Below the pieces are notes generated by a model that ran no database searches, was not told the DNA's origin, and saw only the letters and a list, made by a program, of their open reading frames with translations. Positions 1 to 64,000 of a stretch of DNA of 64,000 nt are shown piece by piece. The translations under genes and the position numbers were made by a program. This stretch comes from Chryseobacterium oryctis (GTDB lineage Bacteria > Bacteroidota > Bacteroidia > Flavobacteriales > Weeksellaceae). Within the stretch, counting starts at the first letter, position 1. Each line of letters begins with the position of its first letter. The stretch is from NCBI RefSeq assembly GCF_025971925.1, contig NZ_JAPDHV010000001.1, positions 310,001 to 374,000 on the forward strand. The letters are read 5' to 3'.

Positions 1-184
1 GTAAAAATTTGTTGAATGGATTTTTATCACCGAATATATCATTACACTTAATCAAATGTATATCAATATCATCAACCTAATATTTTTAATAATCTCATCA
101 CTCTCATATGGGTTTATAATTCCATTGAAAATGTTTAAATCTTAAAAAAATTTAAGCCTGAAAAATCCGAAAAAAGAATTAAAA
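1..184. other. AT-rich flank, no gene seen
   Basis: This leading stretch is AT-rich and shows no open frame with coding character, RNA gene or clear terminator. It lies downstream of the small minus-strand gene that ends at 185. Confidence 0.5.
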
Positions 185-541
185 TTAAGAAATTGCAGGA
201 GGACCGCGAAGCTGAAAAGTGAACTTGGTCTGGGACCATATTTTCTCCTGAACAGCAATAATTTGCTTTACTTCATGAGTGTATGTTTCAAAAGAAAAAT
301 TAAATTCTTCCGGAACCAAAGTATTTCCTGTAACCAAAAAATGACAAGCCAAACAGTCACCTGATTTTTCCTTTACAATATTTTTTGTAATGGTATTTTC
401 TGTTTTTTTAAAGTTAAAACCTTTAAAAACATCTTCTGAACTGTGACTGTGAAAGTTTTGAGAAAACAGCGCAATGAAGTATATCCCAAACAATAACTTG
501 GATATAAAATTCTTCAGACTTCTGCTTTCTTTAAAAATCAT
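185..541 (-). CDS. Small exported CxxCH protein ending in an LRGPPA motif
   Basis: This 118-aa protein has an N-terminal hydrophobic segment (about residues 14-27, LLFGIYFIALF) that could be a signal peptide or anchor. A histidine pair (HSHS) follows, then a CLACH motif near residue 63 and a C-terminus reading FQLRGPPA. Short proteins of this build, with conserved Cys/His and a terminal RGPP, are common in flavobacteria and often lie near metal-uptake or TonB genes; this is recollection of the pattern, not a database match. The Cys/His set suggests metal or haem contact, which is inference. ATG start at 541. No recognisable neighbour in the window explains its role. Confidence 0.6.
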   Translation of the reverse strand: MIFKESRSLKNFISKLLFGIYFIALFSQNFHSHSSEDVFKGFNFKKTENTITKNIVKEKSGDCLACHFLVTGNTLVPEEFNFSFETYTHEVKQIIAVQEKIWSQTKFTFQLRGPPAIS

Positions 542-643
542 ACTTCAAAAGTATAAAAATAATTTAATTGTATAAATTAAAATTCTATTAAATCACTAAA
601 AATTGTGATTGTTTAATAAGTACAAAAAGTAAAGGATTTGTTA

Positions 644-681
644 CAAAAAAGCTTCACAAATAGTATTCATGAAGCTTTTAT
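644..681 (-). terminator. Intrinsic terminator after the ABC-F gene
   Basis: Arms AAAAGCTTCA (647-656) and TGAAGCTTTT (670-679) pair perfectly, and the minus strand continues into a T run (plus-strand A run 644-650). It lies just past the ABC-F stop codon. Confidence 0.75.
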
Positions 682-689
682 TTTTTACT

Positions 690-2615
690 TTAATCAAGTT
701 GAGTTCCTAAATATTCCCACTCTTGCAGAGCCGAATCTAGATCTTCTTTCGTTTTATTGTATTTCTCCAAAGTATCATCAGAAGGATTTTCTTTTGCAAA
801 AGAAGCTTCAAATTTTTCAATTTCTGTCTCAAGCTCAGTAATTCTTTCTTCTACTTTTTTAATTTTATTCTGAACACTTTTCTGTTCTTTACTTGCAATC
901 GTTGATTGATTATTATTAATCGGTTTCTCTTCAACTTTCTTCATCTCAACTTTTGGTACTTCATTATGAAGTTTTGCCTTTTCAGCAGAAATTTCACGAA
1001 TGGATTCTTTTTGTCTGAATTCTAGATATTCATTAATATCTCCTAAGAATTCTTTCATTTTACCATCTCGGAATTCGTAGATTTTATCACAAAGACCTTG
1101 CAAAAATTCTCTATCGTGAGAAATGACAATCAGTGTTCCTTCAAATTTTTGAAGAGCCAATTTAATAATCTCTTTAGACTGAATGTCTAAGTGATTGGTA
1201 GGTTCGTCCATAATCAACGTATTGAAAGGACGAAGCAACAATTTACAAAGAGCCAAACGGTTTCTCTCACCTCCGGAAAGTACTTTTGTTTTTTTATTTA
1301 CCGCTTCACCTTGGAAAAGGAAAGATCCTAATAAATCTCTTACTCTTGGTCTTGTTTCTTCTGTTGCAGCATCTTCTGCTTCTTCTTGAACGGTTTTATT
1401 CGGCGTTAATACTTCTTCTTGATTTTGAGCAAAATAACCAATATTAACGTTGTGACCTAAATTCCAGTTTCCAGAATAATCTTTGATGTCTCCTGCGAGA
1501 ATTTTGGCTAAAGTAGTTTTCCCTTGTCCGTTCTGCCCCAATAAAGCAATTCTGTCGCCTCTCTGAACAATGAAATCAACATCATCAAAAATTTGTTTTT
1601 CTCCGTAAGCTTTTCCTAATTTTTCGGCTTCAAAAATAATTTTACCCGGAACTTGAGATTGTACAAATCGGATATTGAATTTAGAAACATCTTCGTTATC
1701 AACCTCAATACGCTCTATTTTATCTAATTTTTTGATAAGAGATTGTGCAAAAGAAGCTTTTGTAGCACTTGCACGGAATTTGTTAATATTATCTTCCATT
1801 TGCTTGATTTCCGCATCCTGATTCTTTTTAGCCTGAATCAGTTTTTCACGGCGGTCTTCACGCATGATTAAATATTTTGAATAATTGGCCTTGTAATCGT
1901 CTACTTTCTTATTATTAATATCAAAAGTTCTGTTACAAACCGCAGTCATAAACTGCTTATCGTGACTTACCAGAACAATTGCACCCGGATAATCTTTCAA
2001 GAAATTTTCCAGCCAGATGATAGATTCCATATCCAAGTGGTTGGTAGGCTCATCGAGAAGCATAATATCATTCTTTTGAAGAAGCAATTTTGCCAATTCG
2101 ATTCTCATTCTCCACCCTCCGGAAAATTCGTCTGTTATTTTTTTGAAATCATCTGCTTTGAAACCCAAACCGAAAAGTACTTTTTCCATATCCCCTTCCA
2201 AATTGTATGCATCGTGATGCATTAAAAGGTCGTTGAGTTCAGTCATTTTATTAATCAAATCGGTATAAGAATCGCTTTCATAATCGGTTCTTATGGTCAT
2301 TTGATGATTTACTTCTTCCAATTCATTTTTCCAAGCATTGATTTGCTCAAAAGCTTGCATAGTTTCATCCCAAACGGTTCTTCCTTTCACAAAGTCTAAA
2401 TCTTGTTTCAGGAAACCAATAGTTATATTTCCTTCAGGAACCACGTTTCCTTCATAGAAATTGATTTCCCCTGAAAGCATCTTTAGTAAAGTGGATTTTC
2501 CTGCCCCATTTTTACCAACTAAGCCAATTTTATCATCCTTTTTAATTGTGAAATTCACATTTTGAAACAAATAGTTTCCCGAATGATGTAATCCTAAACT
2601 TTGAACCGAAAGCAT
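690..2615 (-). CDS. ABC-F family ATP-binding protein (Uup/YheS type)
   Basis: This 641-aa soluble protein has two ABC ATPase domains in tandem and no membrane segments, which defines the ABC-F class of ribosome-associated translation factors. The first domain has Walker A GKNGAGKST, signature FSGGWRMRIELAKLL and Walker B LLDEPTNHLD. The second has GQNGQGKTT, LSGGERNRLALCKLL and LIMDEPTNHLD. A charged interdomain linker with basic helices lies between them, and a C-terminal coiled-coil extension (about residues 540-641, Glu/Lys rich) resembles Uup. Family role: acting at the ribosomal E site to rescue or tune stalled ribosomes; some members give antibiotic resistance. Which subgroup this is cannot be settled by eye. 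It is monocistronic, with its own terminator. Confidence 0.95.
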   Translation of the reverse strand: MLSVQSLGLHHSGNYLFQNVNFTIKKDDKIGLVGKNGAGKSTLLKMLSGEINFYEGNVVPEGNITIGFLKQDLDFVKGRTVWDETMQAFEQINAWKNELEEVNHQMTIRTDYESDSYTDLINKMTELNDLLMHHDAYNLEGDMEKVLFGLGFKADDFKKITDEFSGGWRMRIELAKLLLQKNDIMLLDEPTNHLDMESIIWLENFLKDYPGAIVLVSHDKQFMTAVCNRTFDINNKKVDDYKANYSKYLIMREDRREKLIQAKKNQDAEIKQMEDNINKFRASATKASFAQSLIKKLDKIERIEVDNEDVSKFNIRFVQSQVPGKIIFEAEKLGKAYGEKQIFDDVDFIVQRGDRIALLGQNGQGKTTLAKILAGDIKDYSGNWNLGHNVNIGYFAQNQEEVLTPNKTVQEEAEDAATEETRPRVRDLLGSFLFQGEAVNKKTKVLSGGERNRLALCKLLLRPFNTLIMDEPTNHLDIQSKEIIKLALQKFEGTLIVISHDREFLQGLCDKIYEFRDGKMKEFLGDINEYLEFRQKESIREISAEKAKLHNEVPKVEMKKVEEKPINNNQSTIASKEQKSVQNKIKKVEERITELETEIEKFEASFAKENPSDDTLEKYNKTKEDLDSALQEWEYLGTQLD

Positions 2616-2695
2616 GTTAAATAATGATTAATAAGTGAATAATGAATTTTCGGGTGCAAAAATACGGAAAAAGAAATGAAATGACGACATCAAAA

Positions 2696-2720
2696 AAAGC
2701 TACCAAAATAAGGTAGCTCA
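2696..2720 (-). terminator. Intrinsic terminator
   Basis: Arms AGCTACC and GGTAGCT with a 7-nt loop, followed on the minus strand by a run of seven T. It closes the transcript of the 306-aa gene that stops at 2741. Confidence 0.75.
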
Positions 2721-2740
2721 ATTTTTTTATTTATTGTGAA

Positions 2741-3661
2741 TTAAAAATATCCATTTTCAAGACGAGAGATATTTCTCCTAATCACCGTATCATACATTTC
2801 ACCTTTTTCTGAGAGTCTTTTTATTGCTGAATGAACTAGCTGTTTATACTCTTCTGAACTACTTCCAAAATCTTCGATTGATGGAACATCCGAAATAGTA
2901 CTTTTTGCCAATTTCGCAGTAGGAGTACCATCTTTTACTCTCTTTTCAAGTTCAGCTGCTTTTTTTGCATACTTGTCATCTAACACCAAGTAAGCTTCAA
3001 ATGTTATTTTATTTTCTGCAAGAGAATCTACAAGCCCAGCCTGTAATGCAATAAACTTCCTGTACGTCTCAAGATCTGCTGCTACACGTATTTTTGTTGC
3101 ATCTAAAGCTGCTGATAATTCTACATCTCTTGGGCTCTCCATTAATCTATAATAGATAGCCGTAGTTGTAACTGCTTCACTTCCAAAAGTTTCATCATCT
3201 TGAATATTAATTGACGAAGCATAAAGAAACGCAATAGTCCCTGGAGCAAGTCTATTCATAGAGAAAGCCAAACTTGCAGTAGAATTGGAAGAAGATTTTG
3301 CAGCTTCTGCAACAGCATTTACCACATCACTATATGCATCAATTGCTGCTGAACTTGCTAAACCTTCTGGATTAGTCGGGTCACTTGCTGCCTTTACCGC
3401 TTTTAATGCAGAGGTAACTACACTGGCAATTTTATCAAGGCTAAATTCACTTGTATACTCTGTTTTTACATTAGATGTATAAGAAATTTCCCTTGCATCA
3501 GTTAATTGTGCACTCGCTAAATGCTCTTCAATTTGCTTGTAAAATTTTGCTTTATTATTTGCTTCCTGAGCTTCAATCGTTGCTTGCAACTTATCAATTT
3601 GCTCTTTTGCTTTTACTGTTTTATCTGCTACTCTCTCAACAGATGCTGTTCTACATCCCAT
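2741..3661 (-). CDS. Unknown 306-aa helical protein
   Basis: I do not recognise this protein. It starts MGCRTAS, followed by a Lys/Glu/Gln-rich heptad-like stretch (about residues 8-50) likely to form a coiled coil. A long Ala/Ser-rich helical middle (about 80-160) follows, and the C-terminus is charged. There is no signal peptide or clear membrane helix; Cys3 is not in a lipobox. ATG start at 3661. It lies in the same orientation as the DUF2235 cluster, 40 nt from a small upstream gene (3702-3950), and ends at its own terminator, so the two are probably co-transcribed. A role in an effector or tail-like system is only suggested by the neighbours. Confidence 0.6.
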   Translation of the reverse strand: MGCRTASVERVADKTVKAKEQIDKLQATIEAQEANNKAKFYKQIEEHLASAQLTDAREISYTSNVKTEYTSEFSLDKIASVVTSALKAVKAASDPTNPEGLASSAAIDAYSDVVNAVAEAAKSSSNSTASLAFSMNRLAPGTIAFLYASSINIQDDETFGSEAVTTTAIYYRLMESPRDVELSAALDATKIRVAADLETYRKFIALQAGLVDSLAENKITFEAYLVLDDKYAKKAAELEKRVKDGTPTAKLAKSTISDVPSIEDFGSSSEEYKQLVHSAIKRLSEKGEMYDTVIRRNISRLENGYF

Positions 3662-3701
3662 ATTTTTTATTTTTTAGGTTATTTAAGTTTTTTATTAGTT
3701 T

Positions 3702-3950
3702 TTATCCTTTAGTAAGAGGAGGCGTTTTCTTACCTGCTTTTACCATTACAAACATTTCATCTAGGCTTACTCTTGCTTCATTATAGGTTACTTTATGTAT
3801 ACCATGATGCGAATTTATAGCATGTTGCAATTCGTTCAATGACTTGGCTTCCTCTGTCGTTATTTGTGTACCTCCATTGTTTCTATTTTGCTCCTCTACA
3901 CAAGCTTTATGAAGTTTACTCGCTTTGTTAATCCATGTAGTCTCTGTCAT
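3702..3950 (-). CDS. Unknown 82-aa protein
   Basis: This small soluble protein (82 aa, ATG at 3950) has a Thr/Asn-rich hydrophilic N-terminus and no motif that I know. A promoter-like TTACTTTG lies on the minus strand at 4019-4026, about 70 nt upstream, and the 306-aa gene follows 40 nt downstream, so the two form a likely two-gene unit. Nothing indicates a function. Confidence 0.5.
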   Translation of the reverse strand: MTETTWINKASKLHKACVEEQNRNNGGTQITTEEAKSLNELQHAINSHHGIHKVTYNEARVSLDEMFVMVKAGKKTPPLTKG

Positions 3951-4127
3951 GATTTCTTTTTTTTATTTTTTCGATAAAATTCTTAGTATTAAGAATCGGT
4001 TTTACCATTTAATAAAAGCAAAGTAACCACGAAAAAAACAGAAAAAATAGAGTAGAAAACACTAATTTCACGGTTGCGTATTTTCACTGAGTCTTCGTTT
4101 TCAAATCCGTTTTTAAAGTTTGAATAT

Positions 4128-4158
4128 AAAAAAGAGCTGCCCAAATAGGGCAACTCTC
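4128..4158 (-). terminator. Intrinsic terminator after the DUF2235 gene
   Basis: Minus-strand arms AGAGTTGCCC and GGGCAGCTCT (one wobble) flank a TATTT loop and are followed by a T run, 45 nt beyond the DUF2235 stop codon. Confidence 0.75.
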
Positions 4159-4202
4159 CACTAAATTTAAAACTGAAAAAGTACTAACATTTAGTACATC
4201 TT

Positions 4203-5543
4203 TTATTTTACTAATATCGTTCGGCTCCAAGTATCATTATTAGGAATATTTGTTCCGTAAGTAAGGTCAGTAACAGACTTAGCTTCCAGATTACCGGCTT
4301 CGGCTTTCATTTTTAAATCAGCGGTATTTAAACTTGCCAATGCAACAGTATCACTTGGAACGTTCAACCCATTATTGATTAGTTCAACATCAATTTCATT
4401 TTGAGCTCCTTTCAACAACGCTGTTTTATATAAACCAAAGTTCGCAGAGATATGAGTATAGTCTACTAACTTTTGATAGTTATATTTAGGTTTTAAACTT
4501 GGAGACAAGTCTTTTGCGTATGCTTCTATTTCTTCAGAAAGTGCAATCAAATAAGGATGTTTCTGAAAATTGATTTCAAAATTTGACTCATTAAAGTTTG
4601 TACTAAAAATAGGAGTTACCAAATTGGTTTCCTTTAGCATCAGTTTTCCGTATACTTTTGACAAATCATTATATACATTATTTCTTTTTACATAGGCCTG
4701 AGAATATATCATACCTTCATCAAGTTTATAACTTTCAAGAAGAGAATACCAAATTTTGTTACCTTCCGAATCTCTCTTTGTATCTCTTACCTTTTCTACA
4801 TACTCAATAACTTTGGCATTTTTAGTATAGTTAGCAGAAATATAAACAGATTGAGGACCTTCTAAATATCCTCCTCCTACATCTGCATGTGCTCCAGGAA
4901 CAAACATCTCTTTCCAAACAGAAGTTGGGGTAACAGATTTTTCGTCTTTCATGGTTGGGGAATCTTTAAAAATACCGGTAAGCGGGAAGAAATATCTACA
5001 TTCATTCACAGCACAAAGATGAAGTGCATTTTCAATACCCGGTAACAGATTCACAGGATAATTGAGAGTAGGCGGTGTAGATTCTACAGTATCATAAATA
5101 CCTAAAAATTTGACTTTAATATTCTCTGTATATTTTGTGCCTTTTTTCAGCAATTCATAACAGAAAGTTCTTGCCAACATAGCCCCTCTGCTAAAACCAT
5201 ATACATAAAAATGATATTCTTTGGTTTTATCCTTCATTTTATCTGCAATAAAAGCACAGGCTTTTGCCAGCTTATCGTCAGAAGAATATCCTTTGTAACC
5301 AACAGGATTCATACATGTTCCCATTGCATAGCTGCTATCCTCTTGTCCTGTTAATGTTCCTATTCCTTCGATATAAGCCTTCTCATTTCCGCTGAACAAA
5401 CCAAAAAGTCTATAAATGTTAGTAGTACTACTATAATAACTTTCATTATTTTTTGTAGGTTTTTGAGGAGACGTTGCATTTATACCGTTGTTTCCTGTTC
5501 CATCGAAAAAAATTCCGATGGATATTATATTATTGTTTTCCAT
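4203..5543 (-). CDS. DUF2235 alpha/beta-hydrolase (T6SS phospholipase effector-like)
   Basis: This 446-aa protein opens with the DUF2235 hallmark FFDGTGNN (residues 12-19). It has the nucleophile elbow GFSRGA (Ser118), an acid candidate in GIYDTVES (about Asp151) and the catalytic-His region PGAHADVGGGY (His219). DUF2235 is an alpha/beta-hydrolase family that includes type VI secretion phospholipase effectors of the Tle group, which cleave membrane lipids. The protein has no signal peptide, as expected for a contact-delivered or cytosolic enzyme. It sits at the end of a minus-strand group with a tail-collar-like protein and two unknowns, and has its own terminator. No T6SS structural genes are in the window, so delivery is unproven. 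Confidence 0.85.
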   Translation of the reverse strand: MENNNIISIGIFFDGTGNNGINATSPQKPTKNNESYYSSTTNIYRLFGLFSGNEKAYIEGIGTLTGQEDSSYAMGTCMNPVGYKGYSSDDKLAKACAFIADKMKDKTKEYHFYVYGFSRGAMLARTFCYELLKKGTKYTENIKVKFLGIYDTVESTPPTLNYPVNLLPGIENALHLCAVNECRYFFPLTGIFKDSPTMKDEKSVTPTSVWKEMFVPGAHADVGGGYLEGPQSVYISANYTKNAKVIEYVEKVRDTKRDSEGNKIWYSLLESYKLDEGMIYSQAYVKRNNVYNDLSKVYGKLMLKETNLVTPIFSTNFNESNFEINFQKHPYLIALSEEIEAYAKDLSPSLKPKYNYQKLVDYTHISANFGLYKTALLKGAQNEIDVELINNGLNVPSDTVALASLNTADLKMKAEAGNLEAKSVTDLTYGTNIPNNDTWSRTILVK

Positions 5544-5592
5544 GTTAAAAGTTTTTAATTTTTTGTTATTTTAATTTTTGTCTAAAAAAACT

Positions 5593-6615
5593 CTAAGCCC
5601 ATTTTATGGTGTATAATTCAGCAATATTTTTAGGGCGAGTTTCTAAACCATCTGCTTCAATATTCGTTTTAGAGGTAGCTTTTGTATTAATAATATTCAT
5701 AGATGGTCCCGTACCCGAGGTAATCATCAAATCAGTTGAAAAATTCAGTCCGTGATCATGTTTCTTAAAAATATCATTTTCAAAAGTACTTACATGGTCT
5801 CCCGTAATTGTTCCTGTTCCCGGAGCTGTTCTTTCCGTAGCATTCATATCCACATTTGCCTGATTATTCCAAGCTCGACTGAAGTATCCACGCATATCAA
5901 GGAGCATAGAATATCCGTTTGAACCTTTTCCAAATCTGTAATTGATAACAGAATTTAATCTTGTATAATTTTTGTCTAATTCCACAGGAACGTTGCATAA
6001 AGAAAATTCTCCTTCGGGCGGAAATTCAGTTGCAATATATTGTTTTCTTTCCCCAATTATTCCCTGAATAATGCATGGAAGATTCTGAAGAGCAACCAAT
6101 CCCAAATTAGCACAACATTGTGTGATTCTTATCTCTGCATTAGGGACTAATGATGACACGGAAAGCACAAGTTGAGTGGCAGAAGAATTGATATTATGCT
6201 GAATATTAACTTCATGATTTCCTGTTTGTGAAACTGTAACAGAAGTAGAATCTATACCGTCCGCCAATTGTACAGATACATTTCCTTTCACACTCAGACT
6301 TAATATTATTTTAGCTGAAACTGTTTTTCCGGGTAACATTTGCATCCATCTTGGAAATTCATGTAAAGCCTGAGTAAAAGACATTTCGTCCGATGTTTGA
6401 CTTTTCATAATAACCAACTGATTGGAATTGGAATCAAAAGAAATTTTTCCATTTGCTCCCTTATCATTATAAACCCAACCATCAGGAACGCCATAAATAA
6501 TAGCTCCATTCCTCGAAGTTTGATTACTGAAATACCGAAAATCACAATTATAAACCAAATTGTTCTGCCCTAAAGCATAAAGGTATTCTTCAGTAGTAAT
6601 TTGCATATTTTCCAT
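5593..6615 (-). CDS. Protein with phage tail-collar-like C-terminus
   Basis: From ATG 6615 the protein is about 340 aa. An upstream TTG at 6672 would make it longer but overlaps the preceding gene. The middle is beta-rich with repeated Ser/Val/Thr strands. The C-terminal part reads DMRGYFSRAWNN, then FENDIFKKHDHG, and ends ETRPKNIAELYTIKW. This is the pattern of phage tail-fibre collar domains, which typically read DLRG.F.RGWD.G, then H.H, then ETRPRN.A..Y.I. This suggests a surface- or receptor-binding adhesin, perhaps part of a tail-derived particle or a secreted protein. It is 13 nt downstream of the 209-aa gene, in the same transcript. No phage structural genes are nearby. Confidence 0.65.
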   Translation of the reverse strand: MENMQITTEEYLYALGQNNLVYNCDFRYFSNQTSRNGAIIYGVPDGWVYNDKGANGKISFDSNSNQLVIMKSQTSDEMSFTQALHEFPRWMQMLPGKTVSAKIILSLSVKGNVSVQLADGIDSTSVTVSQTGNHEVNIQHNINSSATQLVLSVSSLVPNAEIRITQCCANLGLVALQNLPCIIQGIIGERKQYIATEFPPEGEFSLCNVPVELDKNYTRLNSVINYRFGKGSNGYSMLLDMRGYFSRAWNNQANVDMNATERTAPGTGTITGDHVSTFENDIFKKHDHGLNFSTDLMITSGTGPSMNIINTKATSKTNIEADGLETRPKNIAELYTIKWA

Positions 6616-6628
6616 GGTTAATTGTTTT

Positions 6629-7258
6629 TTATGGAAGTTTTCCTTTTTTAAATAGATTACTCGCCGAATCAAAATATACGTCTGTATCTTCCTGAAAATC
6701 TATAGAAAGATATTTGCTCATAACAATATTTTTGGCACTTATGCCCGAGGGGACAAAAAATGATGACGAAATTGCCATATTCGAAGTAATTCCACTGGCT
6801 GTAAAAAGCCACAGCTCATCACTGTAATCAAAATAAACAATTGTATTAACAGATGCTGAATCTGCATTGCAAAGACTAAACTCATCATTAATTTTCTGAG
6901 AAATAGCCGGATACAAAGTAGAATCAGAAGCGTTTTCTATTCCTAAAAACTCAGAAGGACAATCGTACGCTCCTTCAAAGCCCAGATTTGACACTAAATA
7001 TCTTTTTCCATATTGCGCATCTGCCGAAATATTTTTTTTATAAACAGACATATTCTGAGGTTTAGTCCTAGTTGCCCATACCTGCCAATTGTCTGAGAAA
7101 ACATAAGAGTTTTGATTAATAAAAGGCTTAAATGCAAGACATATATACTTCAAATCTGAATTTCCGGGATAAGACCTTATAATACCAACACTTTGTTGGG
7201 TATCATTCAGGTAGGTTATCCCTTTGGAATCAAAATATATGTTGAGCGCAATATCCAT
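6629..7258 (-). CDS. Unknown 209-aa protein
   Basis: I do not recognise this protein. It is rich in aromatic residues, Ser and Asn, with predicted beta strands (repeats such as IVYFDYSDELWLF), and has no signal peptide or membrane helix. It lies between the 245-aa protein and the tail-collar-like protein, with 13 nt to the latter and a terminator hairpin just upstream at 7266-7299. The phrase FSLCN occurs both here and in the tail-collar-like neighbour (NDEFSLCNAD and GEFSLCNVP), which may mean a shared short repeat or common ancestry of a segment. Confidence 0.5.
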   Translation of the reverse strand: MDIALNIYFDSKGITYLNDTQQSVGIIRSYPGNSDLKYICLAFKPFINQNSYVFSDNWQVWATRTKPQNMSVYKKNISADAQYGKRYLVSNLGFEGAYDCPSEFLGIENASDSTLYPAISQKINDEFSLCNADSASVNTIVYFDYSDELWLFTASGITSNMAISSSFFVPSGISAKNIVMSKYLSIDFQEDTDVYFDSASNLFKKGKLP

Positions 7259-7265
7259 ATTAAAA

Positions 7266-7299
7266 AAAAATCCCGAAGGAGTTTAATCCTCCGGGAATA
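7266..7299 (-). terminator. Intrinsic terminator after the 245-aa gene
   Basis: Minus-strand arms CCCGGAGGA and TCCTTCGGG (one G-T pair) are followed by nine T. It separates the 245-aa gene from the next gene, so expression downstream would need readthrough or another promoter. Confidence 0.75.
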
Positions 7300-7306
7300 T
7301 TTATTT

Positions 7307-8044
7307 TTAGAAAATATTCAAAAGCTGTGTCAATGACTCTCCTGAAGATACTGGATTTACAGGAGCTGTTCCTGGTACACTTTCAATACCATAAGTTCCC
7401 GGAATCATCTGTAAATCATATTCTATATTCTGTGCACTAAAGATAAAATTACATCCAGGTGCAGTAGCATTACCTGTAACAGATCCAGACGTCATATTAG
7501 TCTGAGCCGCAAATAAAACAACTTTCTCATTTGGCTCCATACTTACAGAACCTTCGGGAGTACATGTAAATGCACAGAAAGGTTGAAATTCTCCGTTCAC
7601 TTTTGCTGCTAATCCTATCGTAATATTGGGAGTTCCTGCCCCTCTCTCGTTTTTCACTGTAATTACACCTGCAGGAGCGCCAGTAGTAGTAGAAAAAGAT
7701 CCATCAGCATGAAACGTTACAGCTGTTCCAAGTGGAACTTCATTTGACAAAGCCTGCATTTGAATAGTAGTATTGGTACCAATATTCGATTTGTTATAAA
7801 CATATACTTTATACTTTGGCTCATAATCAATTTCTACTTCGCCAAACATTTCCTGATAATTCACCGCAAACCAAGCTGGCACCCCAGAAGAAACCTGATT
7901 CGGTCCTGAAGCTCCTTTATAACCCATTAGTTTATATCCGTTTTGTTGCAAGTATTGTAAAATTGCTTTCTGTTCACTTGATGTAAAATCAAAATTGATT
8001 GAAAATACCGTAGTTGCTGCTTTTGATTCTGTTATTGTTGACAT
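7307..8044 (-). CDS. Unknown 245-aa beta-rich protein, first gene of the cluster
   Basis: I do not recognise this protein. It has no signal peptide and looks like a beta-sandwich: alternating Thr/Val/Ile strands, one CAFTCTPEG Cys pair and a Pro/Gly-rich C-terminus. Its N-terminal part (residues 10-60) has the phrase SSEQKAILQYLQQNGYKLMGYKG followed by PAWFAVNYQEMFG, reminiscent of small carbohydrate- or membrane-binding pore-former folds, but this is only an impression. ATG start at 8044. A promoter-like TTACTTTG lies on the minus strand at 8121-8128. The strong terminator right after it suggests this gene is made in excess over the rest of the cluster. Confidence 0.55.
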   Translation of the reverse strand: MSTITESKAATTVFSINFDFTSSEQKAILQYLQQNGYKLMGYKGASGPNQVSSGVPAWFAVNYQEMFGEVEIDYEPKYKVYVYNKSNIGTNTTIQMQALSNEVPLGTAVTFHADGSFSTTTGAPAGVITVKNERGAGTPNITIGLAAKVNGEFQPFCAFTCTPEGSVSMEPNEKVVLFAAQTNMTSGSVTGNATAPGCNFIFSAQNIEYDLQMIPGTYGIESVPGTAPVNPVSSGESLTQLLNIF

Positions 8045-8120
8045 GATAGTAAATTTTTATTTGGTTATTATTATTTCGTTATTGTTCATATTTATCTGAA
8101 GCTTCGTTGAATGAACAAGA

Positions 8121-8128
8121 CAAAGTAA
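8121..8128 (-). promoter_or_regulatory. Promoter -7 box for the 245-aa gene
   Basis: The minus strand reads TTACTTTG, close to the Bacteroidota -7 consensus TAnnTTTG and identical to boxes found before the TROVE gene and both RNA units in this window. Confidence 0.45.
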
Positions 8129-8163
8129 CAATGAAAAATTCACTATTTGTAGAGTAAAAATTG

Positions 8164-8192
8164 CCAAATAAAAAATTCCGTATAAGTACGGA
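8164..8192 (-). terminator. Intrinsic terminator after the response regulator
   Basis: Arms ATTCCGTA and TACGGAAT with a 4-nt loop and a minus-strand T run lie directly after the regulator's stop codon. Confidence 0.75.
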
Positions 8193-8193
8193 A

Positions 8194-8874
8194 TCAAAGA
8201 TTAACTGGAGGTGAGTAAATATTATGAACTATTGCATATATAACGAGTCCCACGGTGTTTTTGGCTCCTATTTTTTCTAAAATCCGTTGTCGATGACTTT
8301 CAACAGTTCGTGGACTCAGGAATAGTTTTTCCGCGATTTCGTTATTAGTAAATTCTTGGCAGATGAGAACAACCACTTCCTTTTCCCTTTCGGTAAGCTC
8401 ATCACTATTATCAAAAAGAGATTTTTTCTTTTGTGAATTGTTCATATAAGAAGAAAGCATACTATAATCTTCGGAAGTGAAAAACACTCCATTCTTATAG
8501 ACTGCATTTATAGCATCAATGAAAACCTGTTTAGGGGAATTTTTGGGTAAAAAAGCAGAAACTCCCAATTTTACCATATATCCCAACACTCCTGTTTTGT
8601 AATGAGAAGAGAGAATCATGATTTTGAGCTCGGGATATTTCGTTTTCAAAATTTCTACTAACTCAAAACCATCCATAGGTTTCATCTGAATATCCGCTAA
8701 AACAATATCCGGAAAGTCTTCCGGAGACAACTTTTCCAAATTTTCTAAAAAGTCGTTACCATTGATGGAGGTAAGATTCACAGAGATATGCTTTTCTTTC
8801 GACAAAAGAAGTTTTATACCTTCAAGTATAAGCTGTTCATCATCTACTAACGCAATATTAATTTTTGAATTCAT
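8194..8874 (-). CDS. NarL/LuxR-family response regulator
   Basis: This 226-aa protein has an N-terminal receiver domain: acidic pair in LVDDEQ at residues 10-12, phospho-acceptor Asp in VLADIQM near residue 61, Ser in ILSSHY and conserved Lys in LPKNSP. A C-terminal LuxR-type helix-turn-helix follows (LTEREKEVVVLICQ to FLSPRTVESHRQRI). It overlaps the histidine-kinase gene by 17 nt, so the two form a two-component system. By family rule it binds DNA as a dimer when phosphorylated. Targets are unknown; the adjacent 2.7-8.0 kb accessory cluster is the obvious candidate by position. Confidence 0.92.
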   Translation of the reverse strand: MNSKINIALVDDEQLILEGIKLLLSKEKHISVNLTSINGNDFLENLEKLSPEDFPDIVLADIQMKPMDGFELVEILKTKYPELKIMILSSHYKTGVLGYMVKLGVSAFLPKNSPKQVFIDAINAVYKNGVFFTSEDYSMLSSYMNNSQKKKSLFDNSDELTEREKEVVVLICQEFTNNEIAEKLFLSPRTVESHRQRILEKIGAKNTVGLVIYAIVHNIYSPPVNL

Positions 8875-9631
8875 TATCAGAAAAAATTTTAATAATTAAT
8901 CTACTTCTTTTTCCAATTGTGTTTTTCCATTTATAAATTGCATTCAGAGACTTGATACGAGATTCTATATTTTTAAGTCCCATACCCTTACTTGCGGTTT
9001 GGTAATCGAATCCTTGTCCGTTATCTGAAAGAATAATTACTGTATTTTTTTTGTTGTCTTTTATATAAATTTCAATTTCTGTGGCTAAAGAATGCTTGAT
9101 AACATTAGTTGTAAACTCCTGAATAATTCTATAAATCTGTACTTCCGTTGAAACGTCTTTAGGAGTATATTTAGAATTTACTTTCAGTAAAATTGTAATT
9201 TTAGGAGAAAGATTGGTGATAAGCTCCTCAATATAAAGTATTAACCCAAGTCTTTCCAGATTAACCGGATATAATGAGTGAGATATCCCTCTTGCTGAAT
9301 CTATCAATTCCGAAATCTGTGTAGAAATTACTTTTTCAGCCGATTTATCTTCAATTTCTATATTATTCAACCATAAAGACAAAATATTAAGCCGGTTTCC
9401 TAAATCATCATGCACCATTACGGCCATTTTTCTTCTTTCATCTTCCTGTACTTTATTACTTTCCAGTACCATTTGTTTTTGATAATAGATTTCAGCTTTA
9501 TACTTTTCAGCCTTTTCTTTCATAATCCTATCTATAAAAAACTTATAAGCCAATAGAATAAAAGCTATTATAACTGCTATAAGAACAATTATAAGAACAA
9601 TAGAACTGATATTTAAAGTTACTTCTTTAAT
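8858..9631 (-). CDS. Membrane-anchored histidine kinase, likely non-ATG start
   Basis: The kinase core has a HisKA_3 phospho-acceptor motif (MVHDDLGNRLNILSLWL) and a HATPase_c domain with N box (IIQEFTTNVIKHS), G1 (LSDNGQGFDYQ) and G2 (GMGLKNIESRIKSL). The longest frame with an ordinary start begins only at TTG 9553. The same frame runs on upstream through a clear membrane helix (ISSIVLIIVLIAVIIAFILLAY) that a kinase of this class should have, but has no ATG, GTG or TTG before the preceding gene. The best start is ATT at 9629-9631, which overlaps the upstream stop codon and would give IKEVTLNIS. Either a rare ATT start, as known for infC, or a point change from ATG. It pairs with the response regulator. 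Confidence 0.75.
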   Translation of the reverse strand: MKEVTLNISSIVLIIVLIAVIIAFILLAYKFFIDRIMKEKAEKYKAEIYYQKQMVLESNKVQEDERRKMAVMVHDDLGNRLNILSLWLNNIEIEDKSAEKVISTQISELIDSARGISHSLYPVNLERLGLILYIEELITNLSPKITILLKVNSKYTPKDVSTEVQIYRIIQEFTTNVIKHSLATEIEIYIKDNKKNTVIILSDNGQGFDYQTASKGMGLKNIESRIKSLNAIYKWKNTIGKRSRLIIKIFSDNEFKN

Positions 9632-10242
9632 TTTAATACGGTATATATAAGTGATAAATAAAGTAGACTGGATAAAATATTATTCAATGTTAAAATTAAC
9701 AAATAATTTTCCTCTGAAAGCAATATAAGCTGATGCTGAATAATAAAAACAAAAACAGATACTGAATAATATAAAAAAATCAATCCGTCAACTAAAAGAA
9801 AGCGATTAGTAATTTTATCTGATTTAATTTTCTGTAGTAATGTACTGCCTGCAAAACATATAACAATGATATTTGAAATCACTTTGGCATAATCATCAAC
9901 ACCAGAAGTCATTGAAAAATTCCTACCAACAACAAATATCAGAAAAAGTAATAAAGAAAATACAAACCAATATTTGGGAAGGTTTAATTTTCTAATAAAA
10001 AGTGTCGTTAATATCAAAAACTCCCCTGCAATATAGATGGGATAGAGAAATACTGTATTTTCAATATTAAAAACATAAATCAGTAATTTATTAATAACTT
10101 CTATCAGAAAAAGAAAAATGATATAATAGATATACCATTTTTCTTTTTTTTCAAAATTTTTACATCTAATTATAAGCAGTATACAGCATATAAGAAGAAG
10201 AATATTGTTAAAATAAAGTACTACTGAATAAAAATCCTTCAT
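9619..10242 (-). CDS. Multi-pass membrane protein of the two-component locus
   Basis: This 207-aa hydrophobic protein has about six or seven predicted transmembrane helices separated by short basic loops, and no catalytic motif. It overlaps the start of the histidine-kinase frame and lies 5 nt from the 254-aa gene upstream. Tight packing suggests a single transcript in which this protein could be a membrane partner or input module for the kinase, which itself has only one helix. That role is inference from position. Confidence 0.65.
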   Translation of the reverse strand: MKDFYSVVLYFNNILLLICCILLIIRCKNFEKKEKWYIYYIIFLFLIEVINKLLIYVFNIENTVFLYPIYIAGEFLILTTLFIRKLNLPKYWFVFSLLLFLIFVVGRNFSMTSGVDDYAKVISNIIVICFAGSTLLQKIKSDKITNRFLLVDGLIFLYYSVSVFVFIIQHQLILLSEENYLLILTLNNILSSLLYLSLIYTVLKLKK

Positions 10243-10247
10243 TTTAT

Positions 10248-11012
10248 TTATTCAAACGGTATTTTACATACGGGTGGGCATGGTTGTGACCAATCATAGG
10301 TATTAGAAACCATCTCTACACTTTGTCCTAAACCATTTTGAAGATTTCCTTCATTATAAAAAGAAATGAAAATAAGAGTAACAAGCATTTGTTGATACAC
10401 ATCTGAAAATTTTAAGCCGAAAGAACATATAAACTTGTTTAAATTGGCTTTTGGTGGATATAAATTCTCGGAAGGAACATAAAATCTTTCAAAAATATTT
10501 CTATAGCTTGTTCTTTCATACTTTTGGCATTCGTTGTAAAACCAATTCATCCCTTCATTTCTCCAAGACTCAATAGCCTCAACTACTTTATCCTGCTCCA
10601 ACATTGGCATATTTGCAACCGGGAAGTAGGTATTTGCACTATCATCAATCTTTCTCAAATCACTTGAAAGAACAGCATGTTTTACAACTGTATATTCTTT
10701 AGTTTCTACAAGTCTAATATCTCCTGTACAGCCCACAAGAGAACTATAAGGATAACTCTCTTCATTGATTTTTTGACCGTTTTCGTTAAGAGGACAGAAA
10801 ATAAGAATTAGGTTTTCTCGAAAGACACCTACTTCTACACAAAACTCTTTGTATTTATTTCGGTCTCTCAACCACTGAATTTGCTCTATGTCAAACTCAA
10901 TAACATTACTTGTAGAAATAAGATTTTCAATACTCTGGTAATTTTCAGAACAAGATTTCCATTCATTAGTAGCCTGAATGAATTCTTCATGGTTTAAAGT
11001 TGTCATAAACAT
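10248..11012 (-). CDS. Unknown 254-aa protein
   Basis: I do not recognise this protein. It is soluble, with several conserved-looking Trp and Cys residues and a C-terminus reading WSQPCPPVCKIPFE, where CPPVC could bind metal or form a disulfide. ATG at 11012; a second ATG at 11006 (MTTLN) is equally plausible. It sits 5 nt upstream of the membrane-protein gene and so appears to head the transcript that includes the two-component system. Confidence 0.55.
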   Translation of the reverse strand: MFMTTLNHEEFIQATNEWKSCSENYQSIENLISTSNVIEFDIEQIQWLRDRNKYKEFCVEVGVFRENLILIFCPLNENGQKINEESYPYSSLVGCTGDIRLVETKEYTVVKHAVLSSDLRKIDDSANTYFPVANMPMLEQDKVVEAIESWRNEGMNWFYNECQKYERTSYRNIFERFYVPSENLYPPKANLNKFICSFGLKFSDVYQQMLVTLIFISFYNEGNLQNGLGQSVEMVSNTYDWSQPCPPVCKIPFE

Positions 11013-11084
11013 GGTAATTTTAGTTCCATAAAAATATGGAAACTTAATTATCTATGCAAATATTCACTGGAAATTGAATTTAAA

Positions 11085-11705
11085 TTAATAATTCCTTACC
11101 GTAATATGATAACAACTTTGCTGTTTTTCTTTAATAAAATAAATCTTACCTGCTCTGGCATAATAGTTTAGAACTTTCTCTAATGCTTTCTCCATTTTCG
11201 GATTATTTTTTAAGACATCATTAAATCTCACATAAGAAATATCAAAAGAATTTCCATAATTATGAGAACTAATCCCTAGAGAGGCGTTTGAATTCACTTT
11301 TCTCAATCTACATTGGTCTTCCAGAGTTCTTGTAATAGATGAAACTGTAAAAGTATGTCCTTTGGTTTCTTTACTAAATTTAGCTCCTATTTTCTCAAGA
11401 GTAGCTTTAGCTTTGGAAACCATCCATGCTCTACTGTAATCTAGTTTTTGAACCCGATATCCTTTTCCTGATTTTTTTATTTTATGAAATTTCCCATTAT
11501 TAATGTATTTCTGAACAGACTTAGAGTCTTTCAAAAGCTTTACCCCAAAACTCTTTGAGGCATCCAAATGTGGCTTATAAAGCGGAGTTGGCTCTACTTT
11601 CAAAACCTCTGCGTAATCATAACATGGAAGAGATTTTTTCGACGCCTGAGCAAAATAAATACTATAAACAAAAGACACAAAAACCACACACAAAAACTTT
11701 CTCAT
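11085..11705 (-). CDS. DUF5715 family protein, M15-peptidase-like, exported
   Basis: This 206-aa protein has a signal peptide (KFLCVVFVSFVYSIYFAQA). Its C-terminal domain carries VSSITRTLEDQCRL, then NASLGISSHNYGNSFDISYVRF and CYHITVR. These match the SRT..Q, SSH..G.sfDI and H-x-TV pattern of the DUF5715/M15 D-Ala-D-Ala carboxypeptidase fold, with His and Asp as zinc ligands. It probably acts on peptidoglycan in the periplasm; this is family inference. Monocistronic, ATG at 11705. Confidence 0.8.
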   Translation of the reverse strand: MRKFLCVVFVSFVYSIYFAQASKKSLPCYDYAEVLKVEPTPLYKPHLDASKSFGVKLLKDSKSVQKYINNGKFHKIKKSGKGYRVQKLDYSRAWMVSKAKATLEKIGAKFSKETKGHTFTVSSITRTLEDQCRLRKVNSNASLGISSHNYGNSFDISYVRFNDVLKNNPKMEKALEKVLNYYARAGKIYFIKEKQQSCYHITVRNY

Positions 11706-11909
11706 TAAAACAGGCTTTTAAATTTACAATCTAAATATAAATATTTATGCCATATATTTCAACTATAGAAATAATATTCATTAAATATTTTCACAATACG
11801 TCTTAAAACAACCTTCCCTTCTTCATTAAAATTGATAGAGTTTTTAAAATTTAATTTTTTATTTTGAATTTTAAATTCTAAATTTGGTTTACATATAAAA
11901 ATAAACAAT

Positions 11910-12641
11910 ATGATAAAAAAACTTTTTGCTGAATTTTTCGGCACGTTTTGGCTTGTTTTCGGAGGTTGTGGAAGTGCTATTTTTGCATCTCAAATTGCAC
12001 CCGCTGCTAATGGTCAATTAGGTATTCTTTTAATAGGTGTTGCCTTAGCCTTTGGTCTTACGGTACTTACAATGGCTTATGCTGTTGGACATATTTCAGG
12101 TGGGCATTTCAACCCAGCTGTATCGTTTGGTTTATTGGCAGGAGGCAGATTTTCTGCGAAAGACCTTATCCCCTACATTGTGGCTCAATGTTTAGGAGCA
12201 ATTGCTGCTGCAGGAGCTTTATACACAATTTTAAGCGGTTCTGGAACGCCAGATTTGTCCGGACCGGGAGCATTTGCCACCAATTTTTATGGTGATGCTG
12301 TCTATTTCGGAAAAGGCTACTCAATGGGAGCTGCATTTTTAGCTGAATTTTTATTAACAGCTTTCTTCCTAATCATCATTATGGGAGCAACTGATAAGTA
12401 TGCCAATGGAAAATTTGCAGGAATAGCAATTGGTTTAGCTCTTACACTTATTCACTTAATTTCAATTCCTATCACAAATACATCCGTAAACCCTGCAAGA
12501 TCTCTTTCTCAGGCGGTTTTTGTTGGAGGAAATGCTATGTCTCAACTTTGGTTATTCTGGGCTGCACCAATTTTAGGAGGTGTAGTGGGAGGATTAATTT
12601 ATAAGTTTCTACTTCAAAAAGATTCTGAAATTGCAGAATAG
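11910..12641 (+). CDS. aqpZ: Aquaporin Z
   Basis: This 243-aa six-helix membrane channel has both NPA boxes: HFNPAVS (NPA at residues 68-70) and SVNPARS near residue 190. The segment before the second box, [19 protein letters not shown], matches the narrow water-selective filter (His, small residue, Arg) of AqpZ rather than a glycerol facilitator. The N-terminus also fits AqpZ ([20 protein letters not shown]). It moves water across the inner membrane during osmotic change. Monocistronic, ATG at 11910, with a strong terminator 19 nt after the stop. Confidence 0.96.
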
Positions 12642-12659
12642 AATAATATTTTAAAACAT

Positions 12660-12690
12660 AAAAACCTGTCGATATGACAGGTTTTTTTTT
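12660..12690 (+). terminator. Intrinsic terminator after aqpZ
   Basis: Arms AAAACCTGTC and GACAGGTTTT around a GATAT loop, followed by a T tract. Confidence 0.85.
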
Positions 12691-12728
12691 ATTTCTTTGT
12701 TAATTTATCAACTATTTATTTAAAAAAA

Positions 12729-13703
12729 TTAAGAAACCAATAGACTACATCCACGAATATCAGAATGATCTATTCTTCCAAGCACCTGAAATTTTTTGCC
12801 TTGTATTTTTCCTAAATCCTGAGTTGCAATGAAAGAACAAGAATGAATATTGGCTAAATCTATGATATTAATCGCTCCCGTTCTACCTTCTTTTTCATAG
12901 CTAAAAGGATCTTCCGTATTTCTTACTAAAACTCTCATCCAACTCGGACATTCATATTCATTATTTCCTAAAGAATAAGCCTGTGAAAGCAGCTCTGTCA
13001 TAGAATATTCAGAATAAATCTTTTCTGTTTTAAAACCATTCTGTAATATTTTCAATAATTCATCCTTCGTCATTTCCTCTTTTCTCCCCTTCATTCCTCC
13101 GGTTTCTATAATGATGAGATTTTCAGACTTCGTAATTTTCTGATTTTCTATAGAATCAAGAAAATCTAAAAGAGCAAAAGAGACGCCAAAAAGAATCACC
13201 TTTTTATCTTTCAATTGATTTAAAAGCCCAAACAAATCTGAATGATTATAAAGGAAATACCCATTTTCAGATTTAGCAGATTTCTTCATCAAATAATCTA
13301 CCATATATATTAAAGAAGAATTTTGTCTTTCCAAATAACTTGGTAATAATCCCAGGAAAATAAAATCTTCAGGTTTACCAATAAACTGCTCAAAACTTTT
13401 GTAAATACTTTCCTGATAAATATTTTCATCGGCTATAAAATGTTTCGACAAATTCATTTGCGTAGTTCCTGAACTTTGAAAATACAAATCTGCAGAAACT
13501 TTTTTATCTAAAACCTGATGATTTTTAAACATTTCAATAGGAAGAAACGGAATTTTTATCAAGCTATCAACTTCATTAGGATTCACCTTCAGATAATCTA
13601 CAAACTTTCTGTACACTTCTACATTTTCGTATTGATAACGAAATGCTTTTAGTGAAGCAGACAAAAAATCCTGTTCTGTATTTATATCAAATATATTTTC
13701 CAA
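12729..13703 (-). CDS. LuxE-like acyl-protein synthetase / acyltransferase
   Basis: This 324-aa protein resembles the LuxE acyl-protein synthetase family of adenylate-forming enzymes. It has the phosphate-binding FQSSGTTQMN motif near residue 95, the IIETGGMKGR segment and EYSMTELLSQAYS, and ends near ATQDLGKIQ and LGRIDHSDIRG. LuxE activates fatty acids as acyl-AMP and passes them to a partner; in flavobacteria the stand-alone homologue has no luciferase and its substrate is unknown. No ATG is available: the frame starts at TTG 13703. It is separated from lpxH by about 190 nt. Confidence 0.8.
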   Translation of the reverse strand: MENIFDINTEQDFLSASLKAFRYQYENVEVYRKFVDYLKVNPNEVDSLIKIPFLPIEMFKNHQVLDKKVSADLYFQSSGTTQMNLSKHFIADENIYQESIYKSFEQFIGKPEDFIFLGLLPSYLERQNSSLIYMVDYLMKKSAKSENGYFLYNHSDLFGLLNQLKDKKVILFGVSFALLDFLDSIENQKITKSENLIIIETGGMKGRKEEMTKDELLKILQNGFKTEKIYSEYSMTELLSQAYSLGNNEYECPSWMRVLVRNTEDPFSYEKEGRTGAINIIDLANIHSCSFIATQDLGKIQGKKFQVLGRIDHSDIRGCSLLVS

Positions 13704-13865
13704 AATGTTAATTTTTCTAGTCTATATAAGGCTCAAAAGCATACCTTCATAATAAAGACTTTAATTTTTAATAATTTTTTAACCTAAAAATTAAAGAATG
13801 GTCAAATTATTGCTATGAAATAATCGGAATATGGATTAAAAACAGGATGATGAAAATTTCATCCG

Positions 13866-13892
13866 AGAATTACCTCTCAGGAGGTAATTTTT
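13866..13892. repeat. Inverted repeat between lpxH and the LuxE-like gene
   Basis: Arms AATTACCT and AGGTAATT, six bases apart, are followed on the plus strand by a T run, while the minus strand (the coding direction here) lacks one. It may still stop lpxH transcripts, but its polarity is odd. Confidence 0.4.
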
Positions 13893-14669
13893 TTATGCTT
13901 TATTGTCAAAAGTTTTCAGTTCAAAATCTCTCTCGAAAACCCCATAAGTAAAATAAGAAATCCAGTCTCCCAAGTTAATATATTTTGCATTTTGTTCTAA
14001 ATCCAAAACCATTGGCAAATGACGGTGACCATAAATAAAATAATCAATCTTTTGATTTTTAAGCTTTTCTTTAGAATAAATAATCAGAAACTCTTTATCC
14101 TCTCCCAAAAACTCTTTGTCTTCCTCCCCTGAAATCATTTTATTTTTCTGCGACATATACAACGCAATTCTCATTGCAATATCCGGATGAAGCCATTTAA
14201 AAAACCATTGAGCGACAGGGTTTGTAAACACTTTTTTCATTCTTTTATACCCTTTATCTCCAGGACCTAAACCATCTCCATGAGCCAATAAAAACTGTCT
14301 TCCACCAATCTCAAAATATTGCTTTTTATAGAAAACGGTACATCCAATCTCTTCCTCCAGATAATCTTTCATCCACAAATCATGGTTTCCCACAAAAAAA
14401 TAAATATGAATTCCGCTATCTTTCAATTCAGCAATTTTCCCTAAAACACGTACATAACCTTTAGGAATTACATGTTTCCATTCATGCCAAAAATCAAACA
14501 AATCTCCCATCAAAAACAAAACCTGAGCATCATGCTTTATTTCATCCATCCAACGGATAAATCGCTCTTCACGCACTTTACTTTCCTTAGGATTAGGAGC
14601 ACCAAAATGCTGATCTGAAGCAAAATATACTTTTTTACCAGGTTCTAAATTGATGATAGTTTTTAACAC
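13893..14669 (-). CDS. lpxH: UDP-2,3-diacylglucosamine diphosphatase
   Basis: This 258-aa calcineurin-like phosphoesterase contains the family metal-binding blocks DQHFG (first metal site), MGDLFDFW, VGNHDLWM, LAHGDGLGPGDKGYKRMK and YGHRHLP. The last blocks are typical of LpxH rather than generic phosphatases. It hydrolyses UDP-2,3-diacylglucosamine to lipid X in lipid A synthesis at the inner membrane. The start is GTG at 14669, since no ATG is in position. It is 14 nt downstream of queD and probably co-transcribed with it. Confidence 0.92.
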   Translation of the reverse strand: MLKTIINLEPGKKVYFASDQHFGAPNPKESKVREERFIRWMDEIKHDAQVLFLMGDLFDFWHEWKHVIPKGYVRVLGKIAELKDSGIHIYFFVGNHDLWMKDYLEEEIGCTVFYKKQYFEIGGRQFLLAHGDGLGPGDKGYKRMKKVFTNPVAQWFFKWLHPDIAMRIALYMSQKNKMISGEEDKEFLGEDKEFLIIYSKEKLKNQKIDYFIYGHRHLPMVLDLEQNAKYINLGDWISYFTYGVFERDFELKTFDNKA

Positions 14670-14683
14670 GTCTGAATTTTTGA

Positions 14684-15130
14684 TTACTGATTATCTTCTG
14701 CAAACCACTCTCCGTAAGAGTTTTCTGTTTCATGAAGCTTTAGATAAGCCAAAGAAACTCCTTCAGGAAGTCTTGACTTTATTTTTGCAGCGATGGCGTA
14801 CAACATATTTTCGCAGGTTGGCTGAAAAGTACAATAAATCACTTTATGCCCTTGCTCTTCCAGTCCTTCTCCCAATTCTTTGTGAGGAGAAAGTGCATTA
14901 ATAAGAACTGCATGATCCCAAACATCCACAATTTCAGATTTTACGATACTTTTAATATCTCCAAAATCTACCACCATCCCATTTTTAGGATTCCCCAAAT
15001 CATTTACAGGCTTTCCTTTCACTGTTACAAACAGCTTATAAGAATGTCCGTGCATATTTTTACATTTTCCGTCATAATTGTACAGAACATGAGCCGTTTC
15101 GAATGTAAAAATTTTTGTAATACGTATCAT
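14684..15130 (-). CDS. queD: 6-carboxytetrahydropterin synthase
   Basis: The protein is 148 aa from ATG 15130 (MIRITKIFTFETAHVL). An upstream TTG at 15148 lies beyond the promoter and can be excluded. It has the QueD/6-pyruvoyltetrahydropterin-synthase zinc ligands in FETAH and MHGHSY, the catalytic PTCENM (Cys then Thr) region and the substrate Glu in KLHETENSYGEW. It converts 7,8-dihydroneopterin triphosphate to 6-carboxytetrahydropterin for queuosine or 7-deazaguanine synthesis. A -7 box TATCTTTG lies at 15135-15142, so the mRNA has almost no leader. Confidence 0.93.
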   Translation of the reverse strand: MIRITKIFTFETAHVLYNYDGKCKNMHGHSYKLFVTVKGKPVNDLGNPKNGMVVDFGDIKSIVKSEIVDVWDHAVLINALSPHKELGEGLEEQGHKVIYCTFQPTCENMLYAIAAKIKSRLPEGVSLAYLKLHETENSYGEWFAEDNQ

Positions 15131-15188
15131 GGTGCAAAGATATGACAAAAGAGGTTAACAAAGAAAAGCTCAACGCAGACTAATATCT

Positions 15189-15572
15189 TTAAAGTTTATC
15201 GAGCCAATCTTGTTCAAGCCGTTTAACCCGTCCCGTTTCTTTATCCACAAAAACCCAAAGTGTAGAAGAATCTACCATTAATTGACCTTTACAGTAAAAT
15301 TCAACTTTTCTAGGCTGTCGAATTCCTTCAGGAGGTTTAGGATAGGTTTTAATTTGAATAATATCTCCTAAATAAATCTGTTTTTTGTATTGAATATGAT
15401 GATCCAAAAGCATCCAAATATCATTAGGAAAATCAGTTTTATGTTTTACAAAATCCCAATGTTCCGCTGCTATTTCTTCCACCCAATGTACATACTGAAC
15501 ATTATTCACATGATTATTGGCATCAATATGTTCTTTGGTGACCTGCAATTGTTTTTCAAAAATCAAACTCAT
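15189..15572 (-). CDS. 4HBT-family acyl-CoA thioesterase
   Basis: This 127-aa single hot-dog domain has the YbgC/4-hydroxybenzoyl-CoA thioesterase pattern: HIDANNHVNNVQYVHWVEEIA with the usual Asp in place (residue 17), and a long strand set ending in STLWVFVDKETGR. It probably hydrolyses acyl-CoA thioesters in the cytosol; the substrate cannot be read from sequence. Monocistronic between queD and the glyoxylate operon. Confidence 0.85.
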   Translation of the reverse strand: MSLIFEKQLQVTKEHIDANNHVNNVQYVHWVEEIAAEHWDFVKHKTDFPNDIWMLLDHHIQYKKQIYLGDIIQIKTYPKPPEGIRQPRKVEFYCKGQLMVDSSTLWVFVDKETGRVKRLEQDWLDKL

Positions 15573-15605
15573 TCTCCGAAAATTTATTCAAAATTAGATA
15601 TAAAA

Positions 15606-15637
15606 AAGTAAAACCTTCCCAAAGATGAGAAGGTTCT
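15606..15637 (-). terminator. Terminator of the aceB-aceA operon
   Basis: Arms AACCTTC and GAAGGTT with a 10-nt loop, followed on the minus strand by a T-rich tract, 32 nt after the aceA stop. Confidence 0.6.
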
Positions 15638-15668
15638 GACAATTGAATTTATTTAAAAATGGAACTTT

Positions 15669-16949
15669 TTAATGAAATTGTGCCGTTTCTGTAGAATCTT
15701 TCATCGCAACTGTTGCTGAAGAACCATTAGTAACAATATTCTGAATCTCATCAAAATATCCTGTTCCAACAAAAGATTGATGTTTTACAGCTCTGAAACC
15801 TTGCTTTTGAAGCGCAAACTCTCTTTCTTGCAATTCAGAATAACCAGCCATTCCTTTTTCTTTATAAGCTAAAGCCAATTCAAACATTGCTGTATTTAAC
15901 GCATGGAATCCTGCCAAAGTGATAAACTGGAATTTATATCCCATTTTCGCCAACTCTTCTCTGAAGTTAAGCATTTCCTCAACACTTAATTTAGCAGCCC
16001 AGTTGAAAGAAGGAGAACAATTATAAGCCAACATTTTATCAGGGAACTTCGCATGAATACCTTCTGCAAACCTTCTTGCCTGTTCCAAATCAGGATTTGA
16101 AGTTTCCATCCAAATTAAATCTGCATAAGGAGCATAGGACAAACCTCTGTCAATACCTTGTTCTACTCCATTCTTCACTACATAAAACCCTTCTGAAGTT
16201 CTTTCACCCGTAACAAATTTTTTATCCCTGTCATCAATATCCGAAGTTAACAAATCCGCTGCATCAGCATCTGTTCTAGCAACAATTACACTCGGAACCC
16301 CCAAAACATCTGCTGCCAAACGAGCTGAAATCAATTTATTAATAGCTTCCTGAGTCGGAACTAAAACTTTTCCGCCCAAATGTCCACATTTTTTCGCAGA
16401 CGACAACTGATCTTCAAAATGCACACCTGCAGCTCCAGCTTCAATCATCTGTTTCATCAATTCGAATGCATTTAAGTTCCCTCCAAAACCCGCTTCTGCA
16501 TCAGCAACAATAGGAACCAAGTATTCTTTATCTCCTCCTCCGTTCACAGATTGAATCTGATCGGCTCTCAACAGTGCATTATTAATTTTCTTCACTACAG
16601 AGGGCACTGAGTTCGCAGGATATAAAGACTGATCAGGGTACATTTCACCAGACAAATTTGCATCTGCTGCAACCTGCCAACCTGAAAGATAAATTGCTTC
16701 CAAACCTGCATCAACTTCCTGTACAGCCTGATTTCCTGTTAAAGCACCAAGACCGGCTACAAAATCCTGATTATTGAGTTTATACCACAGTTTTTTGGAC
16801 ATCTCCGTCGCAATGGTGTAATCTAATCGGTAAGAACCACGAAGTTTTAAAACATCTTCTGCTGTATAAGGTCTTTCAACTCCTTTCCAACGAGGATTTT
16901 CCAACCAATCTTTTTCTATTTCCTGAATTTGTTCTTGTCTTGTTTTCAT
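15669..16949 (-). CDS. aceA: Isocitrate lyase
   Basis: This 426-aa protein has the catalytic KKCGH motif (residues 186-190, Cys188 the catalytic base), the metal-binding [10 protein letters not shown] and substrate-binding YNCSPSFNW. The length matches standard bacterial isocitrate lyase. It splits isocitrate into glyoxylate and succinate in the glyoxylate bypass, which is needed for growth on acetate or fatty acids. It is 31 nt downstream of aceB and shares its promoter and terminator. The operator and regulator upstream of aceB probably control it. Confidence 0.97.
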
Positions 16950-16980
16950 GACATTTGGATTTATTGTTAATTAATAGGGT

Positions 16981-18555
16981 TTAAATAAAAGGGTATGCTT
17001 TTAATGTTAAAAATTCTTCAAATTTTTCGCAGAAAACTAGTTGGTTGAAAAGCTCTTTCGCCAGATTGAATCTTCCGTTTTTAAATCGCTCTGCTCCGAC
17101 ATATTTTTCAATACGTGCCATTTCTTCAACCTCCCACTGAAGTACCATTTCTCGGGTTAAAGTTCTGTCATCACTTAAGACAGCATCATTTTTGAGCCAT
17201 TGCCAAATTTGAGTTCTTGAAATTTCAGCAGTTGCTGCATCTTCCATAAGATTATAAATCGCTGCCGCACCTACTCCCATTAACCAGCTTTCTATATAAA
17301 GAATGCCGACATTGATATTTTTTCTAACTCCGCTTTCTGTGATTTCACCTTTAGGAATTTCTAATAAGTCTTTTTCAGTAATCTTATAATCAAACTTTTT
17401 ATCAATCTGATTTTGAGAGGGCATGTATTTATCGAATATATCTTTCGCCACAGAAACCAACGCAGGATGCGCCACCCAAGTTCCGTCGTGACCGTTTTTC
17501 ACTTCACGTTCTTTATCTGCTCTTACTTTTCCGAAAGCAATACTATTGGCTTCATAATCATCTTTAATCGGTATTTGAGCTGCCATTCCTCCAATCGCAT
17601 GAACATTTCTTTTATGACAAACTTCAATCACTCTTTTAGAATAAGCACTCATAAAAGGTGAAGTCATGGTAACCTGATCTCTATCCGGAACAATAAATTC
17701 AGGAAGATTTCTAAACTTTTTAATGAAAGAGAAAATATAATCCCATCTTCCACAATTCAAACCTGAACTATGTTCTTTTAATTCAAATAAAATTTCGTCA
17801 ATTTGAAAGGGTGTCGTAATAGTTTCAACTAAAACTGTCGCTTTGATTGTTCCTTGTGGAATTCCCAGATAATTTTGAGCAAAAACAAAAACTTCGTTCC
17901 ACCAACGAGCCTCTTCATAATGCTCCAACTTTGGAAGATAAAAATAAGGTCCACTTCCGTTTTCTAATAATCGTTTTGCGTTTCTAAAGAAGTAAATCCC
18001 AAAATCTATCAATGAACCAGAAGCCTGTTCACCATTAATTTCTATATGCTTTTCATTCAGATGCAAACCTCTCGGACGAACTAAAAGAACTGCTGTATTT
18101 TCATTCAGGTTGTAGGTTTTTCCTTGGTCATTTGTAAAATTAATTCTTCTATTAATTGCATCTGAGAGGTTGATTTGTCCTTCGATACAATTCTTCCAGG
18201 TTGGAGAATTGCTATCTTCAAAATCTGCCATAAAAGTTGAAGCACCAGAATTCAGAGCATTAATAATCATTTTCCGGTCAACAGGACCTGTAATTTCGAC
18301 TCTTCTGTCCAACAAATCCTGCGGAAGCGACGCACAAACCCAATCACCATTTCTTATTTCTTCCGTTTCAGACAAAAAATGAGGGAGATTACCTTTATCA
18401 AGTTCTTCCTGTGTTCGTTTTCTTTTTTCTAAAAGTTCTAATCTTTTTTGATTAAAATTCTGATGAAGTTCAATTAAAAAATCTACTAATTCATTAGTAA
18501 ACACTTTTTCGAATTGCTGTTCAGCATTTATTTTTAATTGAGTTGGGGTTTCCAT
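16981..18555 (-). CDS. aceB: Malate synthase A
   Basis: This 524-aa protein has the malate synthase A signature set: VEITGPVDRKMIINALNSGA (active-site Arg nearby), MADFEDSNSPTW, LVETITTPFQIDEILFEL (metal Glu) and DYIFSFIKKF. The length of about 525 aa fits the A isoform, not the 720-aa G form. It condenses glyoxylate with acetyl-CoA to malate, the second bypass step. It is the first gene of the aceB-aceA operon, divergent from a regulator 126 nt away. A TAAGTTTG -7 box lies at 18584-18591 on the minus strand. Confidence 0.97.
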   Translation of the reverse strand: METPTQLKINAEQQFEKVFTNELVDFLIELHQNFNQKRLELLEKRKRTQEELDKGNLPHFLSETEEIRNGDWVCASLPQDLLDRRVEITGPVDRKMIINALNSGASTFMADFEDSNSPTWKNCIEGQINLSDAINRRINFTNDQGKTYNLNENTAVLLVRPRGLHLNEKHIEINGEQASGSLIDFGIYFFRNAKRLLENGSGPYFYLPKLEHYEEARWWNEVFVFAQNYLGIPQGTIKATVLVETITTPFQIDEILFELKEHSSGLNCGRWDYIFSFIKKFRNLPEFIVPDRDQVTMTSPFMSAYSKRVIEVCHKRNVHAIGGMAAQIPIKDDYEANSIAFGKVRADKEREVKNGHDGTWVAHPALVSVAKDIFDKYMPSQNQIDKKFDYKITEKDLLEIPKGEITESGVRKNINVGILYIESWLMGVGAAAIYNLMEDAATAEISRTQIWQWLKNDAVLSDDRTLTREMVLQWEVEEMARIEKYVGAERFKNGRFNLAKELFNQLVFCEKFEEFLTLKAYPFI

Positions 18556-18583
18556 AACACATTGATTTTGTAATTCAACCTTA

Positions 18584-18591
18584 CAAACTTA
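18584..18591 (-). promoter_or_regulatory. Promoter -7 box of aceBA
   Basis: The minus strand reads TAAGTTTG, an exact TAnnTTTG match, 29 nt before the aceB ATG. The -33 position falls on the palindromic operator at 18610-18625. Confidence 0.65.
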
Positions 18592-18609
18592 AATAAAAAT
18601 TTTCACAAA

Positions 18610-18659
18610 TAGCGAACGTTCGCTAAATTAATTTAAAAAAATATTATGCGAAAAATCGC
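18610..18659. promoter_or_regulatory. Two-site operator GCGA-N4-TCGC in the aceB/regulator divergent promoter
   Basis: A perfect 16-bp palindrome TAGCGAACGTTCGCTA spans 18610-18625. A second copy of its core, GCGA-AAAA-TCGC, lies at 18648-18659, with centres 36 bp apart. The first overlaps the -33 region of aceBA; the second lies just before the regulator's own -7 box (TATATTTG, 18670-18677). The layout suggests the divergently encoded XRE/ScfR-type regulator binds both to control the operon and itself; this assignment is inference. Confidence 0.75.
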
Positions 18660-18681
18660 TTTTATATATTATATTTGATTT

Positions 18682-20157
18682 ATGAATTCTGAAAGTGACT
18701 TTATTAAAACGGTTTTTGGACTAAAACTAAAACAACTGAGACAAAAGAAAAATTGGTCTTTACAAGACCTTGCCGTAAAGACCAGTTTATCAAAATCTTA
18801 CCTTAATGAGATAGAAAATGGCAAAAAATATCCGAAACACGACAAAATAATACAACTTTCGGAGGCACTGAACTGCACTTTTGATGATTTGGTTTCTACA
18901 AAATTAGACAAAAGCCTAGCTCCGTTCAATGAAATTCTACAATCTGATTTTTTCAAAGAAGTCCCTTTGGATCTTTTCGGAATCAACAAAAACAATTTGA
19001 TAAGCATCATTAGTGATGCTCCAAAAAAAGTAACTGCATTCATTAATGCTTTGATTGAAATTTCTCAAAACTATAATTTAGGAAAGGAGAGATTTTATTT
19101 CGCCGTACTACGCTCATTTCAAGAATTATACGATAATTATTTTCCTGATATAGAAGAAAAAGTTTTGATTTTTGCAGAAGAAAATGAACTCAAAACAGGT
19201 AAAAACTTAGAAACCGATTCGTTGGAGAAAATTCTAAACGAAAATTTCGGTTATACCATTCAATCAGAAGATTTTGAACGTTACGACACATTGGATAACC
19301 TCAGGTCATTATTTGTTCCTGAGAAAAAATTGTTGCTTTTAAACAAAAAACTAGAAAAAGACCAGAGAACTTTTATTTTAGCAAAAGAGGTCGGATTTAA
19401 TGTTTTAGGACTAAAAAACCGCCCCAACACATTCTCATGGCTGGATTTTGGAAGTTTTGAAGAAATTTTGAATAATTTTTATGCCTCCTACTTTGCAGGA
19501 GCTTTGCTAATTTCAAAAAGAAAAACAATTGAAAAAACATCAGAATTTTTCCTTCAAAACAGCTGGGAACCTAAAAATTTCGAAAACTTAATCAATCAAT
19601 TCACCAATTCTCCGGAAACATTTTATTACCGATTAACCAATATCCTTTCTTCAGAATTAGGAATTAAAGATTTATTTTATTTGTGCTTAGTTAAAAAGAA
19701 CAATTCCAATAAAATACAGATTTTAAAAGAGTTGCACTTAAACCATCAACAAGCTCCACACGCCAATGCAACTAACGAACATTATTGTAGAAGGTGGATT
19801 GCGGTGAAAAATTTAGATCATTTGGTAGAGAATGAAACATTAACAGCAGCCCAAATTTCTCATTACAAAGACCAAGGAGTAAGTTATCTGGTAATTTCCA
19901 CATCACAAAAAAACCCTTTTTCTGATGGGAGCAACAGAAGCTATTGTTTAGGTATTTTATTAACTCCTCAAACGATAAAGAAAATCAATTTCATAAAATC
20001 TCCGACTTTGCAAACGATTAATGTTGGTGTCACCTGTGAATCTTGCAGTATAGCAGATTGTGAAGTAAGACAAGCTCCACCAATTCGATTAGAAAAAGAA
20101 TATTTTAACTCGAGTATGAAAAATGCAGTAGAAAGGTTGAGAAAAGATATTTTATAA
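18682..20157 (+). CDS. XRE-family short-chain fatty acyl regulator (ScfR/RamB-like)
   Basis: This 491-aa regulator has an N-terminal XRE helix-turn-helix (residues 11-70, LKQLRQKKNWSLQDLAVKTSLSKSYLNEIENG). A central IrrE/ImmA-like domain follows, in which the peptidase HExxH is replaced by AKEVG, so it should be catalytically dead. The C-terminal DUF2083-type domain holds a Cys cluster (CESCSIADC). This arrangement is that of RamB/ScfR, which sense acyl-CoA or acetate status and control glyoxylate and propionate genes. Being divergent from aceBA across a shared operator fits that role. Its -7 box ends 4 nt before the ATG, so the mRNA is probably leaderless. Confidence 0.9.
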   Translation: MNSESDFIKTVFGLKLKQLRQKKNWSLQDLAVKTSLSKSYLNEIENGKKYPKHDKIIQLSEALNCTFDDLVSTKLDKSLAPFNEILQSDFFKEVPLDLFGINKNNLISIISDAPKKVTAFINALIEISQNYNLGKERFYFAVLRSFQELYDNYFPDIEEKVLIFAEENELKTGKNLETDSLEKILNENFGYTIQSEDFERYDTLDNLRSLFVPEKKLLLLNKKLEKDQRTFILAKEVGFNVLGLKNRPNTFSWLDFGSFEEILNNFYASYFAGALLISKRKTIEKTSEFFLQNSWEPKNFENLINQFTNSPETFYYRLTNILSSELGIKDLFYLCLVKKNNSNKIQILKELHLNHQQAPHANATNEHYCRRWIAVKNLDHLVENETLTAAQISHYKDQGVSYLVISTSQKNPFSDGSNRSYCLGILLTPQTIKKINFIKSPTLQTINVGVTCESCSIADCEVRQAPPIRLEKEYFNSSMKNAVERLRKDIL

Positions 20158-20222
20158 TTTTTAAAATTCTACTCTTTAATTTTCAATCAAAATATCTACT
20201 TTCGTTGTAAGCACCAACACAA

Positions 20223-20876
20223 ATGATTTTAGATATTTTATTTCCAAATCGTTGCATGAACTGCAACCAAATTATTGACGGTAACTTACTTGTTTGTAAT
20301 ATTTGTTTTGAGCAAATTAATTTCACTCATTTTGAGTATTCTCAGGATAATTATATAAAAGAAAAATGCAAACTATTGTTCCCTATTGAAAACACATTTG
20401 CATTGATGCAGTTTGAGAAAGAAAGTTTAAGCAGGAAAATCATCCATGAATTAAAATACAAGAACCGCGAAATAATAGGGAAAATATTAGCAGAATGGAC
20501 AATAGAACGACTGGATTTCAAAAATGAAAAGCCAGACTTATTAGTAACTGTTCCACTTCATCCTAAAAAATTAAAAGAAAGAGGTTATAATCAGCTTCAT
20601 TTATTCACTGAAACATTATCTAAATTTTACAACATCCCGTTTGAGCATGATTTAATTAAGAGAAATCATTATTCAAAAGCTCAAGCTTTAAAAGACAAAC
20701 AACATCGCCTGAAAACTGAAAATACTTTTTCTACCACAAGGAATATTGAAGGAAAACACATGTTATTGATTGATGATGTTTTCACCACAGGAAATACAAT
20801 TTCGTCTGTTGCGTGGGAAATTTTGAAATCCGGAAACAATAAAGTGAGCGTTTTGGTAATGGCAATAGATGCATAA
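20223..20876 (+). CDS. ComF family protein (phosphoribosyltransferase fold)
   Basis: This 217-aa protein has an N-terminal zinc-finger-like pair of Cys motifs (CMNC and CNIC) and a type I phosphoribosyltransferase core with the PRPP loop VLLIDDVFTTGNTI-like segment (MLLIDDVFTTGNTISS), plus PLHPKKLKERGYNQ. This is the ComF/GntX family. In competent bacteria ComF is needed for DNA uptake, with a proposed helicase-linked role; the enzymatic activity is unproven. It follows the regulator by 65 nt on the same strand. Confidence 0.88.
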   Translation: MILDILFPNRCMNCNQIIDGNLLVCNICFEQINFTHFEYSQDNYIKEKCKLLFPIENTFALMQFEKESLSRKIIHELKYKNREIIGKILAEWTIERLDFKNEKPDLLVTVPLHPKKLKERGYNQLHLFTETLSKFYNIPFEHDLIKRNHYSKAQALKDKQHRLKTENTFSTTRNIEGKHMLLIDDVFTTGNTISSVAWEILKSGNNKVSVLVMAIDA

Positions 20877-20935
20877 AATTTTAAAAATCAAAAAACTCTC
20901 AATCTTTTTATTAATTTTGAACCGAACTAATTACT

Positions 20936-21622
20936 ATGAAAAATCTTATCTTATTACACGGTGCTTTAGGTCACAGCGACAACTTCAATCCTTTTCAAAA
21001 CGAACTTTCAAAACATTTTGCTATTCATAGTCCTTTATTTTCAGGACACGGAAATACAGAACTTCCAAAAAACGGAATTACTATTGAAAAGTACACTCAA
21101 GAATTGAAAGAATTCATTGAAAAAGAAAATCTTGAAAATATTCATATTTTCGGGCACAGCATGGGCGGATATGTTGCACTTTGCTACGCCAATCAGTATC
21201 CTTCAACTGTAAATTCTATCATTACCTTAGGAACAAAATTCGATTGGACAGAAGAACAGGCTTTGAAAGAAAGTAAAATGCTTAATCCTGACATTATTTC
21301 TGAAAAAGTTCCTAAATATGCAGAGTCATTAGAAAGCCAACACGGCTCAAAATGGAAGCAATTATTACCTGCAATTGCTGAAATGATGATTTCTTTAGGT
21401 AAAAATCCTCCTTTGAAAGACAATCTATCTTCAATAGAAATCCCGGTTCAAATTATGGTTGGAGACAAAGACAATATGGTAACTTTGGAGGAAAGCATTA
21501 ATGCCTATAAAAATCTTCCAAATGCAAAATTGGCCGTACTCCCCGACACAAAGCATCCTATGGATAAAGTACGACCCAATTTATTATTTGATTTAATGAA
21601 AGATTTCTGGAATCTTTCTTAA
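20936..21622 (+). CDS. Alpha/beta-fold hydrolase
   Basis: This 228-aa protein has the alpha/beta-hydrolase fold: LLHGALGHSDN oxyanion region, nucleophile elbow GHSMGG (Ser near residue 70), acid in VGDKDNMV and catalytic His in DTKHPMDK. Substrate cannot be deduced. It ends one base before the convergent upp gene, so the two 3' ends abut with no intervening terminator. Confidence 0.88.
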   Translation: MKNLILLHGALGHSDNFNPFQNELSKHFAIHSPLFSGHGNTELPKNGITIEKYTQELKEFIEKENLENIHIFGHSMGGYVALCYANQYPSTVNSIITLGTKFDWTEEQALKESKMLNPDIISEKVPKYAESLESQHGSKWKQLLPAIAEMMISLGKNPPLKDNLSSIEIPVQIMVGDKDNMVTLEESINAYKNLPNAKLAVLPDTKHPMDKVRPNLLFDLMKDFWNLS

Positions 21623-22276
21623 TTATCTTTGAAGTTTTTCTCCGTAGCTTAAATCTCCTGCATCTCCCAACCCCGGCGTGATGTAGCCTTTTGATGTTAA
21701 GTTTTCATCTATTGCTCCTACCCAGATTTTAGCATCAGGATAGGCTTTTTCAATAGTTTCTACCCCTTGTCTTGATGCAATAGCAGCAACAATATGAAGC
21801 TGGGTTGGTTTTCCGTTCGTCAACAAATCTTTTATAGCTTCAATTAAAGATGCTCCTGTTGCCAACATCGGGTCAGCTACGATTAATGGTCTTCCTTCGA
21901 TATTCGGGCAAGTTAAATAATCTTGTTTAATAGAAAAATAATCGTTGGCATCATGCTTTCTATAAGCAGCCACAAATCCACAGTCAGCTCTGTCAAAATA
22001 ATTCAGAACCCCTTCAAACAAAGGAACTCCAGCTCTCAAAATAGTAGTAATTACAGGCTGAACAGCGATTTCCTTAACTTTAATTGTATCTAAAGGAGTC
22101 TGAATTTCAATTTCTTTATATTCCAACCCTTTGCTTATTTCGAACGCTGCAATTTCACCGATTCTTTCCATATTTCTGCGGAATCTCATTCGGTCATGTT
22201 GAATTTCAACGTTTCTAAGCTCGTTAATCCAAGAATTTACTAAAGAAAATTGTTCTGATAATACTACTGTATTCAT
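21623..22276 (-). CDS. upp: Uracil phosphoribosyltransferase
   Basis: This 217-aa protein has the PRPP-binding loop LIVADPMLATGASLIEAI, the flexible VGAIDENLTSKGYITPGLGDAGDLSYG uracil-binding end and the TTILRAGVPLFEG segment, all standard for Upp. It salvages uracil to UMP in the cytosol. ATG at 22276. It directly follows der at 22360 in orientation, but a terminator lies between them. Confidence 0.95.
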   Translation of the reverse strand: MNTVVLSEQFSLVNSWINELRNVEIQHDRMRFRRNMERIGEIAAFEISKGLEYKEIEIQTPLDTIKVKEIAVQPVITTILRAGVPLFEGVLNYFDRADCGFVAAYRKHDANDYFSIKQDYLTCPNIEGRPLIVADPMLATGASLIEAIKDLLTNGKPTQLHIVAAIASRQGVETIEKAYPDAKIWVGAIDENLTSKGYITPGLGDAGDLSYGEKLQR

Positions 22277-22324
22277 TATTTTGAAAGGCTTTTATCTAAA
22301 ATTATACAATTTATTTAAGAATAA

Positions 22325-22358
22325 AATCCCTCTTAGAAAACTCTAAAAGGGATGATAT
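22325..22358 (-). terminator. Terminator after der
   Basis: Minus-strand arms ATCCCTTTTAGA and TCTAAGAGGGAT (one wobble) around GTTT are followed by a T-rich tract. Confidence 0.75.
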
Positions 22359-22359
22359 T

Positions 22360-23670
22360 TTATTTTTGTCTGAAATATACTTCGATAGGAACTCCGGTAA
22401 AACCGAATTCTTTTCTCAGCTGATTTTCAGTAAATCTTTTATATGGTTCTTTTACATATTGTGGCAAATTGCAGAAGAATACAAATTGCGGTGAAGGCGT
22501 CGGAAGCTGCACACAATATTTAATTTTAATATATTTTCCTTTATTTGCAGGTGGTGGCGTTCCTTCAAAAATAGGAAGCATCACCTCGTTTAGTTTTGAA
22601 GTCTTGATTTTCTTTTTGCGGTCTTCATACACCTGCATTGCTACTTCAACAGCTTTTAAAATCCTTTGCTTCGTTAAAGCAGAAATAAACAAAATTGGAA
22701 TATCCTGGAATTGCCCGATTTTATCCTTAATAGATTTTTCAAAATCACGCATTGTATTGGTTTGTTTGTCCTCAATCAAATCCCATTTATTCACCAGAAT
22801 AACAATTCCTTTCCTGTTTTTCTGAGCCAACCCGAATATGTTCATATCCTGAGATTCCCAACCCTGTGTAGCATCTACCATGATAATTACCACATCAGAA
22901 AACTCAATAGAACGGATAGAACGCATTACAGAATAGAACTCTAAATCTTCATTAACTTTAGATTTCTTTCTCATTCCAGCAGTATCTACCAATACAAACT
23001 CGTGCCCGAATTTATTATAAAGTGTCTGAATACTGTCTCTTGTTGTTCCGGCAATATCGGTAACAATATTTCGTTCAACATCCAACAAAGCATTCGTTAA
23101 AGTAGATTTCCCTACGTTGGGACGACCTGCAATTGTAATTTTAGGCAATCCTTCAAATGGATCTTTATATTCTGTTGTCGGAAAATCTCTAACGATATCA
23201 TCTAGCAAATCTCCCGTTCCTGAACCTGTAGCAGAAGATAAAGTATAATATTTCTCGATTCCTAATTGATAAAATTCCGTTGCAGGAAGTTCTTCTTTTG
23301 CAGAATCTACCTTATTAATAACAATATAAATAGGTTTGTTTGATCTTCTTAAAAGTCTGTATATTTCGTGATCAGTATCTGTAAGACCTTCTTCTACATT
23401 CATCATAAAAATGATAGAAGTAGCCTCATCTACAGCCAATTGAACCTGTTTACGAATTTCTTCTTCAAAGATATCGTCTGTACCTACATCATAACCACCT
23501 GTATCAATTACAGTGAAATCGACACCGTTCCAGTCAGATTTTCCATAATGACGGTCTCTTGTAACCCCTGCAGTAGAGTCAACAATAGCTTCTCTTCTTT
23601 CCAGTAAACGATTAAAAAGTGTGGATTTTCCTACGTTGGGACGCCCAACGATAGCGACAATATTCGACAT
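22360..23670 (-). CDS. der: Ribosome biogenesis GTPase Der (EngA)
   Basis: This 436-aa protein has two tandem Era-like GTPase domains, each with GRPNVGKST (residues 8-16 and about 183-191), DTGGYD / DTAGMR switch motifs and NKVD / NKWD base-recognition motifs. A C-terminal KH-like domain begins around residue 350. This double-G-domain build is unique to Der. It acts in 50S ribosomal subunit maturation and is usually essential. ATG at 23670, monocistronic. Confidence 0.97.
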   Translation of the reverse strand: MSNIVAIVGRPNVGKSTLFNRLLERREAIVDSTAGVTRDRHYGKSDWNGVDFTVIDTGGYDVGTDDIFEEEIRKQVQLAVDEATSIIFMMNVEEGLTDTDHEIYRLLRRSNKPIYIVINKVDSAKEELPATEFYQLGIEKYYTLSSATGSGTGDLLDDIVRDFPTTEYKDPFEGLPKITIAGRPNVGKSTLTNALLDVERNIVTDIAGTTRDSIQTLYNKFGHEFVLVDTAGMRKKSKVNEDLEFYSVMRSIRSIEFSDVVIIMVDATQGWESQDMNIFGLAQKNRKGIVILVNKWDLIEDKQTNTMRDFEKSIKDKIGQFQDIPILFISALTKQRILKAVEVAMQVYEDRKKKIKTSKLNEVMLPIFEGTPPPANKGKYIKIKYCVQLPTPSPQFVFFCNLPQYVKEPYKRFTENQLRKEFGFTGVPIEVYFRQK

Positions 23671-23897
23671 AAAAATGTTTAATAATTAAGATTATTAATG
23701 GGTTTCTCCAACTTTTGGAGCCCAATTTTTTTTGCAAAGATATGATTTTATTATTTAGTGATAAAAATTAGACTTTAAGTAACTTAATGTTAAAATAAAT
23801 ATTTGTATATCAAACAATAATAGTCATAACAAACACTTTTCTTCATTTAACATTTTTATTTTTAAAATAATTTCTATAATTTCGCAGTCAGAAACAA

Positions 23898-23968
23898 AGA
23901 CCCATGGTGTAGCGGTAACACTACTGATTTTGGTTCAGTCATCTGGGGTTCGAATCCCTGTGGGTCTA
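23898..23968 (+). tRNA. tRNA-Gln (TTG)
   Basis: This is a regular cloverleaf of 71 nt. The acceptor stem AGACCCA/TGGGTCT is perfect. The D arm has GTGT/ACAC. The anticodon arm is ACTGA-TTTTGGT-TCAGT with anticodon TTG, and the T arm has a normal TTCGAAT loop. No CCA is encoded. It serves as a useful normal reference for the abnormal tRNA-like genes at 45.6-47.3 kb, including a second TTG form with a T-loop insert. Confidence 0.95.
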
Positions 23969-23976
23969 CAATACAA

Positions 23977-24016
23977 ACAAAGCAATCACTGAATATCAGT
24001 AGATTGCTTTTTTCTT
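23977..24016 (+). terminator. Terminator of tRNA-Gln
   Basis: Arms AAAGCAATC and GATTGCTTT with an inner ACTGA/TCAGT pairing are followed by a T run. Confidence 0.85.
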
Positions 24017-24081
24017 TTCAGGAAATTTAATTTTATATTTTCTTATCTTTAGCCAATACTCATTTTTAATATCATGAAAAA

Positions 24082-24112
24082 AACTTCATCAAAAAATGAT
24101 GAAGCAAATACT
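24082..24112 (-). terminator. Terminator after mqo
   Basis: Minus-strand arms CTTCATCA and TGATGAAG are followed by seven T, 25 nt beyond the mqo stop codon. Confidence 0.8.
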
Positions 24113-24135
24113 ATTTTAATAAAAGTTTTATTTAA

Positions 24136-25641
24136 TTAATAATCCAATTCCAGTTTTTCTTTTGTGTAATTTCTTAATTTTTCAGTAAGCTCAGGATTAT
24201 TTGCCAGTTTTTGTCCGTAAGAGGGAACTATTTCTAACAACTTTTCTCTCCATTCTCCTTGAATTTTTTCCGGAAAGCATTTTTCAAGAACGTTTAACAT
24301 TGCATGGACTGCAGTAGAAGCACCAGGTGAAGCACCCAATAAAGACGCAATAGTTCCAGCTTTATTTACAACTACTTCAGTTCCAAATTCAAGCTTTCCC
24401 CCAAATTTATCATCTTTTTTAATGACTTGTACTCTTTGTCCGGCAACTTTAAGTTCCCAATCTTCTTCTTTGGCATCTTTTATAAACTCTCTCAAATGTT
24501 GCATTCTTTGAGCTTTGCTCATCGCAACCTGTTGAATTAAATATTTCGTTAAAGGAAGATTATGCCACCAAGCTCCAAATAAAGACCTCAAATTTTTAGT
24601 ATTTACACTTTCAGGCAAATCAAGATAGCTTCCTTCTTTCAAAAATTTAGTTGAAAAACCTGCGAAAGGGCCAAAAAGAAGCGCTTTTTTGCCATCAATA
24701 ATTCGCAAATCTAAATGCGGAACAGACATTGGTGGTGCATCTACCGTCGCTTGAGTATATACTTTTGCCTTATGCTTTTCTACCAGTTCCTGATTATGAC
24801 TTACCAACCACTGACCAGAAACCGGAAAACCTCCATATCCTTCACTTTCTTTGATATCTGAACTATCCAGAAGCGGAAGTGCGTAACCACCTGCTCCAAT
24901 GAAGACAAAGTCCGCAACAACTTCCTGTTTATGATTATTTATCCTGTCTTTGACCTCCATTTCCCATCTTCCATCTTCTCTTGGATCAATATCTTTTACT
25001 TCATGATATAAGAATACTTCAACATTAGAATCTTCAAGCAAATGCCTTCCCATTTTTCTTGTCAGACTTCCAAAATTCACATCTGTTCCCAAATCCATTT
25101 TGGTTGCTGCCATCACTTCAGACTTATTTCTCTTGCTCATTACCAAAGGAATCCACTCTTTTAGTTTTTCATGATCGGTTGAGAACTCCATTCCTTTGAA
25201 TAAGATAGACTCTGACATTTTTTCATAACGTCTTCTCAAAAACTCAGCATCTTTTTCACCAAATACCAAGCTCATGTGAGCACAAGAGTTTATGAAATCT
25301 TTAGGCCCCTCAACATAACCTTTTGATATAAGATAAGCCCAAAACTGCTTTGAAACTTCAAACTGTTCAGCAATATTTTCAGCTTTTGAGATATCGATAG
25401 TTCCATCAGCTTTTTCAGGAGTATAATTAAGTTCACAAAAAGCGGAATGACCAGTTCCCGCATTATTCCAAGCAGCTGTACTTTCTTTAGCAAACCTTCC
25501 CAATCTTTCAAAAATAGCAATCTCAAGATTAGGCTCAAACTCATGAAGCAAAGTTGCTAAAGTTGCACTCATTATTCCTCCGCCAATCAATACAACATCG
25601 TATTTTGGCTTTGGCTTTCTGCTAGTAAGCGAATGTGGCAT
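24136..25641 (-). CDS. mqo: Malate:quinone oxidoreductase
   Basis: This 501-aa FAD enzyme has the N-terminal dinucleotide motif DVVLIGGGIMSATLATLL, then ERLGRFAKESTAAWNNAGTGHSAFCELNYTPE, which is characteristic of Mqo, and a C-terminal GASPGASTAVHAML block. It oxidises malate to oxaloacetate and passes electrons to the menaquinone pool at the inner membrane, replacing soluble malate dehydrogenase in the TCA cycle and following the glyoxylate bypass upstream. ATG at 25641, monocistronic. Confidence 0.97.
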   Translation of the reverse strand: MPHSLTSRKPKPKYDVVLIGGGIMSATLATLLHEFEPNLEIAIFERLGRFAKESTAAWNNAGTGHSAFCELNYTPEKADGTIDISKAENIAEQFEVSKQFWAYLISKGYVEGPKDFINSCAHMSLVFGEKDAEFLRRRYEKMSESILFKGMEFSTDHEKLKEWIPLVMSKRNKSEVMAATKMDLGTDVNFGSLTRKMGRHLLEDSNVEVFLYHEVKDIDPREDGRWEMEVKDRINNHKQEVVADFVFIGAGGYALPLLDSSDIKESEGYGGFPVSGQWLVSHNQELVEKHKAKVYTQATVDAPPMSVPHLDLRIIDGKKALLFGPFAGFSTKFLKEGSYLDLPESVNTKNLRSLFGAWWHNLPLTKYLIQQVAMSKAQRMQHLREFIKDAKEEDWELKVAGQRVQVIKKDDKFGGKLEFGTEVVVNKAGTIASLLGASPGASTAVHAMLNVLEKCFPEKIQGEWREKLLEIVPSYGQKLANNPELTEKLRNYTKEKLELDY

Positions 25642-25908
25642 AATTCTAATTTTTCTTCAAATTTCGGGAAAAGTTTTAAAAACAAACCCAATTTCATGAT
25701 TTTTAACATGTAAAATTAAGCCTATTAAAAAAGAATAATAATTGAACTAATAAATACGATGGAAAATATAAATCAGTATTTATTGAAAAGACTAATTTAA
25801 TTTTGAAGAATTACTAAAAAAAAACATTTCGACCCAAAGCAAATATTAATAATCCTGAACGGAAATTAAAAATGTAATTTACTTAAAGTCGAAATGCAGA
25901 AATATAAT

Positions 25909-26949
25909 TTAGCTAAGTTTTGCAGTAAGCTTTTTAAACTGTTTCTCAGCATTTTTTCCTTCATACAAAATACTGTAAATAGTATCAACGATAGGAAGTT
26001 TCAAGCCTTTTTGTTTTGAAGTTTTATATATAGAATCAGCCGCATAATACCCTTCTGCAACCATATTCATAGATTGAATTGCTGACTTCACAGTATAGCC
26101 TTTACCGATAAGATTTCCTAAACTTCTGTTTCTTGAAAATAATGAATACGCTGTAACCAACAAATCTCCTAAATAAGCACTTTCATTAACATCTCTCGGT
26201 GCTTCATAAATTGCTTCCAGGAAAGTCTCCATCTCTCGAATTGCATTTGAAACAAAAACAGCAATAAAGTTATCTCCATAACCCAAACCACTTGCTATTC
26301 CCGCTCCAATTGCAAAAATATTCTTAAGAATCGCACTATACTCGTTTCCTAAAATATCTTTACTTGGATTTACTTTAATAAAATCCGAATTAAAGACACT
26401 TACCAGTTTATCCGAAACCTCATCTTCCACCGTAGCAATGGTAAGATAAGAAAGTCTTTCCATCGCAACTTCTTCTGCATGACAAGGACCCGCAATTACA
26501 GCCTGATTTCTGAATCCGATTTTGAATTCGTCCCTTAAATAATGTGCAACCACATCATTCACCTTAGGAATAATCCCCTTGATTGCAGAAACAAAAATTT
26601 TATCCTTATAATCGCAAGTCATTTTTTCCAACGCATCGGACAAATAAATAGAAGGCGTTGCCAAAACTACCACTTCACATTCTGAAACCAACTCATTGAT
26701 ATCAGTTGTCAGTTTTAAGTTTTTTAAATTGAAATTAACCGCTGTAAGATAAGTCGGATTATGCCCACGAAGCTCAATCGCTCCTTTTACAAATTCATTT
26801 CTTACACACCAGTGTACTGTTTTGCAATTTTCTACAAGCATTTTTACAATTGCTGTTGCAAAACTTCCACTTCCTACCACTCCTACGGAAACGTCTTTTT
26901 TAGTTTTTTTAAGACCTGAAGATTCCGAAATTGTTTTCTTTTTCGCCAT
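25909..26949 (-). CDS. gpsA: Glycerol-3-phosphate dehydrogenase [NAD(P)+]
   Basis: The protein is 346 aa from ATG 26949 (MAKKKTISES). An in-frame start at 26997 only adds an unrelated leader. It has the nucleotide-binding GVVGSGSFATAIVKML, the catalytic-Lys regions SAIKGI and EYSAILKNIFAIGAGIASGL, and AGPCHAEEV. It reduces dihydroxyacetone phosphate to sn-glycerol-3-phosphate for phospholipid synthesis. Monocistronic. Confidence 0.94.
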   Translation of the reverse strand: MAKKKTISESSGLKKTKKDVSVGVVGSGSFATAIVKMLVENCKTVHWCVRNEFVKGAIELRGHNPTYLTAVNFNLKNLKLTTDINELVSECEVVVLATPSIYLSDALEKMTCDYKDKIFVSAIKGIIPKVNDVVAHYLRDEFKIGFRNQAVIAGPCHAEEVAMERLSYLTIATVEDEVSDKLVSVFNSDFIKVNPSKDILGNEYSAILKNIFAIGAGIASGLGYGDNFIAVFVSNAIREMETFLEAIYEAPRDVNESAYLGDLLVTAYSLFSRNRSLGNLIGKGYTVKSAIQSMNMVAEGYYAADSIYKTSKQKGLKLPIVDTIYSILYEGKNAEKQFKKLTAKLS

Positions 26950-27171
26950 AATTGAAATGTGAACTGCAAATATATTAAATCGTATCCTTAACAGCACTTT
27001 TCAGGATATAATAAAATTCATTTTTATACAAAATTAACGGTTCAACACAATTAAATACATAAATCACCGTTAATTACAGATAAAAATAAAAGTATGTTAA
27101 GAATAACATCCAAATATTATTTTTAATTAAATTGCAACCTTAAAACCGTTTTTAATCTAAGAGCTAGAAAA

Positions 27172-28194
27172 ATGAAGAAATTTCTAAGTAGCAAGAAGAA
27201 CGTAAACTTCCTTATTGGTGGACTTTTACTAGTAATTTTTGCACAAGGTATTTTTATTGCCAAATTATTTTCTGAAAAAGATGACAAAACTTACGAAGTA
27301 AATCTCGTAAAGATAAATACACAAAAAGACAGTGTAGATTACATGAAAATGAAAACAGATTTGAGCCTTGTCGACCAATCTGTAGCCGAATTAAACTCAT
27401 TTTTAAAATCAAAAAATATTCCGAGTGAAAAATTAATGGTGCTAAACAAGGATAGTATTTCAAACTCGGTTTATCTAGCTAAACAAGCCAACAGATACAG
27501 TCAATATCTGATAGATTTACAGAAAAAATTACTTCAAGTTCCTTTAGGAATGCCTACAGACGGATATATTTCATCAAACTTTGGAGTTAGAAAAAACCCG
27601 ATTCCTTTTAAAACAAATTACGCTTCTGTAAAATCGACCACAAAAACAGATTCTAAACCTGTAGCAACAGTAGCAGTAACTCCTGAAGTAAAAGCAGAAC
27701 CTGTTGAAAAAATAATTGAATTAACCGACAGTTACGGAAATAAGAGAGAGGTAAAAATAATGGTAACTCCCAAAACTACAACTTCTGCTCCCACTCCCAC
27801 AACTACGACCTCAACCAAAGCCATTGCAAACACAGCAACTCCGAAAGTTGAGAAAAACAATCCACCTGCTGAAGCAGACCAAATGCAGTTTCATAAAGGA
27901 TTGGATATTGCTGTTGCGTATGGTTCTAATGTGATTGCTACCGCTGCAGGAAAAGTAATCTTCTCAGGACAAAAAGGTGGTTATGGGAATTGCGTAATTA
28001 TTTCTCATGGAAACGGTTTAGCAACACTTTATGCCCATTTGTCCCAACTTGTTGCAAAAGTAAACGACAACGTAAAAGTAGGTCAGGTAATTGCTAAATC
28101 AGGCAATTCAGGGCGTTCTACAGGCCCTCACCTTCATTATGAAGTACACAAAAATAACACTCCTGTAAATCCTAAATTATTTATGAATTTATAA
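27172..28194 (+). CDS. M23 family metallopeptidase, membrane-anchored
   Basis: This 340-aa protein has an N-terminal membrane helix (residues 11-29, VNFLIGGLLLVIFAQGIFI), then a helical and Thr/Pro-rich linker (about 170-225). The C-terminal LytM domain reads FHKGLDIAVAYGSNVIATAAGKVIFSG, then TLYAHLS, then GRSTGPHLHYEV. It contains the zinc ligands of M23 endopeptidases (H..D in HKGLD, HLH) and probably cleaves peptidoglycan cross-links or serves as an activator at division. ATG at 27172. Confidence 0.92.
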   Translation: MKKFLSSKKNVNFLIGGLLLVIFAQGIFIAKLFSEKDDKTYEVNLVKINTQKDSVDYMKMKTDLSLVDQSVAELNSFLKSKNIPSEKLMVLNKDSISNSVYLAKQANRYSQYLIDLQKKLLQVPLGMPTDGYISSNFGVRKNPIPFKTNYASVKSTTKTDSKPVATVAVTPEVKAEPVEKIIELTDSYGNKREVKIMVTPKTTTSAPTPTTTTSTKAIANTATPKVEKNNPPAEADQMQFHKGLDIAVAYGSNVIATAAGKVIFSGQKGGYGNCVIISHGNGLATLYAHLSQLVAKVNDNVKVGQVIAKSGNSGRSTGPHLHYEVHKNNTPVNPKLFMNL

Positions 28195-28213
28195 AAATTA
28201 ATCTTAATAAATC

Positions 28214-28246
28214 AGTTTCGGCGGCACCTTTGGTGCCGCCGAAACT
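28214..28246. terminator. Perfect 15-bp GC-rich hairpin between convergent genes
   Basis: Arms AGTTTCGGCGGCACC and GGTGCCGCCGAAACT pair without mismatch around a TTT loop, between the M23 stop and the convergent metallo-hydrolase pseudogene. It is by far the GC-richest hairpin here, with only short T tracts outside, so it may act as a bidirectional terminator or mRNA 3'-end protector. Confidence 0.65.
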
Positions 28247-28267
28247 ATTTTCAACTCCTTAATATTT

Positions 28268-29442
28268 TTATTTCAAAATTGTCAATTTACCTTTCAAATG
28301 AATGAAAGAACCATCTTTAGATGCAATGTTCGTATAAACAGTTTTTTGATTATAATCCTGAATGTGAGTTACATTACTTCCTTGCTTAGGTTCATGCCAA
28401 TAAACCATGAAAACATTTTTTGCAACTTCTACCGCTGTGTATTGAACCGTATCTGAAGAACCTTTTAATGAACCTTCTGTTCCTATAAAAGACATCGTTT
28501 TGTTATCTTTAAAATCAAGAACAAATTTCATTTCACCAAAGTCAACCTCTACTTTTCTTCCGATTGCAGGATAAGGAGATTTCAAATCCCAATTCATTTC
28601 TCCCAAGAAAACTTTTACACCCATTGTCAGCTCATCCTTTCCATGCAAATCCGGATATTTTTTTACCATGAAATTTACAATAGCATCCAAAGTTTTATTT
28701 TCCGTAACTGCTTTTTTATAATTTTCAAGATAGTTTTTATATAATCAAGTGAATTTGGTGAAAGATTCAGCTTTGCATAATGAGAAGGAACAACTTGTTT
28801 AGGATTAAGTGCTTTCATCGCATCAATTTGCCCAATCCATTTATCAATCGCTTCAACATTTTGTGTATCTGCCATCCAAAGATGAGAATCCAAAGAGATG
28901 GAAATTCCTCCAACTATGGTTTTAATGGAAGGAATCCAAAGAAAACTGTGAGCCGGATCTTCCTGATTTTGTCTGATTTCAACTGTATTACCTTCCAAAT
29001 CAGGAATTGAGTTTACCGCTTCCGGAACTATGATTTCTGAAGGAGCATCTGTTTTCAATTGCGGTTTCCAGACAGCTAATTTAGCATCTTTAGAAGCAGA
29101 AATAAGATAAGCTGTTTGAGCAGTAGAAATAAATTTAACATTGGGAAAAGCCTTTTTAATAACATCTAAACCAAAATAAAAATCAGGATCACTATGAGAA
29201 ACAAAAACGGTTTTCAGATTTTTACCCGTTGCTTTTATCTCTTTTACAAGTTCTTCAGCATATTGTTTCTGAAACTGTGCATCAATCAATATTGCATCTC
29301 TGTCTCCATACACAATTGTTGATGTGATAGGAAAAATTGCTTTAGTTCCGGGGTTATAAACTTTAATTTTTAAGTTTCCGGCAAACACATAACTTATTAA
29401 TCCCAATATCAGAATTAATGAAAATAATTTCTTTTTAACCAT
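28268..29442 (-). pseudogene. Frameshifted exported MBL-fold hydrolase with MoafF-like C-terminal domain
   Basis: Two frames overlap and together make one protein of about 390 aa. The first (ATG 29442, 255 aa) has a signal peptide and a metallo-beta-lactamase fold with SHSDPDFYFG, in which the usual His after Asp is Phe. It loses frame near 28734-28738, a run of five A on the minus strand. A sixth A restores YIKNYLENYKKAVTENKTLD, joining smoothly to a second frame whose only start is TTG 28690. That part has an AIGRKVEVDFG lipocalin-like domain resembling MoaF (the call field should read MoaF). Either an inactivating deletion, slippage site or sequencing error. It follows the NAD(P)-binding protein gene by 18 nt. 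Confidence 0.8.
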
Positions 29443-29459
29443 TTTGAACAATTTTCAAA

Positions 29460-30110
29460 TTAATATGCAGCTGTAAAACGTTCACGAATGTGATTATTTT
29501 GCTCTAGCTCATCCACCAAAGCCACTGCAACGTCTTCTACAGAAATTACACTTCTTCCATTTTCGTCAAACACAGGGTTTTCTAAAGCTGTTCTGTATTT
29601 TCCGACTCTTACCCCTGCAGTACCTTGATGCATTTCTATAGCAGGGCTGAAAAAAGTCCAATCTAATGTACTATTCTCTTTAATTTTGTTTAAATAATCT
29701 CTTGCTGCTTCAGCCCCAGCTTTATAAGCTTCAGGAAAATCAGGGCTATCAACCAATTGTTTTCCATCAATGTAAAGACTTCCTGCTCCTCCCACTACAA
29801 TTAATCTCTTTACTCCTGAATTTTCAACAGCTTTTTCGATGTTTACAGAACCATTAAGGAAATCATTATACAAGTTTGGATTCGTCCAACCCGCATTAAA
29901 AGTACTTATAACCGCATCATTTCCTTTCAAAGCATTTACTAAATCATCCACATTGTTTACATCAACACTTTTTGCTGATACTTTTTCATTTTGCTGTACT
30001 TTTGAAGCATCTCTCACAATTGCCTCAACTTCATACCCTCTGTTTGCTAATTCGTTTACTACTTGTTTTCCCACAAATCCAGTGGCTCCAATTACGGCTA
30101 CTTTTTTCAT
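29460..30110 (-). CDS. NAD(P)-binding oxidoreductase, NmrA/atypical SDR type
   Basis: This 216-aa protein begins KKVAVIGATGFVGKQVVNEL, the GxxGxxG Rossmann motif of atypical short-chain dehydrogenases, and has VVGGAGSLYIDG and FFSPAIEM later. Such small enzymes are often paired with Rrf2 or HxlR regulators and reduce quinones or sense redox state. Here it lies 60 nt after the Rrf2 regulator gene in the same direction, so it is probably its target. Confidence 0.85.
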   Translation of the reverse strand: MKKVAVIGATGFVGKQVVNELANRGYEVEAIVRDASKVQQNEKVSAKSVDVNNVDDLVNALKGNDAVISTFNAGWTNPNLYNDFLNGSVNIEKAVENSGVKRLIVVGGAGSLYIDGKQLVDSPDFPEAYKAGAEAARDYLNKIKENSTLDWTFFSPAIEMHQGTAGVRVGKYRTALENPVFDENGRSVISVEDVAVALVDELEQNNHIRERFTAAY

Positions 30111-30169
30111 AATAATATATTTTAAATTAAACTGTAATAAAATTTGTTACATTTATAGTTAAAAAAATT

Positions 30170-30580
30170 TTAGCTGAATTGTTCGCTAAATTCTTTCAAT
30201 GTCTTATTTCCTAAAAAATCAACGACCAACTTATCGGTTTCTATAAACAAACCATTCAAATGTTCATTAATTTCTTTCCCTACATTACAGGCTGGATTAG
30301 GATTTTGATTTTTCTTGCCTAAAACCTCAGTATTCTTAACCGCAGAATATATTTCAGAAATCGTGATAGAATCGGCATTTCTAGAAAGCTGACTTCCTCC
30401 CTCTTTTCCTTGTCTGCTAATAATTAAACCCGCTTCTCTCAATACACTTATTTCTTTACGAACGACTACAGGATTTACATTAATACTTCCAGCCATCCAC
30501 TCGGAAGTAAGCCAGTCTTGCGGACTTTTAGCCAACAACGTCATAATATGTATTGCCGTAGCAAATCTCGTATTGTTCAT
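30170..30580 (-). CDS. Rrf2 family transcriptional regulator
   Basis: The protein is 136 aa from ATG 30580 (MNNTRFATAIHIM); an upstream TTG at 30607 is unlikely. It has the Rrf2 winged-helix pattern: FATAIHIMTLLA, VNPVVVRKEISVLREAGLI and GGSQLSRNADSITISEIY. It lacks the three-Cys FeS cluster of IscR/NsrR, having a single Cys (NPACNVG), so it may sense redox by another route. It heads the unit with the NAD(P)-binding protein and the broken MBL-fold gene. Confidence 0.9.
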   Translation of the reverse strand: MNNTRFATAIHIMTLLAKSPQDWLTSEWMAGSINVNPVVVRKEISVLREAGLIISRQGKEGGSQLSRNADSITISEIYSAVKNTEVLGKKNQNPNPACNVGKEINEHLNGLFIETDKLVVDFLGNKTLKEFSEQFS

Positions 30581-30647
30581 TATATTACTGATACAAATAT
30601 ACAACAATTTTTAAATGTAACAAATTTCATTACAGTTAATTTATTAT

Positions 30648-31598
30648 TTACAAAATTAATTTATCTAAATCCAACAGTAAATAATTGATAGTCTGATTAA
30701 TAGTTCGTGTAGCAGACTGCATTTGGTTCAACATTGCAGCTCTATTATGTAAATCATCCGCTCTATAATATCCTCCATCACTAAATATAACCGATTTATC
30801 AGCAGTTTCTTTATCGTTATCAAACTGATAGTGTAACCACCTTTCCTTTATATTCCCAATAATGGAAAGATTTTCTTTAATGGAAAACTTTTTCTCAGTA
30901 TACATATACCAGATAAAAGGGGGAAAATTTGGAGATTCCAGTTTTTCTTTCCAAACATCTCTCAACAGATTTCTTTGATGTATAAACTCAACTTTTTTAC
31001 CTTTTGGATTGAGGGTTGCTAAACCAAAACCAGCTCCCAAAACACCACCTCCAATGTCAATGGCATTACTCCACCCATTATCTTTTACAATTCCTCCTGC
31101 AATTGAAGCTGCAGCTCCCGTTACGATTGAATATAAAATCAGTTTGTTATTTCTGGATTCATTCAAATTGTCAACATAATTTCCAATTTGAGCTACTCTT
31201 TCTCCTTCACAATCAAATTCTGCGGCTACTGCATCCAATTCCGTCAGAGCAATAGTAATTTTACTGTTAATTTTTGTTTTAAGCTGTAAAACTTTAACCT
31301 GCGATTCCAAAGATGATTCTTTTTTCAGCTCAATGATTTTATGAACCTCATCAAGATTATCAAGAGCGTTAAGAATTAAAATACTCTGGTCAGAAAACAT
31401 TCCTTTCAGTTCTTTATTTGCTGCAATAATAGAATCTGAATTATATGACGGAATTTTATTGGTATAATTATATTTAAAAGGTGCTTTACAATAACTATCG
31501 CGAAGTGTAAGAATATTCTGCTTTATAACAAGATTCTTCTTTGATACACAAGAAGTTAATGAAACAATAATAACAAAAAAGTAAAATAGCTTTTTCAT
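30648..31598 (-). CDS. Unknown lipoprotein, 316 aa
   Basis: A signal peptide ends in a lipobox (SLTSC, Cys near residue 17), so this is a lipoprotein. A helical region follows, then a Gly/Ala-rich hydrophobic segment (about residues 155-195, ILYSIVTGAAASIAGGIV and GGGVLGAGFGLATL) that looks like a glycine-zipper. The last third is hydrophilic. No family is recognised. Monocistronic, ATG at 31598. Confidence 0.65.
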   Translation of the reverse strand: MKKLFYFFVIIVSLTSCVSKKNLVIKQNILTLRDSYCKAPFKYNYTNKIPSYNSDSIIAANKELKGMFSDQSILILNALDNLDEVHKIIELKKESSLESQVKVLQLKTKINSKITIALTELDAVAAEFDCEGERVAQIGNYVDNLNESRNNKLILYSIVTGAAASIAGGIVKDNGWSNAIDIGGGVLGAGFGLATLNPKGKKVEFIHQRNLLRDVWKEKLESPNFPPFIWYMYTEKKFSIKENLSIIGNIKERWLHYQFDNDKETADKSVIFSDGGYYRADDLHNRAAMLNQMQSATRTINQTINYLLLDLDKLIL

Positions 31599-31655
31599 TG
31601 AATCTTATTTAAACAAAAGAATTTTAATTTAAACCAAAGGCTAAGATAAATAAAT

Positions 31656-31697
31656 AAAAAAAGTTTACCCGAATTCGGACAAACTTTTTAAGCTATT
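31656..31697 (-). terminator. Terminator after the FKBP gene
   Basis: Arms AAAGTTTGTCCG and CGGGTAAACTTT on the minus strand, with a T run after, 16 nt beyond the FKBP stop. Confidence 0.75.
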
Positions 31698-31709
31698 TTT
31701 AAGGAAATC

Positions 31710-32144
31710 TTATTTAATATCTAATAATTCAACTTCAAAAACAAGAGTAGAATTTGGCCCTATTTCTTTGCTGATTTGTTGTTCCCCATATGCCAAATGC
31801 GGAGGAATAATTAATCTCCATTTGCTTCCTACAGGCATTAACTGAAGAGCCTCAGTCCAACCTGCAATTACCCTATTCAAAGGGAAAGATGCCGGAGTAC
31901 CTCTTTTCACAGAACTATCAAAAACTTTACCTGAAATTGTTGTTCCGTGATAATGGCATTTTACAGTAGATTTCGGACCTGGTTTTTCACCGTCTCCTTC
32001 TGTAATGATTTCATATTGCAATCCGCTTGGTAATTGTACAACACTTTCTCTTTTGCCATACTCTTCCATATAAGCTTTACCTTCATTAAGATTTTTTTCA
32101 GCAAGCTCTTTTTTACGTTTAAATAACATATCTGCTACTCCCAT
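31710..32144 (-). CDS. FKBP-type peptidyl-prolyl cis-trans isomerase
   Basis: The 144-aa protein has a short charged N-terminal helix and an FKBP domain (about residues 38-144). Its conserved features are VKCHYHGTTISGKVFDSSVKRG, VIAGWTEALQLMPVGSKWRLIIPPHLAYGE and STLVFEVELLDI. There is no signal peptide, so it should act in the cytosol as a folding helper. This is the compact FkpA/Mip-like catalytic domain with only part of the dimerisation helix. Confidence 0.92.
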   Translation of the reverse strand: MGVADMLFKRKKELAEKNLNEGKAYMEEYGKRESVVQLPSGLQYEIITEGDGEKPGPKSTVKCHYHGTTISGKVFDSSVKRGTPASFPLNRVIAGWTEALQLMPVGSKWRLIIPPHLAYGEQQISKEIGPNSTLVFEVELLDIK

Positions 32145-32265
32145 TGTTAAATTTTTTACAAAGATAGGATTTTGAAAACTGAACTTTATAATCAGTTCAA
32201 AAAGTTTAAATAGATTGATTAACTAATAAAAATAATTTCAATAAACTCCCAAACCACAAATAAAA

Positions 32266-32296
32266 AATGCCTTACAAATTGTAAAGCATTTATATT
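32266..32296 (-). terminator. Terminator after the TerC gene
   Basis: Minus-strand arms ATGCTTTACAA and TGTAAGGCAT (one wobble) precede a T run, directly after the stop codon. Confidence 0.75.
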
Positions 32297-33340
32297 TTAA
32301 TTTTTCTCTTCTAATTTCTCTTTCATCTTCTTATCCGGAAATAATAAAGATACCAAAACCGAGATTACAAGTACACCTCCTACAATCCCCAAAGAAATAG
32401 GGGACGGAATATGAATCCAAGGCGCAATCAACATTTTAACTCCAATAAAAGATAAAATTATTGCCAGACCATATGATAATTTGCTGAACATATAAATAAA
32501 ATTGGCCAATAAGAAATACAATGACCTCAGTCCTAAAATTGCAAAAATATTGGATGTATAAAGGATAAAAGGGTCATTTGAAATGGCGAAAATGGCAGGA
32601 ATAGAATCAACCGCAAACAATACATCTGTAAACTCAATCACAGCTACTACGACCAAAAGCGGAGTCGCCATTTTAATACCATTCTGTATCGTAAAAAACT
32701 TATCTCCATCGTAATTATTAGAAACCTTCCAGAATTTTTTTACAAGTTTTGCTCCAGGTGTGTCATTAAAATCCTCATCGTCATCACCATCTCCTTCTCC
32801 CCAAGACTTAATCCCCGCATAAAGAAGAAATAAACCAAACAGAGTCATTACAACATTGATCTTAACTTCATGTCCGAAAATTGTCATTTCCGGAAGATAA
32901 GTTAGGTTAATAATTCCAATTCCCGCAAAAATAAATATAGCTCTGAATATCAATGCACCTATAATTCCCCAGAATAAGACTTTGTGATGAAGATGTTTTG
33001 GCACCTTAAAGAAACCAAACACAAGGATAAATACAAATAAATTATCTACGGAAAGAGCTTTCTCAATCCAATATGCAGCCTGATATTGTGTAAATTTTTC
33101 AACGGCTAACGCATGACTTTCCGGTGCACCATCTGTATTGAAAACCCAATATACCACCCCAGAAAATATCATAGACAGCGAGATCCAAACTATCGACCAG
33201 ACTGTAGCTTCTTTAGAAGAAACCTCATGACTTTTTTTATTAAAAACTCCTAAATCTAGCAATAACATAATGATAACAGTTATTGCAAATCCCAACACCA
33301 ACCCCGGATGAAGGTCTAAAATACCTTGATGTTTATCCAC
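32297..33340 (-). CDS. TerC/Alx family membrane protein
   Basis: This 347-aa protein has about nine membrane helices and the TerC family blocks YWIEKALSVDNLFVFILVFGFF and VVAVIEFTDVLFAVDSIPAIFAIS, which hold the conserved acidic residues in the membrane. An acidic loop (GDGDDDEDFND) lies between the halves. Family members (TerC, Alx) handle Mn2+ or other metals, often exporting it. The start is GTG at 33340, since no ATG fits. Monocistronic. Confidence 0.9.
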   Translation of the reverse strand: MDKHQGILDLHPGLVLGFAITVIIMLLLDLGVFNKKSHEVSSKEATVWSIVWISLSMIFSGVVYWVFNTDGAPESHALAVEKFTQYQAAYWIEKALSVDNLFVFILVFGFFKVPKHLHHKVLFWGIIGALIFRAIFIFAGIGIINLTYLPEMTIFGHEVKINVVMTLFGLFLLYAGIKSWGEGDGDDDEDFNDTPGAKLVKKFWKVSNNYDGDKFFTIQNGIKMATPLLVVVAVIEFTDVLFAVDSIPAIFAISNDPFILYTSNIFAILGLRSLYFLLANFIYMFSKLSYGLAIILSFIGVKMLIAPWIHIPSPISLGIVGGVLVISVLVSLLFPDKKMKEKLEEKN

Positions 33341-33463
33341 CGCAATCTTTAACTTAAATTGTTATAAATGAAATAGCTCCAAAGATAATATTAAAAAATA
33401 TGTCCACCTATTTTAATCTGCTTTTTGAAACTTTTTTAACAGAATATTGAAAATAAATCACTT

Positions 33464-34990
33464 TTACCTTTCAGGCATTACTTTATAGGTAGGATCTTCA
33501 TCCATATTTATTTCAATAACAGCTTCTGCATTTTTTAGCATTTTTATACAATCTTCACTCAAATGACATAAATGCAATTTTTTATTTTGATCAGTATATC
33601 TTTTAGACAATTTATTTAAAGTATCAATTGCACTCATATCTACAATTCTACTTTCTTTAAAATCAATCATTACTTCTTCCGGGTCATTTATAGGATCAAA
33701 TTTTTCGTTAAATGTCGTTACTGAACCGAAAAATAATGGCCCAAAAATCTCATAATGTTTTACCCCATTTCCATCAAGATACTTTCTCGCACGAATTCTT
33801 ATGGCACTATCCCAAGCAAAAACCAACGCCGAAATAATAACTCCAACTAATACCGCTAAAGCAAGATTGTGAAGAACAATGGTAATTAAAGCGACTGTAA
33901 TACCCACAAAAATGTCAGATTTGGGCATTTTATTAACAATTCTGATAGAAACCCACTGAAAAGTACTTATCGCCACCATCATCATCACTCCAACCAATGC
34001 TGCCATCGGAATTTTTTCAATAAATGGAGCTCCTATCAAAATGATAATCAAAATTGTAATAGATGCAATAATCCCTGAAAGTCTTGCTCTGGAACCAGCA
34101 TTAATATTAACCAGAGTTTGGGCAACCATTGCACAACCTCCCATTCCGCCAAAGAAACCGTTTGTAATATTTGCCAAACCTTGTGCTACAGATTCTTTAT
34201 TGGCACTTCCTTTAGAATTTGTAATTTCATCAACCATAGACAGAGTTAAAAGAGATTCTATTAAACCAACTCCAGCCATTATCAAAGCGTAAGGAAAAAT
34301 GATTTGTAATGCTTCTAAAGAAAAAGGAATCTCAGGAATATGAAAACTTGGAAGGCTCCCACTTACGCTTGCTATATCCGCAACTGTCTTGGTATTAATT
34401 CCAAATCCTAAAACGACTCCAAAAACAATTACAATTGCAACCAAAGAAGAAGGAACAACTTTTGTAATTTTTGGGAAAAAATATACTATCGCAATTGTCA
34501 AAGCCGTTAACCCCAACATTACATATAAAGATGTTCCCTGTAACCAACCTACGATTCCGTTTGTATCTGTAATTTTAAATTGTTCAACCTGTGACATAAA
34601 AATAATCACAGCCAAACCATTTAGAAATCCATACATAACGGGTTGTGGAATTAATCTTACAAATTTCCCGAGTTTGAAAAAACCAACCAACATCTGAAAA
34701 ATCCCTGCCAAAACAACAGTTGCAAAGAGATATTCTATTCCATGAGTTTTTATTAAAGCTATTAAAACAACAATTGTAGCACCAGCTCCTCCGGAAACCA
34801 TTCCCGGACGGCCTCCAAAAATAGCAGTTACTAACCCCATCATAAAAGCGGCATATAATCCTGTAAGAGGAGAGAGCCCTGCCAAAATCGCAAAAGAAAG
34901 AGACTCCGGAATCATTGTCATCGCGACAGTAAACCCTGCAAGTAATTCGTTTTTATAATTTACTTTCTGAGTAAAATCGAACAATTTCAT
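33464..34990 (-). CDS. SulP family anion transporter with STAS domain
   Basis: This 508-aa protein has a SLC26/SulP membrane domain of about ten or more helices, with the N-terminal signature AMTMIPESLSFAILAGLSPLTGLYAAF and GGRPGMVSGGAGATIVV. A C-terminal STAS domain follows (about residues 415-508, DFKESRIVDMSAIDTLNKL). It probably takes up bicarbonate or sulfate; the substrate is not decided by sequence. ATG at 34990, with TACCTTTG -7 box at 35007-35014. Confidence 0.9.
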   Translation of the reverse strand: MKLFDFTQKVNYKNELLAGFTVAMTMIPESLSFAILAGLSPLTGLYAAFMMGLVTAIFGGRPGMVSGGAGATIVVLIALIKTHGIEYLFATVVLAGIFQMLVGFFKLGKFVRLIPQPVMYGFLNGLAVIIFMSQVEQFKITDTNGIVGWLQGTSLYVMLGLTALTIAIVYFFPKITKVVPSSLVAIVIVFGVVLGFGINTKTVADIASVSGSLPSFHIPEIPFSLEALQIIFPYALIMAGVGLIESLLTLSMVDEITNSKGSANKESVAQGLANITNGFFGGMGGCAMVAQTLVNINAGSRARLSGIIASITILIIILIGAPFIEKIPMAALVGVMMMVAISTFQWVSIRIVNKMPKSDIFVGITVALITIVLHNLALAVLVGVIISALVFAWDSAIRIRARKYLDGNGVKHYEIFGPLFFGSVTTFNEKFDPINDPEEVMIDFKESRIVDMSAIDTLNKLSKRYTDQNKKLHLCHLSEDCIKMLKNAEAVIEINMDEDPTYKVMPER

Positions 34991-35567
34991 ATACTAAACT
35001 AAACCGCAAAGGTATTGACTTTAGACTAATTTTTATAGCACAAATTTTTAACTCAAAATGAAACTTTATATTATTTAATACAATATATATATTTATTGTA
35101 TTTTTTTTATCTATAATTAAATTTCAAAGATAATTTTCAATAAATCATTCGTTAAATTGTCATTATTTTTTTATATTTGAAAAAGTAAAAAAATGATTAT
35201 TTCCACTATAAGTGATAAAAAATCAACAATTTTTTTTTATATATACAGAGAATACATGAAAAAGCTTTAATAGGTAAAATATTGTTCAGACTTATGGGGA
35301 AAAGTTTGGAAATATGAGTTTTTACAAAATAAAAATGAAAGATTTACCGTTTACAACACATGAATGTTTGTGATATAAGGGAATTTCTTAAGATACGAAC
35401 ATCATATCTTATCATTCAAAATATTCTGAATAAATAAATCATAGTTCTAAATTCTATTGTTTAATAGCAACAAACAATTTTCCTTATCTGACTAACTTCT
35501 AAATACCTATTTTTCTTTGGATGTTTGGTTTAGTTAATTGTTTAATTATTAAGATTATTTGAATAAA
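34991..35567. other. AT-rich intergenic stretch of about 580 bases
   Basis: Apart from the sulP -7 box (TACCTTTG, 35007-35014) and a weak promoter-like region before the HTH gene, I see nothing here: no long frame, no tRNA-like arm and no strong hairpin. Low GC relative to flanking genes. Confidence 0.45.
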
Positions 35568-35993
35568 ATGCTGTACAAAGAGATACACATCGGAAAATTC
35601 ATTAAGGAGAGTGTTGATGAAAAAGAGATTACAATGGAGAGAATCTGCAATTTTTTAAACAAAGATGAAGAATTCATTGAAAAAATGTACAATAGCAAAT
35701 CTATAGACACAGATACGCTTTTGAGATGGTCTAAACTTTTGGAATATGATTTTTTTAGACTTTACAGTTCGCATTTGATTTTGTATTCACCCCCTTCTGC
35801 TACTAATAAAAACACTCAAAAATCGGAAAAAATCCCTTACTTCAGAAAAAATATTTACACTCAGGAAATCAAAGAGTTTATTATGAAAAGAATTATTTCC
35901 GGGGAAATGACCCAAAGTGAAGTTATCAAGGAGTACTCTATCCCAAAAAGTACACTTCACAGATGGTTACAAAAAAGAAATGATGTAGAATAA
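35568..35993 (+). CDS. HTH protein, transposase-OrfA-like (first of pair)
   Basis: The protein is 141 aa from ATG 35568 (MLYKEIHIGKFI); a TTG three codons earlier is less likely. The N-terminal half resembles an XRE-like or helical domain (TMERICNFLNKDEEFIEKMY). The C-terminal half has a helix-turn-helix of the kind in transposase OrfA proteins (MTQSEVIKEYSIPKSTLHRWLQKR). The pair with the next gene, 4 nt apart, occurs widely in Chryseobacterium-type genomes by my recollection. No OrfB transposase or terminal repeats are visible, so this is not a complete insertion sequence. It may be a domesticated DNA-binding pair bordering the RNA island. Confidence 0.65.
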   Translation: MLYKEIHIGKFIKESVDEKEITMERICNFLNKDEEFIEKMYNSKSIDTDTLLRWSKLLEYDFFRLYSSHLILYSPPSATNKNTQKSEKIPYFRKNIYTQEIKEFIMKRIISGEMTQSEVIKEYSIPKSTLHRWLQKRNDVE

Positions 35994-35997
35994 AAAG

Positions 35998-36351
35998 ATG
36001 AGTAGCATGAGACCTAATTATAACAAAATTTATCAGGATATGTTAAGGCTTGAGCATCCCGATAAATTAAAAGATCCCAAAATACTAAAGATGCTTAAAA
36101 AACTTGATACCACGGAAGAAGTATTAAAGTTTAATGACAAAATCTTTAAGCGTTCTAAAGAGAGTGAGAGAAACAATCAAAAGCTAAAAACTTATGATAA
36201 AAAAACGATGCTCAAACTTTTGGAGTATCAGCAAAAACACGGCTTCTCAACAAGCTATATGTCTAAAAAATATAAAATAAGCAGAACGACAATAGCTAAA
36301 TGGAAGAAAACTTTTGAGGACGAATTTGAGAAAATAGCAAATAATAAGTAA
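35998..36351 (+). CDS. HTH protein, transposase-OrfA-like (second of pair)
   Basis: This 117-aa basic protein has a C-terminal helix-turn-helix, LKLLEYQQKHGFSTSYMSKKYKISRTTIAKWKK, of the same OrfA style as its partner. The N-terminus (NYNKIYQDMLRLEHPDKLKDPKILKMLKKL) is charged and helical. It is translationally close-packed with the first gene, and a bidirectional terminator follows. Function unknown; DNA binding is inferred. Confidence 0.65.
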   Translation: MSSMRPNYNKIYQDMLRLEHPDKLKDPKILKMLKKLDTTEEVLKFNDKIFKRSKESERNNQKLKTYDKKTMLKLLEYQQKHGFSTSYMSKKYKISRTTIAKWKKTFEDEFEKIANNK

Positions 36352-36359
36352 TCCAATAA

Positions 36360-36403
36360 AAAATAGAACCGATAATTTTTATTGGTTCTATTTTTTTAAA
36401 GGT
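36360..36403. terminator. Bidirectional terminator between the HTH pair and the Y-RNA array
   Basis: Arms AATAGAACC and GGTTCTATT, 12 bases apart, are flanked by T runs on both strands. It ends both the plus-strand HTH pair and the minus-strand Y-RNA array, whose last element abuts it. Confidence 0.8.
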
Positions 36404-36536
36404 AATAAGCAAGAAAAGAATTGAATGGCGGGGCACGTCTTGCCGGAGTCGAACCGGATAATCTTGTCGGAGTTACCAACTTCATTATTCCTCCCCTATT
36501 TGTGGACGAAGTATCTTTTCTCTACGACACTTTTAT
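36395..36536 (-). ncRNA. Y-RNA-like element Y8 with tRNA-like domain in normal order
   Basis: The inner helix GAAAAGA/TCTTTTC (514-520 with 413-419 in the 36-kb numbering) is perfect; the outer helix AAAG/CTTT is short. The 5' loop reads TGTCGTAGA, the next strand TACTTCG and the 3' loop CTTATTAC. Between the helices lies a compact tRNA-like domain in normal 5'-3' order. It has GGGG/CCCC acceptor pairing, a D-arm-like AGTT-GGT-AACT and a T arm with TTCGACT (36442-36457), but no anticodon arm. Last member of the array. Confidence 0.7.
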
Positions 36537-36543
36537 TTATCAA

Positions 36544-36689
36544 GAAAACAAGGCAATAAACAAATAGCGCAATGTCGTGCTCTAACCATCTGAGCTACTC
36601 TTCCTGTTTTTTGGTGGAAGAGACGGGATTCGAACCCGTGACCCCGTCGTAATGAGCGAAGTAACACTATTCTACGGCACCTGTTTATA
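36544..36689 (-). ncRNA. Y-RNA-like element Y7 with circularly permuted tRNA module
   Basis: Outer helix AAACAGG/CTTGTTT (one wobble), inner helix AATAGTG/CGCTATT (one wobble), 5' loop TGCCGTAG, next strand TTACTTCG and 3' loop TTATTGC. Inside, reading 5' to 3': T arm ACGGG-TTCGAAT-CCCGT (36623-36639), acceptor strand CTCTTCC followed by ACCA, an 11-nt linker, then acceptor strand GGAAGAG (36598-36604) and a D arm (GTAGCTCAGATGGTTAGAGC). The two acceptor strands pair perfectly but in reversed order, so the module is a circularly permuted tRNA whose anticodon arm is replaced by the Y stem. Confidence 0.85.
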
Positions 36690-36699
36690 TTTTACAAAT

Positions 36700-36820
36700 T
36701 AAAAAAAGAGGCAAAAGACGGGAAAACCTTTTATATAAATCATTTTCAGATTTATTTTGGAGTCGAACCAACATCATAAGATTAACCGAAGTAAGTTTTC
36801 TCTAACGGCACTCTTTTATT
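36700..36820 (-). ncRNA. Y-RNA-like element Y6 with permuted tRNA module
   Basis: Outer helix AAAAGAG/CTCTTTT, inner helix GAAAAC/GTTTTC, 5' loop TGCCGTTAGA, next strand TTACTTCG and 3' side ending TTTTGC. The module has a T arm TTGG-TTCGACT-CCAA (36757-36771). Acceptor strands ATAAATC (36749-36755) and GATTTAT (36735-36741) pair perfectly across a 7-nt linker, in permuted order. The D arm is degenerate, making this the most eroded of the permuted modules. Confidence 0.75.
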
Positions 36821-36821
36821 T

Positions 36822-36971
36822 TTAAATCAAGGTAATAATTGTAGAATCTTCCGTGCATTTGCTCTACCCGCTGAGCTACTTCTCCTTTTCGAGGGAAAAG
36901 GCAGGACTCGAACCTGCGACCCAATGTTTACTCAATCTCGAAGTATGATTCTAAGACGACACTTGATTATA
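36822..36971 (-). ncRNA. Y-RNA-like element Y5 with permuted tRNA module
   Basis: Outer helix AATCAAG/CTTGATT and inner helix TAGAATC/GATTCTA are both perfect. The 5' loop is TGTCGTCT, the next strand TACTTCG and the 3' loop TTATTAC. Inside are a T arm GCAGG-TTCGAGT-CCTGC (36901-36917), acceptor 3' strand CTTTTCC (36894-36900), an 8-nt linker, acceptor 5' strand GGAGAAG (36879-36885; one wobble) and a D arm GTAGCTCAGCGGGTAGAGC. The order is permuted as in Y7. Confidence 0.85.
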
Positions 36972-36978
36972 TATTTTC

Positions 36979-37054
36979 AAAATCGAGCAATAAAAGAAAG
37001 AGTCTTTATTTTCAATTGGAAGTCGAAGTAACTCTTTTCAACGGCATCGATTGT
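36979..37054 (-). ncRNA. Y-RNA-like element Y4 (short form)
   Basis: A minimal form of about 76 nt: outer helix AATCGA/TCGATT, inner helix AAAGAGT/ACTCTTT, 5' loop TGCCGTTGA, strand TACTTCG after the inner helix and 3' loop TTATTGC. The apical loop holds no tRNA module. It shows the core architecture of the family most plainly. Confidence 0.8.
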
Positions 37055-37193
37055 TTTAAGTAAGGTAGGAATTCAAACAGAACTTGTATACGGTACGCTA
37101 CCAATTACGCCATCTGTATGTGCTCCAGAACAGGATTCGAACCTGTATAACCGCTCCTAACGAAGTAACTCTGTTTTACGACACTTACTTTAT
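37055..37193 (-). ncRNA. Y-RNA-like element Y3 with tRNA-like module
   Basis: Outer helix AAGTAAG/CTTACTT and inner helix AAACAGA/TCTGTTT are perfect. The 5' loop is TGTCGTA, the next strand TTACTTCG and the 3' side ends TTCCTAC, a variant of TTATTRC. A T arm ACAGG-TTCGAAT-CCTGT (37130-37146) precedes a D-arm-like GTAATTGGTAGCGTAC. The acceptor helix between them is weak (TCTG/CAGA), so permutation is likely but less clear than in Y5 to Y7. Confidence 0.75.
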
Positions 37194-37194
37194 A

Positions 37195-37271
37195 TTAAAT
37201 AGTTATTATTTTTTATTAAGGCAAAATTACTACCTTAGTGCGCATTATATTTACGCAGTTGAATTTATTTT
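37195..37271 (-). ncRNA. Possible degenerate element between Y2 and Y3
   Basis: This 77-nt gap in the array has a small hairpin (TAAGG with CCTTA) but lacks TGYCGT and TACTTCG. It may be a decayed array member or spacer. Confidence 0.25.
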
Positions 37272-37359
37272 TAAAACCAAGTAACAATTTTAAGAGTTTT
37301 GAATGTTATTCAAATTTTAAGTTTGACGATGAAACTCTTACATAACGACATTGGTTTAT
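37272..37359 (-). ncRNA. Y-RNA-like element Y2 (short form)
   Basis: Outer helix AAACCAA/TTGGTTT (7 bp) and inner helix TAAGAGTTT/AAACTCTTA (9 bp), both perfect. The 5' loop is TGTCGTTATG, the next strand TTTCATCG (a variant of TACTTCG) and the 3' loop ATTGTTAC. No tRNA module. Confidence 0.75.
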
Positions 37360-37436
37360 TTAAACCGAGCAATATAGTGAAAAGACTCATATTCAATTAA
37401 AAGTCGAAGGATTTCTTTTCTACGGCATCGGTTGTT
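37360..37436 (-). ncRNA. Y-RNA-like element Y1 (short form, first in array)
   Basis: Outer helix AACCGA/TCGGTT, inner helix GAAAAGA/TCTTTTC, 5' loop TGCCGTA, next strand TCCTTCG and 3' loop TATATTGC. It is the first array element after the TROVE gene in the direction of transcription and has no tRNA module. The whole array follows TROVE by about 360 nt, with no T-tailed terminator between, so co-transcription is likely. Confidence 0.8.
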
Positions 37437-37799
37437 TATGTTTTGTTCGTTTTGCCTTGAAGCAAAAGAACCAAAATTCAAGACTTGGAAACTCCGGCTA
37501 AAAATAACCTATACTCTCTAAAAATTCTAAAACTTGTGCGAATTTAATATTTACTCTTCATTTCTCTATTTATGTCGCGCTTCGAACAATAGAATTTTCT
37601 TAACGTTCGTATAGCTTATTTTCTTAACGCCTACATTTCCTAGGTCAGTTTATTTCATCTGGGTCTTTCCTAGCTTACCTAATTTTAAATTTAGTTCTTG
37701 TTTTCTTTTTTCCAATTTTTAGGTTGAATAAAAACAAAAGCGGGAAATAGCTTCTAAAAAATTAATGGTTATTAGTTTTATTTTTAAAAGCAGTGCCTT
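37437..37799 (-). other. TROVE to Y-RNA spacer with hairpin and short repeats
   Basis: This spacer has no frame of note. A hairpin at 37445-37471 pairs GTTC-TTTTGC with GCAAAA-GAAC around a single bulged base. Short direct repeats occur: ATTTTCTTAACG twice (near 37590 and 37630) and TTTCCTAG twice (near 37650 and 37670). The last flanks a possible CTAGG hairpin. These may be processing signals or decayed RNA elements. Confidence 0.4.
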
Positions 37800-39317
37800 T
37801 TACAGCACTACTTTTTTAATCATTTCTACTGCTGATTTTCGATCTTCCAAAGCGTTCAGTACATCGAAAATTTTGTCTGACCAACCTGCAATAAGATATA
37901 CATCATTTTTTCTGACATCCAACGGTTGTTTTCCGTAACCTGCCAAATCAAAAATATACAATTTTGCATTCGGATTGATTTTTTTATACTGATTCCATGA
38001 ATTTTCAAAGGAATTACCTCCTCTGTTGCTATCCCAAAGCTGAGTATCAGTGAACAACATTACTTTATCCACGATTTCTTTTCTTTTAATCAAATCTTCA
38101 ATTACCAGATAACCGTTCGTAGAATAACCAACCTCACCTTCTCTTTTATAGAAAGCATCTACATTTCTCAGTATACCATTTTTAGGCATCGGAACTCTCT
38201 TCCAACGGTCACCAAACATACCCGTGATAACATTTTTGCACTGTGACTGCAAAATCATCGACATCAACAAACCTATATCATACAACAGAACTTTAGATTT
38301 TGGAGACACTGATTTTTGCATAGAACCCGATACGTCTGCTGCAATCACAACCGAAGTATCAAAGCCAAAACCTTTGATGTTTTTTGCACTCATCATCACT
38401 GCATCTTCCAAGGCTTCCAAAATTGATGACAGATATTTTGAATCAATATTTTTCAGTTCTCTATACGCCGCCAAAAATCTGAAAGGCAATTGTTTTGAAT
38501 TTTTCACTGCTTTTTCATCCGACAGATAATTACATACTTTATAAATCGCATCGGAGGAAACATTAGCCTCCAAGATATTTCTCAGGTTTCGCAAGGTTGC
38601 CATATAACCTAGTTTATTACTGAAAATCAGTTCTTCCCATTTGTTTTTAAATGCTGATTTTCTGTCTGCATCATTAGCAAATTTTTGCTGACCCAAAACC
38701 GAAAGTTCAACTTCCCAAGTGTATGGAGTTTCCAACGTATCGTTTACAATTTTGTTGAAAATTGTTTGTTGATTATCATCTTTTGCTTTCGGGTGAACCA
38801 AAAACAATGCATCTTTCAATGTTACATCTGCTTTTCTGTTGTATTTTGCGAATTGATATTCATCAAATTTATTGAAAGATTTCACCAAACCTTTTTGGAT
38901 TTGCTTTGAAAGTTTATTCAGTTTTTTAACCTCTGTTCTTTGGTTAGCCAATTGGTAATACGCTAATAACTCGGTGATTTCATCTGCTCTTTGAACAACT
39001 CCGTCAACAGTTCTGCTTACCAAATCTGTACCCGAAACCTGCTTTGCCAATTCAGTCGTCAACACCAACGGAATAGAGCGCAAATGCATATCTTTTCTTG
39101 CATACACCGCCAATTTCGCAACAAATTCTGGGTCGTTTTTCAAAATCAGAGACTGAATTCTCGCCAATCTGTCATTTCCTTTTTCATAAGTAGTATTTGA
39201 TAATCCTGTTGTAACAACAGCACTGTATAATTCTTCCGCAGGTGTCATTGTATATGCTTTCGCACCTTCGTAGTTCACCACTACTTTATTCTCTTTTCTA
39301 AAAAAATTAAATTTCAT
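37800..39317 (-). CDS. rsr: TROVE domain protein (Ro60/Rsr orthologue)
   Basis: The protein is 505 aa from ATG 39317 (MKFNFFRKENK); the more distal ATG at 39392 lies upstream of the -7 box. The N-terminal TROVE HEAT-repeat ring (about residues 20-330) includes LYSAVVTTGLSNTTYEKGNDRLARI, DLVSRTVDGVVQRADEI and LRNLRNILEANVSS. A C-terminal vWA domain carries the MIDAS motif AADVSGSMQ. Ro60 proteins bind Y RNAs and misfolded or 3'-ended RNAs and tether exonucleases such as PNPase for RNA surveillance. The eight Y-RNA-like elements downstream fit this exactly. The promoter carries a perfect palindromic operator shared with two other units. Confidence 0.95.
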   Translation of the reverse strand: MKFNFFRKENKVVVNYEGAKAYTMTPAEELYSAVVTTGLSNTTYEKGNDRLARIQSLILKNDPEFVAKLAVYARKDMHLRSIPLVLTTELAKQVSGTDLVSRTVDGVVQRADEITELLAYYQLANQRTEVKKLNKLSKQIQKGLVKSFNKFDEYQFAKYNRKADVTLKDALFLVHPKAKDDNQQTIFNKIVNDTLETPYTWEVELSVLGQQKFANDADRKSAFKNKWEELIFSNKLGYMATLRNLRNILEANVSSDAIYKVCNYLSDEKAVKNSKQLPFRFLAAYRELKNIDSKYLSSILEALEDAVMMSAKNIKGFGFDTSVVIAADVSGSMQKSVSPKSKVLLYDIGLLMSMILQSQCKNVITGMFGDRWKRVPMPKNGILRNVDAFYKREGEVGYSTNGYLVIEDLIKRKEIVDKVMLFTDTQLWDSNRGGNSFENSWNQYKKINPNAKLYIFDLAGYGKQPLDVRKNDVYLIAGWSDKIFDVLNALEDRKSAVEMIKKVVL

Positions 39318-39378
39318 AATTACTGTTTTTTTGTTAAACATTATCGGAGAATTGTCATCTTCTCTCTGATTTCTGATG

Positions 39379-39417
39379 CAAAGTAAAAACATAATTACGC
39401 AATCATTTTGCGTAATT
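39379..39417 (-). promoter_or_regulatory. TROVE promoter with palindromic operator
   Basis: The minus strand has -7 box TTACTTTG (39379-39386). Six bases upstream lies an operator with perfect 10-bp arms AATTACGCAA (39393-39402) and TTGCGTAATT (39408-39417), 5 nt apart. It covers roughly -18 to -42. The same ACGCAA/TTGCGT core, at the same distance from the -7 box, occurs at 42093-42127 and 57775-57810. Confidence 0.8.
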
Positions 39418-39524
39418 AAAAATTTTATAAAATTTTTCTATTATTTGTTTCGAATAAAGAAATTAACGGTTCTCAATTTTTGGAAATTCGTTTTTTAGCT
39501 TTGTTTATATCAAAAGAATAAGCT

Positions 39525-39971
39525 ATGATTAAAGGATTATATGAAACGCATATTCAGGTAAGCAATTTGGAAAATGCTGTACAGTTTTATACTGAAGTTT
39601 TAGGATTAGAATTAGCTCATAGAGACGAGAATCGACCAATCGCTTTTTTGTGGATTGGAAAAAACAAAGTATCAATGCTTGGACTATGGGAACAAAAAGA
39701 AAATTTGCAGACAAGGCATTTTGCTTTTACGGCGGATAAAGAAGATATTTTGAATTACTCTATAGAATTTTTAAAAAATAAAGACTTAAAACCTTACAAT
39801 TTTTTAAAAGACGGAATTGAAAAGCCAATGGTTTTCGCATGGATGCCCGCTTTAGCAATATATTTTAATGACCCCGACGGAAATCAGCTAGAATTCATTT
39901 CTATTTTGGAAGGTGACGGAAAACCAGAGCTAGGTGTCCTTTCTTATGAGGAGTGGCTGGAGAAAAAATAG
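39525..39971 (+). CDS. VOC family protein (glyoxalase/dioxygenase fold)
   Basis: This 148-aa protein has the paired beta-alpha-beta-beta-beta modules of the vicinal oxygen chelate family: GLYETHIQVSNLENAVQFYTEVLGLEL at the start and MPALAIYFNDPDGNQLEFISIL near the end. His8 and the terminal Glu sit at metal-ligand positions. Substrate unknown. It is the only plus-strand gene inside the RNA island and ends at a bidirectional terminator facing the tRNA-like RNA, so it may be an unrelated passenger. Confidence 0.85.
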   Translation: MIKGLYETHIQVSNLENAVQFYTEVLGLELAHRDENRPIAFLWIGKNKVSMLGLWEQKENLQTRHFAFTADKEDILNYSIEFLKNKDLKPYNFLKDGIEKPMVFAWMPALAIYFNDPDGNQLEFISILEGDGKPELGVLSYEEWLEKK

Positions 39972-39972
39972 A

Positions 39973-40008
39973 AAAAGACAAGTTTAAAATTTAAACTTGT
40001 CTTTTTTG
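39973..40008. terminator. Bidirectional terminator (VOC gene / tRNA-like RNA)
   Basis: An almost uninterrupted inverted repeat, AAAAAGACAAGTTTAAA with TTTAAACTTGTCTTTTT, carries T runs on both sides. It ends the VOC gene and the minus-strand RNA that follows the SPFH gene. Confidence 0.85.
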
Positions 40009-40009
40009 T

Positions 40010-40201
40010 AGCCTTGATGAGACTCGAACTCACATTCCCTACTGGCATTGCGGCTGTAAATACGCTTCCCTACTTTCCCTAAACAATTTCGGTGCATCTG
40101 TAAACTCTACCCATTAGTCCGCGCAGGTCTAACCGGAATATCCGCAAACTCTACGGTTAGTAAATTTTACCGTAGGCTTTTCCTTTTAAGCTACAAGGCT
40201 G
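40010..40201 (-). ncRNA. 192-nt tRNA-like RNA with large insert, downstream of the SPFH gene
   Basis: The ends form a tRNA frame: acceptor AGCCTTG/CAAGGCT (7 bp, perfect), D arm GCTT/AAGC and T arm GTGAG-TTCGAGT-CTCAT. In place of a normal anticodon arm and variable loop there are about 125 nt. This insert contains a CTACGGT/ACCGTAG hairpin, a TTGCGG/CCGCAA closing helix and a nested D-arm-like ACT-AATGGGTAG-AGT. The phrase AAACTCTAC followed within 4 nt by TTAGT (plus strand) occurs twice, hinting at an internal duplication. It lies 57 nt after the SPFH stop. Published surveys of RNA repair describe SPFH proteins linked to a novel tRNA-like RNA, which this may be. It is not tmRNA: no tag frame or alanine-type acceptor. 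Confidence 0.7.
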
Positions 40202-40258
40202 ATTACAAGACAGATTTTGAAACTCAAAACCTGCCTTTATAATAATGGATATTATTTC

Positions 40259-41356
40259 CTATTTTGCAAAAATTTCTTTTAACTGAGAGACAATATTACT
40301 GTTTCCGGAAACGGTAATATCTCCAATTTTGTCGGCAATTTTTTCCATATATTCCATTTCTTTCAGCTTCCAAAGAACTTCATTTTCTTCCATCAATTTT
40401 GCTGTATTCAGCAAACTTCTGGTAGAAGCTGTTTCTTCACGTCTCATAATGGTATTTGCCTGAGCTTTTTTCTCAGCAATCAAAACCTGATTCATAATTT
40501 CCTTCATTTCACCAGTCAAAATAACATCTCTAATTCCTGCATCAGAAACTTTCAGTCCTAAATCATCAGCTTTGTTTCCAAGATTTTCAAGAATTTCTTT
40601 TCCTACGTTATCTTTCTTCACCAGCAACTCATCCAAAGTCAATGCTCCGACAAATTCACGCAAAGCCAACTGCATCAGAATATACAATTGCTTGTCATAT
40701 TCTTTGTTTTCCATCAATGCTTTTTCGATGTTTTCCACCTGAAAACGTACATAAAAGTTGATACGAAGCATCGCCTTATCTTTCGTTAACAATTCCTGAC
40801 CTGCAATTTCCATTTGTTGCATTCTTGTATCAATAGATTTTACATCAACAGAAATTTCGTTATTCCAGAAGTAATAAGTTCCTGAATCAAGCACCTTTTC
40901 CAATTTACCATCAATCAACAGCAAGCCTTTGTACTGATTTGTTATTACGAATTTCCTTATGAAATTTTTCAATTTCATATTTTCAAGAATCGTTTTGGAG
41001 ATTTTTTCTGTAATCTCAACTTTCGTTAAGTCTATTTTTTGAAATTCTCTGTTCAAAATTCCTTTCCAGAAAGCATATTGTCCTACATTCAAGACCTCTT
41101 TGAAAATTCCTTTTTCATACAACAAAACAATCTCCCCATCTTTTACCTCTATCACTTCCAGCATAGAAACCAAGGTTTCATTCTTCAATAAAAGGTCAAT
41201 ATCATTTTCTGAATTGAATTTATTTTTCATCTCATGAATTTCCACTGATTTATTCCCAAAAATCCAATATTTACCTTCTTTCAAAACATCAATTAAGTTT
41301 CCGTTTTTGAAAACCAACCCTGTTTCATTAGCCTTAATTTGTACGTTCTTTATCAT
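40259..41356 (-). CDS. SPFH/band-7 (slipin-like) protein of RNA repair type
   Basis: This 365-aa protein has an SPFH/band-7 domain (about residues 140-310; VDVKSIDTRMQQMEIAGQELLTKDKAMLRINFYVRFQV and LNTAKLMEENEVLWKLKEMEYMEKI at the end). It has no N-terminal membrane helix, unlike classical slipins or stomatins; instead there is a repeated beta-rich N-terminal part. Soluble SPFH proteins with TROVE, RNA ligase or RtcB neighbours are recognised in RNA repair loci as likely ring-shaped scaffolds for a tRNA-like RNA. Here the RNA is directly downstream (40010-40201) and TROVE lies close by. Confidence 0.88.
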   Translation of the reverse strand: MIKNVQIKANETGLVFKNGNLIDVLKEGKYWIFGNKSVEIHEMKNKFNSENDIDLLLKNETLVSMLEVIEVKDGEIVLLYEKGIFKEVLNVGQYAFWKGILNREFQKIDLTKVEITEKISKTILENMKLKNFIRKFVITNQYKGLLLIDGKLEKVLDSGTYYFWNNEISVDVKSIDTRMQQMEIAGQELLTKDKAMLRINFYVRFQVENIEKALMENKEYDKQLYILMQLALREFVGALTLDELLVKKDNVGKEILENLGNKADDLGLKVSDAGIRDVILTGEMKEIMNQVLIAEKKAQANTIMRREETASTRSLLNTAKLMEENEVLWKLKEMEYMEKIADKIGDITVSGNSNIVSQLKEIFAK

Positions 41357-41735
41357 CTTTTTATATTTTATTCGTTATTAATTTTAATTATTAAAAGGAA
41401 AATCCAGAGTCTCTTCTTCCAAAAACAGCGGAAGCAAAGTCTTTCAGAAAAATCTATTTATTTTAGAATAGTATTTTCAAATTGATTTTCGAAAATTCTG
41501 ATTTCATATATTTCATTCAACGTCTATCATTTGCAAGCAAAAAATATCTGTTATTTGATTTTATATTAAAATTCTAACTTTAGAAAAGTTCATTTAAAAA
41601 TCATTTATTCTTCAATTCAACTTCATTTTCAGAAAACATCTTTTCTTACAGGCTTTTTCAAAATGTTGATTCAACAACTGAAAAAATTCCAGATTTTTCC
41701 ATGAATATTTTTAATGAGAATATTCGAAACTCTAA
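41357..41735. other. AT-rich leader of the SPFH gene
   Basis: This stretch of nearly 380 nt between the tandem tRNA-like RNA's terminator and the SPFH start is AT-rich and holds no frame or clear tRNA arm. It presumably includes the SPFH promoter, but no good TAnnTTTG was found. Confidence 0.4.
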
Positions 41736-41765
41736 TAAAAAATAGATTTTGAGTCTATTTTCAAC
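41736..41765 (-). terminator. Terminator of the tandem tRNA-like RNA
   Basis: Minus-strand arms AAAATAGA and TCTATTTT around CTCAAAA are followed by a T run. Confidence 0.75.
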
Positions 41766-42087
41766 CTACGTTAAAAATGTAGTGCTCTGACCAGACTGAG
41801 CTACCTCGTGCGAAACGAGAGTGGGATTCGAACCCACGCAAAAATCTATTGTTCTACCATTGAACTATATCCCCTTTCGAGAGATAGAAGGACTCGAACC
41901 TTCACCCGATAGAGCCGTGTGAGATTTTTTGGAAAACCTCGAAACCTTCAAGTCAAGCTGAACAGAATAAATTTATGTTTCTCAACAAATTCCTCTGCAA
42001 TAGTGCTATACAGAAACACCCAACTAGACCTGCCTGATATTTTGACTAAAATCTGTTTTTCAAAATTTTAGTATTATTTCATTTTGA
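41766..42087 (-). ncRNA. RNA with tandem permuted tRNA-like modules (Lys-type anticodon TTT)
   Basis: Transcription from the -7 box at 42093-42100 to the terminator at 41736-41765 gives an RNA of about 350 nt. It contains, 5' to 3', a T arm GAAGG-TTCGAGT-CCTTC (41887-41903), acceptor strands TATCTC and GGGATA around a short linker, and a D arm GTTCAATGGTAGAAC. A second T arm GTGGG-TTCGAAT-CCCAC (41821-41837) follows, then acceptor strands CTCGT/ACGAG around TTCGC, a D arm GTAGCTCAGTCTGGTCAGAGC and an anticodon arm with loop TTTTTAA (TTT). Both modules are in T-acceptor-D order, i.e. permuted. The 5' part folds into CAGGTC/GACTTG and GTTTCT/AGAAAC helices. It lacks the TGYCGT/TACTTCG marks of the Y1-Y8 family. 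Confidence 0.75.
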
Positions 42088-42092
42088 TGATG

Positions 42093-42127
42093 CAAAGTAA
42101 ACGACCAATTACGCAATCTTTTTGCGT
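42093..42127 (-). promoter_or_regulatory. Promoter of the tandem tRNA-like RNA, shared operator
   Basis: The minus strand has TTACTTTG (42093-42100) followed by GCATCA, identical to the TROVE promoter, and TTGCGTAATT (42107-42116) exactly 6 nt upstream. The far half ACGCAA lies after 5 nt. Spacing to the -7 box is the same as at TROVE. Confidence 0.8.
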
Positions 42128-42163
42128 TCTAATTTTTATTTTGATTTTTTATATAAAAACAAA

Positions 42164-42190
42164 AAACTCCCTCATAAAAGGGAGTAATTA
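42164..42190 (-). terminator. Terminator after the exonuclease gene
   Basis: Minus-strand arms ACTCCCT and AGGGAGT with a short loop, then a T run, about 25 nt past the stop codon. Confidence 0.75.
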
Positions 42191-42212
42191 TTGCACATTT
42201 TAAATTCCTATA

Positions 42213-42764
42213 TTAGTATTGATTTAAACACCAATATAAAATCTTCGCAATATTTTTGGCATCATCTACGCCTCTATGGTGAGTACCTTCAAGTTTGAGA
42301 TTCAATTCTCCTAAAGCTCTCGCCATCCCAACGCTTTTGCGTACAGTTGGATGCAATTCTCCAAATAAAGTCTTTACATTAATATGGTCATAACTCAAAG
42401 GATAATCTAAATTGAATCTTCTTGCCTGATTTTGAAGCATATTCAAATCATAGTTTCCGTAACTAGCCCAAGTCAGGTCTTCTGAATCATATTCTGCTCT
42501 CAGGATATCAAAAGCATCATCCAGCAAAACGCCTTCATCATCAAGCATTTTCTGGGTAATAGAAGTAAGTTCCGTACAAAAAGGACTTACTTTTGAAAAT
42601 TGAGGTTTTACTAAAATCCCCTCATTTTGTGAAATCTCACCAGTTTTTGCATTCATAATACATACACCGATTTCTATAATTTCACTTTCCTGACCTCTTG
42701 GCGGTCGGTCATCCCAACACGTTGCCTCAAGGTCTATAATTAATATATTATCTGTTGTTTTCAT
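42213..42764 (-). CDS. DEDDh 3'-5' exonuclease (ERI-1/KapD-like)
   Basis: This 183-aa protein has the DEDDh set: IIDLEATCW (Asp and Glu, residues 11 and 13), ASYGNYDLNML (Asp) and HHRGVDDAKNIA (His and Asp). The phrase DLEATCWDD with EIIEIG is typical of the ERI-1/KapD group, whose members trim structured RNA 3' ends. Within an RNA repair neighbourhood it probably processes 3' termini of damaged RNA or of the array RNAs; this is inference. It follows the phosphoesterase gene by about 100 nt. Confidence 0.9.
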   Translation of the reverse strand: MKTTDNILIIDLEATCWDDRPPRGQESEIIEIGVCIMNAKTGEISQNEGILVKPQFSKVSPFCTELTSITQKMLDDEGVLLDDAFDILRAEYDSEDLTWASYGNYDLNMLQNQARRFNLDYPLSYDHINVKTLFGELHPTVRKSVGMARALGELNLKLEGTHHRGVDDAKNIAKILYWCLNQY

Positions 42765-42799
42765 TGTTTAAAAATTTAATTATTAAAGGATTAAAAATG

Positions 42800-42863
42800 G
42801 ATGTAAGAAAACTATAGCTTCTGCAATGCATATTTCTCTTTGGCATCCAACTTTCCTTACATC
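42800..42863 (-). repeat. Long stem-loop between phosphoesterase and exonuclease genes
   Basis: Arms GATGTAAGGAAA and TTTTCTTACATC (12 bp, one wobble) enclose a 40-nt loop with a small TTGG/CCAA pairing and the phrase GCAGAAGCTATAG. That phrase resembles the GCAGAAGATCTTTA loops of the hairpin RNAs at 46 kb. Could be a terminator, a processing site or another small structured RNA. Confidence 0.4.
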
Positions 42864-43426
42864 TAATTTCTTGGCGCAAACGGTGGCGTCCATTTTTTCT
42901 TTTTCATCACTTCTTTCACTTCTTGGTAAGAAATGGGATAGAAATGATGACAATCTACTCCGACATCAATGCTTAAAGCCATTTCATCATCAGGTAGTGT
43001 TCCGTGTGAATGCCCGTAAAGCTGCCAGATTCCACGATGAGAGCCGTTCCATGTCCGCATGGAATAATGAAAAAGAATAATCTTTTGTTTTCCCTGATTC
43101 GCTTCTTCATCTTCTACATAAAGTTCATGATAATCTTTAATCCACTCAAATCTGTCGGGTACCCGAAGAGCGGAATATTCGTGATTCCCTTTTATTAAAT
43201 GAATTTTGCCATTCAATTTACTTAAGACTTCCTTTGTAAAATCCGGTTTACCTAAACTCACATCACCTAAATGATAAACAATATCGTTGACATCAACTTT
43301 CTCATTCCATCTTCTGATAAGTTCTTCGTTCATTTGTTCCAAAGACTCAAAAGGTCTTTCGGAGAATTTTATAATATTTTCGTGACCAAAATGATGGTCC
43401 GCCGTAAAAAATATATTTGGTTTCAT
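42863..43426 (-). CDS. Calcineurin-like metallophosphoesterase
   Basis: This 187-aa single-domain phosphoesterase has the metal-binding blocks TADHHFGHENII, HLGDVSLG, LIKGNHEYS and LFHYSMRTWNG...LYGHSHG. The short size and HHFGHENI opening are typical of the small phosphoesterases often carried by phages and repair loci. In RNA repair, a phosphatase or phosphodiesterase is needed to remove 2',3'-cyclic or 3'-phosphate before ligation. Its position right after the RNA ligase gene suggests that role; direct evidence is lacking. Confidence 0.88.
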   Translation of the reverse strand: MKPNIFFTADHHFGHENIIKFSERPFESLEQMNEELIRRWNEKVDVNDIVYHLGDVSLGKPDFTKEVLSKLNGKIHLIKGNHEYSALRVPDRFEWIKDYHELYVEDEEANQGKQKIILFHYSMRTWNGSHRGIWQLYGHSHGTLPDDEMALSIDVGVDCHHFYPISYQEVKEVMKKKKWTPPFAPRN

Positions 43427-43455
43427 TTTTTAATTGTTTTTAAATATTTATATAA

Positions 43456-43486
43456 AAAAGTTTCGATAAATACTTACCGAAACTAA
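43456..43486 (-). terminator. Terminator after the RNA ligase gene
   Basis: Minus-strand arms AGTTTCG and CGAAACT with a 12-nt loop, followed by six T. It begins at the ligase stop codon and separates it from the phosphoesterase. Confidence 0.7.
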
Positions 43487-44499
43487 ACTTTTAGAGTCAT
43501 AAATTCTTCTTTTATAACTTTAATTACTAAAGAATTCAATTTTTTATTGATTCTCTTTTGTTCTTCTTTTTCAATAGTTGTGAAAACTTCCGGGAAATCC
43601 TTTTCAAAATCATCCAAAATATCCTGTGCAAAAAGACCAATGATTTGTCCCATCATTTTAGGCTCAAATTCACCAACCTTGCTTACAACATTATTCAGCC
43701 TGTTTGCAGTTGCATATTTTTGAATTTCATCCCAAATATTCTGACCTTTTTCACTAAAGTTGATTTGTTTTTGAACAGTTTTATTCTGCTTTCTTTCAAC
43801 TTTAGATTTTTCAACCCATTTTTCATTCTTGTTTTTCAGAATTACTCTTGAGCCGTTTCCAAAACATCTGGTTTTCAAAGTTTTCACAATGGTTCCTTCA
43901 CACATATTATTTTCCAATTCAGGCAGTCCCAACCAAGTCGGAATTTTAGAATTGAAAACATTCGGATACTTCAAAACCTCTTCCAAAGTTCCCTGAAACA
44001 AAATTCTTGCATAGAAAAATCCTGTTTCTTCAAAAACTTGATTAGCCAAATCTATATCCAAATAAGTAATACCATTTAACTTGATATCAAAAGCATAAAA
44101 TTCGTTGTAAGGTGCATATTCAATACCTTTCTGCACTTTCAACGCACTTTTTACAGGTACTACTTCTTTATGTTTGTAACCTCCTCCGAACAATTCACCA
44201 TAGATAGCCACAGTTTCAACATCCGGATGAAGAGTTTTCACTTTTTCGAACACATCCTTTACATTATTTCTGTAACGTTCTAAAATCTGATGTGCATTGA
44301 AGAACTTTTCATCTTTTTCGATGAAAGCGGTTCTTTTTCCAATTCTAATTTCCTTTCCGTCGGTAAAGAAAGAGAAATTAGCTCCGTGAACTTTTTCTTG
44401 TACTATGAAAACCTCATCCCCAAAACCCTGCATTTTGATTTGCTCAAGCACACGGGTTTGATAAGCATTTTCAATAGAATTATATGTTTTGAAAATCAT
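43483..44499 (-). CDS. T4 Rnl2-type RNA ligase
   Basis: This 338-aa protein closely follows the T4 Rnl2 layout (334 aa). It has motif I EKVHGANFSFF with nucleotidylated Lys36, motif Ia IRIGKRTAF, motif III AIYGELFGGGY, motif IV CEGTIVKTL and motif V RVILKNKNEKW, then a helical C-terminal domain. Rnl2 enzymes seal 3'-OH/5'-phosphate nicks in duplex RNA, or in RNA held by a guide. It overlaps the DinB-fold gene by ATGA, so the two are translationally coupled. The operon lies immediately downstream of the tRNA-like array at 45.6-47.3 kb. A ligase for cleaved tRNA in that context is a strong inference. Confidence 0.95.
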   Translation of the reverse strand: MIFKTYNSIENAYQTRVLEQIKMQGFGDEVFIVQEKVHGANFSFFTDGKEIRIGKRTAFIEKDEKFFNAHQILERYRNNVKDVFEKVKTLHPDVETVAIYGELFGGGYKHKEVVPVKSALKVQKGIEYAPYNEFYAFDIKLNGITYLDIDLANQVFEETGFFYARILFQGTLEEVLKYPNVFNSKIPTWLGLPELENNMCEGTIVKTLKTRCFGNGSRVILKNKNEKWVEKSKVERKQNKTVQKQINFSEKGQNIWDEIQKYATANRLNNVVSKVGEFEPKMMGQIIGLFAQDILDDFEKDFPEVFTTIEKEEQKRINKKLNSLVIKVIKEEFMTLKV

Positions 44500-45068
44500 T
44501 TTTTTAAATTTTTAATAGTTTCTAATTCATTATTTTTCATCTGGGTAACATGTCTCTGAGCGTGAAGTGAAAGAAAATAAATGTATTCATACACATTAAT
44601 TTTCCCCAATTTGTTCACAGTCATTGTCGTTTTGCAGAGAAGACCTTCGCCGTTTTTCATCAAGTCTAAATAATTTAAACATTGATGATATTGTTGAGAA
44701 ATTAAATTCCTGATTTCAGTTAATTTTAATTCTACTTTCGGCTCCATGTGTTCTGGTCTTATCCATTCAAAAGTGCCATACTCACCTACTTTTTCAAACT
44801 TTTCTGGATTGAAACTGTAATTTTTTATTTCAAGATTTAAATCAAGACCAAGATAATTTCGCCCCGCTTTTTTTGAACCTTTCTCAATCAAAATCAACAA
44901 ATAAAAATTTGTCAAATAGATATGTTCTAAAATCTGCTGAATCGTCCAACCTCCATTTGATGGCTGATAATTCAATGTCTTATTATCTTTATCAAACCAT
45001 CTATCAACCTCATCAAAATTGAGTTTTAAATGTGTTTTTATATCTTGAATTAATCTAAAAATGTCCAT
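44496..45068 (-). CDS. DinB-like superfamily protein
   Basis: This 190-aa four-helix-bundle protein has the DinB-like features: GGWTIQQILEHIYLTNFYLL near residue 40 (first metal His) and LHAQRHVTQMKN near the C-terminus (two further His). DinB-fold proteins are metal-dependent and often act in thiol transfer or damage response. This one is coupled to the RNA ligase by ATGA overlap. Its role there is unknown; it could modify or protect RNA termini. Confidence 0.85.
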   Translation of the reverse strand: MDIFRLIQDIKTHLKLNFDEVDRWFDKDNKTLNYQPSNGGWTIQQILEHIYLTNFYLLILIEKGSKKAGRNYLGLDLNLEIKNYSFNPEKFEKVGEYGTFEWIRPEHMEPKVELKLTEIRNLISQQYHQCLNYLDLMKNGEGLLCKTTMTVNKLGKINVYEYIYFLSLHAQRHVTQMKNNELETIKNLKK

Positions 45069-45095
45069 TATAATTTTTTTTTAGCTATACTTTAC

Positions 45096-45581
45096 TTAAA
45101 CCATCATATCAGCACAGTTTGAACTCGCGAATGCATAAGGTTTCGCTTTAAACACATATCCCATTCCCAGAATATATCCCATTGCATCTTTCAAAGCTAC
45201 ATTGGATTTGAAATCCGGATCGGTATTAATATCTGCGTGCACCTCCATTTCTACCCCATAAGCATCCAAAATAGAGCAAATAGCATATGCAATTTCTACG
45301 GATTTGTTTACCTCATTCAACATTCTTTCCTTGATACTGATACTCTGTATTTCTCTCTCTTTTCTGATAAAGGTAAACGCTCCTTTTCCCTCACGAATAA
45401 AGACAACTGCCGTTGCATAACTGATAGCATCACCATAAACGTGGGAGTCTGAACCCACACAAACCTTCAGTCGATGCCCGTTTGCCTGTTCGCGGATTAT
45501 GGCATCTTCTACCAGTTGTTTGATAGATTTCTGGAAAATTTTCCCATTCATATTCTGCCATGTTTGTTGTTGCGTTTCCAT
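45096..45581 (-). CDS. YkuK-like protein (DUF458, RNase H fold)
   Basis: This 161-aa protein matches the YkuK/DUF458 family, a predicted RNase H-like nuclease fold: VCVGSDSHVYGDAISYATAVVFIR (first acidic strand), SIKERMLNEVNKSVEIAYAI, EMEVHADINTDPDFKSN and LKDAMGYILGMGYVFKAKPYAFASSNCAD. It should be a nuclease or nucleic-acid-binding factor. It lies 27 nt upstream of the DinB-fold gene and about 55 nt after the last tRNA-like gene, so one transcript may run from the tRNA array into this operon. Confidence 0.85.
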   Translation of the reverse strand: METQQQTWQNMNGKIFQKSIKQLVEDAIIREQANGHRLKVCVGSDSHVYGDAISYATAVVFIREGKGAFTFIRKEREIQSISIKERMLNEVNKSVEIAYAICSILDAYGVEMEVHADINTDPDFKSNVALKDAMGYILGMGYVFKAKPYAFASSNCADMMV

Positions 45582-45635
45582 TTTTCTACATGTTTTAAAT
45601 TTTGTTTTGTTTAAATATTAAATTGTTAATTTCTG

Positions 45636-45758
45636 TTGACTCATCAGGATTGTTCATGAGTTTTATATCTTATTTAAAGAATTCACGAATGCTCCGCATT
45701 TCGAACCTGAACAACAAGAGTCAAAGTCTTGTGTGCTGACCAATTACACCATGAATCA
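45636..45758 (-). tRNA. tRNA-Gln-like (TTG) with structured T-loop insert
   Basis: The acceptor TGATTCA/TGAGTCA pairs over 7 bp (one wobble). The anticodon arm CAAGA-CTTTGAC-TCTTG (anticodon TTG) and T stem TCAGG/CCTGA are perfect. After TTCGAA in the T-loop there is an insert of about 48 nt (45651-45699) before the T-loop closes. The insert folds as ATGC-GGA-GCAT plus TCGTGA/TCATGA with an AT-rich loop. Nearly the same insert sits at the same place in the next gene, with compensatory base changes. A normal T-loop cannot form unless the insert is removed or bulged. Confidence 0.8.
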
Positions 45759-45824
45759 GATTTAGAGTTATGAATTATTAATTATAAGTTTTGAGTTTTG
45801 TCTATTATTATAATTCATATTTTG

Positions 45825-45946
45825 TGGAACAGACAGGATTGTTCATGAATTTTATATTTATTTATAGTATTCACGAATACTTCGTATTTCGAACCTGTAC
45901 CTTTAGTTTTTCAGACTAACGTGCAGACCTGCTACACCACTCTTCC
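45825..45946 (-). tRNA. tRNA-Phe-like (GAA) with the same T-loop insert
   Basis: The acceptor GGAAGAG/CTGTTCC pairs with one mismatch. The anticodon arm TTAGT-CTGAAAA-ACTAA (anticodon GAA) and T stem ACAGG/CCTGT are perfect. An insert of about 48 nt (45840-45887) in the T-loop folds as ATAC-GAA-GTAT plus TCGTGAAT/ATTCATGA. Compared with the Gln-like copy, the first hairpin differs by paired changes (ATGC/GCAT to ATAC/GTAT), which supports a conserved RNA structure. Confidence 0.8.
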
Positions 45947-45973
45947 AATTTTTCATAAGTTGTTTACATTTTG

Positions 45974-46047
45974 TACGGAAGGAGGGACTTGAACCCCCAA
46001 AACCTTGAGCCTAAATCAAGTGTGTCTGCCAATTCCACCACTTCCGC
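45974..46047 (-). tRNA. tRNA-Leu-like (TAG) lacking the long variable arm
   Basis: Acceptor GCGGAAG/CTTCCGT and anticodon arm CTTGA..TCAAG with loop TTTAGGC (anticodon TAG, Leu). The variable region is only about 6 nt, whereas bacterial tRNA-Leu is class II with a long extra arm. It is 74 nt long, so it may be an altered tRNA not meant for normal charging. Confidence 0.8.
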
Positions 46048-46063
46048 ATTTTGATAAGTAGTA

Positions 46064-46155
46064 AGGTCTGAGAAGGCTTGCCTTTTAATAAACTATGCCT
46101 GTTAGTGTTTTATAAAGATCTTCTGCGCTTGGCAACGTCTTTCTCTTTCCTGTCT
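46064..46155 (-). ncRNA. Array hairpin RNA 1
   Basis: A stem with core GTTGCC/GGCAA and outer GAGAA/TTCTC (imperfect in between) encloses a loop that starts AAGCGCAGAAGATCTTTATA on the minus strand. The start of the loop is conserved with hairpins 2 and 3. It lies between the Leu-like tRNA and the tRNA at 46258. Confidence 0.65.
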
Positions 46156-46257
46156 TAACTTATCTTTTATGAAAACCTAATAAATACTATTCCCAATTTG
46201 AATTTTCATGATATTTGTAATTTAAAATCGATTTATTAACTCTTCAAATTATTTTGA
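46156..46257. other. AT-rich spacer in the tRNA array
   Basis: About 100 nt with no clear tRNA arm or hairpin; possibly remains of a lost array member. Confidence 0.3.
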
Positions 46258-46328
46258 CCAACTGACTAGGAATCGAACCTAAACAACAAGAGTACATTTC
46301 CTGCATGCTGCCATTACATTATCAGTGG
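46258..46328 (-). tRNA. tRNA-like RNA, isotype uncertain
   Basis: Acceptor CCACTGA/TCAGTTG has one mismatch. A D arm ATGT/GCAT and a T arm TTAGG-TTCGATT-CCTAG are present. The anticodon arm CAGGA-AATGTAC-TCTTG gives TGT in the standard frame, but position 33 is A instead of the universal U. The isotype is therefore doubtful and the molecule may not decode. Confidence 0.65.
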
Positions 46329-46334
46329 TGTTTG

Positions 46335-46418
46335 TGGAAGTAGTAGGATTCGAACCTACTCAACAATGAAGCAACAGATTTACAGTCTGCCCCGACTCTC
46401 CAACTTCGGCGTACTTCC
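46335..46418 (-). tRNA. tRNA-Tyr (GTA)-like
   Basis: Acceptor GGAAGTA/TACTTCC is perfect. Anticodon arm CAGA-CTGTAAA-TCTG gives GTA, the variable arm is long (class II, as normal for Tyr) and the T loop is TTCGAAT. 84 nt, close to a normal tRNA-Tyr. Confidence 0.85.
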
Positions 46419-46431
46419 TTTTAATTTTTTG

Positions 46432-46505
46432 GAAGAAAACAAAGCCTGTCTTTATTTTTTGTTTGATATAAGAACTTCTACGCTCGACAAACTTTTATTT
46501 TCTTC
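46432..46505 (-). ncRNA. Array hairpin RNA 2
   Basis: A stem of about 19 bp (GAAGAAAA with TTTTCTTC outside; AAAG and TGTC pairs inside, with wobbles) encloses a 35-nt loop. The loop begins GAGCGTAGAAGTTCTTATA on the minus strand, matching hairpins 1 and 3. Arm sequences differ while pairing is kept. Confidence 0.75.
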
Positions 46506-46531
46506 TGAACTAATCTCATTTTAGTTATTTG

Positions 46532-46613
46532 AGATGGTTATGGGATTCAAACCCACTCAGCTTACACAACGGTTTTGCAGACCGCCCCGACTCTTCCACT
46601 TCGGCGAACCATC
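46532..46613 (-). tRNA. tRNA-Cys-like (GCA) on a Tyr-type body
   Basis: Acceptor GATGGTT/AACCATC is perfect and the anticodon loop CTGCAAA gives GCA (Cys). The D region CCGAAGTGGAAGAGTCGGGGC and extended variable region resemble the Tyr-like gene at 46335 rather than a normal class I tRNA-Cys. 82 nt. It looks like a Tyr-type tRNA with a changed anticodon. Confidence 0.75.
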
Positions 46614-46618
46614 AGATT

Positions 46619-46692
46619 GAAAAGAAAAGTTTGTCTATTTTTTCGTATTTTTGGCGTAAAGATCTTCTGCTCTTGACAAACCTTTTCTTTTC
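46619..46692 (-). ncRNA. Array hairpin RNA 3
   Basis: Arms GAAAAGAAAAG-GTTTGTC and GACAAAC-TTTTCTTTTC pair over 17 bp with one bulged G. The 39-nt loop begins AAGAGCAGAAGATCTTTA on the minus strand. It is the clearest of the three copies. A bulged stem of this size is reminiscent of Y-RNA termini, but the loop family is different from Y1-Y8. Confidence 0.8.
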
Positions 46693-46721
46693 TCTTTTTT
46701 GAAACAATTAACATTTATTGG

Positions 46722-46793
46722 CGATTCCGGAACAACTTGAACTTTCAACTTCTGGTTTAACAGACCAGCACTCTACCATTGAGCTACGAAATC
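46722..46793 (-). tRNA. tRNA-Asn-like (GTT)
   Basis: Acceptor GATTTCG/CGGAATC (one wobble), D arm GCTC/GAGT, anticodon arm CTGGT-CTGTTAA-ACCAG (GTT, Asn). The T stem is weak (GAAAG/TGTTC with a mismatch), and the loop is TTCAAGT. 72 nt, discriminator G. Confidence 0.8.
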
Positions 46794-46799
46794 TTTTGC

Positions 46800-46870
46800 A
46801 CTCCATAAGAGAATCGAACTCTTATTTACTGCTCGAAAGGCAGCCGTCCTAAACCATTAGACGAATGGAG
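46800..46870 (-). tRNA. tRNA-Glu-like (TTC)
   Basis: Acceptor CTCCATT/TATGGAG (six of seven pairs). The anticodon arm GCTGC-CTTTCGA-GCAGT gives TTC (Glu) and the T arm AAGAG-TTCGATT-CTCTT is perfect. It begins only 7 nt after the Asn-like gene's 5' end in plus coordinates. Confidence 0.8.
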
Positions 46871-46877
46871 TAAATTG

Positions 46878-46949
46878 TCTGAAAAGCAAGATTCGAACTT
46901 GCGACCTCCCGCGTCCAAGGCGGGTAAACAACCACCTTTATCTTTCCAG
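46878..46949 (-). tRNA. tRNA-Pro-like (TGG)
   Basis: Acceptor CTGGAAA/TTTTCAG (one wobble), anticodon arm CCCGC-CTTGGAC-GCGGG (TGG, Pro) and T arm GCAAG-TTCGAAT-CTTGC perfect. 72 nt. Confidence 0.82.
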
Positions 46950-46969
46950 TTTTGCAGATCCACTTTAAA

Positions 46970-47012
46970 ATCTTTTCCGAGAGACAGTCGGATTCGAAAT
47001 TTTCCGTAAATC
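46970..47012 (-). ncRNA. tRNA-Asp-derived fragment
   Basis: This segment repeats the anticodon arm of the adjacent Asp-like gene (CCGACTGTCTCTCGG) next to a T-loop-like TTTCGAATCC, but has no acceptor or D arm. It looks like a partial duplication. Confidence 0.5.
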
Positions 47013-47017
47013 TTTTG

Positions 47018-47089
47018 CGGTCTATGCGAGAATCGAACTCGCAGTGCCCGAGAGACAGTCGGGAAGGTTAGCCGTTACCTCAATAGACC
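47018..47089 (-). tRNA. tRNA-Asp-like (GTC)
   Basis: Acceptor GGTCTAT/ATAGACC is perfect. The anticodon arm CCCGA-CTGTCTC-TCGGG gives GTC (Asp), the discriminator is G as in normal tRNA-Asp, and the T arm GCGAG-TTCGATT-CTCGC is perfect. The D arm is unusual (GAGGTAACGGCTAACCTT). 72 nt. Confidence 0.82.
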
Positions 47090-47096
47090 TTATTTG

Positions 47097-47169
47097 TGAT
47101 TCCGACAGGATTTGAACCTGTAACCCTGGGTTTAGAAAACCCATGCTCTATCCATTGAGCCACGGAACC
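47097..47169 (-). tRNA. tRNA-Arg-like (TCT)
   Basis: Acceptor GGTTCCG/CGGAATC (one wobble), D stem GCTC/GAGC, anticodon arm TGGGT-TTTCTAA-ACCCA (TCT, Arg) and T arm ACAGG-TTCAAAT-CCTGT perfect. 73 nt; close to a functional tRNA. Confidence 0.85.
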
Positions 47170-47173
47170 TTTG

Positions 47174-47247
47174 TAATCCCAGAAGGACTTGAACCTTCAG
47201 CCTTCGACGTATCAGGTCGATACTCTAACCAATTGAGCTATGAGTTT
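47174..47247 (-). tRNA. tRNA-Ile-like (GAT)
   Basis: Acceptor AAACTCA/TGGGATT has one mismatch and one wobble. The D stem is GCTC/GAGT, the anticodon arm TCGAC-CTGATAC-GTCGA gives GAT (Ile) and the T arm GAAGG-TTCAAGT-CCTTC is perfect. 74 nt. Confidence 0.8.
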
Positions 47248-47257
47248 TTATAATTTT

Positions 47258-47330
47258 GGGTATCTCCGGGGATCGAACCCTGTTCTTCGGTGCCACAAAC
47301 CGACGCTTTACCAAATAAGCTAGAGAAACC
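47258..47330 (-). tRNA. tRNA-His-like (GTG), first in array
   Basis: Acceptor GGTTTCTC/GAGATACC has one mismatch and an extra 5' G position as in tRNA-His. The anticodon arm TCGGT-TTGTGGC-ACCGA (GTG, His) is perfect; the T stem has one mismatch. 73 nt. It is the first tRNA-like gene in the direction of transcription, right after a terminator-like hairpin. Confidence 0.8.
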
Positions 47331-47331
47331 A

Positions 47332-47362
47332 TAAAAAAAGCGCCTCTTTTTAGGAGGCGCTC
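47332..47362 (-). terminator. Terminator-like hairpin directly before the tRNA array
   Basis: Minus-strand arms AGCGCCTC and GAGGCGCT with a short loop are followed by seven T. It lies downstream of a promoter at 47584-47591 and immediately upstream of the first tRNA-like gene, so it either ends a short leader transcript or acts as an attenuator for the array. Confidence 0.8.
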
Positions 47363-47385
47363 GATATTTTAGACGTGTCAGTTCA

Positions 47386-47517
47386 TTAGCTGACCCATAT
47401 ATATAAGCACCTTTTATCCACAAATTCACTATCAAAAATACATGCATACCCTAGTCCCATCGGTAGTAGACTGCGTTGTCTTGAATATAGATTTGATATG
47501 GTATGTAATTGTTTCAT
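47386..47517 (-). CDS. Possible 43-aa leader peptide or untranslated leader RNA
   Basis: An ATG frame (MKQLHTISNLYSRQRSLL to YIWVS) of 43 codons lies between a promoter box and the terminator-like hairpin before the tRNA array. Codon use is not convincing, and another frame reads equally well for part of it. It may be a leader peptide, a remnant or non-coding leader. A GTCAG/CTGAC hairpin overlaps its end. Confidence 0.25.
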   Translation of the reverse strand: MKQLHTISNLYSRQRSLLPMGLGYACIFDSEFVDKRCLYIWVS

Positions 47518-47583
47518 TTTATTTTTCTTGTTTTAAAAAGTTTTTTGAAAAGCTGAAAACTTGTTGCTTTCAATTTTCGGTTG

Positions 47584-47591
47584 CAAAGTAA
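47584..47591 (-). promoter_or_regulatory. Candidate promoter of the tRNA array
   Basis: The minus strand reads TTACTTTG followed by CAACC, the same -7 form as the TROVE and tandem-RNA promoters but without the ACGCAA operator upstream. Confidence 0.5.
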
Positions 47592-47842
47592 ATATGAAAT
47601 TTTTAATCTCACAAATTTATTTTTTACTTAACTTTCTGAAAACCACTTAATTAAATACAAACATAAGAATAAGAAGTATCTGTCCGCAATATTTTGCAGA
47701 TAGCTTAAATACCTAAATGACTGTCTCTCATCGGTTTAGTTATCACTCTTTATTTTCTTATTGTTTGTTCATTATTAATTAAAAAATTTTCATCTTTTTG
47801 GTTATTTTTTTTCATTCTAAATAATTTTCACTCTAAAAACAC
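47592..47842. other. AT-rich stretch upstream of the tRNA array
   Basis: About 250 nt of AT-rich sequence; I see no frame or structured element in it apart from the terminator that borders it on the right. Confidence 0.35.
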
Positions 47843-47873
47843 AAAAAACGCCTCGAGTATCGAGGCGTTTTTG
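47843..47873. terminator. Terminator after the 42-aa gene
   Basis: Arms ACGCCTCGA and TCGAGGCGT around GTA, with T runs on both strands, 28 nt beyond the small gene's stop codon. Confidence 0.85.
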
Positions 47874-47900
47874 CTATATTTTGATTAAATTTCTACAGGT

Positions 47901-48029
47901 TTATGGTAAATAATTTTCAAAGCAAGCACATTTTGCCTCATTCAATATCATGCCTTCATACTCAAACGATCCCTTTATTGCAGGGCGATCGCATAGATTT
48001 AAACTGATATGTGCTCTTTGTATTGTCAT
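47901..48029 (-). CDS. Small 42-aa protein with its own promoter and terminator
   Basis: An ATG frame of 43 codons including stop (MTIQRAHISLNLCDRPAI, then KGSFEYEGMILNEAKCAC, ending FENYLP) lies between a perfect -7 box TATCTTTG (48042-48049) and a strong terminator (47843-47873). It has three Cys, two in a CAC pair. Amino-acid composition looks protein-like. The bracketed unit would give an mRNA of about 190 nt with almost no leader. I know no family for it. Position between the ternary-system operon and the tRNA array suggests a link but does not prove one. Confidence 0.55.
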   Translation of the reverse strand: MTIQRAHISLNLCDRPAIKGSFEYEGMILNEAKCACFENYLP

Positions 48030-48041
48030 AATTTTCTGGCG

Positions 48042-48049
48042 CAAAGATA
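48042..48049 (-). promoter_or_regulatory. Promoter -7 box of the 42-aa gene
   Basis: Exact TATCTTTG on the minus strand, 13 nt before the ATG. Confidence 0.6.
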
Positions 48050-48089
48050 ATTTATTTTCTTTACTTTTTTAATTCCTAGATAATCAATT

Positions 48090-49112
48090 TTAATATCCAA
48101 ACATTTTATTTCTCCCTGTTTTGTATCTCAAAATATCTCTTAAAATCACCTCATCATTAGGATTAAAATGTTTTAATTCATTCACAATCTCAGAATGTGT
48201 ACTTATGTTTTCCGAAATAATTTCATAGGCTATATTTCGGGTAGTAGATTGTAATTCTTCAGATTTTTTAAACTCATATTTCATCGCTTCCAAATAGATT
48301 AGCTTCTTATCAGAAGGAGTTTCTTTATATAAATGCTTAATCTCACTTTCTAAGTGATTCACTTCAAAAATATTTGCAAAATAATTATTAAGACAATTAA
48401 AAGCATCTCTATTTTCAATCCACCCTTTTAATAGAAGTTTTTGAGCTTCATCAGGTTTTTCCATTTTTTTGCGATAAATAAGAGAAGCCTTTACCATTTG
48501 ATTGTATTTCTCATAGTCATCTATAACCATTTGATAATAGGTATCTGAACTTTTAACATCATTGATTTCTCTATACAAATCACCAACTTTCTCATTATAG
48601 TTAAGTTCTTTATACAACTCGATGGCCTTTTTTGCCTGTTTAGCTTTTTCGTAACATGCCGCAGCTTCAGATTTGTTGTTCAGTTTTTTGAGATAAATTA
48701 CAGCGGCTTCATTATACATTTCACCTTCTTCCAAGGTCTTTGCTCCTCTGTAATTATCTTTTAAAAGATTGATATAAACTTTAGCAGCGTTCCGGTAATC
48801 TTTTTCTTCAATATATTTTCGAGCTCGTTCTTCATAGATACTTTGAAGTTTGTCAAAAATTGAGTTTTCAACATAAAAACTTCCCCCAGTTCCACCATGA
48901 CCTCTTCCAGAATTTCCATAATTATTCTCTTTTTTAGACTGAAAAATAATTACAGCCAAAATGAGAAATGCTACAATTACAAAAATGATAAGCGTACCGA
49001 TAACATCCCAAAAACTTTTATGGAAAAGCTCTGCAAAAATCCCTAATATTTTAATAAATACCAGAACAAAAAAAGCTGCTATAAACTTATCTGTAAATTT
49101 CTGTTTATTCAT
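48090..49112 (-). CDS. TPR protein with two membrane helices, last gene of ternary operon
   Basis: This 340-aa protein has two N-terminal membrane helices (about residues 10-28 and 36-57) and a Gly/Ser-rich linker. TPR-like helical repeats follow (about 85-330; EERARKYIEEKDYRNAAKVYINLL, YNEAAVIYLKKLNNKSEAAACYEKAKQAKKAIELYKEL). It overlaps the bpX6-like gene by 8 nt and closes the operon. It probably tethers or scaffolds the system at the inner membrane; this is inference. Confidence 0.8.
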   Translation of the reverse strand: MNKQKFTDKFIAAFFVLVFIKILGIFAELFHKSFWDVIGTLIIFVIVAFLILAVIIFQSKKENNYGNSGRGHGGTGGSFYVENSIFDKLQSIYEERARKYIEEKDYRNAAKVYINLLKDNYRGAKTLEEGEMYNEAAVIYLKKLNNKSEAAACYEKAKQAKKAIELYKELNYNEKVGDLYREINDVKSSDTYYQMVIDDYEKYNQMVKASLIYRKKMEKPDEAQKLLLKGWIENRDAFNCLNNYFANIFEVNHLESEIKHLYKETPSDKKLIYLEAMKYEFKKSEELQSTTRNIAYEIISENISTHSEIVNELKHFNPNDEVILRDILRYKTGRNKMFGY

Positions 49113-50802
49113 TTTTGTCTGAATTTAAAATGGTTTTATCAGAACTAAACAATCGATATAGTAAGAATATCACACCTATAATAATTACCCAAACAAACCA
49201 ATTGTAACCAAACATTTTTATCAAAGGATAAAAAATATAAATAAGCATTCCCAACAGAATACCCATAAACAAAACTTTGACACCTGTCGGAAGATTCTCT
49301 CCTCCAACATCTAAAAATTTCCTTTTAACTAAAAATGAATAAATTCCTACTGAAGCTATCATAAAAAGGGTAAGACCTAAGATTTCTCCAAATGAAATCT
49401 CCTTTTTTCCTGAAAAATTATCAGCATTATTAAAAGGTTTTGAATCATGAATAACAGGCAAATCTGGTTCTTCAAAAGTACCGTAATAACGACCAAGAGA
49501 ATCAATCATTAAAATTTGTTTTTTGTTCCAAATGCTTTTTACGATGCCTTTATCAGCAGGTTTTCCGTTATTTGCATTTTTAATAGAGTCCGAAATCTTC
49601 TTCTGAATAGTTTCGGATTTCTCTTCAACCTTTTTTTCTATGATTTTGCTGTAAATCTTTTTGAGAGAATCTTTCGATTTTCTCATACTATTTTTTGTAA
49701 CGGCAATATCACTTTCTACCGCTTCAAGTGTTCTTCCTCCTCTTGCTTCATGATCTTTAATTACTTCCTCATTATTCGCTGAGTAAGCATGTCTCGTTCT
49801 TATTAATTCACGGGAAAGGTCATTTCTTTTTTGCTTATATAAAGAATCAACTTTAATATCAATTTCTGTAACACCGGATTCAAACATCAACGGATCGGAA
49901 GGCTTACTTTTAACAACAGGAATATTTTCAGAAGAATTGACAATTTCAGTATTATTATGGGGAGAGTCTGTTTTTTCTTTTATTTTCTGAATTATCAACC
50001 TTGCTCCCACTGAAAAGGCAATTAAAAATAAAAAAACAATCCAAGGATTTGTTTTGCCGGAATCGTTATTTCTATTGAATAAATTTCTCAGCCAATCACC
50101 TCCAAATTTGAATTTTGAAAAACCATCTCCTCTGGAATTACCCATGATATCCAAAGGAATTCCTAGATCTACAATTCTGTCAGGATGCTGCTCAATATAT
50201 TTTAAATATTTTTCAATTTCTTTTTTATTGCCTTCCAATACTTTTTTCTTATCAAAAGGCAGATTTTTCATCCATTCTTCTTCTGTTTTAGGTTGTTGAA
50301 GTGCTTCTAGAATTTTTTCATCATCCATTTCTACGGTGTAAGTCTCTATATTCTGAGGTATTTTCACACCATTGGATGCTTTTCTGATTTTAGAATTATC
50401 TTCAAGAGGATTCTGGATAATATCAAGCCAATCAATTTCTTCATCTAATCTTACCAAACCAAAATCAGGATGCATAATAAGATATTTAGAATCTATGGAA
50501 AGGAATTCTTCCGAAAGAATCTGTGGATAACAAATAGTATATTCAGGAATAAACAATTTATCTTCAACACATTGAAAATAAATATTTTTCCCAATTTCGC
50601 TTGGAGCAATTTCATTAAAAATCAAAAAACAACCATACAAAATATTAGGTTCATTTGACGGTATTGGAAAAGATTGTACCTCATCAAGATTTATCCTCAA
50701 AAATTCCATTTCCTGAAGCCATACCAAAGGTGAAGCTCCTTTTATTAAAAGACCTTTCTTTAGATAAATATTTTTCGGAAAAGGTTTAATTCTCAGTTCC
50801 AT
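49105..50802 (-). CDS. bpX6-like protein of the MoxR-vWA-beta-propeller ternary system
   Basis: This 565-aa protein opens with a soluble domain (residues 1-130; LRIKPFPKNIYLKKGLLIKGASPLVWLQEMEF) that resembles the bpX6 component of MoxR-vWA-beta-propeller ternary systems. It then has a single membrane helix near residue 255 (NPWIVFLFLIAFSVGARLII), a charged coiled-coil region (about 300-410) and further helices near the C-terminus (about 465-550). Family naming is from memory of the domain series bpX0-bpX6 and cannot be confirmed here. It overlaps its neighbours on both sides (8 and 17 nt), so the operon is tightly coupled. Confidence 0.65.
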   Translation of the reverse strand: MELRIKPFPKNIYLKKGLLIKGASPLVWLQEMEFLRINLDEVQSFPIPSNEPNILYGCFLIFNEIAPSEIGKNIYFQCVEDKLFIPEYTICYPQILSEEFLSIDSKYLIMHPDFGLVRLDEEIDWLDIIQNPLEDNSKIRKASNGVKIPQNIETYTVEMDDEKILEALQQPKTEEEWMKNLPFDKKKVLEGNKKEIEKYLKYIEQHPDRIVDLGIPLDIMGNSRGDGFSKFKFGGDWLRNLFNRNNDSGKTNPWIVFLFLIAFSVGARLIIQKIKEKTDSPHNNTEIVNSSENIPVVKSKPSDPLMFESGVTEIDIKVDSLYKQKRNDLSRELIRTRHAYSANNEEVIKDHEARGGRTLEAVESDIAVTKNSMRKSKDSLKKIYSKIIEKKVEEKSETIQKKISDSIKNANNGKPADKGIVKSIWNKKQILMIDSLGRYYGTFEEPDLPVIHDSKPFNNADNFSGKKEISFGEILGLTLFMIASVGIYSFLVKRKFLDVGGENLPTGVKVLFMGILLGMLIYIFYPLIKMFGYNWFVWVIIIGVIFLLYRLFSSDKTILNSDKNE

Positions 50803-53182
50803 ACTCCAAAATATGCTTAATGAAAGACTCTAAATAATCAGAATACATATCGTCCATTTCTCTTATTTTCAATAAAGCTTTTTGTGGCAGATAATACTCC
50901 GAACCTCCAAAATCTTTTTCAGTACTTAATGCCAAATATCCGTTTTGAGCAGCAGGAATATAAAACACCGGAATCTTCTTATTACTGCTTATACAAGTAA
51001 GCATTCCACGAGAATCGGTTATAATTTCGCTACCATCTTCAAAAGTGTATTTATTTTTGCTTTGAGAGGCTAAAACCTCAATATCATATTTATTTTTCTC
51101 AAAACTAAATACCTTTTCATGTTGTTGTGCTAACGCAAGTTTTGAAACAACCAATTCCTCAAACTCATTAATTCCTATCTTCCCAAAATTGCTGAGAATA
51201 TTCACTCCTCCATTTTCTAATCTTCCAATTTCTACCTGATTTCGGATATAGCTTTTGGCAATTTTATCATCATTTTTAATCTGCTCAATTGAAATATTAC
51301 CTTCAATATTGATTTTAAAAATTGTTGGAAACTGGTCCTGATACAAATAAAAACTCCTGTCAAAATATATCAACTCAAAATTCAACGGAATATTTTGTCC
51401 TGTAACATTGAGCTCAGAATATTCTTTGGTTGTCAAATTCAGCTTTGATAGTATTTTTTTATCTGTTTGGTACTGACAAAGTATATAATTCCCCGCTTTA
51501 TTTCTCGCTAAAGAAAACTGACCTCTCGGTTTTACCGAAATATTTTCAACCACGACTTCGCAACCACGATGAATTCTCGTATTCTGATAAATACTCTTAT
51601 TGTAATAATTATCAGACAAATACGTCTTTAACAATTGTTTTTTATTGCTTAAAATATAGAAATCTCCTTCATATAAAAAAGTGGCAATTCTTTGCTTGGG
51701 TGTTGGAAAAAGCAACGGATAATTTAAAGGAACAGGCATTTTTGCTCCTTTCTGAGAAGTTTCAGTTTTGTTTGCGAATTTCTTTTTTGGCGGATTTGAC
51801 CATAATTCTTTCAGCGGAAGTACAATTTTCTGAATATGTTTTCTTTGCCCGTTATGATGTTTATAAAAATTCAGTTCTCCATTTACAGAAGTTGTAACCA
51901 CAAACTTCAATCGGTCTCTGTTTTCCTGAATAACTTTTTGAAGATTTTGATTGCTTAAATTTTCCTCATTTGTAATGAAAAAAACTTCTAAATTCTTTTC
52001 TTTCTGTTCTTTTTGAAAGAAATTTTCTAACGCCTCCGAAACATCCAGATTACCACTTACCTGATTTAGATTTTCAACAACCTGCTCTACTTTATCCAAC
52101 GAAATTGGCATACTCGATTGCCCCAAAGTAAATACCTTACATCCTGAATGAGCTTTTGGATGCTTCACAATAGCAATAGTAGAAGCAAAAGCCAACACTT
52201 TTGGGGTTCCCCAGTTTTTAAGTGAAGTATCTATTAAAATAATTCTTTCAAAAATATTTTCTTCAGGTGGAATTTCACGTTGAATATACAACGCTTCATT
52301 ATTAGCGATTCTGCTCATGAAAACTTCATCTTCGTTGGCAAATTCGGATAACAACATTCTGTGAAGATCTCCTTTATTAGTCATATCAGAAATACCACCA
52401 ATCGACTGTTCACCAGGAGAAAGATGTCGCATCGGAATTTTAAGTCCGCTCCAGATTCTTTTAATTAAACTTCCCACCTGAAAAGTTTTAGATTCTTCAA
52501 TAAGTTCCTGAATAAAATCTTTATCTGTTTCAACAGTTGTTTCATCTTCAATTACCTCATCATCCAACTCAGGTTCTTTGGTAAATCCTCTTATTGCATC
52601 AACAATAGATTGCATAGTCGGAAATTTCCGATTGGCAAGCGCTAAAGTTCTGATGTCTTTTTGTAAAACTTCTAGACTAAACGCTTTTTTATTAGCACTT
52701 TCTCCAATCAAATGAGGCATCCTTAAATATCTTCTATAAAGCAGTTCTGCTTTATCGGATGAAATACAAGCTCTATTTTCATTAAAAATTGTATGAAAAA
52801 GAATGATTCTGTTCTGCCCTTTTTTATATACATGACTTAATGACTGTAATTTTTCAAGAAATTCTCGCGCTTCTACAATCATATCATCGAGCTCCTGTCT
52901 TTCTGAATTTTTTTTAATCTCAGAAAAAAGGCTATTCATATCCAAATATCCGTCTTGTGTTGCATACAAAACTAAAAGCAAAGAACCGAAAGGAGGCCAT
53001 CCCTGAATCTTCAATTCTTTCAAAACATCAATAATATATGACCTGTAAGCAACGGTTGTCTTTAGCGTTGAAAAATAAATAGTGTTATTCACACTATAAC
53101 CAGTGTCTTCGGAAACATCCTCATCAGTATTCCACTCCCAAAAATAATCCCGATAGGATTGAAAATATTCTTTCAGCTCCAT
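50786..53182 (-). CDS. vWA/beta-propeller protein of the ternary system
   Basis: This 798-aa protein has a helical N-terminal half, a vWA-like domain (about residues 305-450; ERIILIDTSLKNWGTPKVLAFASTIAIV) and a C-terminal half of repeated short beta motifs (about 480-760). Those motifs, such as RIATFLYEGDFYILSNKKQ and ELIYFDRSFYLYQDQ, fit a beta-propeller. The MIDAS is degenerate: DTSLKN in place of DxSxS. In such systems the MoxR ATPase works on the vWA partner, as a chaperone-like module. It overlaps the bpX-type gene upstream by 10 nt. Confidence 0.8.
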   Translation of the reverse strand: MELKEYFQSYRDYFWEWNTDEDVSEDTGYSVNNTIYFSTLKTTVAYRSYIIDVLKELKIQGWPPFGSLLLVLYATQDGYLDMNSLFSEIKKNSERQELDDMIVEAREFLEKLQSLSHVYKKGQNRIILFHTIFNENRACISSDKAELLYRRYLRMPHLIGESANKKAFSLEVLQKDIRTLALANRKFPTMQSIVDAIRGFTKEPELDDEVIEDETTVETDKDFIQELIEESKTFQVGSLIKRIWSGLKIPMRHLSPGEQSIGGISDMTNKGDLHRMLLSEFANEDEVFMSRIANNEALYIQREIPPEENIFERIILIDTSLKNWGTPKVLAFASTIAIVKHPKAHSGCKVFTLGQSSMPISLDKVEQVVENLNQVSGNLDVSEALENFFQKEQKEKNLEVFFITNEENLSNQNLQKVIQENRDRLKFVVTTSVNGELNFYKHHNGQRKHIQKIVLPLKELWSNPPKKKFANKTETSQKGAKMPVPLNYPLLFPTPKQRIATFLYEGDFYILSNKKQLLKTYLSDNYYNKSIYQNTRIHRGCEVVVENISVKPRGQFSLARNKAGNYILCQYQTDKKILSKLNLTTKEYSELNVTGQNIPLNFELIYFDRSFYLYQDQFPTIFKINIEGNISIEQIKNDDKIAKSYIRNQVEIGRLENGGVNILSNFGKIGINEFEELVVSKLALAQQHEKVFSFEKNKYDIEVLASQSKNKYTFEDGSEIITDSRGMLTCISSNKKIPVFYIPAAQNGYLALSTEKDFGGSEYYLPQKALLKIREMDDMYSDYLESFIKHILEYGTEN

Positions 53183-53916
53183 TCCTGTGATTTTTCAGTC
53201 AAACGAAATGAACTTACAGACAACTTTCGCAAATCTTCTTTGTAAATAGGTAAATAACTTCCGTCTTCATTCCACAACAACCATTTGTCCTGCTGTTCGT
53301 TGTATTTTCTTTGCAGTAAAGTACTCATATTTTTAAACTCAAAATCAAAACCTGTTGGTAACAAATGGTGATTTTTTATCCAAAAAGTTTTTCCGGGAAG
53401 ACTCAACAAAGGAATTCCTAAAAACAAAGCTTTATCATCGATGACAATCCAATCAATTTTTTCCAGTTTAAACTTGGGAAAAGTAATAATAAGATCCTTA
53501 ATTTCATGTATTGAACACAATAAAGCAATTGCCTGTTCTTCTTCTCCACTCGGTTTTAATTGTATTTGAATTTTACCGTCAATTCCGAAAAAATTATGAT
53601 TTGAAGGTGGAAAAGTAAGAGGTAAAGCCTTATGAATAGATGTCCAAAGCAAAGCTGTTCTCATTTTTTTGCTTGGAACAAGCGCATCTTTTCGAAATAA
53701 AAGCCCGTCTCGCAATTCATACAGCAGAAAATTAGGTAATTGCTGAATTTCCGCAGAAACAGTCTGCTCTTCCGTAAAACCTCTAAGCCAAATCACTTCG
53801 TCATCTGCCGCAATCTGAATATTCTTCCAATCTCGGATTGAACCTAAAAAATCTTCGTCAGCACGAGGAAATTCTGCCCAAAATTCTTTTATACGCTTTG
53901 AAGAATCTTCTGCCAT
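53173..53916 (-). CDS. bpX-type component of the ternary system
   Basis: This 247-aa protein (MAEDSSKRIKEFWAEFPRADEDFLG) lies between the MoxR and vWA genes, overlapping both (28 and 10 nt). It is soluble, Trp-rich and mixed alpha/beta, with the phrase WIVIDDKALFLGIPLLSLPGKTFW near the C-terminus. It has the position and size of the bpX2-type members, but I cannot assign the subfamily. Function unknown; presumed partner of the AAA+ or vWA protein. Confidence 0.6.
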   Translation of the reverse strand: MAEDSSKRIKEFWAEFPRADEDFLGSIRDWKNIQIAADDEVIWLRGFTEEQTVSAEIQQLPNFLLYELRDGLLFRKDALVPSKKMRTALLWTSIHKALPLTFPPSNHNFFGIDGKIQIQLKPSGEEEQAIALLCSIHEIKDLIITFPKFKLEKIDWIVIDDKALFLGIPLLSLPGKTFWIKNHHLLPTGFDFEFKNMSTLLQRKYNEQQDKWLLWNEDGSYLPIYKEDLRKLSVSSFRLTEKSQEWS

Positions 53917-55022
53917 AGCTTTTCGATTTCTTGTTGAATATATTGCTTCTGCTCAGAATTTTTTATCCAATCACAACGGGTTTGAAGGTATCTTAATTTA
54001 TCTTTGATAACATTCTGCTCTTCGTAACTCAATATACCAGATTCCCATTTTTCCATTAAAATCTGTACATCCTTCATCACTTCTTCTGGGTTTGGTGTTT
54101 TATTTTGTAAAGCCTGAGGATGCGCTTTCGGGTTTTCATCTTTTTCAATGGTTCTGTTGATAATTCCTTCCAGAATTTCAATTTGCTCTTCTGTATCCCA
54201 AATATGTTTCAACACCCATAAATCTGATAAAATGGCTTCGTTTCTCCCACAAATTAAAGCACTTGCAGCAATCAGATTCTGTAATTTTACCGCTCTACGG
54301 TCAGAAATCGCAATTCCTGTATTTCTAAGACTGATAATGGTATTTAAATACACTTCATAAATTGGTCTTAAATCAATAGTTTTACACAAATTTTGAAGTT
54401 CCTTGATTTCGTTTGAAAGAATTTCAGGAGTTTCTGTTTCTTCTTCATTCTCCAATTTTCTTCCTGCTAAAAGTACCTGTTGAAGAAGTTCAGGATTTAC
54501 ATAATCAACATTAATTCTTATCAAAAAACGATCGAACAATGCATTCAATGCTTCATCTTCGGGAAGAACGTTACTCGCTCCTACAAACATCAATGCAGGA
54601 AGATGTTTCGTTTCTTTTCCTCTTTTGAAAACTTTTTCATTCAGAGCCATCAAAAGTGAATTCAAAATAGCGGAATTGGCATTGAAAATTTCGTCCAAAA
54701 AAACCATAGAGGCTTCAGGCATCATCCCTTCTGTATTGGTTAATAACTCACCTTCTTTTAATTTTCTGATATCAAAAGGTCCGAAAATTTCGTTAGGTTC
54801 TGTAAAACGAGTTAAGAGATATTCGAAATTTTTACCATCTTTTACTGTTTTGGCTAATGTTCTTACAATTGCTGATTTTGCTGTTCCTGGAGGCCCATAC
54901 AAAAAGGCATTTTCTCTCGCTAACAAACAAATTCCGAGCAAATCTACTACATCATTTTTACCAACAAAGGTTTCTTTGACATGAGTAAGAACTTTATTTA
55001 ATTTTTCAATATTTTGAGTCAT
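53889..55022 (-). CDS. MoxR-family AAA+ ATPase
   Basis: This 377-aa AAA+ ATPase has Walker A GPPGTAKSAIVRTL (residues 39-46 region), Walker B MVFLDEIFNANSAI, sensor-1 VGASNVLPEDEALNALFDRF with Arg finger, and a lid domain ending in a coiled coil. MoxR ATPases partner with vWA proteins as chaperones for complex assembly or metal insertion. Here it is the motor of a MoxR-vWA-beta-propeller system whose target is unknown; location beside the RNA repair island suggests RNA or RNP remodelling, which is inference. Confidence 0.93.
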   Translation of the reverse strand: MTQNIEKLNKVLTHVKETFVGKNDVVDLLGICLLARENAFLYGPPGTAKSAIVRTLAKTVKDGKNFEYLLTRFTEPNEIFGPFDIRKLKEGELLTNTEGMMPEASMVFLDEIFNANSAILNSLLMALNEKVFKRGKETKHLPALMFVGASNVLPEDEALNALFDRFLIRINVDYVNPELLQQVLLAGRKLENEEETETPEILSNEIKELQNLCKTIDLRPIYEVYLNTIISLRNTGIAISDRRAVKLQNLIAASALICGRNEAILSDLWVLKHIWDTEEQIEILEGIINRTIEKDENPKAHPQALQNKTPNPEEVMKDVQILMEKWESGILSYEEQNVIKDKLRYLQTRCDWIKNSEQKQYIQQEIEKLWQKILQSV

Positions 55023-55668
55023 TTTTTTCGCTATTACTATTTTCTAATTCTCTCCAAAAAATATCTTTATGTAGACCGAATTCAGCCATTAACAAACTAT
55101 TGATAAACGGAATTCCAGCTAATTTGTATGCTTTCTTTTCTACAATTCTTTCAAGATATAATTTTCTGTATGTTTTATTCTCTAGTTCTTCTTCCCAATT
55201 AATATTTTCTACGTTCAAATCATATCCAATTCCTGAATAATGAAATTGCAACAAAATCTCTTCCAACATTTTAACTAAGACATCTTCAGGATCTTTAATT
55301 TGAAGAGCCATAATAATCTGGGGTAAAAATCTCAACGACAAATCAGCCGATAAAATTGAAGATATATTTTTGGTTCCTTTATATTGCGGAATTAATGTAT
55401 TTAAATTTTTATCTGTTCCTTTTCTTATTAAATATAACTGAGCACTGTGATACAGTACTTTTCCTGCCCAAACTGCTGTTTCCTGATTACAATCTAACTG
55501 AGAATCTAAAAACTCTAACCTTTCTTTCTCAAATTCAGATTCAAAATACTCAGCAGCATCTTCCTCCTCTTTTTTTGAAATTTCCTGAATATCGGTAAAG
55601 ATGGTTATACATTCATCTTTCCGAAGCAAAAACAAGGTATCTAAAAATGGTGATTTGGTTTCCATCAT
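55006..55668 (-). CDS. Unknown 220-aa first gene of the ternary operon
   Basis: This acidic helical protein (MMETKSPFLDTLFLLRKDECITIF) has no recognised motif. It overlaps the MoxR gene by 17 nt and is first in the operon, with an exact -7 box TATTTTTG at 55673-55680 right before the ATG. The position suggests a dedicated partner (possibly another bpX member), not verified. Confidence 0.6.
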   Translation of the reverse strand: MMETKSPFLDTLFLLRKDECITIFTDIQEISKKEEEDAAEYFESEFEKERLEFLDSQLDCNQETAVWAGKVLYHSAQLYLIRKGTDKNLNTLIPQYKGTKNISSILSADLSLRFLPQIIMALQIKDPEDVLVKMLEEILLQFHYSGIGYDLNVENINWEEELENKTYRKLYLERIVEKKAYKLAGIPFINSLLMAEFGLHKDIFWRELENSNSEKNDSKY

Positions 55669-55672
55669 ATGA

Positions 55673-55680
55673 CAAAAATA
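55673..55680 (-). promoter_or_regulatory. Promoter -7 box of the ternary-system operon
   Basis: Minus strand TATTTTTG, an exact TAnnTTTG match, 5 nt before the first ATG, implying a nearly leaderless mRNA. No ACGCAA operator is present. Confidence 0.5.
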
Positions 55681-55854
55681 AAATTATTTCCCTGAGAATA
55701 AAATTTTTAAGGTAATGATTAATAAATAACGCTTTTCACATTTTGTATATTAAAATAAAATCACTGTGCATTCCTAAACTACGTTCATAGACTTTCAGTC
55801 TATTCATAAAGGCAATCAAAAAGTTATTATCTTTGCCACATTCAAAAAAAAATT

Positions 55855-56565
55855 ATGAGTATTCACATTAGTGCCAACAAAGAAGAAATTGCCAAAGTAG
55901 TATTGCAGCCGGGGGATCCGCTTCGTGCACAATATATTGCTGAAAATTATTTGGAAAATGCAAAATTAGTCAGTAAAACAAGAGGTATCTTTTATTATAC
56001 CGGTCTTTATAAAGGAAAAGAAATCACTGTAGGAGCTAGTGGAATGGGATTTCCAAGTATCGGAATCTATTCTTTCGAGTTGTTTACGGAGTATGATGTA
56101 GACACCATCATCAGAATCGGAACTTGTGGCGCGTACACAACTGATTTAAAAGTTTTTGATATTTTAAATGTTGAAAATGCAGCAAGTGAGAGTACATATG
56201 CAAAATATGCCTGGGAAATTGAAGAAGAAATTATTTCCAATCAAGGAAATATTTTCGATACTATCAACGCTACAGCTCAGGAATTGTCTCTACAAACCAA
56301 AGCTGTAAATATTCACAGTAGTGATATTTTTTACAGAAAAGACCCGAATATCCCTGCAATTGCTACAAAATACAATTGTCCGGCTGTGGAAATGGAAGCC
56401 TTCGGTTTATTTGCCAATGCTAAACATTTAGGAAAAAATGCGGCAACTATCCTTACAGTTTCTGATATTATTCCTACTCATGAAAATATTTCGGCAGACC
56501 AAAGAGAAAAAGCACTAAAACCAATGATTGAACTTGCTTTAGAATCTGCTATAAAAACAATATAA
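55855..56565 (+). CDS. deoD: Purine-nucleoside phosphorylase, DeoD type
   Basis: This 236-aa protein has the PNP/UDP family-1 blocks: VVLQPGDPLRAQYIAE, GASGMGFPSIGIYSFELF, IRIGTCGAY, CPAVEMEAFGLFANA (ribose-binding Glu pair) and LTVSDIIPTHE (catalytic Asp). It phosphorolyses purine nucleosides in salvage. ATG at 55855. It converges on tatD, with a shared 13-bp terminator hairpin. Confidence 0.95.
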   Translation: MSIHISANKEEIAKVVLQPGDPLRAQYIAENYLENAKLVSKTRGIFYYTGLYKGKEITVGASGMGFPSIGIYSFELFTEYDVDTIIRIGTCGAYTTDLKVFDILNVENAASESTYAKYAWEIEEEIISNQGNIFDTINATAQELSLQTKAVNIHSSDIFYRKDPNIPAIATKYNCPAVEMEAFGLFANAKHLGKNAATILTVSDIIPTHENISADQREKALKPMIELALESAIKTI

Positions 56566-56585
56566 TCTTTCATTATATATCAAAA

Positions 56586-56621
56586 AAAAGAGCTTTACCT
56601 GTTGATTAGTAAAGCTCTTTT
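56586..56621. terminator. Bidirectional terminator between deoD and tatD
   Basis: Arms AAAAGAGCTTTAC and GTAAAGCTCTTTT pair perfectly around a 10-nt loop, with T runs on both strands. Confidence 0.85.
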
Positions 56622-57406
56622 TATATTTTGAAAAATCTTCTGGCGACTTCCGTTGTTTCATCGGCAACTTCCGAAATACTTATTTTCTTAATCTGCGCTA
56701 TGGTTTGAGCAACATAAGGTAAAAAAGCTGGTTCGTTTCTTCGATTTTGTGTTCTAGGCATATTTTTCGGTAGCATGAATGGAGCGTCAGTCTCAATCAT
56801 CATTCTTTCAAGAGGAATATATTTTATGACCTCTGCCAAATGTTTAAATCTTCTTTCATCACTAATTGCACCTGTAAATCCTAAATAAAAACCTTTATCC
56901 AAATAAACTTTTGCTTCTTCCAACGTTCCTGTGAAACAATGCACTACTGCTTCAGGAAGTTTTGAAAGATATTCGTCTGTAATTTCATTAAATTTTTGAA
57001 AAGCCGCCCTTTCATGAAGAAAAAGTGGTTTCTGGATTTCAATTGCCAATTCCAACTGTGCACGATAACATTTTTCCTGAATTGCTCTCGGCGAAAAATC
57101 TCTATCAAAGTCCAGTCCGCATTCTCCAACAGATACTACATGTTCTTTTTGTAAAAGTTTTCTAAGTTCATGAATACTTTCATTATTAAAAGATTTTGCA
57201 TCATGAGGATGAATTCCCGCAGTTGAATATAAAATTTCAGGATAATCTTCTGCAATTTCTGCTGATTCTTTACTTCCTCGAACACTTGTTCCTGTAAGAA
57301 TTATTTGTTCTACTCCATTATCCAAAGCCCGATTAATTATCTCATCTTGCTCGTTGTAAAATTGTTTATTGGTAAGATTAATACCAATGTCGATAAATGT
57401 GTTCAT
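56621..57406 (-). CDS. tatD: TatD family metal-dependent nuclease
   Basis: This 261-aa TIM-barrel hydrolase has the TatD metal-site order: DIGINLT (HxH site degenerate, with Asn), TAGIHPHDA, VSVGECGLDFDR (Glu), LHERAA, VVHCFTG and MIETDAPFM (Asp). TatD enzymes are 3'-5' DNases that also degrade RNA and act in oxidative damage repair. It overlaps the 105-aa basic protein gene by ATGA, so both come from one transcript. That transcript starts at a promoter with the operator shared with the TROVE and tandem tRNA-like units. Confidence 0.9.
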   Translation of the reverse strand: MNTFIDIGINLTNKQFYNEQDEIINRALDNGVEQIILTGTSVRGSKESAEIAEDYPEILYSTAGIHPHDAKSFNNESIHELRKLLQKEHVVSVGECGLDFDRDFSPRAIQEKCYRAQLELAIEIQKPLFLHERAAFQKFNEITDEYLSKLPEAVVHCFTGTLEEAKVYLDKGFYLGFTGAISDERRFKHLAEVIKYIPLERMMIETDAPFMLPKNMPRTQNRRNEPAFLPYVAQTIAQIKKISISEVADETTEVARRFFKI

Positions 57407-57720
57407 TTTTTTCTTTGTTTTATTATATAGTATCTTGTAATATTCGGTCTTCTGATTGAGTCTTTAAATGATTTCTCAGAATAAAAACTTCTATAATCAG
57501 AACTCGACCGTCCTCTAATTTCTGTGGTAATTTTTGCCCAAATAATCTTCCTCCTTTTTTTTCTTTTCTTATAAAACCGAATAAACTCTTTTAATTGATC
57601 TTCAATTTCTAATACTTCAGTTCTTCTCCATTTTTTATTTCCAAGTTTCTTTAAATAGGAAGGAATTTTACCCCATTCATGGTTCCTGAAAGTTCCTTTG
57701 TTATAAATGTTCTTCATCAT
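57403..57720 (-). CDS. Small basic protein coupled to TatD
   Basis: This 105-aa protein is very rich in Lys and Arg (for example RFYKKRKKRRKIIWAKI, residues 48-64). It has no known motif. Such charge suggests nucleic-acid binding. It is the first gene after the promoter at 57775-57810 and overlaps tatD by ATGA, so translation is coupled. Its regulation by the operator shared with TROVE makes it a candidate RNA-binding partner in the same response. Confidence 0.65.
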   Translation of the reverse strand: MMKNIYNKGTFRNHEWGKIPSYLKKLGNKKWRRTEVLEIEDQLKEFIRFYKKRKKRRKIIWAKITTEIRGRSSSDYRSFYSEKSFKDSIRRPNITRYYIIKQRKK

Positions 57721-57774
57721 TCGTTTTTTAAAATGAAAATACTGGAATTAAAATCTAAGAAAATTATTAGATTG

Positions 57775-57810
57775 CAAAACTATTTTCTTAATACGCAATC
57801 TATTTACGTT
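57775..57810 (-). promoter_or_regulatory. Third shared operator, before the 105-aa/tatD operon
   Basis: The minus strand has TAGTTTTG (57775-57782), an exact -7 box, with TTGCGT ending 10 nt upstream (57793-57798) and a second half ACGTAA after 5 nt. The TTGCGT-to-box distance equals that at 39.4 and 42.1 kb; one half-site differs by one base. Confidence 0.65.
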
Positions 57811-57816
57811 GTTGTA

Positions 57817-58467
57817 TTATTCATTGATAAAAGTTTCCAAAAAACCAATTAATTGTTGACCTCCGTGACTCCAACGGATTCCGTGACCATGTTTTTCGCG
57901 AACTTCAAAAACCAATTCATGTTTATAATGAAAAAAGATATTCCACCAGGTTACATTATCAAGAATATTATTGATTCTTTCCAATACTTTTTCTTGTTTT
58001 TGCTGATTATTTCCTTTTATTTCACCCCAAAACTCATCATCCATTCTCCCAACATGCTTTTCCCAGGCTCTTTGAGCAATGGTTATTTCATTATTAAAAG
58101 GTTTCTGACAAGCTTCAATTAAAATATTTTTCGGTGGAGGAATTGCTCTTTCGTCACGAATACTTGCAGAAGTTAATCTTTGTCCGAAAATATTTAACCA
58201 ATCTTCAATATTAACTTTTTCTAATTGTAGGGTTTTACTATTATCTGATTCTTCGCTTTGAAGAATTGTGATAATTTTTTCAAAACTTTCATTTCTATTA
58301 ATGATAATTTCTTCATTGAAATAAGGCAAGTCCCAGTGTAAGCTGTTGTTTTGGAATTTAACTACGTTTTGAGTCAATTTTATAAGATTTTCCTCGTGTA
58401 AAATAGCATGATATTTCTCTTTCCACTTCTCAGAAAATAACGGAACATACTTTTCAAAAAAATTCAT
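57817..58467 (-). CDS. Unknown 216-aa protein
   Basis: I do not recognise this protein. It is soluble, Trp-rich and helical, with a charged C-terminus (HKHELVFEVREKHGHGIRWSHGGQQLIGFL). ATG at 58467. It lies 24 nt after the DUF4861 gene in the same direction. Its stop is just upstream of the tatD promoter. Confidence 0.5.
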   Translation of the reverse strand: MNFFEKYVPLFSEKWKEKYHAILHEENLIKLTQNVVKFQNNSLHWDLPYFNEEIIINRNESFEKIITILQSEESDNSKTLQLEKVNIEDWLNIFGQRLTSASIRDERAIPPPKNILIEACQKPFNNEITIAQRAWEKHVGRMDDEFWGEIKGNNQQKQEKVLERINNILDNVTWWNIFFHYKHELVFEVREKHGHGIRWSHGGQQLIGFLETFINE

Positions 58468-58491
58468 CTGAAAAACAAACCTTTATAATTA

Positions 58492-59688
58492 TTATTTAAT
58501 TGATTTAAAGACAGCAACCAAAGGATTAGCAATAATTTTCGCTTGTTTCTGAAGCATTTTTTCCCAATCATCCATCGTTTGAATTTGTCCGCTTTTTTGC
58601 CAAGCAAATCCGGCATAATAAGTAAGTTTATTTTGAGGAATTGTAACAACAAGCAAGTTGCTTTCATCCGGATTTTCTGTTCTGTTTGAAAATGATTTTT
58701 GAACAATATTCGGGTTGAGAACTAATCCTTCCCCTACAAAATTGTCATCAAGTTTTTCCCAATGAAGATAGTATCCGCTTCTATCATTAAGTTTTGCCAG
58801 ACCTTCATTATTATGCAAAGCAATTCCTACTGTAAAATTGGGAGCCGGACTATGTGATTCAAAAGTAGATTCAATTTTTGAAAAATTGGAACCAACATCT
58901 AAAGAAATTCGCTTCTTTTCACCTACTTTATAATCTCCCCAAGGAAAATATGTAACTTCGAAAATAGTTCTCAAAGAACCTTCCGCAATTGCTTTGGAGG
59001 TAATGAAATTCTTAGAAACCTGAAGCTTATTATTTACTAAAACCCCTGTTCCTCCTACACCTCGGCTTCCTCCAACTTCATATAAACCAAAGCCTTCTTC
59101 TTTCGGATTTTTAAGTAATGCTGTCGGATTTTTTATATATTCCTGATACCATTGAGTAATAATTGGCTGCTCATTTTTCTTAAACCCAATCTCAATTCCG
59201 CTAGAAAGAATTCCTGTTTTCTTTTTTTCTTCTGCTTCTTTTTGACCTTTCGGACCAAAAATCCTAAACAAAACTTTATCATTTTCCCAAGCATAATCAT
59301 CCAAATTCTCTGAAATTAACTTTGAATATGCTTTTACACTTGTATCAGGAACTGGATTTTTATTATCAGTAATTATTTTATATATATTGGTTTTCTTTGC
59401 CTCGATATTTACCTGAAAAAGTAATTCGTCATTTTTTCCGTCAGCATCATAATCTACCCATTGTAGAGTAAGTAATTTATTATTGTCGTCTTTTATTCTA
59501 AGGTCGGATTCCTTATTTTTTTTCAAATAAAATTTTAAGTCTGAAACAGGAATTGAAACTATTTCACTTCGTGGAAAATCTAATTTATTTTCAATCTCAA
59601 TAGTATTCTGTGCTTTTGTAGAACTAATGTTACAAAAACAATCAATCACACCAACAAATCCCAGAAGAAAAACTTTACTTTTAAACAT
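58492..59688 (-). CDS. DUF4861 family exported protein
   Basis: This 398-aa protein has a signal peptide (MFKSKVFLLGFVGVIDCFCNISS, with Cys). The body matches DUF4861: LDFPRSEIVSIPVSDL near residue 37, LQWVDYDADGKNDELLFQ, FRIFGPKGQ, then GSRGVGGTGVLVNNKLQVSKNF and a beta-rich rest. DUF4861 occurs in polysaccharide-use loci and has a beta-sandwich fold; function unknown. It may be followed by the 216-aa gene in one transcript. Confidence 0.8.
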   Translation of the reverse strand: MFKSKVFLLGFVGVIDCFCNISSTKAQNTIEIENKLDFPRSEIVSIPVSDLKFYLKKNKESDLRIKDDNNKLLTLQWVDYDADGKNDELLFQVNIEAKKTNIYKIITDNKNPVPDTSVKAYSKLISENLDDYAWENDKVLFRIFGPKGQKEAEEKKKTGILSSGIEIGFKKNEQPIITQWYQEYIKNPTALLKNPKEEGFGLYEVGGSRGVGGTGVLVNNKLQVSKNFITSKAIAEGSLRTIFEVTYFPWGDYKVGEKKRISLDVGSNFSKIESTFESHSPAPNFTVGIALHNNEGLAKLNDRSGYYLHWEKLDDNFVGEGLVLNPNIVQKSFSNRTENPDESNLLVVTIPQNKLTYYAGFAWQKSGQIQTMDDWEKMLQKQAKIIANPLVAVFKSIK

Positions 59689-59768
59689 AATAAAAACTTT
59701 TTATCATAAACCATCATCTTAATATCAGCCTGATAAATATAGGCATAATTATCTTTTCCGTTGAAAAA

Positions 59769-59802
59769 CAAAAAAGACAGCTTTAGAAGCCGTCTTTTTA
59801 TA
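59769..59802. terminator. Terminator after katG
   Basis: Arms AAAGACAGCTT and AAGCCGTCTTT pair with one wobble around TAG, with T runs on both sides. Confidence 0.8.
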
Positions 59803-59822
59803 CAATATTAACTATAATTCTA

Positions 59823-62045
<2,223 letters not shown>

Positions 62046-62088
62046 TTATTTTTTATTGATTAAGTTTAAATTTTATTTATGAATAGTG

Positions 62089-62156
62089 CAAACATACAAT
62101 AGTTTTTAAAATAAACAAAAGCTATTAAATATATATTTATGATAGTTAAAAACTAT
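62089..62156 (-). promoter_or_regulatory. katG promoter and OxyR-like dyad
   Basis: The minus strand has -7 TATGTTTG (62089-62096) and -33 TTTG (62116-62119) with 19-nt spacing, matching the Bacteroidota consensus. Farther upstream ATAG-TTAAAAA-CTAT (62142-62156) is a 15-bp palindrome of the OxyR half-site type. An extra ATAG (62099) and CTAT (62122) occur at irregular spacing. Confidence 0.65.
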
Positions 62157-62350
62157 AACATGTGTTCTTTATAATTTTAATGAAATCAAGTTACTAACTA
62201 TTACTTTATATCGAATATAAAGAAAAGTTAAAAAAAGAAATTTAGAATCGTTCAATATAGGTTTAAAATATTTTATATCAGTAAAGTATTTACGAAAATT
62301 ATTAAATTTTAATTATCTTTATGTGTTAATAAAACATGAATTTTTAAGAT

Positions 62351-62812
62351 ATGAAAAAAGTATTAGTTGTGCTTCTTGTAGCATTTATTATGATTCAATT
62401 TTTCCCAATTGATAAAACAAATCCGACTCCTACTCCTGGAATGGATTTCCTTACCATAAAAAAAACTCCGCCCGAAATCGCGAAAATCATCAGCACTTCA
62501 TGCTATGATTGTCACTCAAATGAAACGAAATATCCTTGGTATTCAAATATTGCTCCTGCATCATGGTTTTTAAAAAATCATATTAATGAAGGTAGAAAAC
62601 ATCTCAATTTCTCAACTTTCGCTACATATGAACCCAAAAGACAAGCTCACAAACTTGAAGAATGTATTGAAACAGTTGAGAAAAAGGAAATGCCTTTAGA
62701 ATCTTATTATTTAGGGCACCAAGATGCAAAATTAACCGATGAACAAAGAAAAATTTTGGTAGAATACTTCAAAAAAATGAAAGAAGATACTGAAAGAGCG
62801 ATGGTATTTTAA
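62351..62812 (+). CDS. Haem-binding (Haem_bd) CxxCH protein
   Basis: This 153-aa protein has an N-terminal membrane/signal segment (VLVVLLVAFIMIQFF) and a c-type haem site STSCYDCHSN followed by KYPWYSNIAPASWFLKNHINEGRKHLNFS, the pattern of the Haem_bd family. It is probably periplasmic or membrane-tethered and takes part in electron transfer or redox. It is 11 nt upstream of the DCC-family gene, so the two are co-transcribed, divergent from katG. Confidence 0.88.
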   Translation: MKKVLVVLLVAFIMIQFFPIDKTNPTPTPGMDFLTIKKTPPEIAKIISTSCYDCHSNETKYPWYSNIAPASWFLKNHINEGRKHLNFSTFATYEPKRQAHKLEECIETVEKKEMPLESYYLGHQDAKLTDEQRKILVEYFKKMKEDTERAMVF

Positions 62813-62823
62813 ATTTAAAAATC

Positions 62824-63237
62824 ATGCAGGATAGTTGGCAAAATAAGCATATTGTATTTTTCGATGGAGATTGCGGTGTCTGCAATTTTTGGGTGCAATG
62901 GATTTTAGAACGAGACAAACAAGATAAATTTATGTTTGCGTCTCTGCAATCTGATTTTGGGCAAAAGTTTTTATCTGAAAGAGGTCTAAAAACTACAGAA
63001 TTCAACACAATGTATCTCTGGAAACCTGATAAATATTATTTAATAAAATCCCGAGCAATTTTACAAATTGCAAATTTATTAGGTGGAATTTACAAACTTT
63101 CAGGTATTACTAAAATTCTACCAACCTCTTTAAGCGACATTTTCTACGACATGATTTCCCGAAACAGAATGAAATTGGCCAACCAGAAATGTTATTTACC
63201 TACACCTCATCAAAGAAAAAAATTCATTGAGGTTTAA
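62824..63237 (+). CDS. DCC family thiol-disulfide protein (DUF393)
   Basis: This 137-aa protein begins with VFFDGDCGVCNFWVQWIL, the DxxCxxC motif of the DCC family (Asp-Cys-Cys), a predicted thioredoxin-like thiol-disulfide oxidoreductase. It also has MYLWKPDKYYLIKSRAIL. It lacks a signal peptide. Co-transcribed with the haem-binding gene. Confidence 0.88.
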   Translation: MQDSWQNKHIVFFDGDCGVCNFWVQWILERDKQDKFMFASLQSDFGQKFLSERGLKTTEFNTMYLWKPDKYYLIKSRAILQIANLLGGIYKLSGITKILPTSLSDIFYDMISRNRMKLANQKCYLPTPHQRKKFIEV

Positions 63238-63239
63238 AA

Positions 63240-63290
63240 TAAAAACTCCTGTAGATTTTCGAAAATTTACAGGAGAATATTTTTTTAATT
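63240..63290. terminator. Bidirectional terminator between the DCC gene and alpha-amylase
   Basis: Arms CTCCTGTA and TACAGGAG enclose a self-complementary GATTTTCGAAAATT core, with a T run after. Confidence 0.75.
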
Positions 63291-63295
63291 TTAAG

Positions 63296-64000
63296 TTACT
63301 GATTCAAAGACCAAACCGAATAAGAATTTGGTGGACATTGAATTTTCACCCATTTATCACCTTGCGTGGTAGGATACCAATTAGAATGTCCTGTAAAATC
63401 TTTAATTTGCTGACTACTCCAGTTGGTTTCTATCCATCTTTCCTGCCAATTTGAAGAACTGTTAATATAAACAACCAACCCCGGATTTCCGTTGTAGCCA
63501 TTTCGCCTTGCAATATATTCATCATTATCAGTATATAATATAGATGTATTACCTGTTGCTTTATTATTATGAATCCAAATCAGATTATTTAATCTTTCCT
63601 TATTCAACCATTCTTCATAATCACGGTAAAAAATCGTAGGATAACCCTCATGCGTCAAAATATAAGCATATGCCAACATTTTGTTCCATATTATATCTGT
63701 ATCATGGTTTGCCACAAAAGTTACGGCTTTATAAGGATTTCTTTTCCACATCATATCATCATTCAAAACATTTAGGTTTCCGTTGTCAAAAGCTTCATCC
63801 ATTTTATAATAAGCCGCAAAATCAAATACAGAACTGTTTGCATTATTTGCCCACCATTCTAAGGTATTTACGTTTGAATCCCAAAGCTCGCCGACAGAAA
63901 AACCTCCAACATTAGAGTTCCAGGTATTGACAACCCATGGTGCAAATCCTTTGACGTAATCAAATCTCCAACCGTCAAATTTCATAACATTTTTATAATA
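63296..64000 (-). CDS. Alpha-amylase, C-terminal part (cut by window edge)
   Basis: The frame is open to the window end, so the real gene begins outside; the internal ATG at 63985 is not its start. The visible 235 residues begin YYKNVMKFDGWRFDYVKGF, containing the catalytic nucleophile Asp of GH13 (WRFDYVKG). They continue with VGELWDSN (acid/base Glu) and FVANHDTD (third catalytic Asp), then a short C-terminal beta domain ending in SVWSLNQ. It is a GH13 alpha-amylase hydrolysing starch-like glucans. The N-terminal signal peptide and first half of the barrel are missing from the window. Confidence 0.9.
   Translation of the reverse strand, partial: YYKNVMKFDGWRFDYVKGFAPWVVNTWNSNVGGFSVGELWDSNVNTLEWWANNANSSVFDFAAYYKMDEAFDNGNLNVLNDDMMWKRNPYKAVTFVANHDTDIIWNKMLAYAYILTHEGYPTIFYRDYEEWLNKERLNNLIWIHNNKATGNTSILYTDNDEYIARRNGYNGNPGLVVYINSSSNWQERWIETNWSSQQIKDFTGHSNWYPTTQGDKWVKIQCPPNSYSVWSLNQ

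Follow-up and report, generated by a model that had tools for sequence, protein, structure and literature searches.

In Chryseobacterium oryctis, a tRNA-like array and an RNA ligase operon are likely gated by two tandem leader reading frames that jointly cover all 20 amino acids, each with a predicted terminator behind it. They would act as transcription attenuators that respond when nearly any charged tRNA runs short. This arrangement appears to be best explained by ribosome-mediated attenuation whose scope has grown from a few amino acids to almost the full set, so that the leaders would notice when the aminoacyl-tRNA pool fails, as after tRNA cleavage. The leaders, their amino acid coverage, the terminator-like hairpins, the complementarity and the conservation can be read directly from the DNA.

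The features of the locus are listed in Table 1, where the window is the whole stretch of 64,000 nucleotides that was analyzed. On the minus strand, positions 47333-48049 hold LP2, a predicted terminator, a conserved RNA element, LP1 and a second predicted terminator, in this order, and the array follows. The two leader ORFs and their terminators were absent from the initial annotation and lie partly beyond its coordinates. The -7 boxes of LP2 and LP1 are identical in 12 aligned Chryseobacterium-type loci; in L045, a locus of the other Flavobacteriaceae, the LP2 box reads AATCTTTG and the LP1 box has diverged. The consensus of the flavobacterial -7 box has been described as TAnnTTTG (PMC9723704). 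The inter-leader RNA element is present as a single copy in the own genome, and RNAalifold yielded no consensus structure for the aligned loci. The GAGACAG box of this element agrees in sequence with the anticodon loop of the array tRNA-Asp.

Table 1. Features of the locus in the window of C. oryctis (positions of the window; a dot marks features without strand).
Feature	Position	Strand	Evidence or remark
Eight Y-RNA-like repeats	36420..37440	-	common motif
TROVE/Ro60-like protein with vWA domain	37800..39392	-	PF05731, PF25045
Operator-like dyad, TROVE promoter	39393..39417	.	AATTACGCAA-N5-TTGCGTAATT; only perfect copy in the genome
tRNA-like sequence downstream of SPFH	40010..40200	-	sequence only; fold z +0.7 and -1.7
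SPFH/Band_7 protein	40259..41356	-	PF01145, 101 bits
tRNA-like leader RNA of SPFH	41757..41905	-	tRNA-model match within; fold z -1.3
Operator-like dyad, SPFH promoter	42107..42131	.	3 mismatches
DEDDh exonuclease (RNase_T)	42213..42764	-	Pfam scan
Metallophosphoesterase	42863..43426	-	Pfam scan
Rnl2-family RNA ligase	43483..44499	-	TIGR02307 and Pfam
DinB_2-fold protein	44496..45068	-	Pfam scan
YkuK, RNase H-like (PF04308, RNaseH_like)	45096..45581	-	Pfam scan
tRNA-like array with interspersed hairpin RNAs	45685..47330	-	12 elements by tools, 13th by eye
Predicted LP1 intrinsic terminator	47333..47362	-	tRNA-His starts 3 nt further on
Leader ORF LP1, 43 aa	47386..47517	-	20/20 amino acids; pN/pS 0.37
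Predicted LP1 antiterminator segment AGGTGCTT	47405..47412	-	best duplex with terminator 5' arm
LP1 -7 box TACTTTG, probable promoter	47584..47590	-	sequence
Inter-leader RNA element, boxes GAGACAG and CGGACAG	47680..47735	-	conserved in alignments
Predicted LP2 intrinsic terminator	47843..47870	-	
Leader ORF LP2, 42 aa	47901..48029	-	18/20 amino acids (V, W absent); pN/pS 0.44
Predicted LP2 antiterminator core TGAGGC	47935..47940	-	complementary to terminator 5' arm
LP2 -7 box TATCTTTG, probable promoter	48042..48049	-	sequence

A similarity search provided 48 Rnl2 loci, 46 of which hold homologues of both leaders, and each of these leaders contains 17-20 different amino acids. For LP1 (47 loci), 24 homologues contain all 20 amino acids and 18 contain 19, while for LP2 (47 loci) these numbers are 31 and 14. 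Control ATG ORFs of 38-48 aa from the same loci reach 20 amino acids in 11/984 and 10/987 cases. Already within the first 29 residues, at least 19 amino acids are present in 33/47 LP2 homologues (null 0.0013). Furthermore, two sequence-divergent leader-terminator units precede the array in other Flavobacteriaceae (seven loci: L045, L112, L175 and L186-L189), and each of these 14 leaders holds 18-20 amino acids, three of the second leaders being 69-70 aa long. Here, L189 contains all 20 amino acids within 29 codons upstream of the antiterminator, which none of 35,908 protein windows equals, and both leaders pooled hold 19 amino acids in L045 and L112. Stretches of control codons devoted to one or a few amino acids are absent. 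The leaders instead hold 16-20 different amino acids, with just 16 in a further LP1 homologue, that of L180 (34 aa). The pN/pS values are in line with both leaders being short ORFs for which translation is predicted. Positions of amino acids occurring only once in LP2 changed in 12/216 cases vs. 107/865 elsewhere (p 0.003); for LP1 the respective values are 15/154 and 192/1285 (p 0.09). Lost single-copy amino acids did not reappear above expectation. Of 232 terminator-like sites within 864 kb of the C. oryctis genome, 22 are preceded by a short ORF, and among these 22 only LP1 has 20 amino acids, followed by two others with 19 and LP2 with 18.

Over the whole leader, the p-values of coverage are 0.0007-0.053 for the first leaders of the other Flavobacteriaceae, 0.0025-0.37 for the second leaders of both groups and, in the window, 0.18 for LP2 and 0.006 for LP1. 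Under the most generous null for 41 residues, 19/20 amino acids occur in 3.9%, which is not rare, and 20 in 0.28%. Within the first 27 residues, the second leaders contain 15.4 amino acids vs. 18.3 in the first leaders, with a null of 13.8. The number of tRNA classes covered is raised little by codon choice (25.1 vs. 23.9; 24.2 vs. 23.5). Upstream of the antiterminator, W is absent in 45/47 LP1, and C in 16/47 and V in 14/47 LP2 homologues; if stalls at least 4 codons upstream are counted, W is absent from 47/47 LP2 and 45/47 LP1. Therefore, Trp might escape sensing altogether.

A terminator-like hairpin, for which termination is predicted, follows both leaders in 47/47 loci at a distance of 16-36 nt past the stops (19-30 nt for LP2). 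For LP1, the best duplex with the 5' arm of the terminator lies on the antiterminator segment in all 47 loci. The shuffled fraction of this 47-locus test was 0-0.075 for LP1 and 0.02-0.43 for LP2, and for LP2 of L001 the best duplex is located elsewhere. In a comparison of 16 leaders, whose lineages are partly related, with codon-shuffled versions, the combined complementarity to the 5' arm was higher (Fisher 4e-6 for eight first and 2e-5 for eight second leaders). For single leaders the p-values are modest with 0.0025-0.28, those of the window being 0.05 for LP2 and 0.13 for LP1. The duplex ends 6-29 nt upstream of the stop in 15/16 leaders, and the best duplex of leader LB of L189 lies 63 nt upstream. 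Pairing changes among the loci are mostly G-U; in one locus, L036, the LP2 antiterminator segment and both terminator arms are altered jointly, as found with a pattern that presupposes similar letters. In L004 and L014, the DNA of the LP1 segment is retained although the reading frame is shifted. The core segment of LP2 ends 31 nt upstream of the stop and thereby beyond the cover of a ribosome resting there, so the ribosome would have to be still in transit to mask it. With the predicted antiterminator inside the 3' portion of the leader, any stall sufficiently far upstream of it would register.

In the proposed mechanism, transcription would start from either leader promoter (LP2 or LP1), with a ribosome translating the leader behind the RNA polymerase. 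If all aminoacyl-tRNAs are present, this ribosome would reach the 3' portion of the leader and mask the antiterminator, the terminator would form and transcription would end. If cleavage, lack of charging or absence makes a needed tRNA unavailable, the ribosome would stall upstream, the segment would pair with the 5' arm of the terminator and the polymerase would continue into the tRNA array and the genes of YkuK, DinB, Rnl2, phosphoesterase and exonuclease. The array might then deliver divergent replacement tRNAs, and the enzymes might mend or clear broken tRNAs. From these sequences we infer that the ribosome stalls and the polymerase reads through, that tRNA damage is the natural signal, and what the array tRNAs do.

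The leaders directly precede the tRNA-like array in the loci. Of the 13 tRNA-like genes claimed by the initial annotation, 11 were recovered by ARAGORN and a 12th (46258-46328) by a covariance model; the 13th, a Phe-like element with an interrupted T-loop, was spotted by eye only. A predicted cloverleaf with anticodon and T-arm, as in functional tRNA genes, is present in the array tRNAs (ARAGORN 11, Rfam 9, the latter exceeding the cut-off). In comparison to the closest fetched genomic tRNA with the same anticodon, 11 array tRNAs display 58-73% identity, and two array tRNAs carry T-loop insertions. Among the three hairpin RNAs noted before, two beat shuffled sequences (z -2.8 and -3.4) and the third did not (z +1.1), its stretch perhaps being clipped. 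Across the class, 38/40 YkuK loci lack such an array; no YkuK relatives were found in viral contigs or plasmids, and every Rnl2 match in 1379 phage records has less than 60% identity.

It was earlier suggested that tRNA-cleaving enzymes or repair proteins are bound by the tRNA-like elements, which would serve as decoys or sensors. The sequence divergence and the T-loop insertions would suit such a mimic, and of all alternatives this one, albeit unlikely, is the most probable. On the contrary, most elements are recognized as tRNAs with an anticodon, and the array starts 3 nt past a conserved leader and terminator, which suggests induction by failing translation; decoys might of course be induced as well. 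Decoys are not favored over replacement tRNAs because the leaders before the array read as sensors of aminoacyl-tRNA supply. The gene set fits the postulated role in RNA surveillance and repair, and the decoy part of that proposal is not preferred.

The assignments of the DEDDh exonuclease, phosphoesterase, Rnl2 ligase, DinB-fold and YkuK proteins were all borne out by domain profiles. Here, the ligase scores 210.7 bits with TIGR02307 (curated cut-off 197.15) and contains the C-terminal domain PF18043. RtcB and RtcR were not among the ten window proteins scanned with Pfam. The same attenuation could also sense general amino acid starvation, with uncharged tRNA arising from the lack of any amino acid as natural signal, and the attenuator would be blind to the difference between uncharged and cleaved tRNA. 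For Flavobacterium psychrophilum, clues to leader-peptide attenuation before amino acid biosynthesis operons have been described (PMC9723704). However, the genes downstream encode tRNA-like RNAs, an RNA ligase, an exonuclease, a phosphoesterase and others, with none for biosynthesis or transport, and starvation as the natural signal is considered quite improbable.

A natural contrast is provided by the fetched RtcB2 and/or PrfH loci, of which 15/16 carry a short leader and a terminator in a similar architecture. This would fit sensors of slow or damaged ribosomes in general, as caused by antibiotics or rRNA nicks, with the broad amino acid composition as a by-product, and the RtcB2-PrfH operon shields E. 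coli from colicin E3, which cuts 16S rRNA (PMC9223846). But these leaders of 24-28 aa lack broad coverage (15.25 amino acids vs. 13.74 by chance, slightly above chance; n = 16, median p 0.22), whereas the array leaders mostly hold 18-20, and in LP2 single-copy amino acids are preferentially kept, leaving this reading little credence. It is very improbable that the two leaders are chance ORFs or conserved microproteins of the ordinary kind, with terminators that only end upstream transcripts: the pN/pS values equally fit a functional peptide, but short ORFs directly before a terminator are uncommon, LP1 and LP2 each possess a separate -7 box, coverage persists across genera despite diverging peptide sequences, and L004 and L014 read the conserved 3' segment in a shifted frame and keep its DNA.

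In the ribosome-mediated attenuators of amino acid operons such as trp, his, thr and ilv, the known leader peptides are enriched for between one and three amino acids. The units described here share with them the short leader ORF and, as predicted, the intrinsic terminator, the competing antiterminator and the coupling of ribosome and polymerase; in contrast, they hold nearly all 20 amino acids, are arranged in tandem and precede tRNAs and RNA repair genes. T-boxes also report on tRNA charging, but each recognizes a single tRNA through base pairing, whereas translation itself would sense nearly all tRNAs here. The rtcBA repair operon of Salmonella, controlled by RtcR, a sigma54 activator with a CARF domain, likewise includes Ro60 and Y RNA besides its RNA repair genes and is switched on by damaged tRNA; RtcR binds 5' tRNA halves with a cyclic phosphate (PMC7790460), so the sensor there is a protein, while here it would be the translating ribosome. 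RtcB2-PrfH also repairs RNA of the translation apparatus and has, in these flavobacteria, a leader and predicted terminator, with 16S rRNA as target (PMC9223846). Jumbo phages carry tRNA sets and RNA ligases, some with TROVE, against tRNA-cleaving defense (PMC7824862); own tRNAs and ligases are common to both, and the locus described here is chromosomal.

In the open-licence literature searched, no leader of nearly all amino acids was found. Sensing of single amino acids via leader peptides and of broken tRNAs via proteins such as RtcR is already known. If the attenuation reading is true, a leader of nearly all 20 amino acids would sense the health of the whole tRNA pool from a peptide-coding sequence alone. 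This would explain a response to unknown tRNA-cleaving attackers without recognizing the attacker, and the tRNA-like arrays would gain a plausible purpose as induced replacements. More tentatively, and with slightly less than even confidence, such a pan-codon attenuator may represent a new class of regulator, in which the peptide is selected for every amino acid and a single round of translation would probe all aminoacyl-tRNAs. Arranged as a series of two, with the GAGACAG RNA in between, these attenuators would gate spare divergent tRNAs and a mending ligase; a sister attenuator without coverage would report ribosome damage to RtcB2-PrfH, and flavobacteria would tell tRNA from rRNA damage by leader composition.

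TROVE with Y RNAs and SPFH with a tRNA-like RNA are known modules, as reportedly set out by Burroughs and Aravind in 2016; the novelty of the locus does therefore not lie in them. Both had been recognized initially, as had their association with the ligase: within up to 10 kb on each side of Rnl2, matches cut by locus ends being uncounted, TROVE is present in at least 17/48 and SPFH in at least 10/48 loci. The TROVE gene is confirmed by PF05731 (104 bits) and a vWA_Ro60 domain. The eight elements beside it are Y-RNA-like by resemblance to known ones, and the motif TGYCGT..CTTCG/CATCG indeed occurs eight times on the minus strand (36529, 36679, 36810, 36961, 37046, 37183, 37350 and 37427). For the tRNA-like RNA of the SPFH gene, the Band_7 domain and a 62-nt upstream match to a tRNA model (41813-41874, 36.8 bits) support the earlier claim, and the folds are weak; the permuted or tandem arrangement noted before is a putative one, read from the letters. 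In related loci, a dyad of the type TACGCA-N7-TGCGTA precedes a TROVE, SPFH, RtcB or WYL-regulator gene, with at least one copy somewhere in 20/84 loci. The TROVE/Y RNA and SPFH/tRNA-like RNA modules are probably neighboring transcription units sharing this operator-like dyad.

The minus strand of the island probably comprises three transcription units, listed below together with the two leader ORFs and the RNA element between them. The Rnl2 ligase of unit A has its nearest relatives in Chryseobacterium records, as judged by a scan of genome contigs. At gathering score, an Rfam search of the whole window returned tRNA as the sole named RNA family.

Leaders, inter-leader RNA and probable transcription units of the island
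Feature	Position	Strand	Content
Unit A	48049-42213	-	LP2, terminator, inter-leader RNA, LP1, terminator, tRNA-like array, YkuK, DinB-like protein, Rnl2 ligase, phosphoesterase, DEDDh exonuclease
LP2	48029-47901	-	42 codons, 18 amino acids; without V and W
Inter-leader RNA	47680-47735	-	conserved; boxes GAGACAG and CGGACAG
LP1	47517-47386	-	43 codons, all 20 amino acids
Unit B	about 42100-40010	-	tRNA-like RNA, SPFH, tRNA-like sequence
Unit C	about 39400-36420	-	TROVE and eight Y-RNA-like repeats

Both leaders are followed by a GC-rich hairpin with a T-run, and tRNA-His begins 3 nt past the end of the T-run of the LP1 terminator. LP1 is the only one among the window's 55 ATG ORFs of 38-48 aa that encodes all 20 amino acids, and along three concatenated real proteins none of the 43-residue windows reaches this coverage (the number of different amino acids encoded). 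Over 864 kb of the own genome (window included), a short ORF accompanies 22 of 232 terminator-like sites; here, LP1 ranks first (20), followed by two unrelated ORFs with 19 and LP2 with 18. Therefore, a coverage of 18-19 by itself is not unique, and it is the combination of full coverage, conservation and position that is. In a control on 106 loci, the finder returned 118 distinct sequences that a broad label, based on the first residues, counts as leaders, and 17 others. Four of these 17 encode 19 or 20 amino acids, namely two leaders that the label missed, one from the further leader pair of locus L188 and the end of an exonuclease. Among the matches listed from the open-licence literature, no leader containing all amino acids was found, and none such on RNA repair genes. 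Hints of attenuation by leader peptides are reported for amino-acid operons of Flavobacterium psychrophilum, along with a TAnnTTTG -7 box (PMC9723704).

The contig scan identified 48 Rnl2 loci, nearly all from Chryseobacterium, and 46 of them contain both leaders at a spacing of 510-518 nt, followed by 6-18 tRNAs (ARAGORN). Of the remaining two, L038 begins too near the contig end and L045, from Psychroserpens, has its own leader pair. Across 47 loci including the window, LP1 encodes 20 amino acids in 24, 19 in 18, 18 in four and 17 in one, and LP2 20 in 31, 19 in 14 and 18 in two. When residues were shuffled within alignment columns, the mean coverage fell from 19.36 to 19.07 for LP1 and from 19.63 to 19.19 for LP2; with kinship ignored, the real values were reached by 0 of 2000 shuffles in either case. 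The pN/pS ratios are 0.37 (LP1) and 0.44 (LP2). Fourteen further loci, some of which may be the same species as the named records, comprise 13 of the Chryseobacterium-type family; L175 alone belongs to another. Each of the 13 has both leaders, as does L131, with 16-20 amino acids per leader, the lowest being the 34-aa LP1 of L180 (16). Amino acids encoded by a single codon of the leader are more conserved in LP2 (p 0.003), with only a trend in LP1 (p 0.09), and lost ones reappear elsewhere no more often than by chance. Synonymous codon choice adds little coverage of tRNA classes, and some rarer codons, e.g., CTA, ATA and TGC, are enriched.

Within the 3' part of the leaders, segments complementary to the terminator's 5' arm were found, which would act as antiterminators, for example AGGTGCTT in LP1, TGAGGC(G) in LP2, and TGGGCGTTT and AGGAAGGT in L045. 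This was tested for 16 leaders, two each from the window, L045, L112, L186, L187 and L189 and four from L188. Compared to codon-shuffled leaders, the duplex energies give p values of 0.0025 to 0.28 singly, and 4e-6 and 2e-5 when combined for the eight first and the eight second leaders, respectively. In 15 of the 16 leaders, 6-29 nt separate the end of the duplex from the stop codon, against 63 nt in the second leader of L189; for the core TGAGGC of the window's LP2 this distance is 31 nt. A pattern search, which presupposes similar letters, caught 51 LP2 and 53 LP1 homologues among 63 sequences, and in these the segment and both arms of the terminator remain pairable; G-U pairs occur among these pairings and six LP2 rows carry a mismatch at the segment end. 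In L036 the segment and both terminator arms are changed jointly. Furthermore, L004 and L014 have a shifted frame across the segment, yet the AGGTGCTT stretch is kept.

These features suggest a switch in which a ribosome translating the last part of the leader would cover the predicted antiterminator segment, and one stalled upstream would leave it free. The positions of some amino acids agree less well with this scheme. Trp is located 3' of the segment in LP1, and upstream W is absent in 45 of 47 LP1 homologues; of the 47 LP2 homologues, 16 lack C and 14 lack V upstream of the segment. If only codons at least four before the segment are counted, W is absent from all 47 LP2 and from 45 of 47 LP1; from this layout, loss of charged tRNA-Trp would be expected to give a weak response.

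YkuK was considered as a marker of the system and rejected. Used as a probe, it matched 89 of 395 genomes across the class, and 38 of 40 fetched loci lack a same-strand upstream array, the exceptions being L112 and L131; the array-leader system is thus narrower than YkuK. In the L112 family, 397 genomes were searched and six, in five genera, had a strong YkuK. All six loci (L112, L175, L186-L189), as well as L045, contain an array and two leader-terminator units. First and second leaders encode 19/19 (L112, L175, L188), 19/20 (L186, L187), 20/19 (L189) and 19/18 (L045) amino acids, with start codons chosen by us as the longest frame. This start gives a length of 69-70 aa for three second leaders (L112, L175 and L187); from a later ATG they would encode 17 amino acids in 43, 18 in 43 and 18 in 46 residues, respectively. 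Since several of the first leaders are alike, these genera perhaps contribute only three or four independent sequences. The part of each leader upstream of the antiterminator was compared for coverage with same-length windows from ORFs of the same loci, leaving out these three long second leaders. For the first leaders, p is 0.0025 (L112), 0.0038 (L175), 0.002 (L187), 0.012 (L045, L186) and 0.016 (L188), and that of L189 is equalled by 0 of 35,908 windows. The second leaders give 0.0002 (L186) and 0.053-0.065 (L045, L188, L189), and the window 0.012 for LP2 and 0.0099 for LP1. YkuK relatives were sought in viral contigs and in plasmids and none was found; PMC7824862 describes jumbo phages that have tRNAs and RNA ligases and, in some cases, TROVE proteins.

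L188 has a second leader pair ahead of an RtcB-PrfH operon. PrfH orthologues (E up to 1e-80) occur in 17 of 249 genomes of its family, most remaining matches presumably being general release factors. A leader of 24-28 aa with a terminator lies upstream of RtcB2 and/or PrfH in 15 of 16 fetched Flavobacteriaceae loci. These leaders (L221-L236; L188 3298-3900) often end in an LRDYF-like motif, and the terminators are often of the type AGTCCGAAG..TTTCGGACT. Their coverage is slightly over chance (mean 15.25 vs. 13.74, median p 0.22; 16 leaders, one from L188), and RtcB2-PrfH has been described to shield E. coli from colicin E3, which cuts 16S rRNA (PMC9223846). From both we infer that the attenuator may be common to rRNA-repair and tRNA-repair operons, and that only the latter would need every amino acid. 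In Salmonella, a protein, RtcR, is reported to sense tRNA halves (PMC7790460).

The initial annotation allowed the array tRNAs to be decoys against cleavage. Their position behind a predicted terminator and a proposed sensor of the aminoacyl-tRNA type makes replacements the likelier role. Eleven array tRNAs were compared with the rest of the fetched tRNAs of the genome, and they share 58-73% identity with their closest same-anticodon counterparts. Among 61 Chryseobacterium-type arrays, ARAGORN detected tRNAs for Glu, Pro, His and Leu in 53-57, Met in 13, Ser in seven, and Ala, Gly and Val in none; the three missing types and the scarcity of Ser may indicate which tRNAs are attacked. Seven arrays of the other family contain Gly in four, Val in three and Ala in two. 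By eye, tRNA-Gln and a Phe-like tRNA (45638-45760 and 45820-45952, minus strand) carry a hairpin-bearing, intron- or REP-like insertion of about 50 nt in the T-loop, between GTTCG and AATCC; L045 has a similar one at about 7690-7870.

The inter-leader element is also present in L045, L112, L175, L177, L186-L189 and Chryseobacterium loci, with one copy in the own genome. RNAalifold gave no consensus structure for it (energy 0), and hairpins are visible by eye. Its GAGAGACAGTC has an 11-nt complementarity to the anticodon stem-loop of the window's array tRNA-Asp, and the pattern CTGTCTC occurs in 28 of 34 array tRNA-Asp.

A dyad, AATTACGCAA-N5-TTGCGTAATT, is perfect at the unit C promoter (39393-39417) and has three mismatches at the unit B promoter (42107-42131), with one further three-mismatch site in the rest of the genome. 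The form TACGCA-N7-TGCGTA precedes TROVE, SPFH, RtcB, a WYL-regulator gene or one array leader, with a copy in 20 of 84 loci (sites include L225 4609, L230 7758 and L045 4150, 6119 and 16813). As control of the array it was rejected, since among the 84 loci it lies before an array leader in L045 only. A WYL-domain regulator of RNA repair may act at this dyad; such a gene is present in the own genome (contig C18, 261395-262411; 49% identity).

A VOC/glyoxalase-family gene (39525-39971, plus strand) lies opposite to the flanking TROVE and SPFH and is found near the operon in many relatives; its Fos-type matches are weak and far under the cut-offs. Two small helix-turn-helix proteins (35559-36351, plus strand) adjoin the end of the Y-RNA-like array, with homologues next to the same SulP-type gene in L033, L040 and L041. 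Finally, a small ORF (MKKNN..., 47750-47815, minus strand) 3' of the LP2 terminator is similar in most aligned Chryseobacterium-type loci and shortened in L022.
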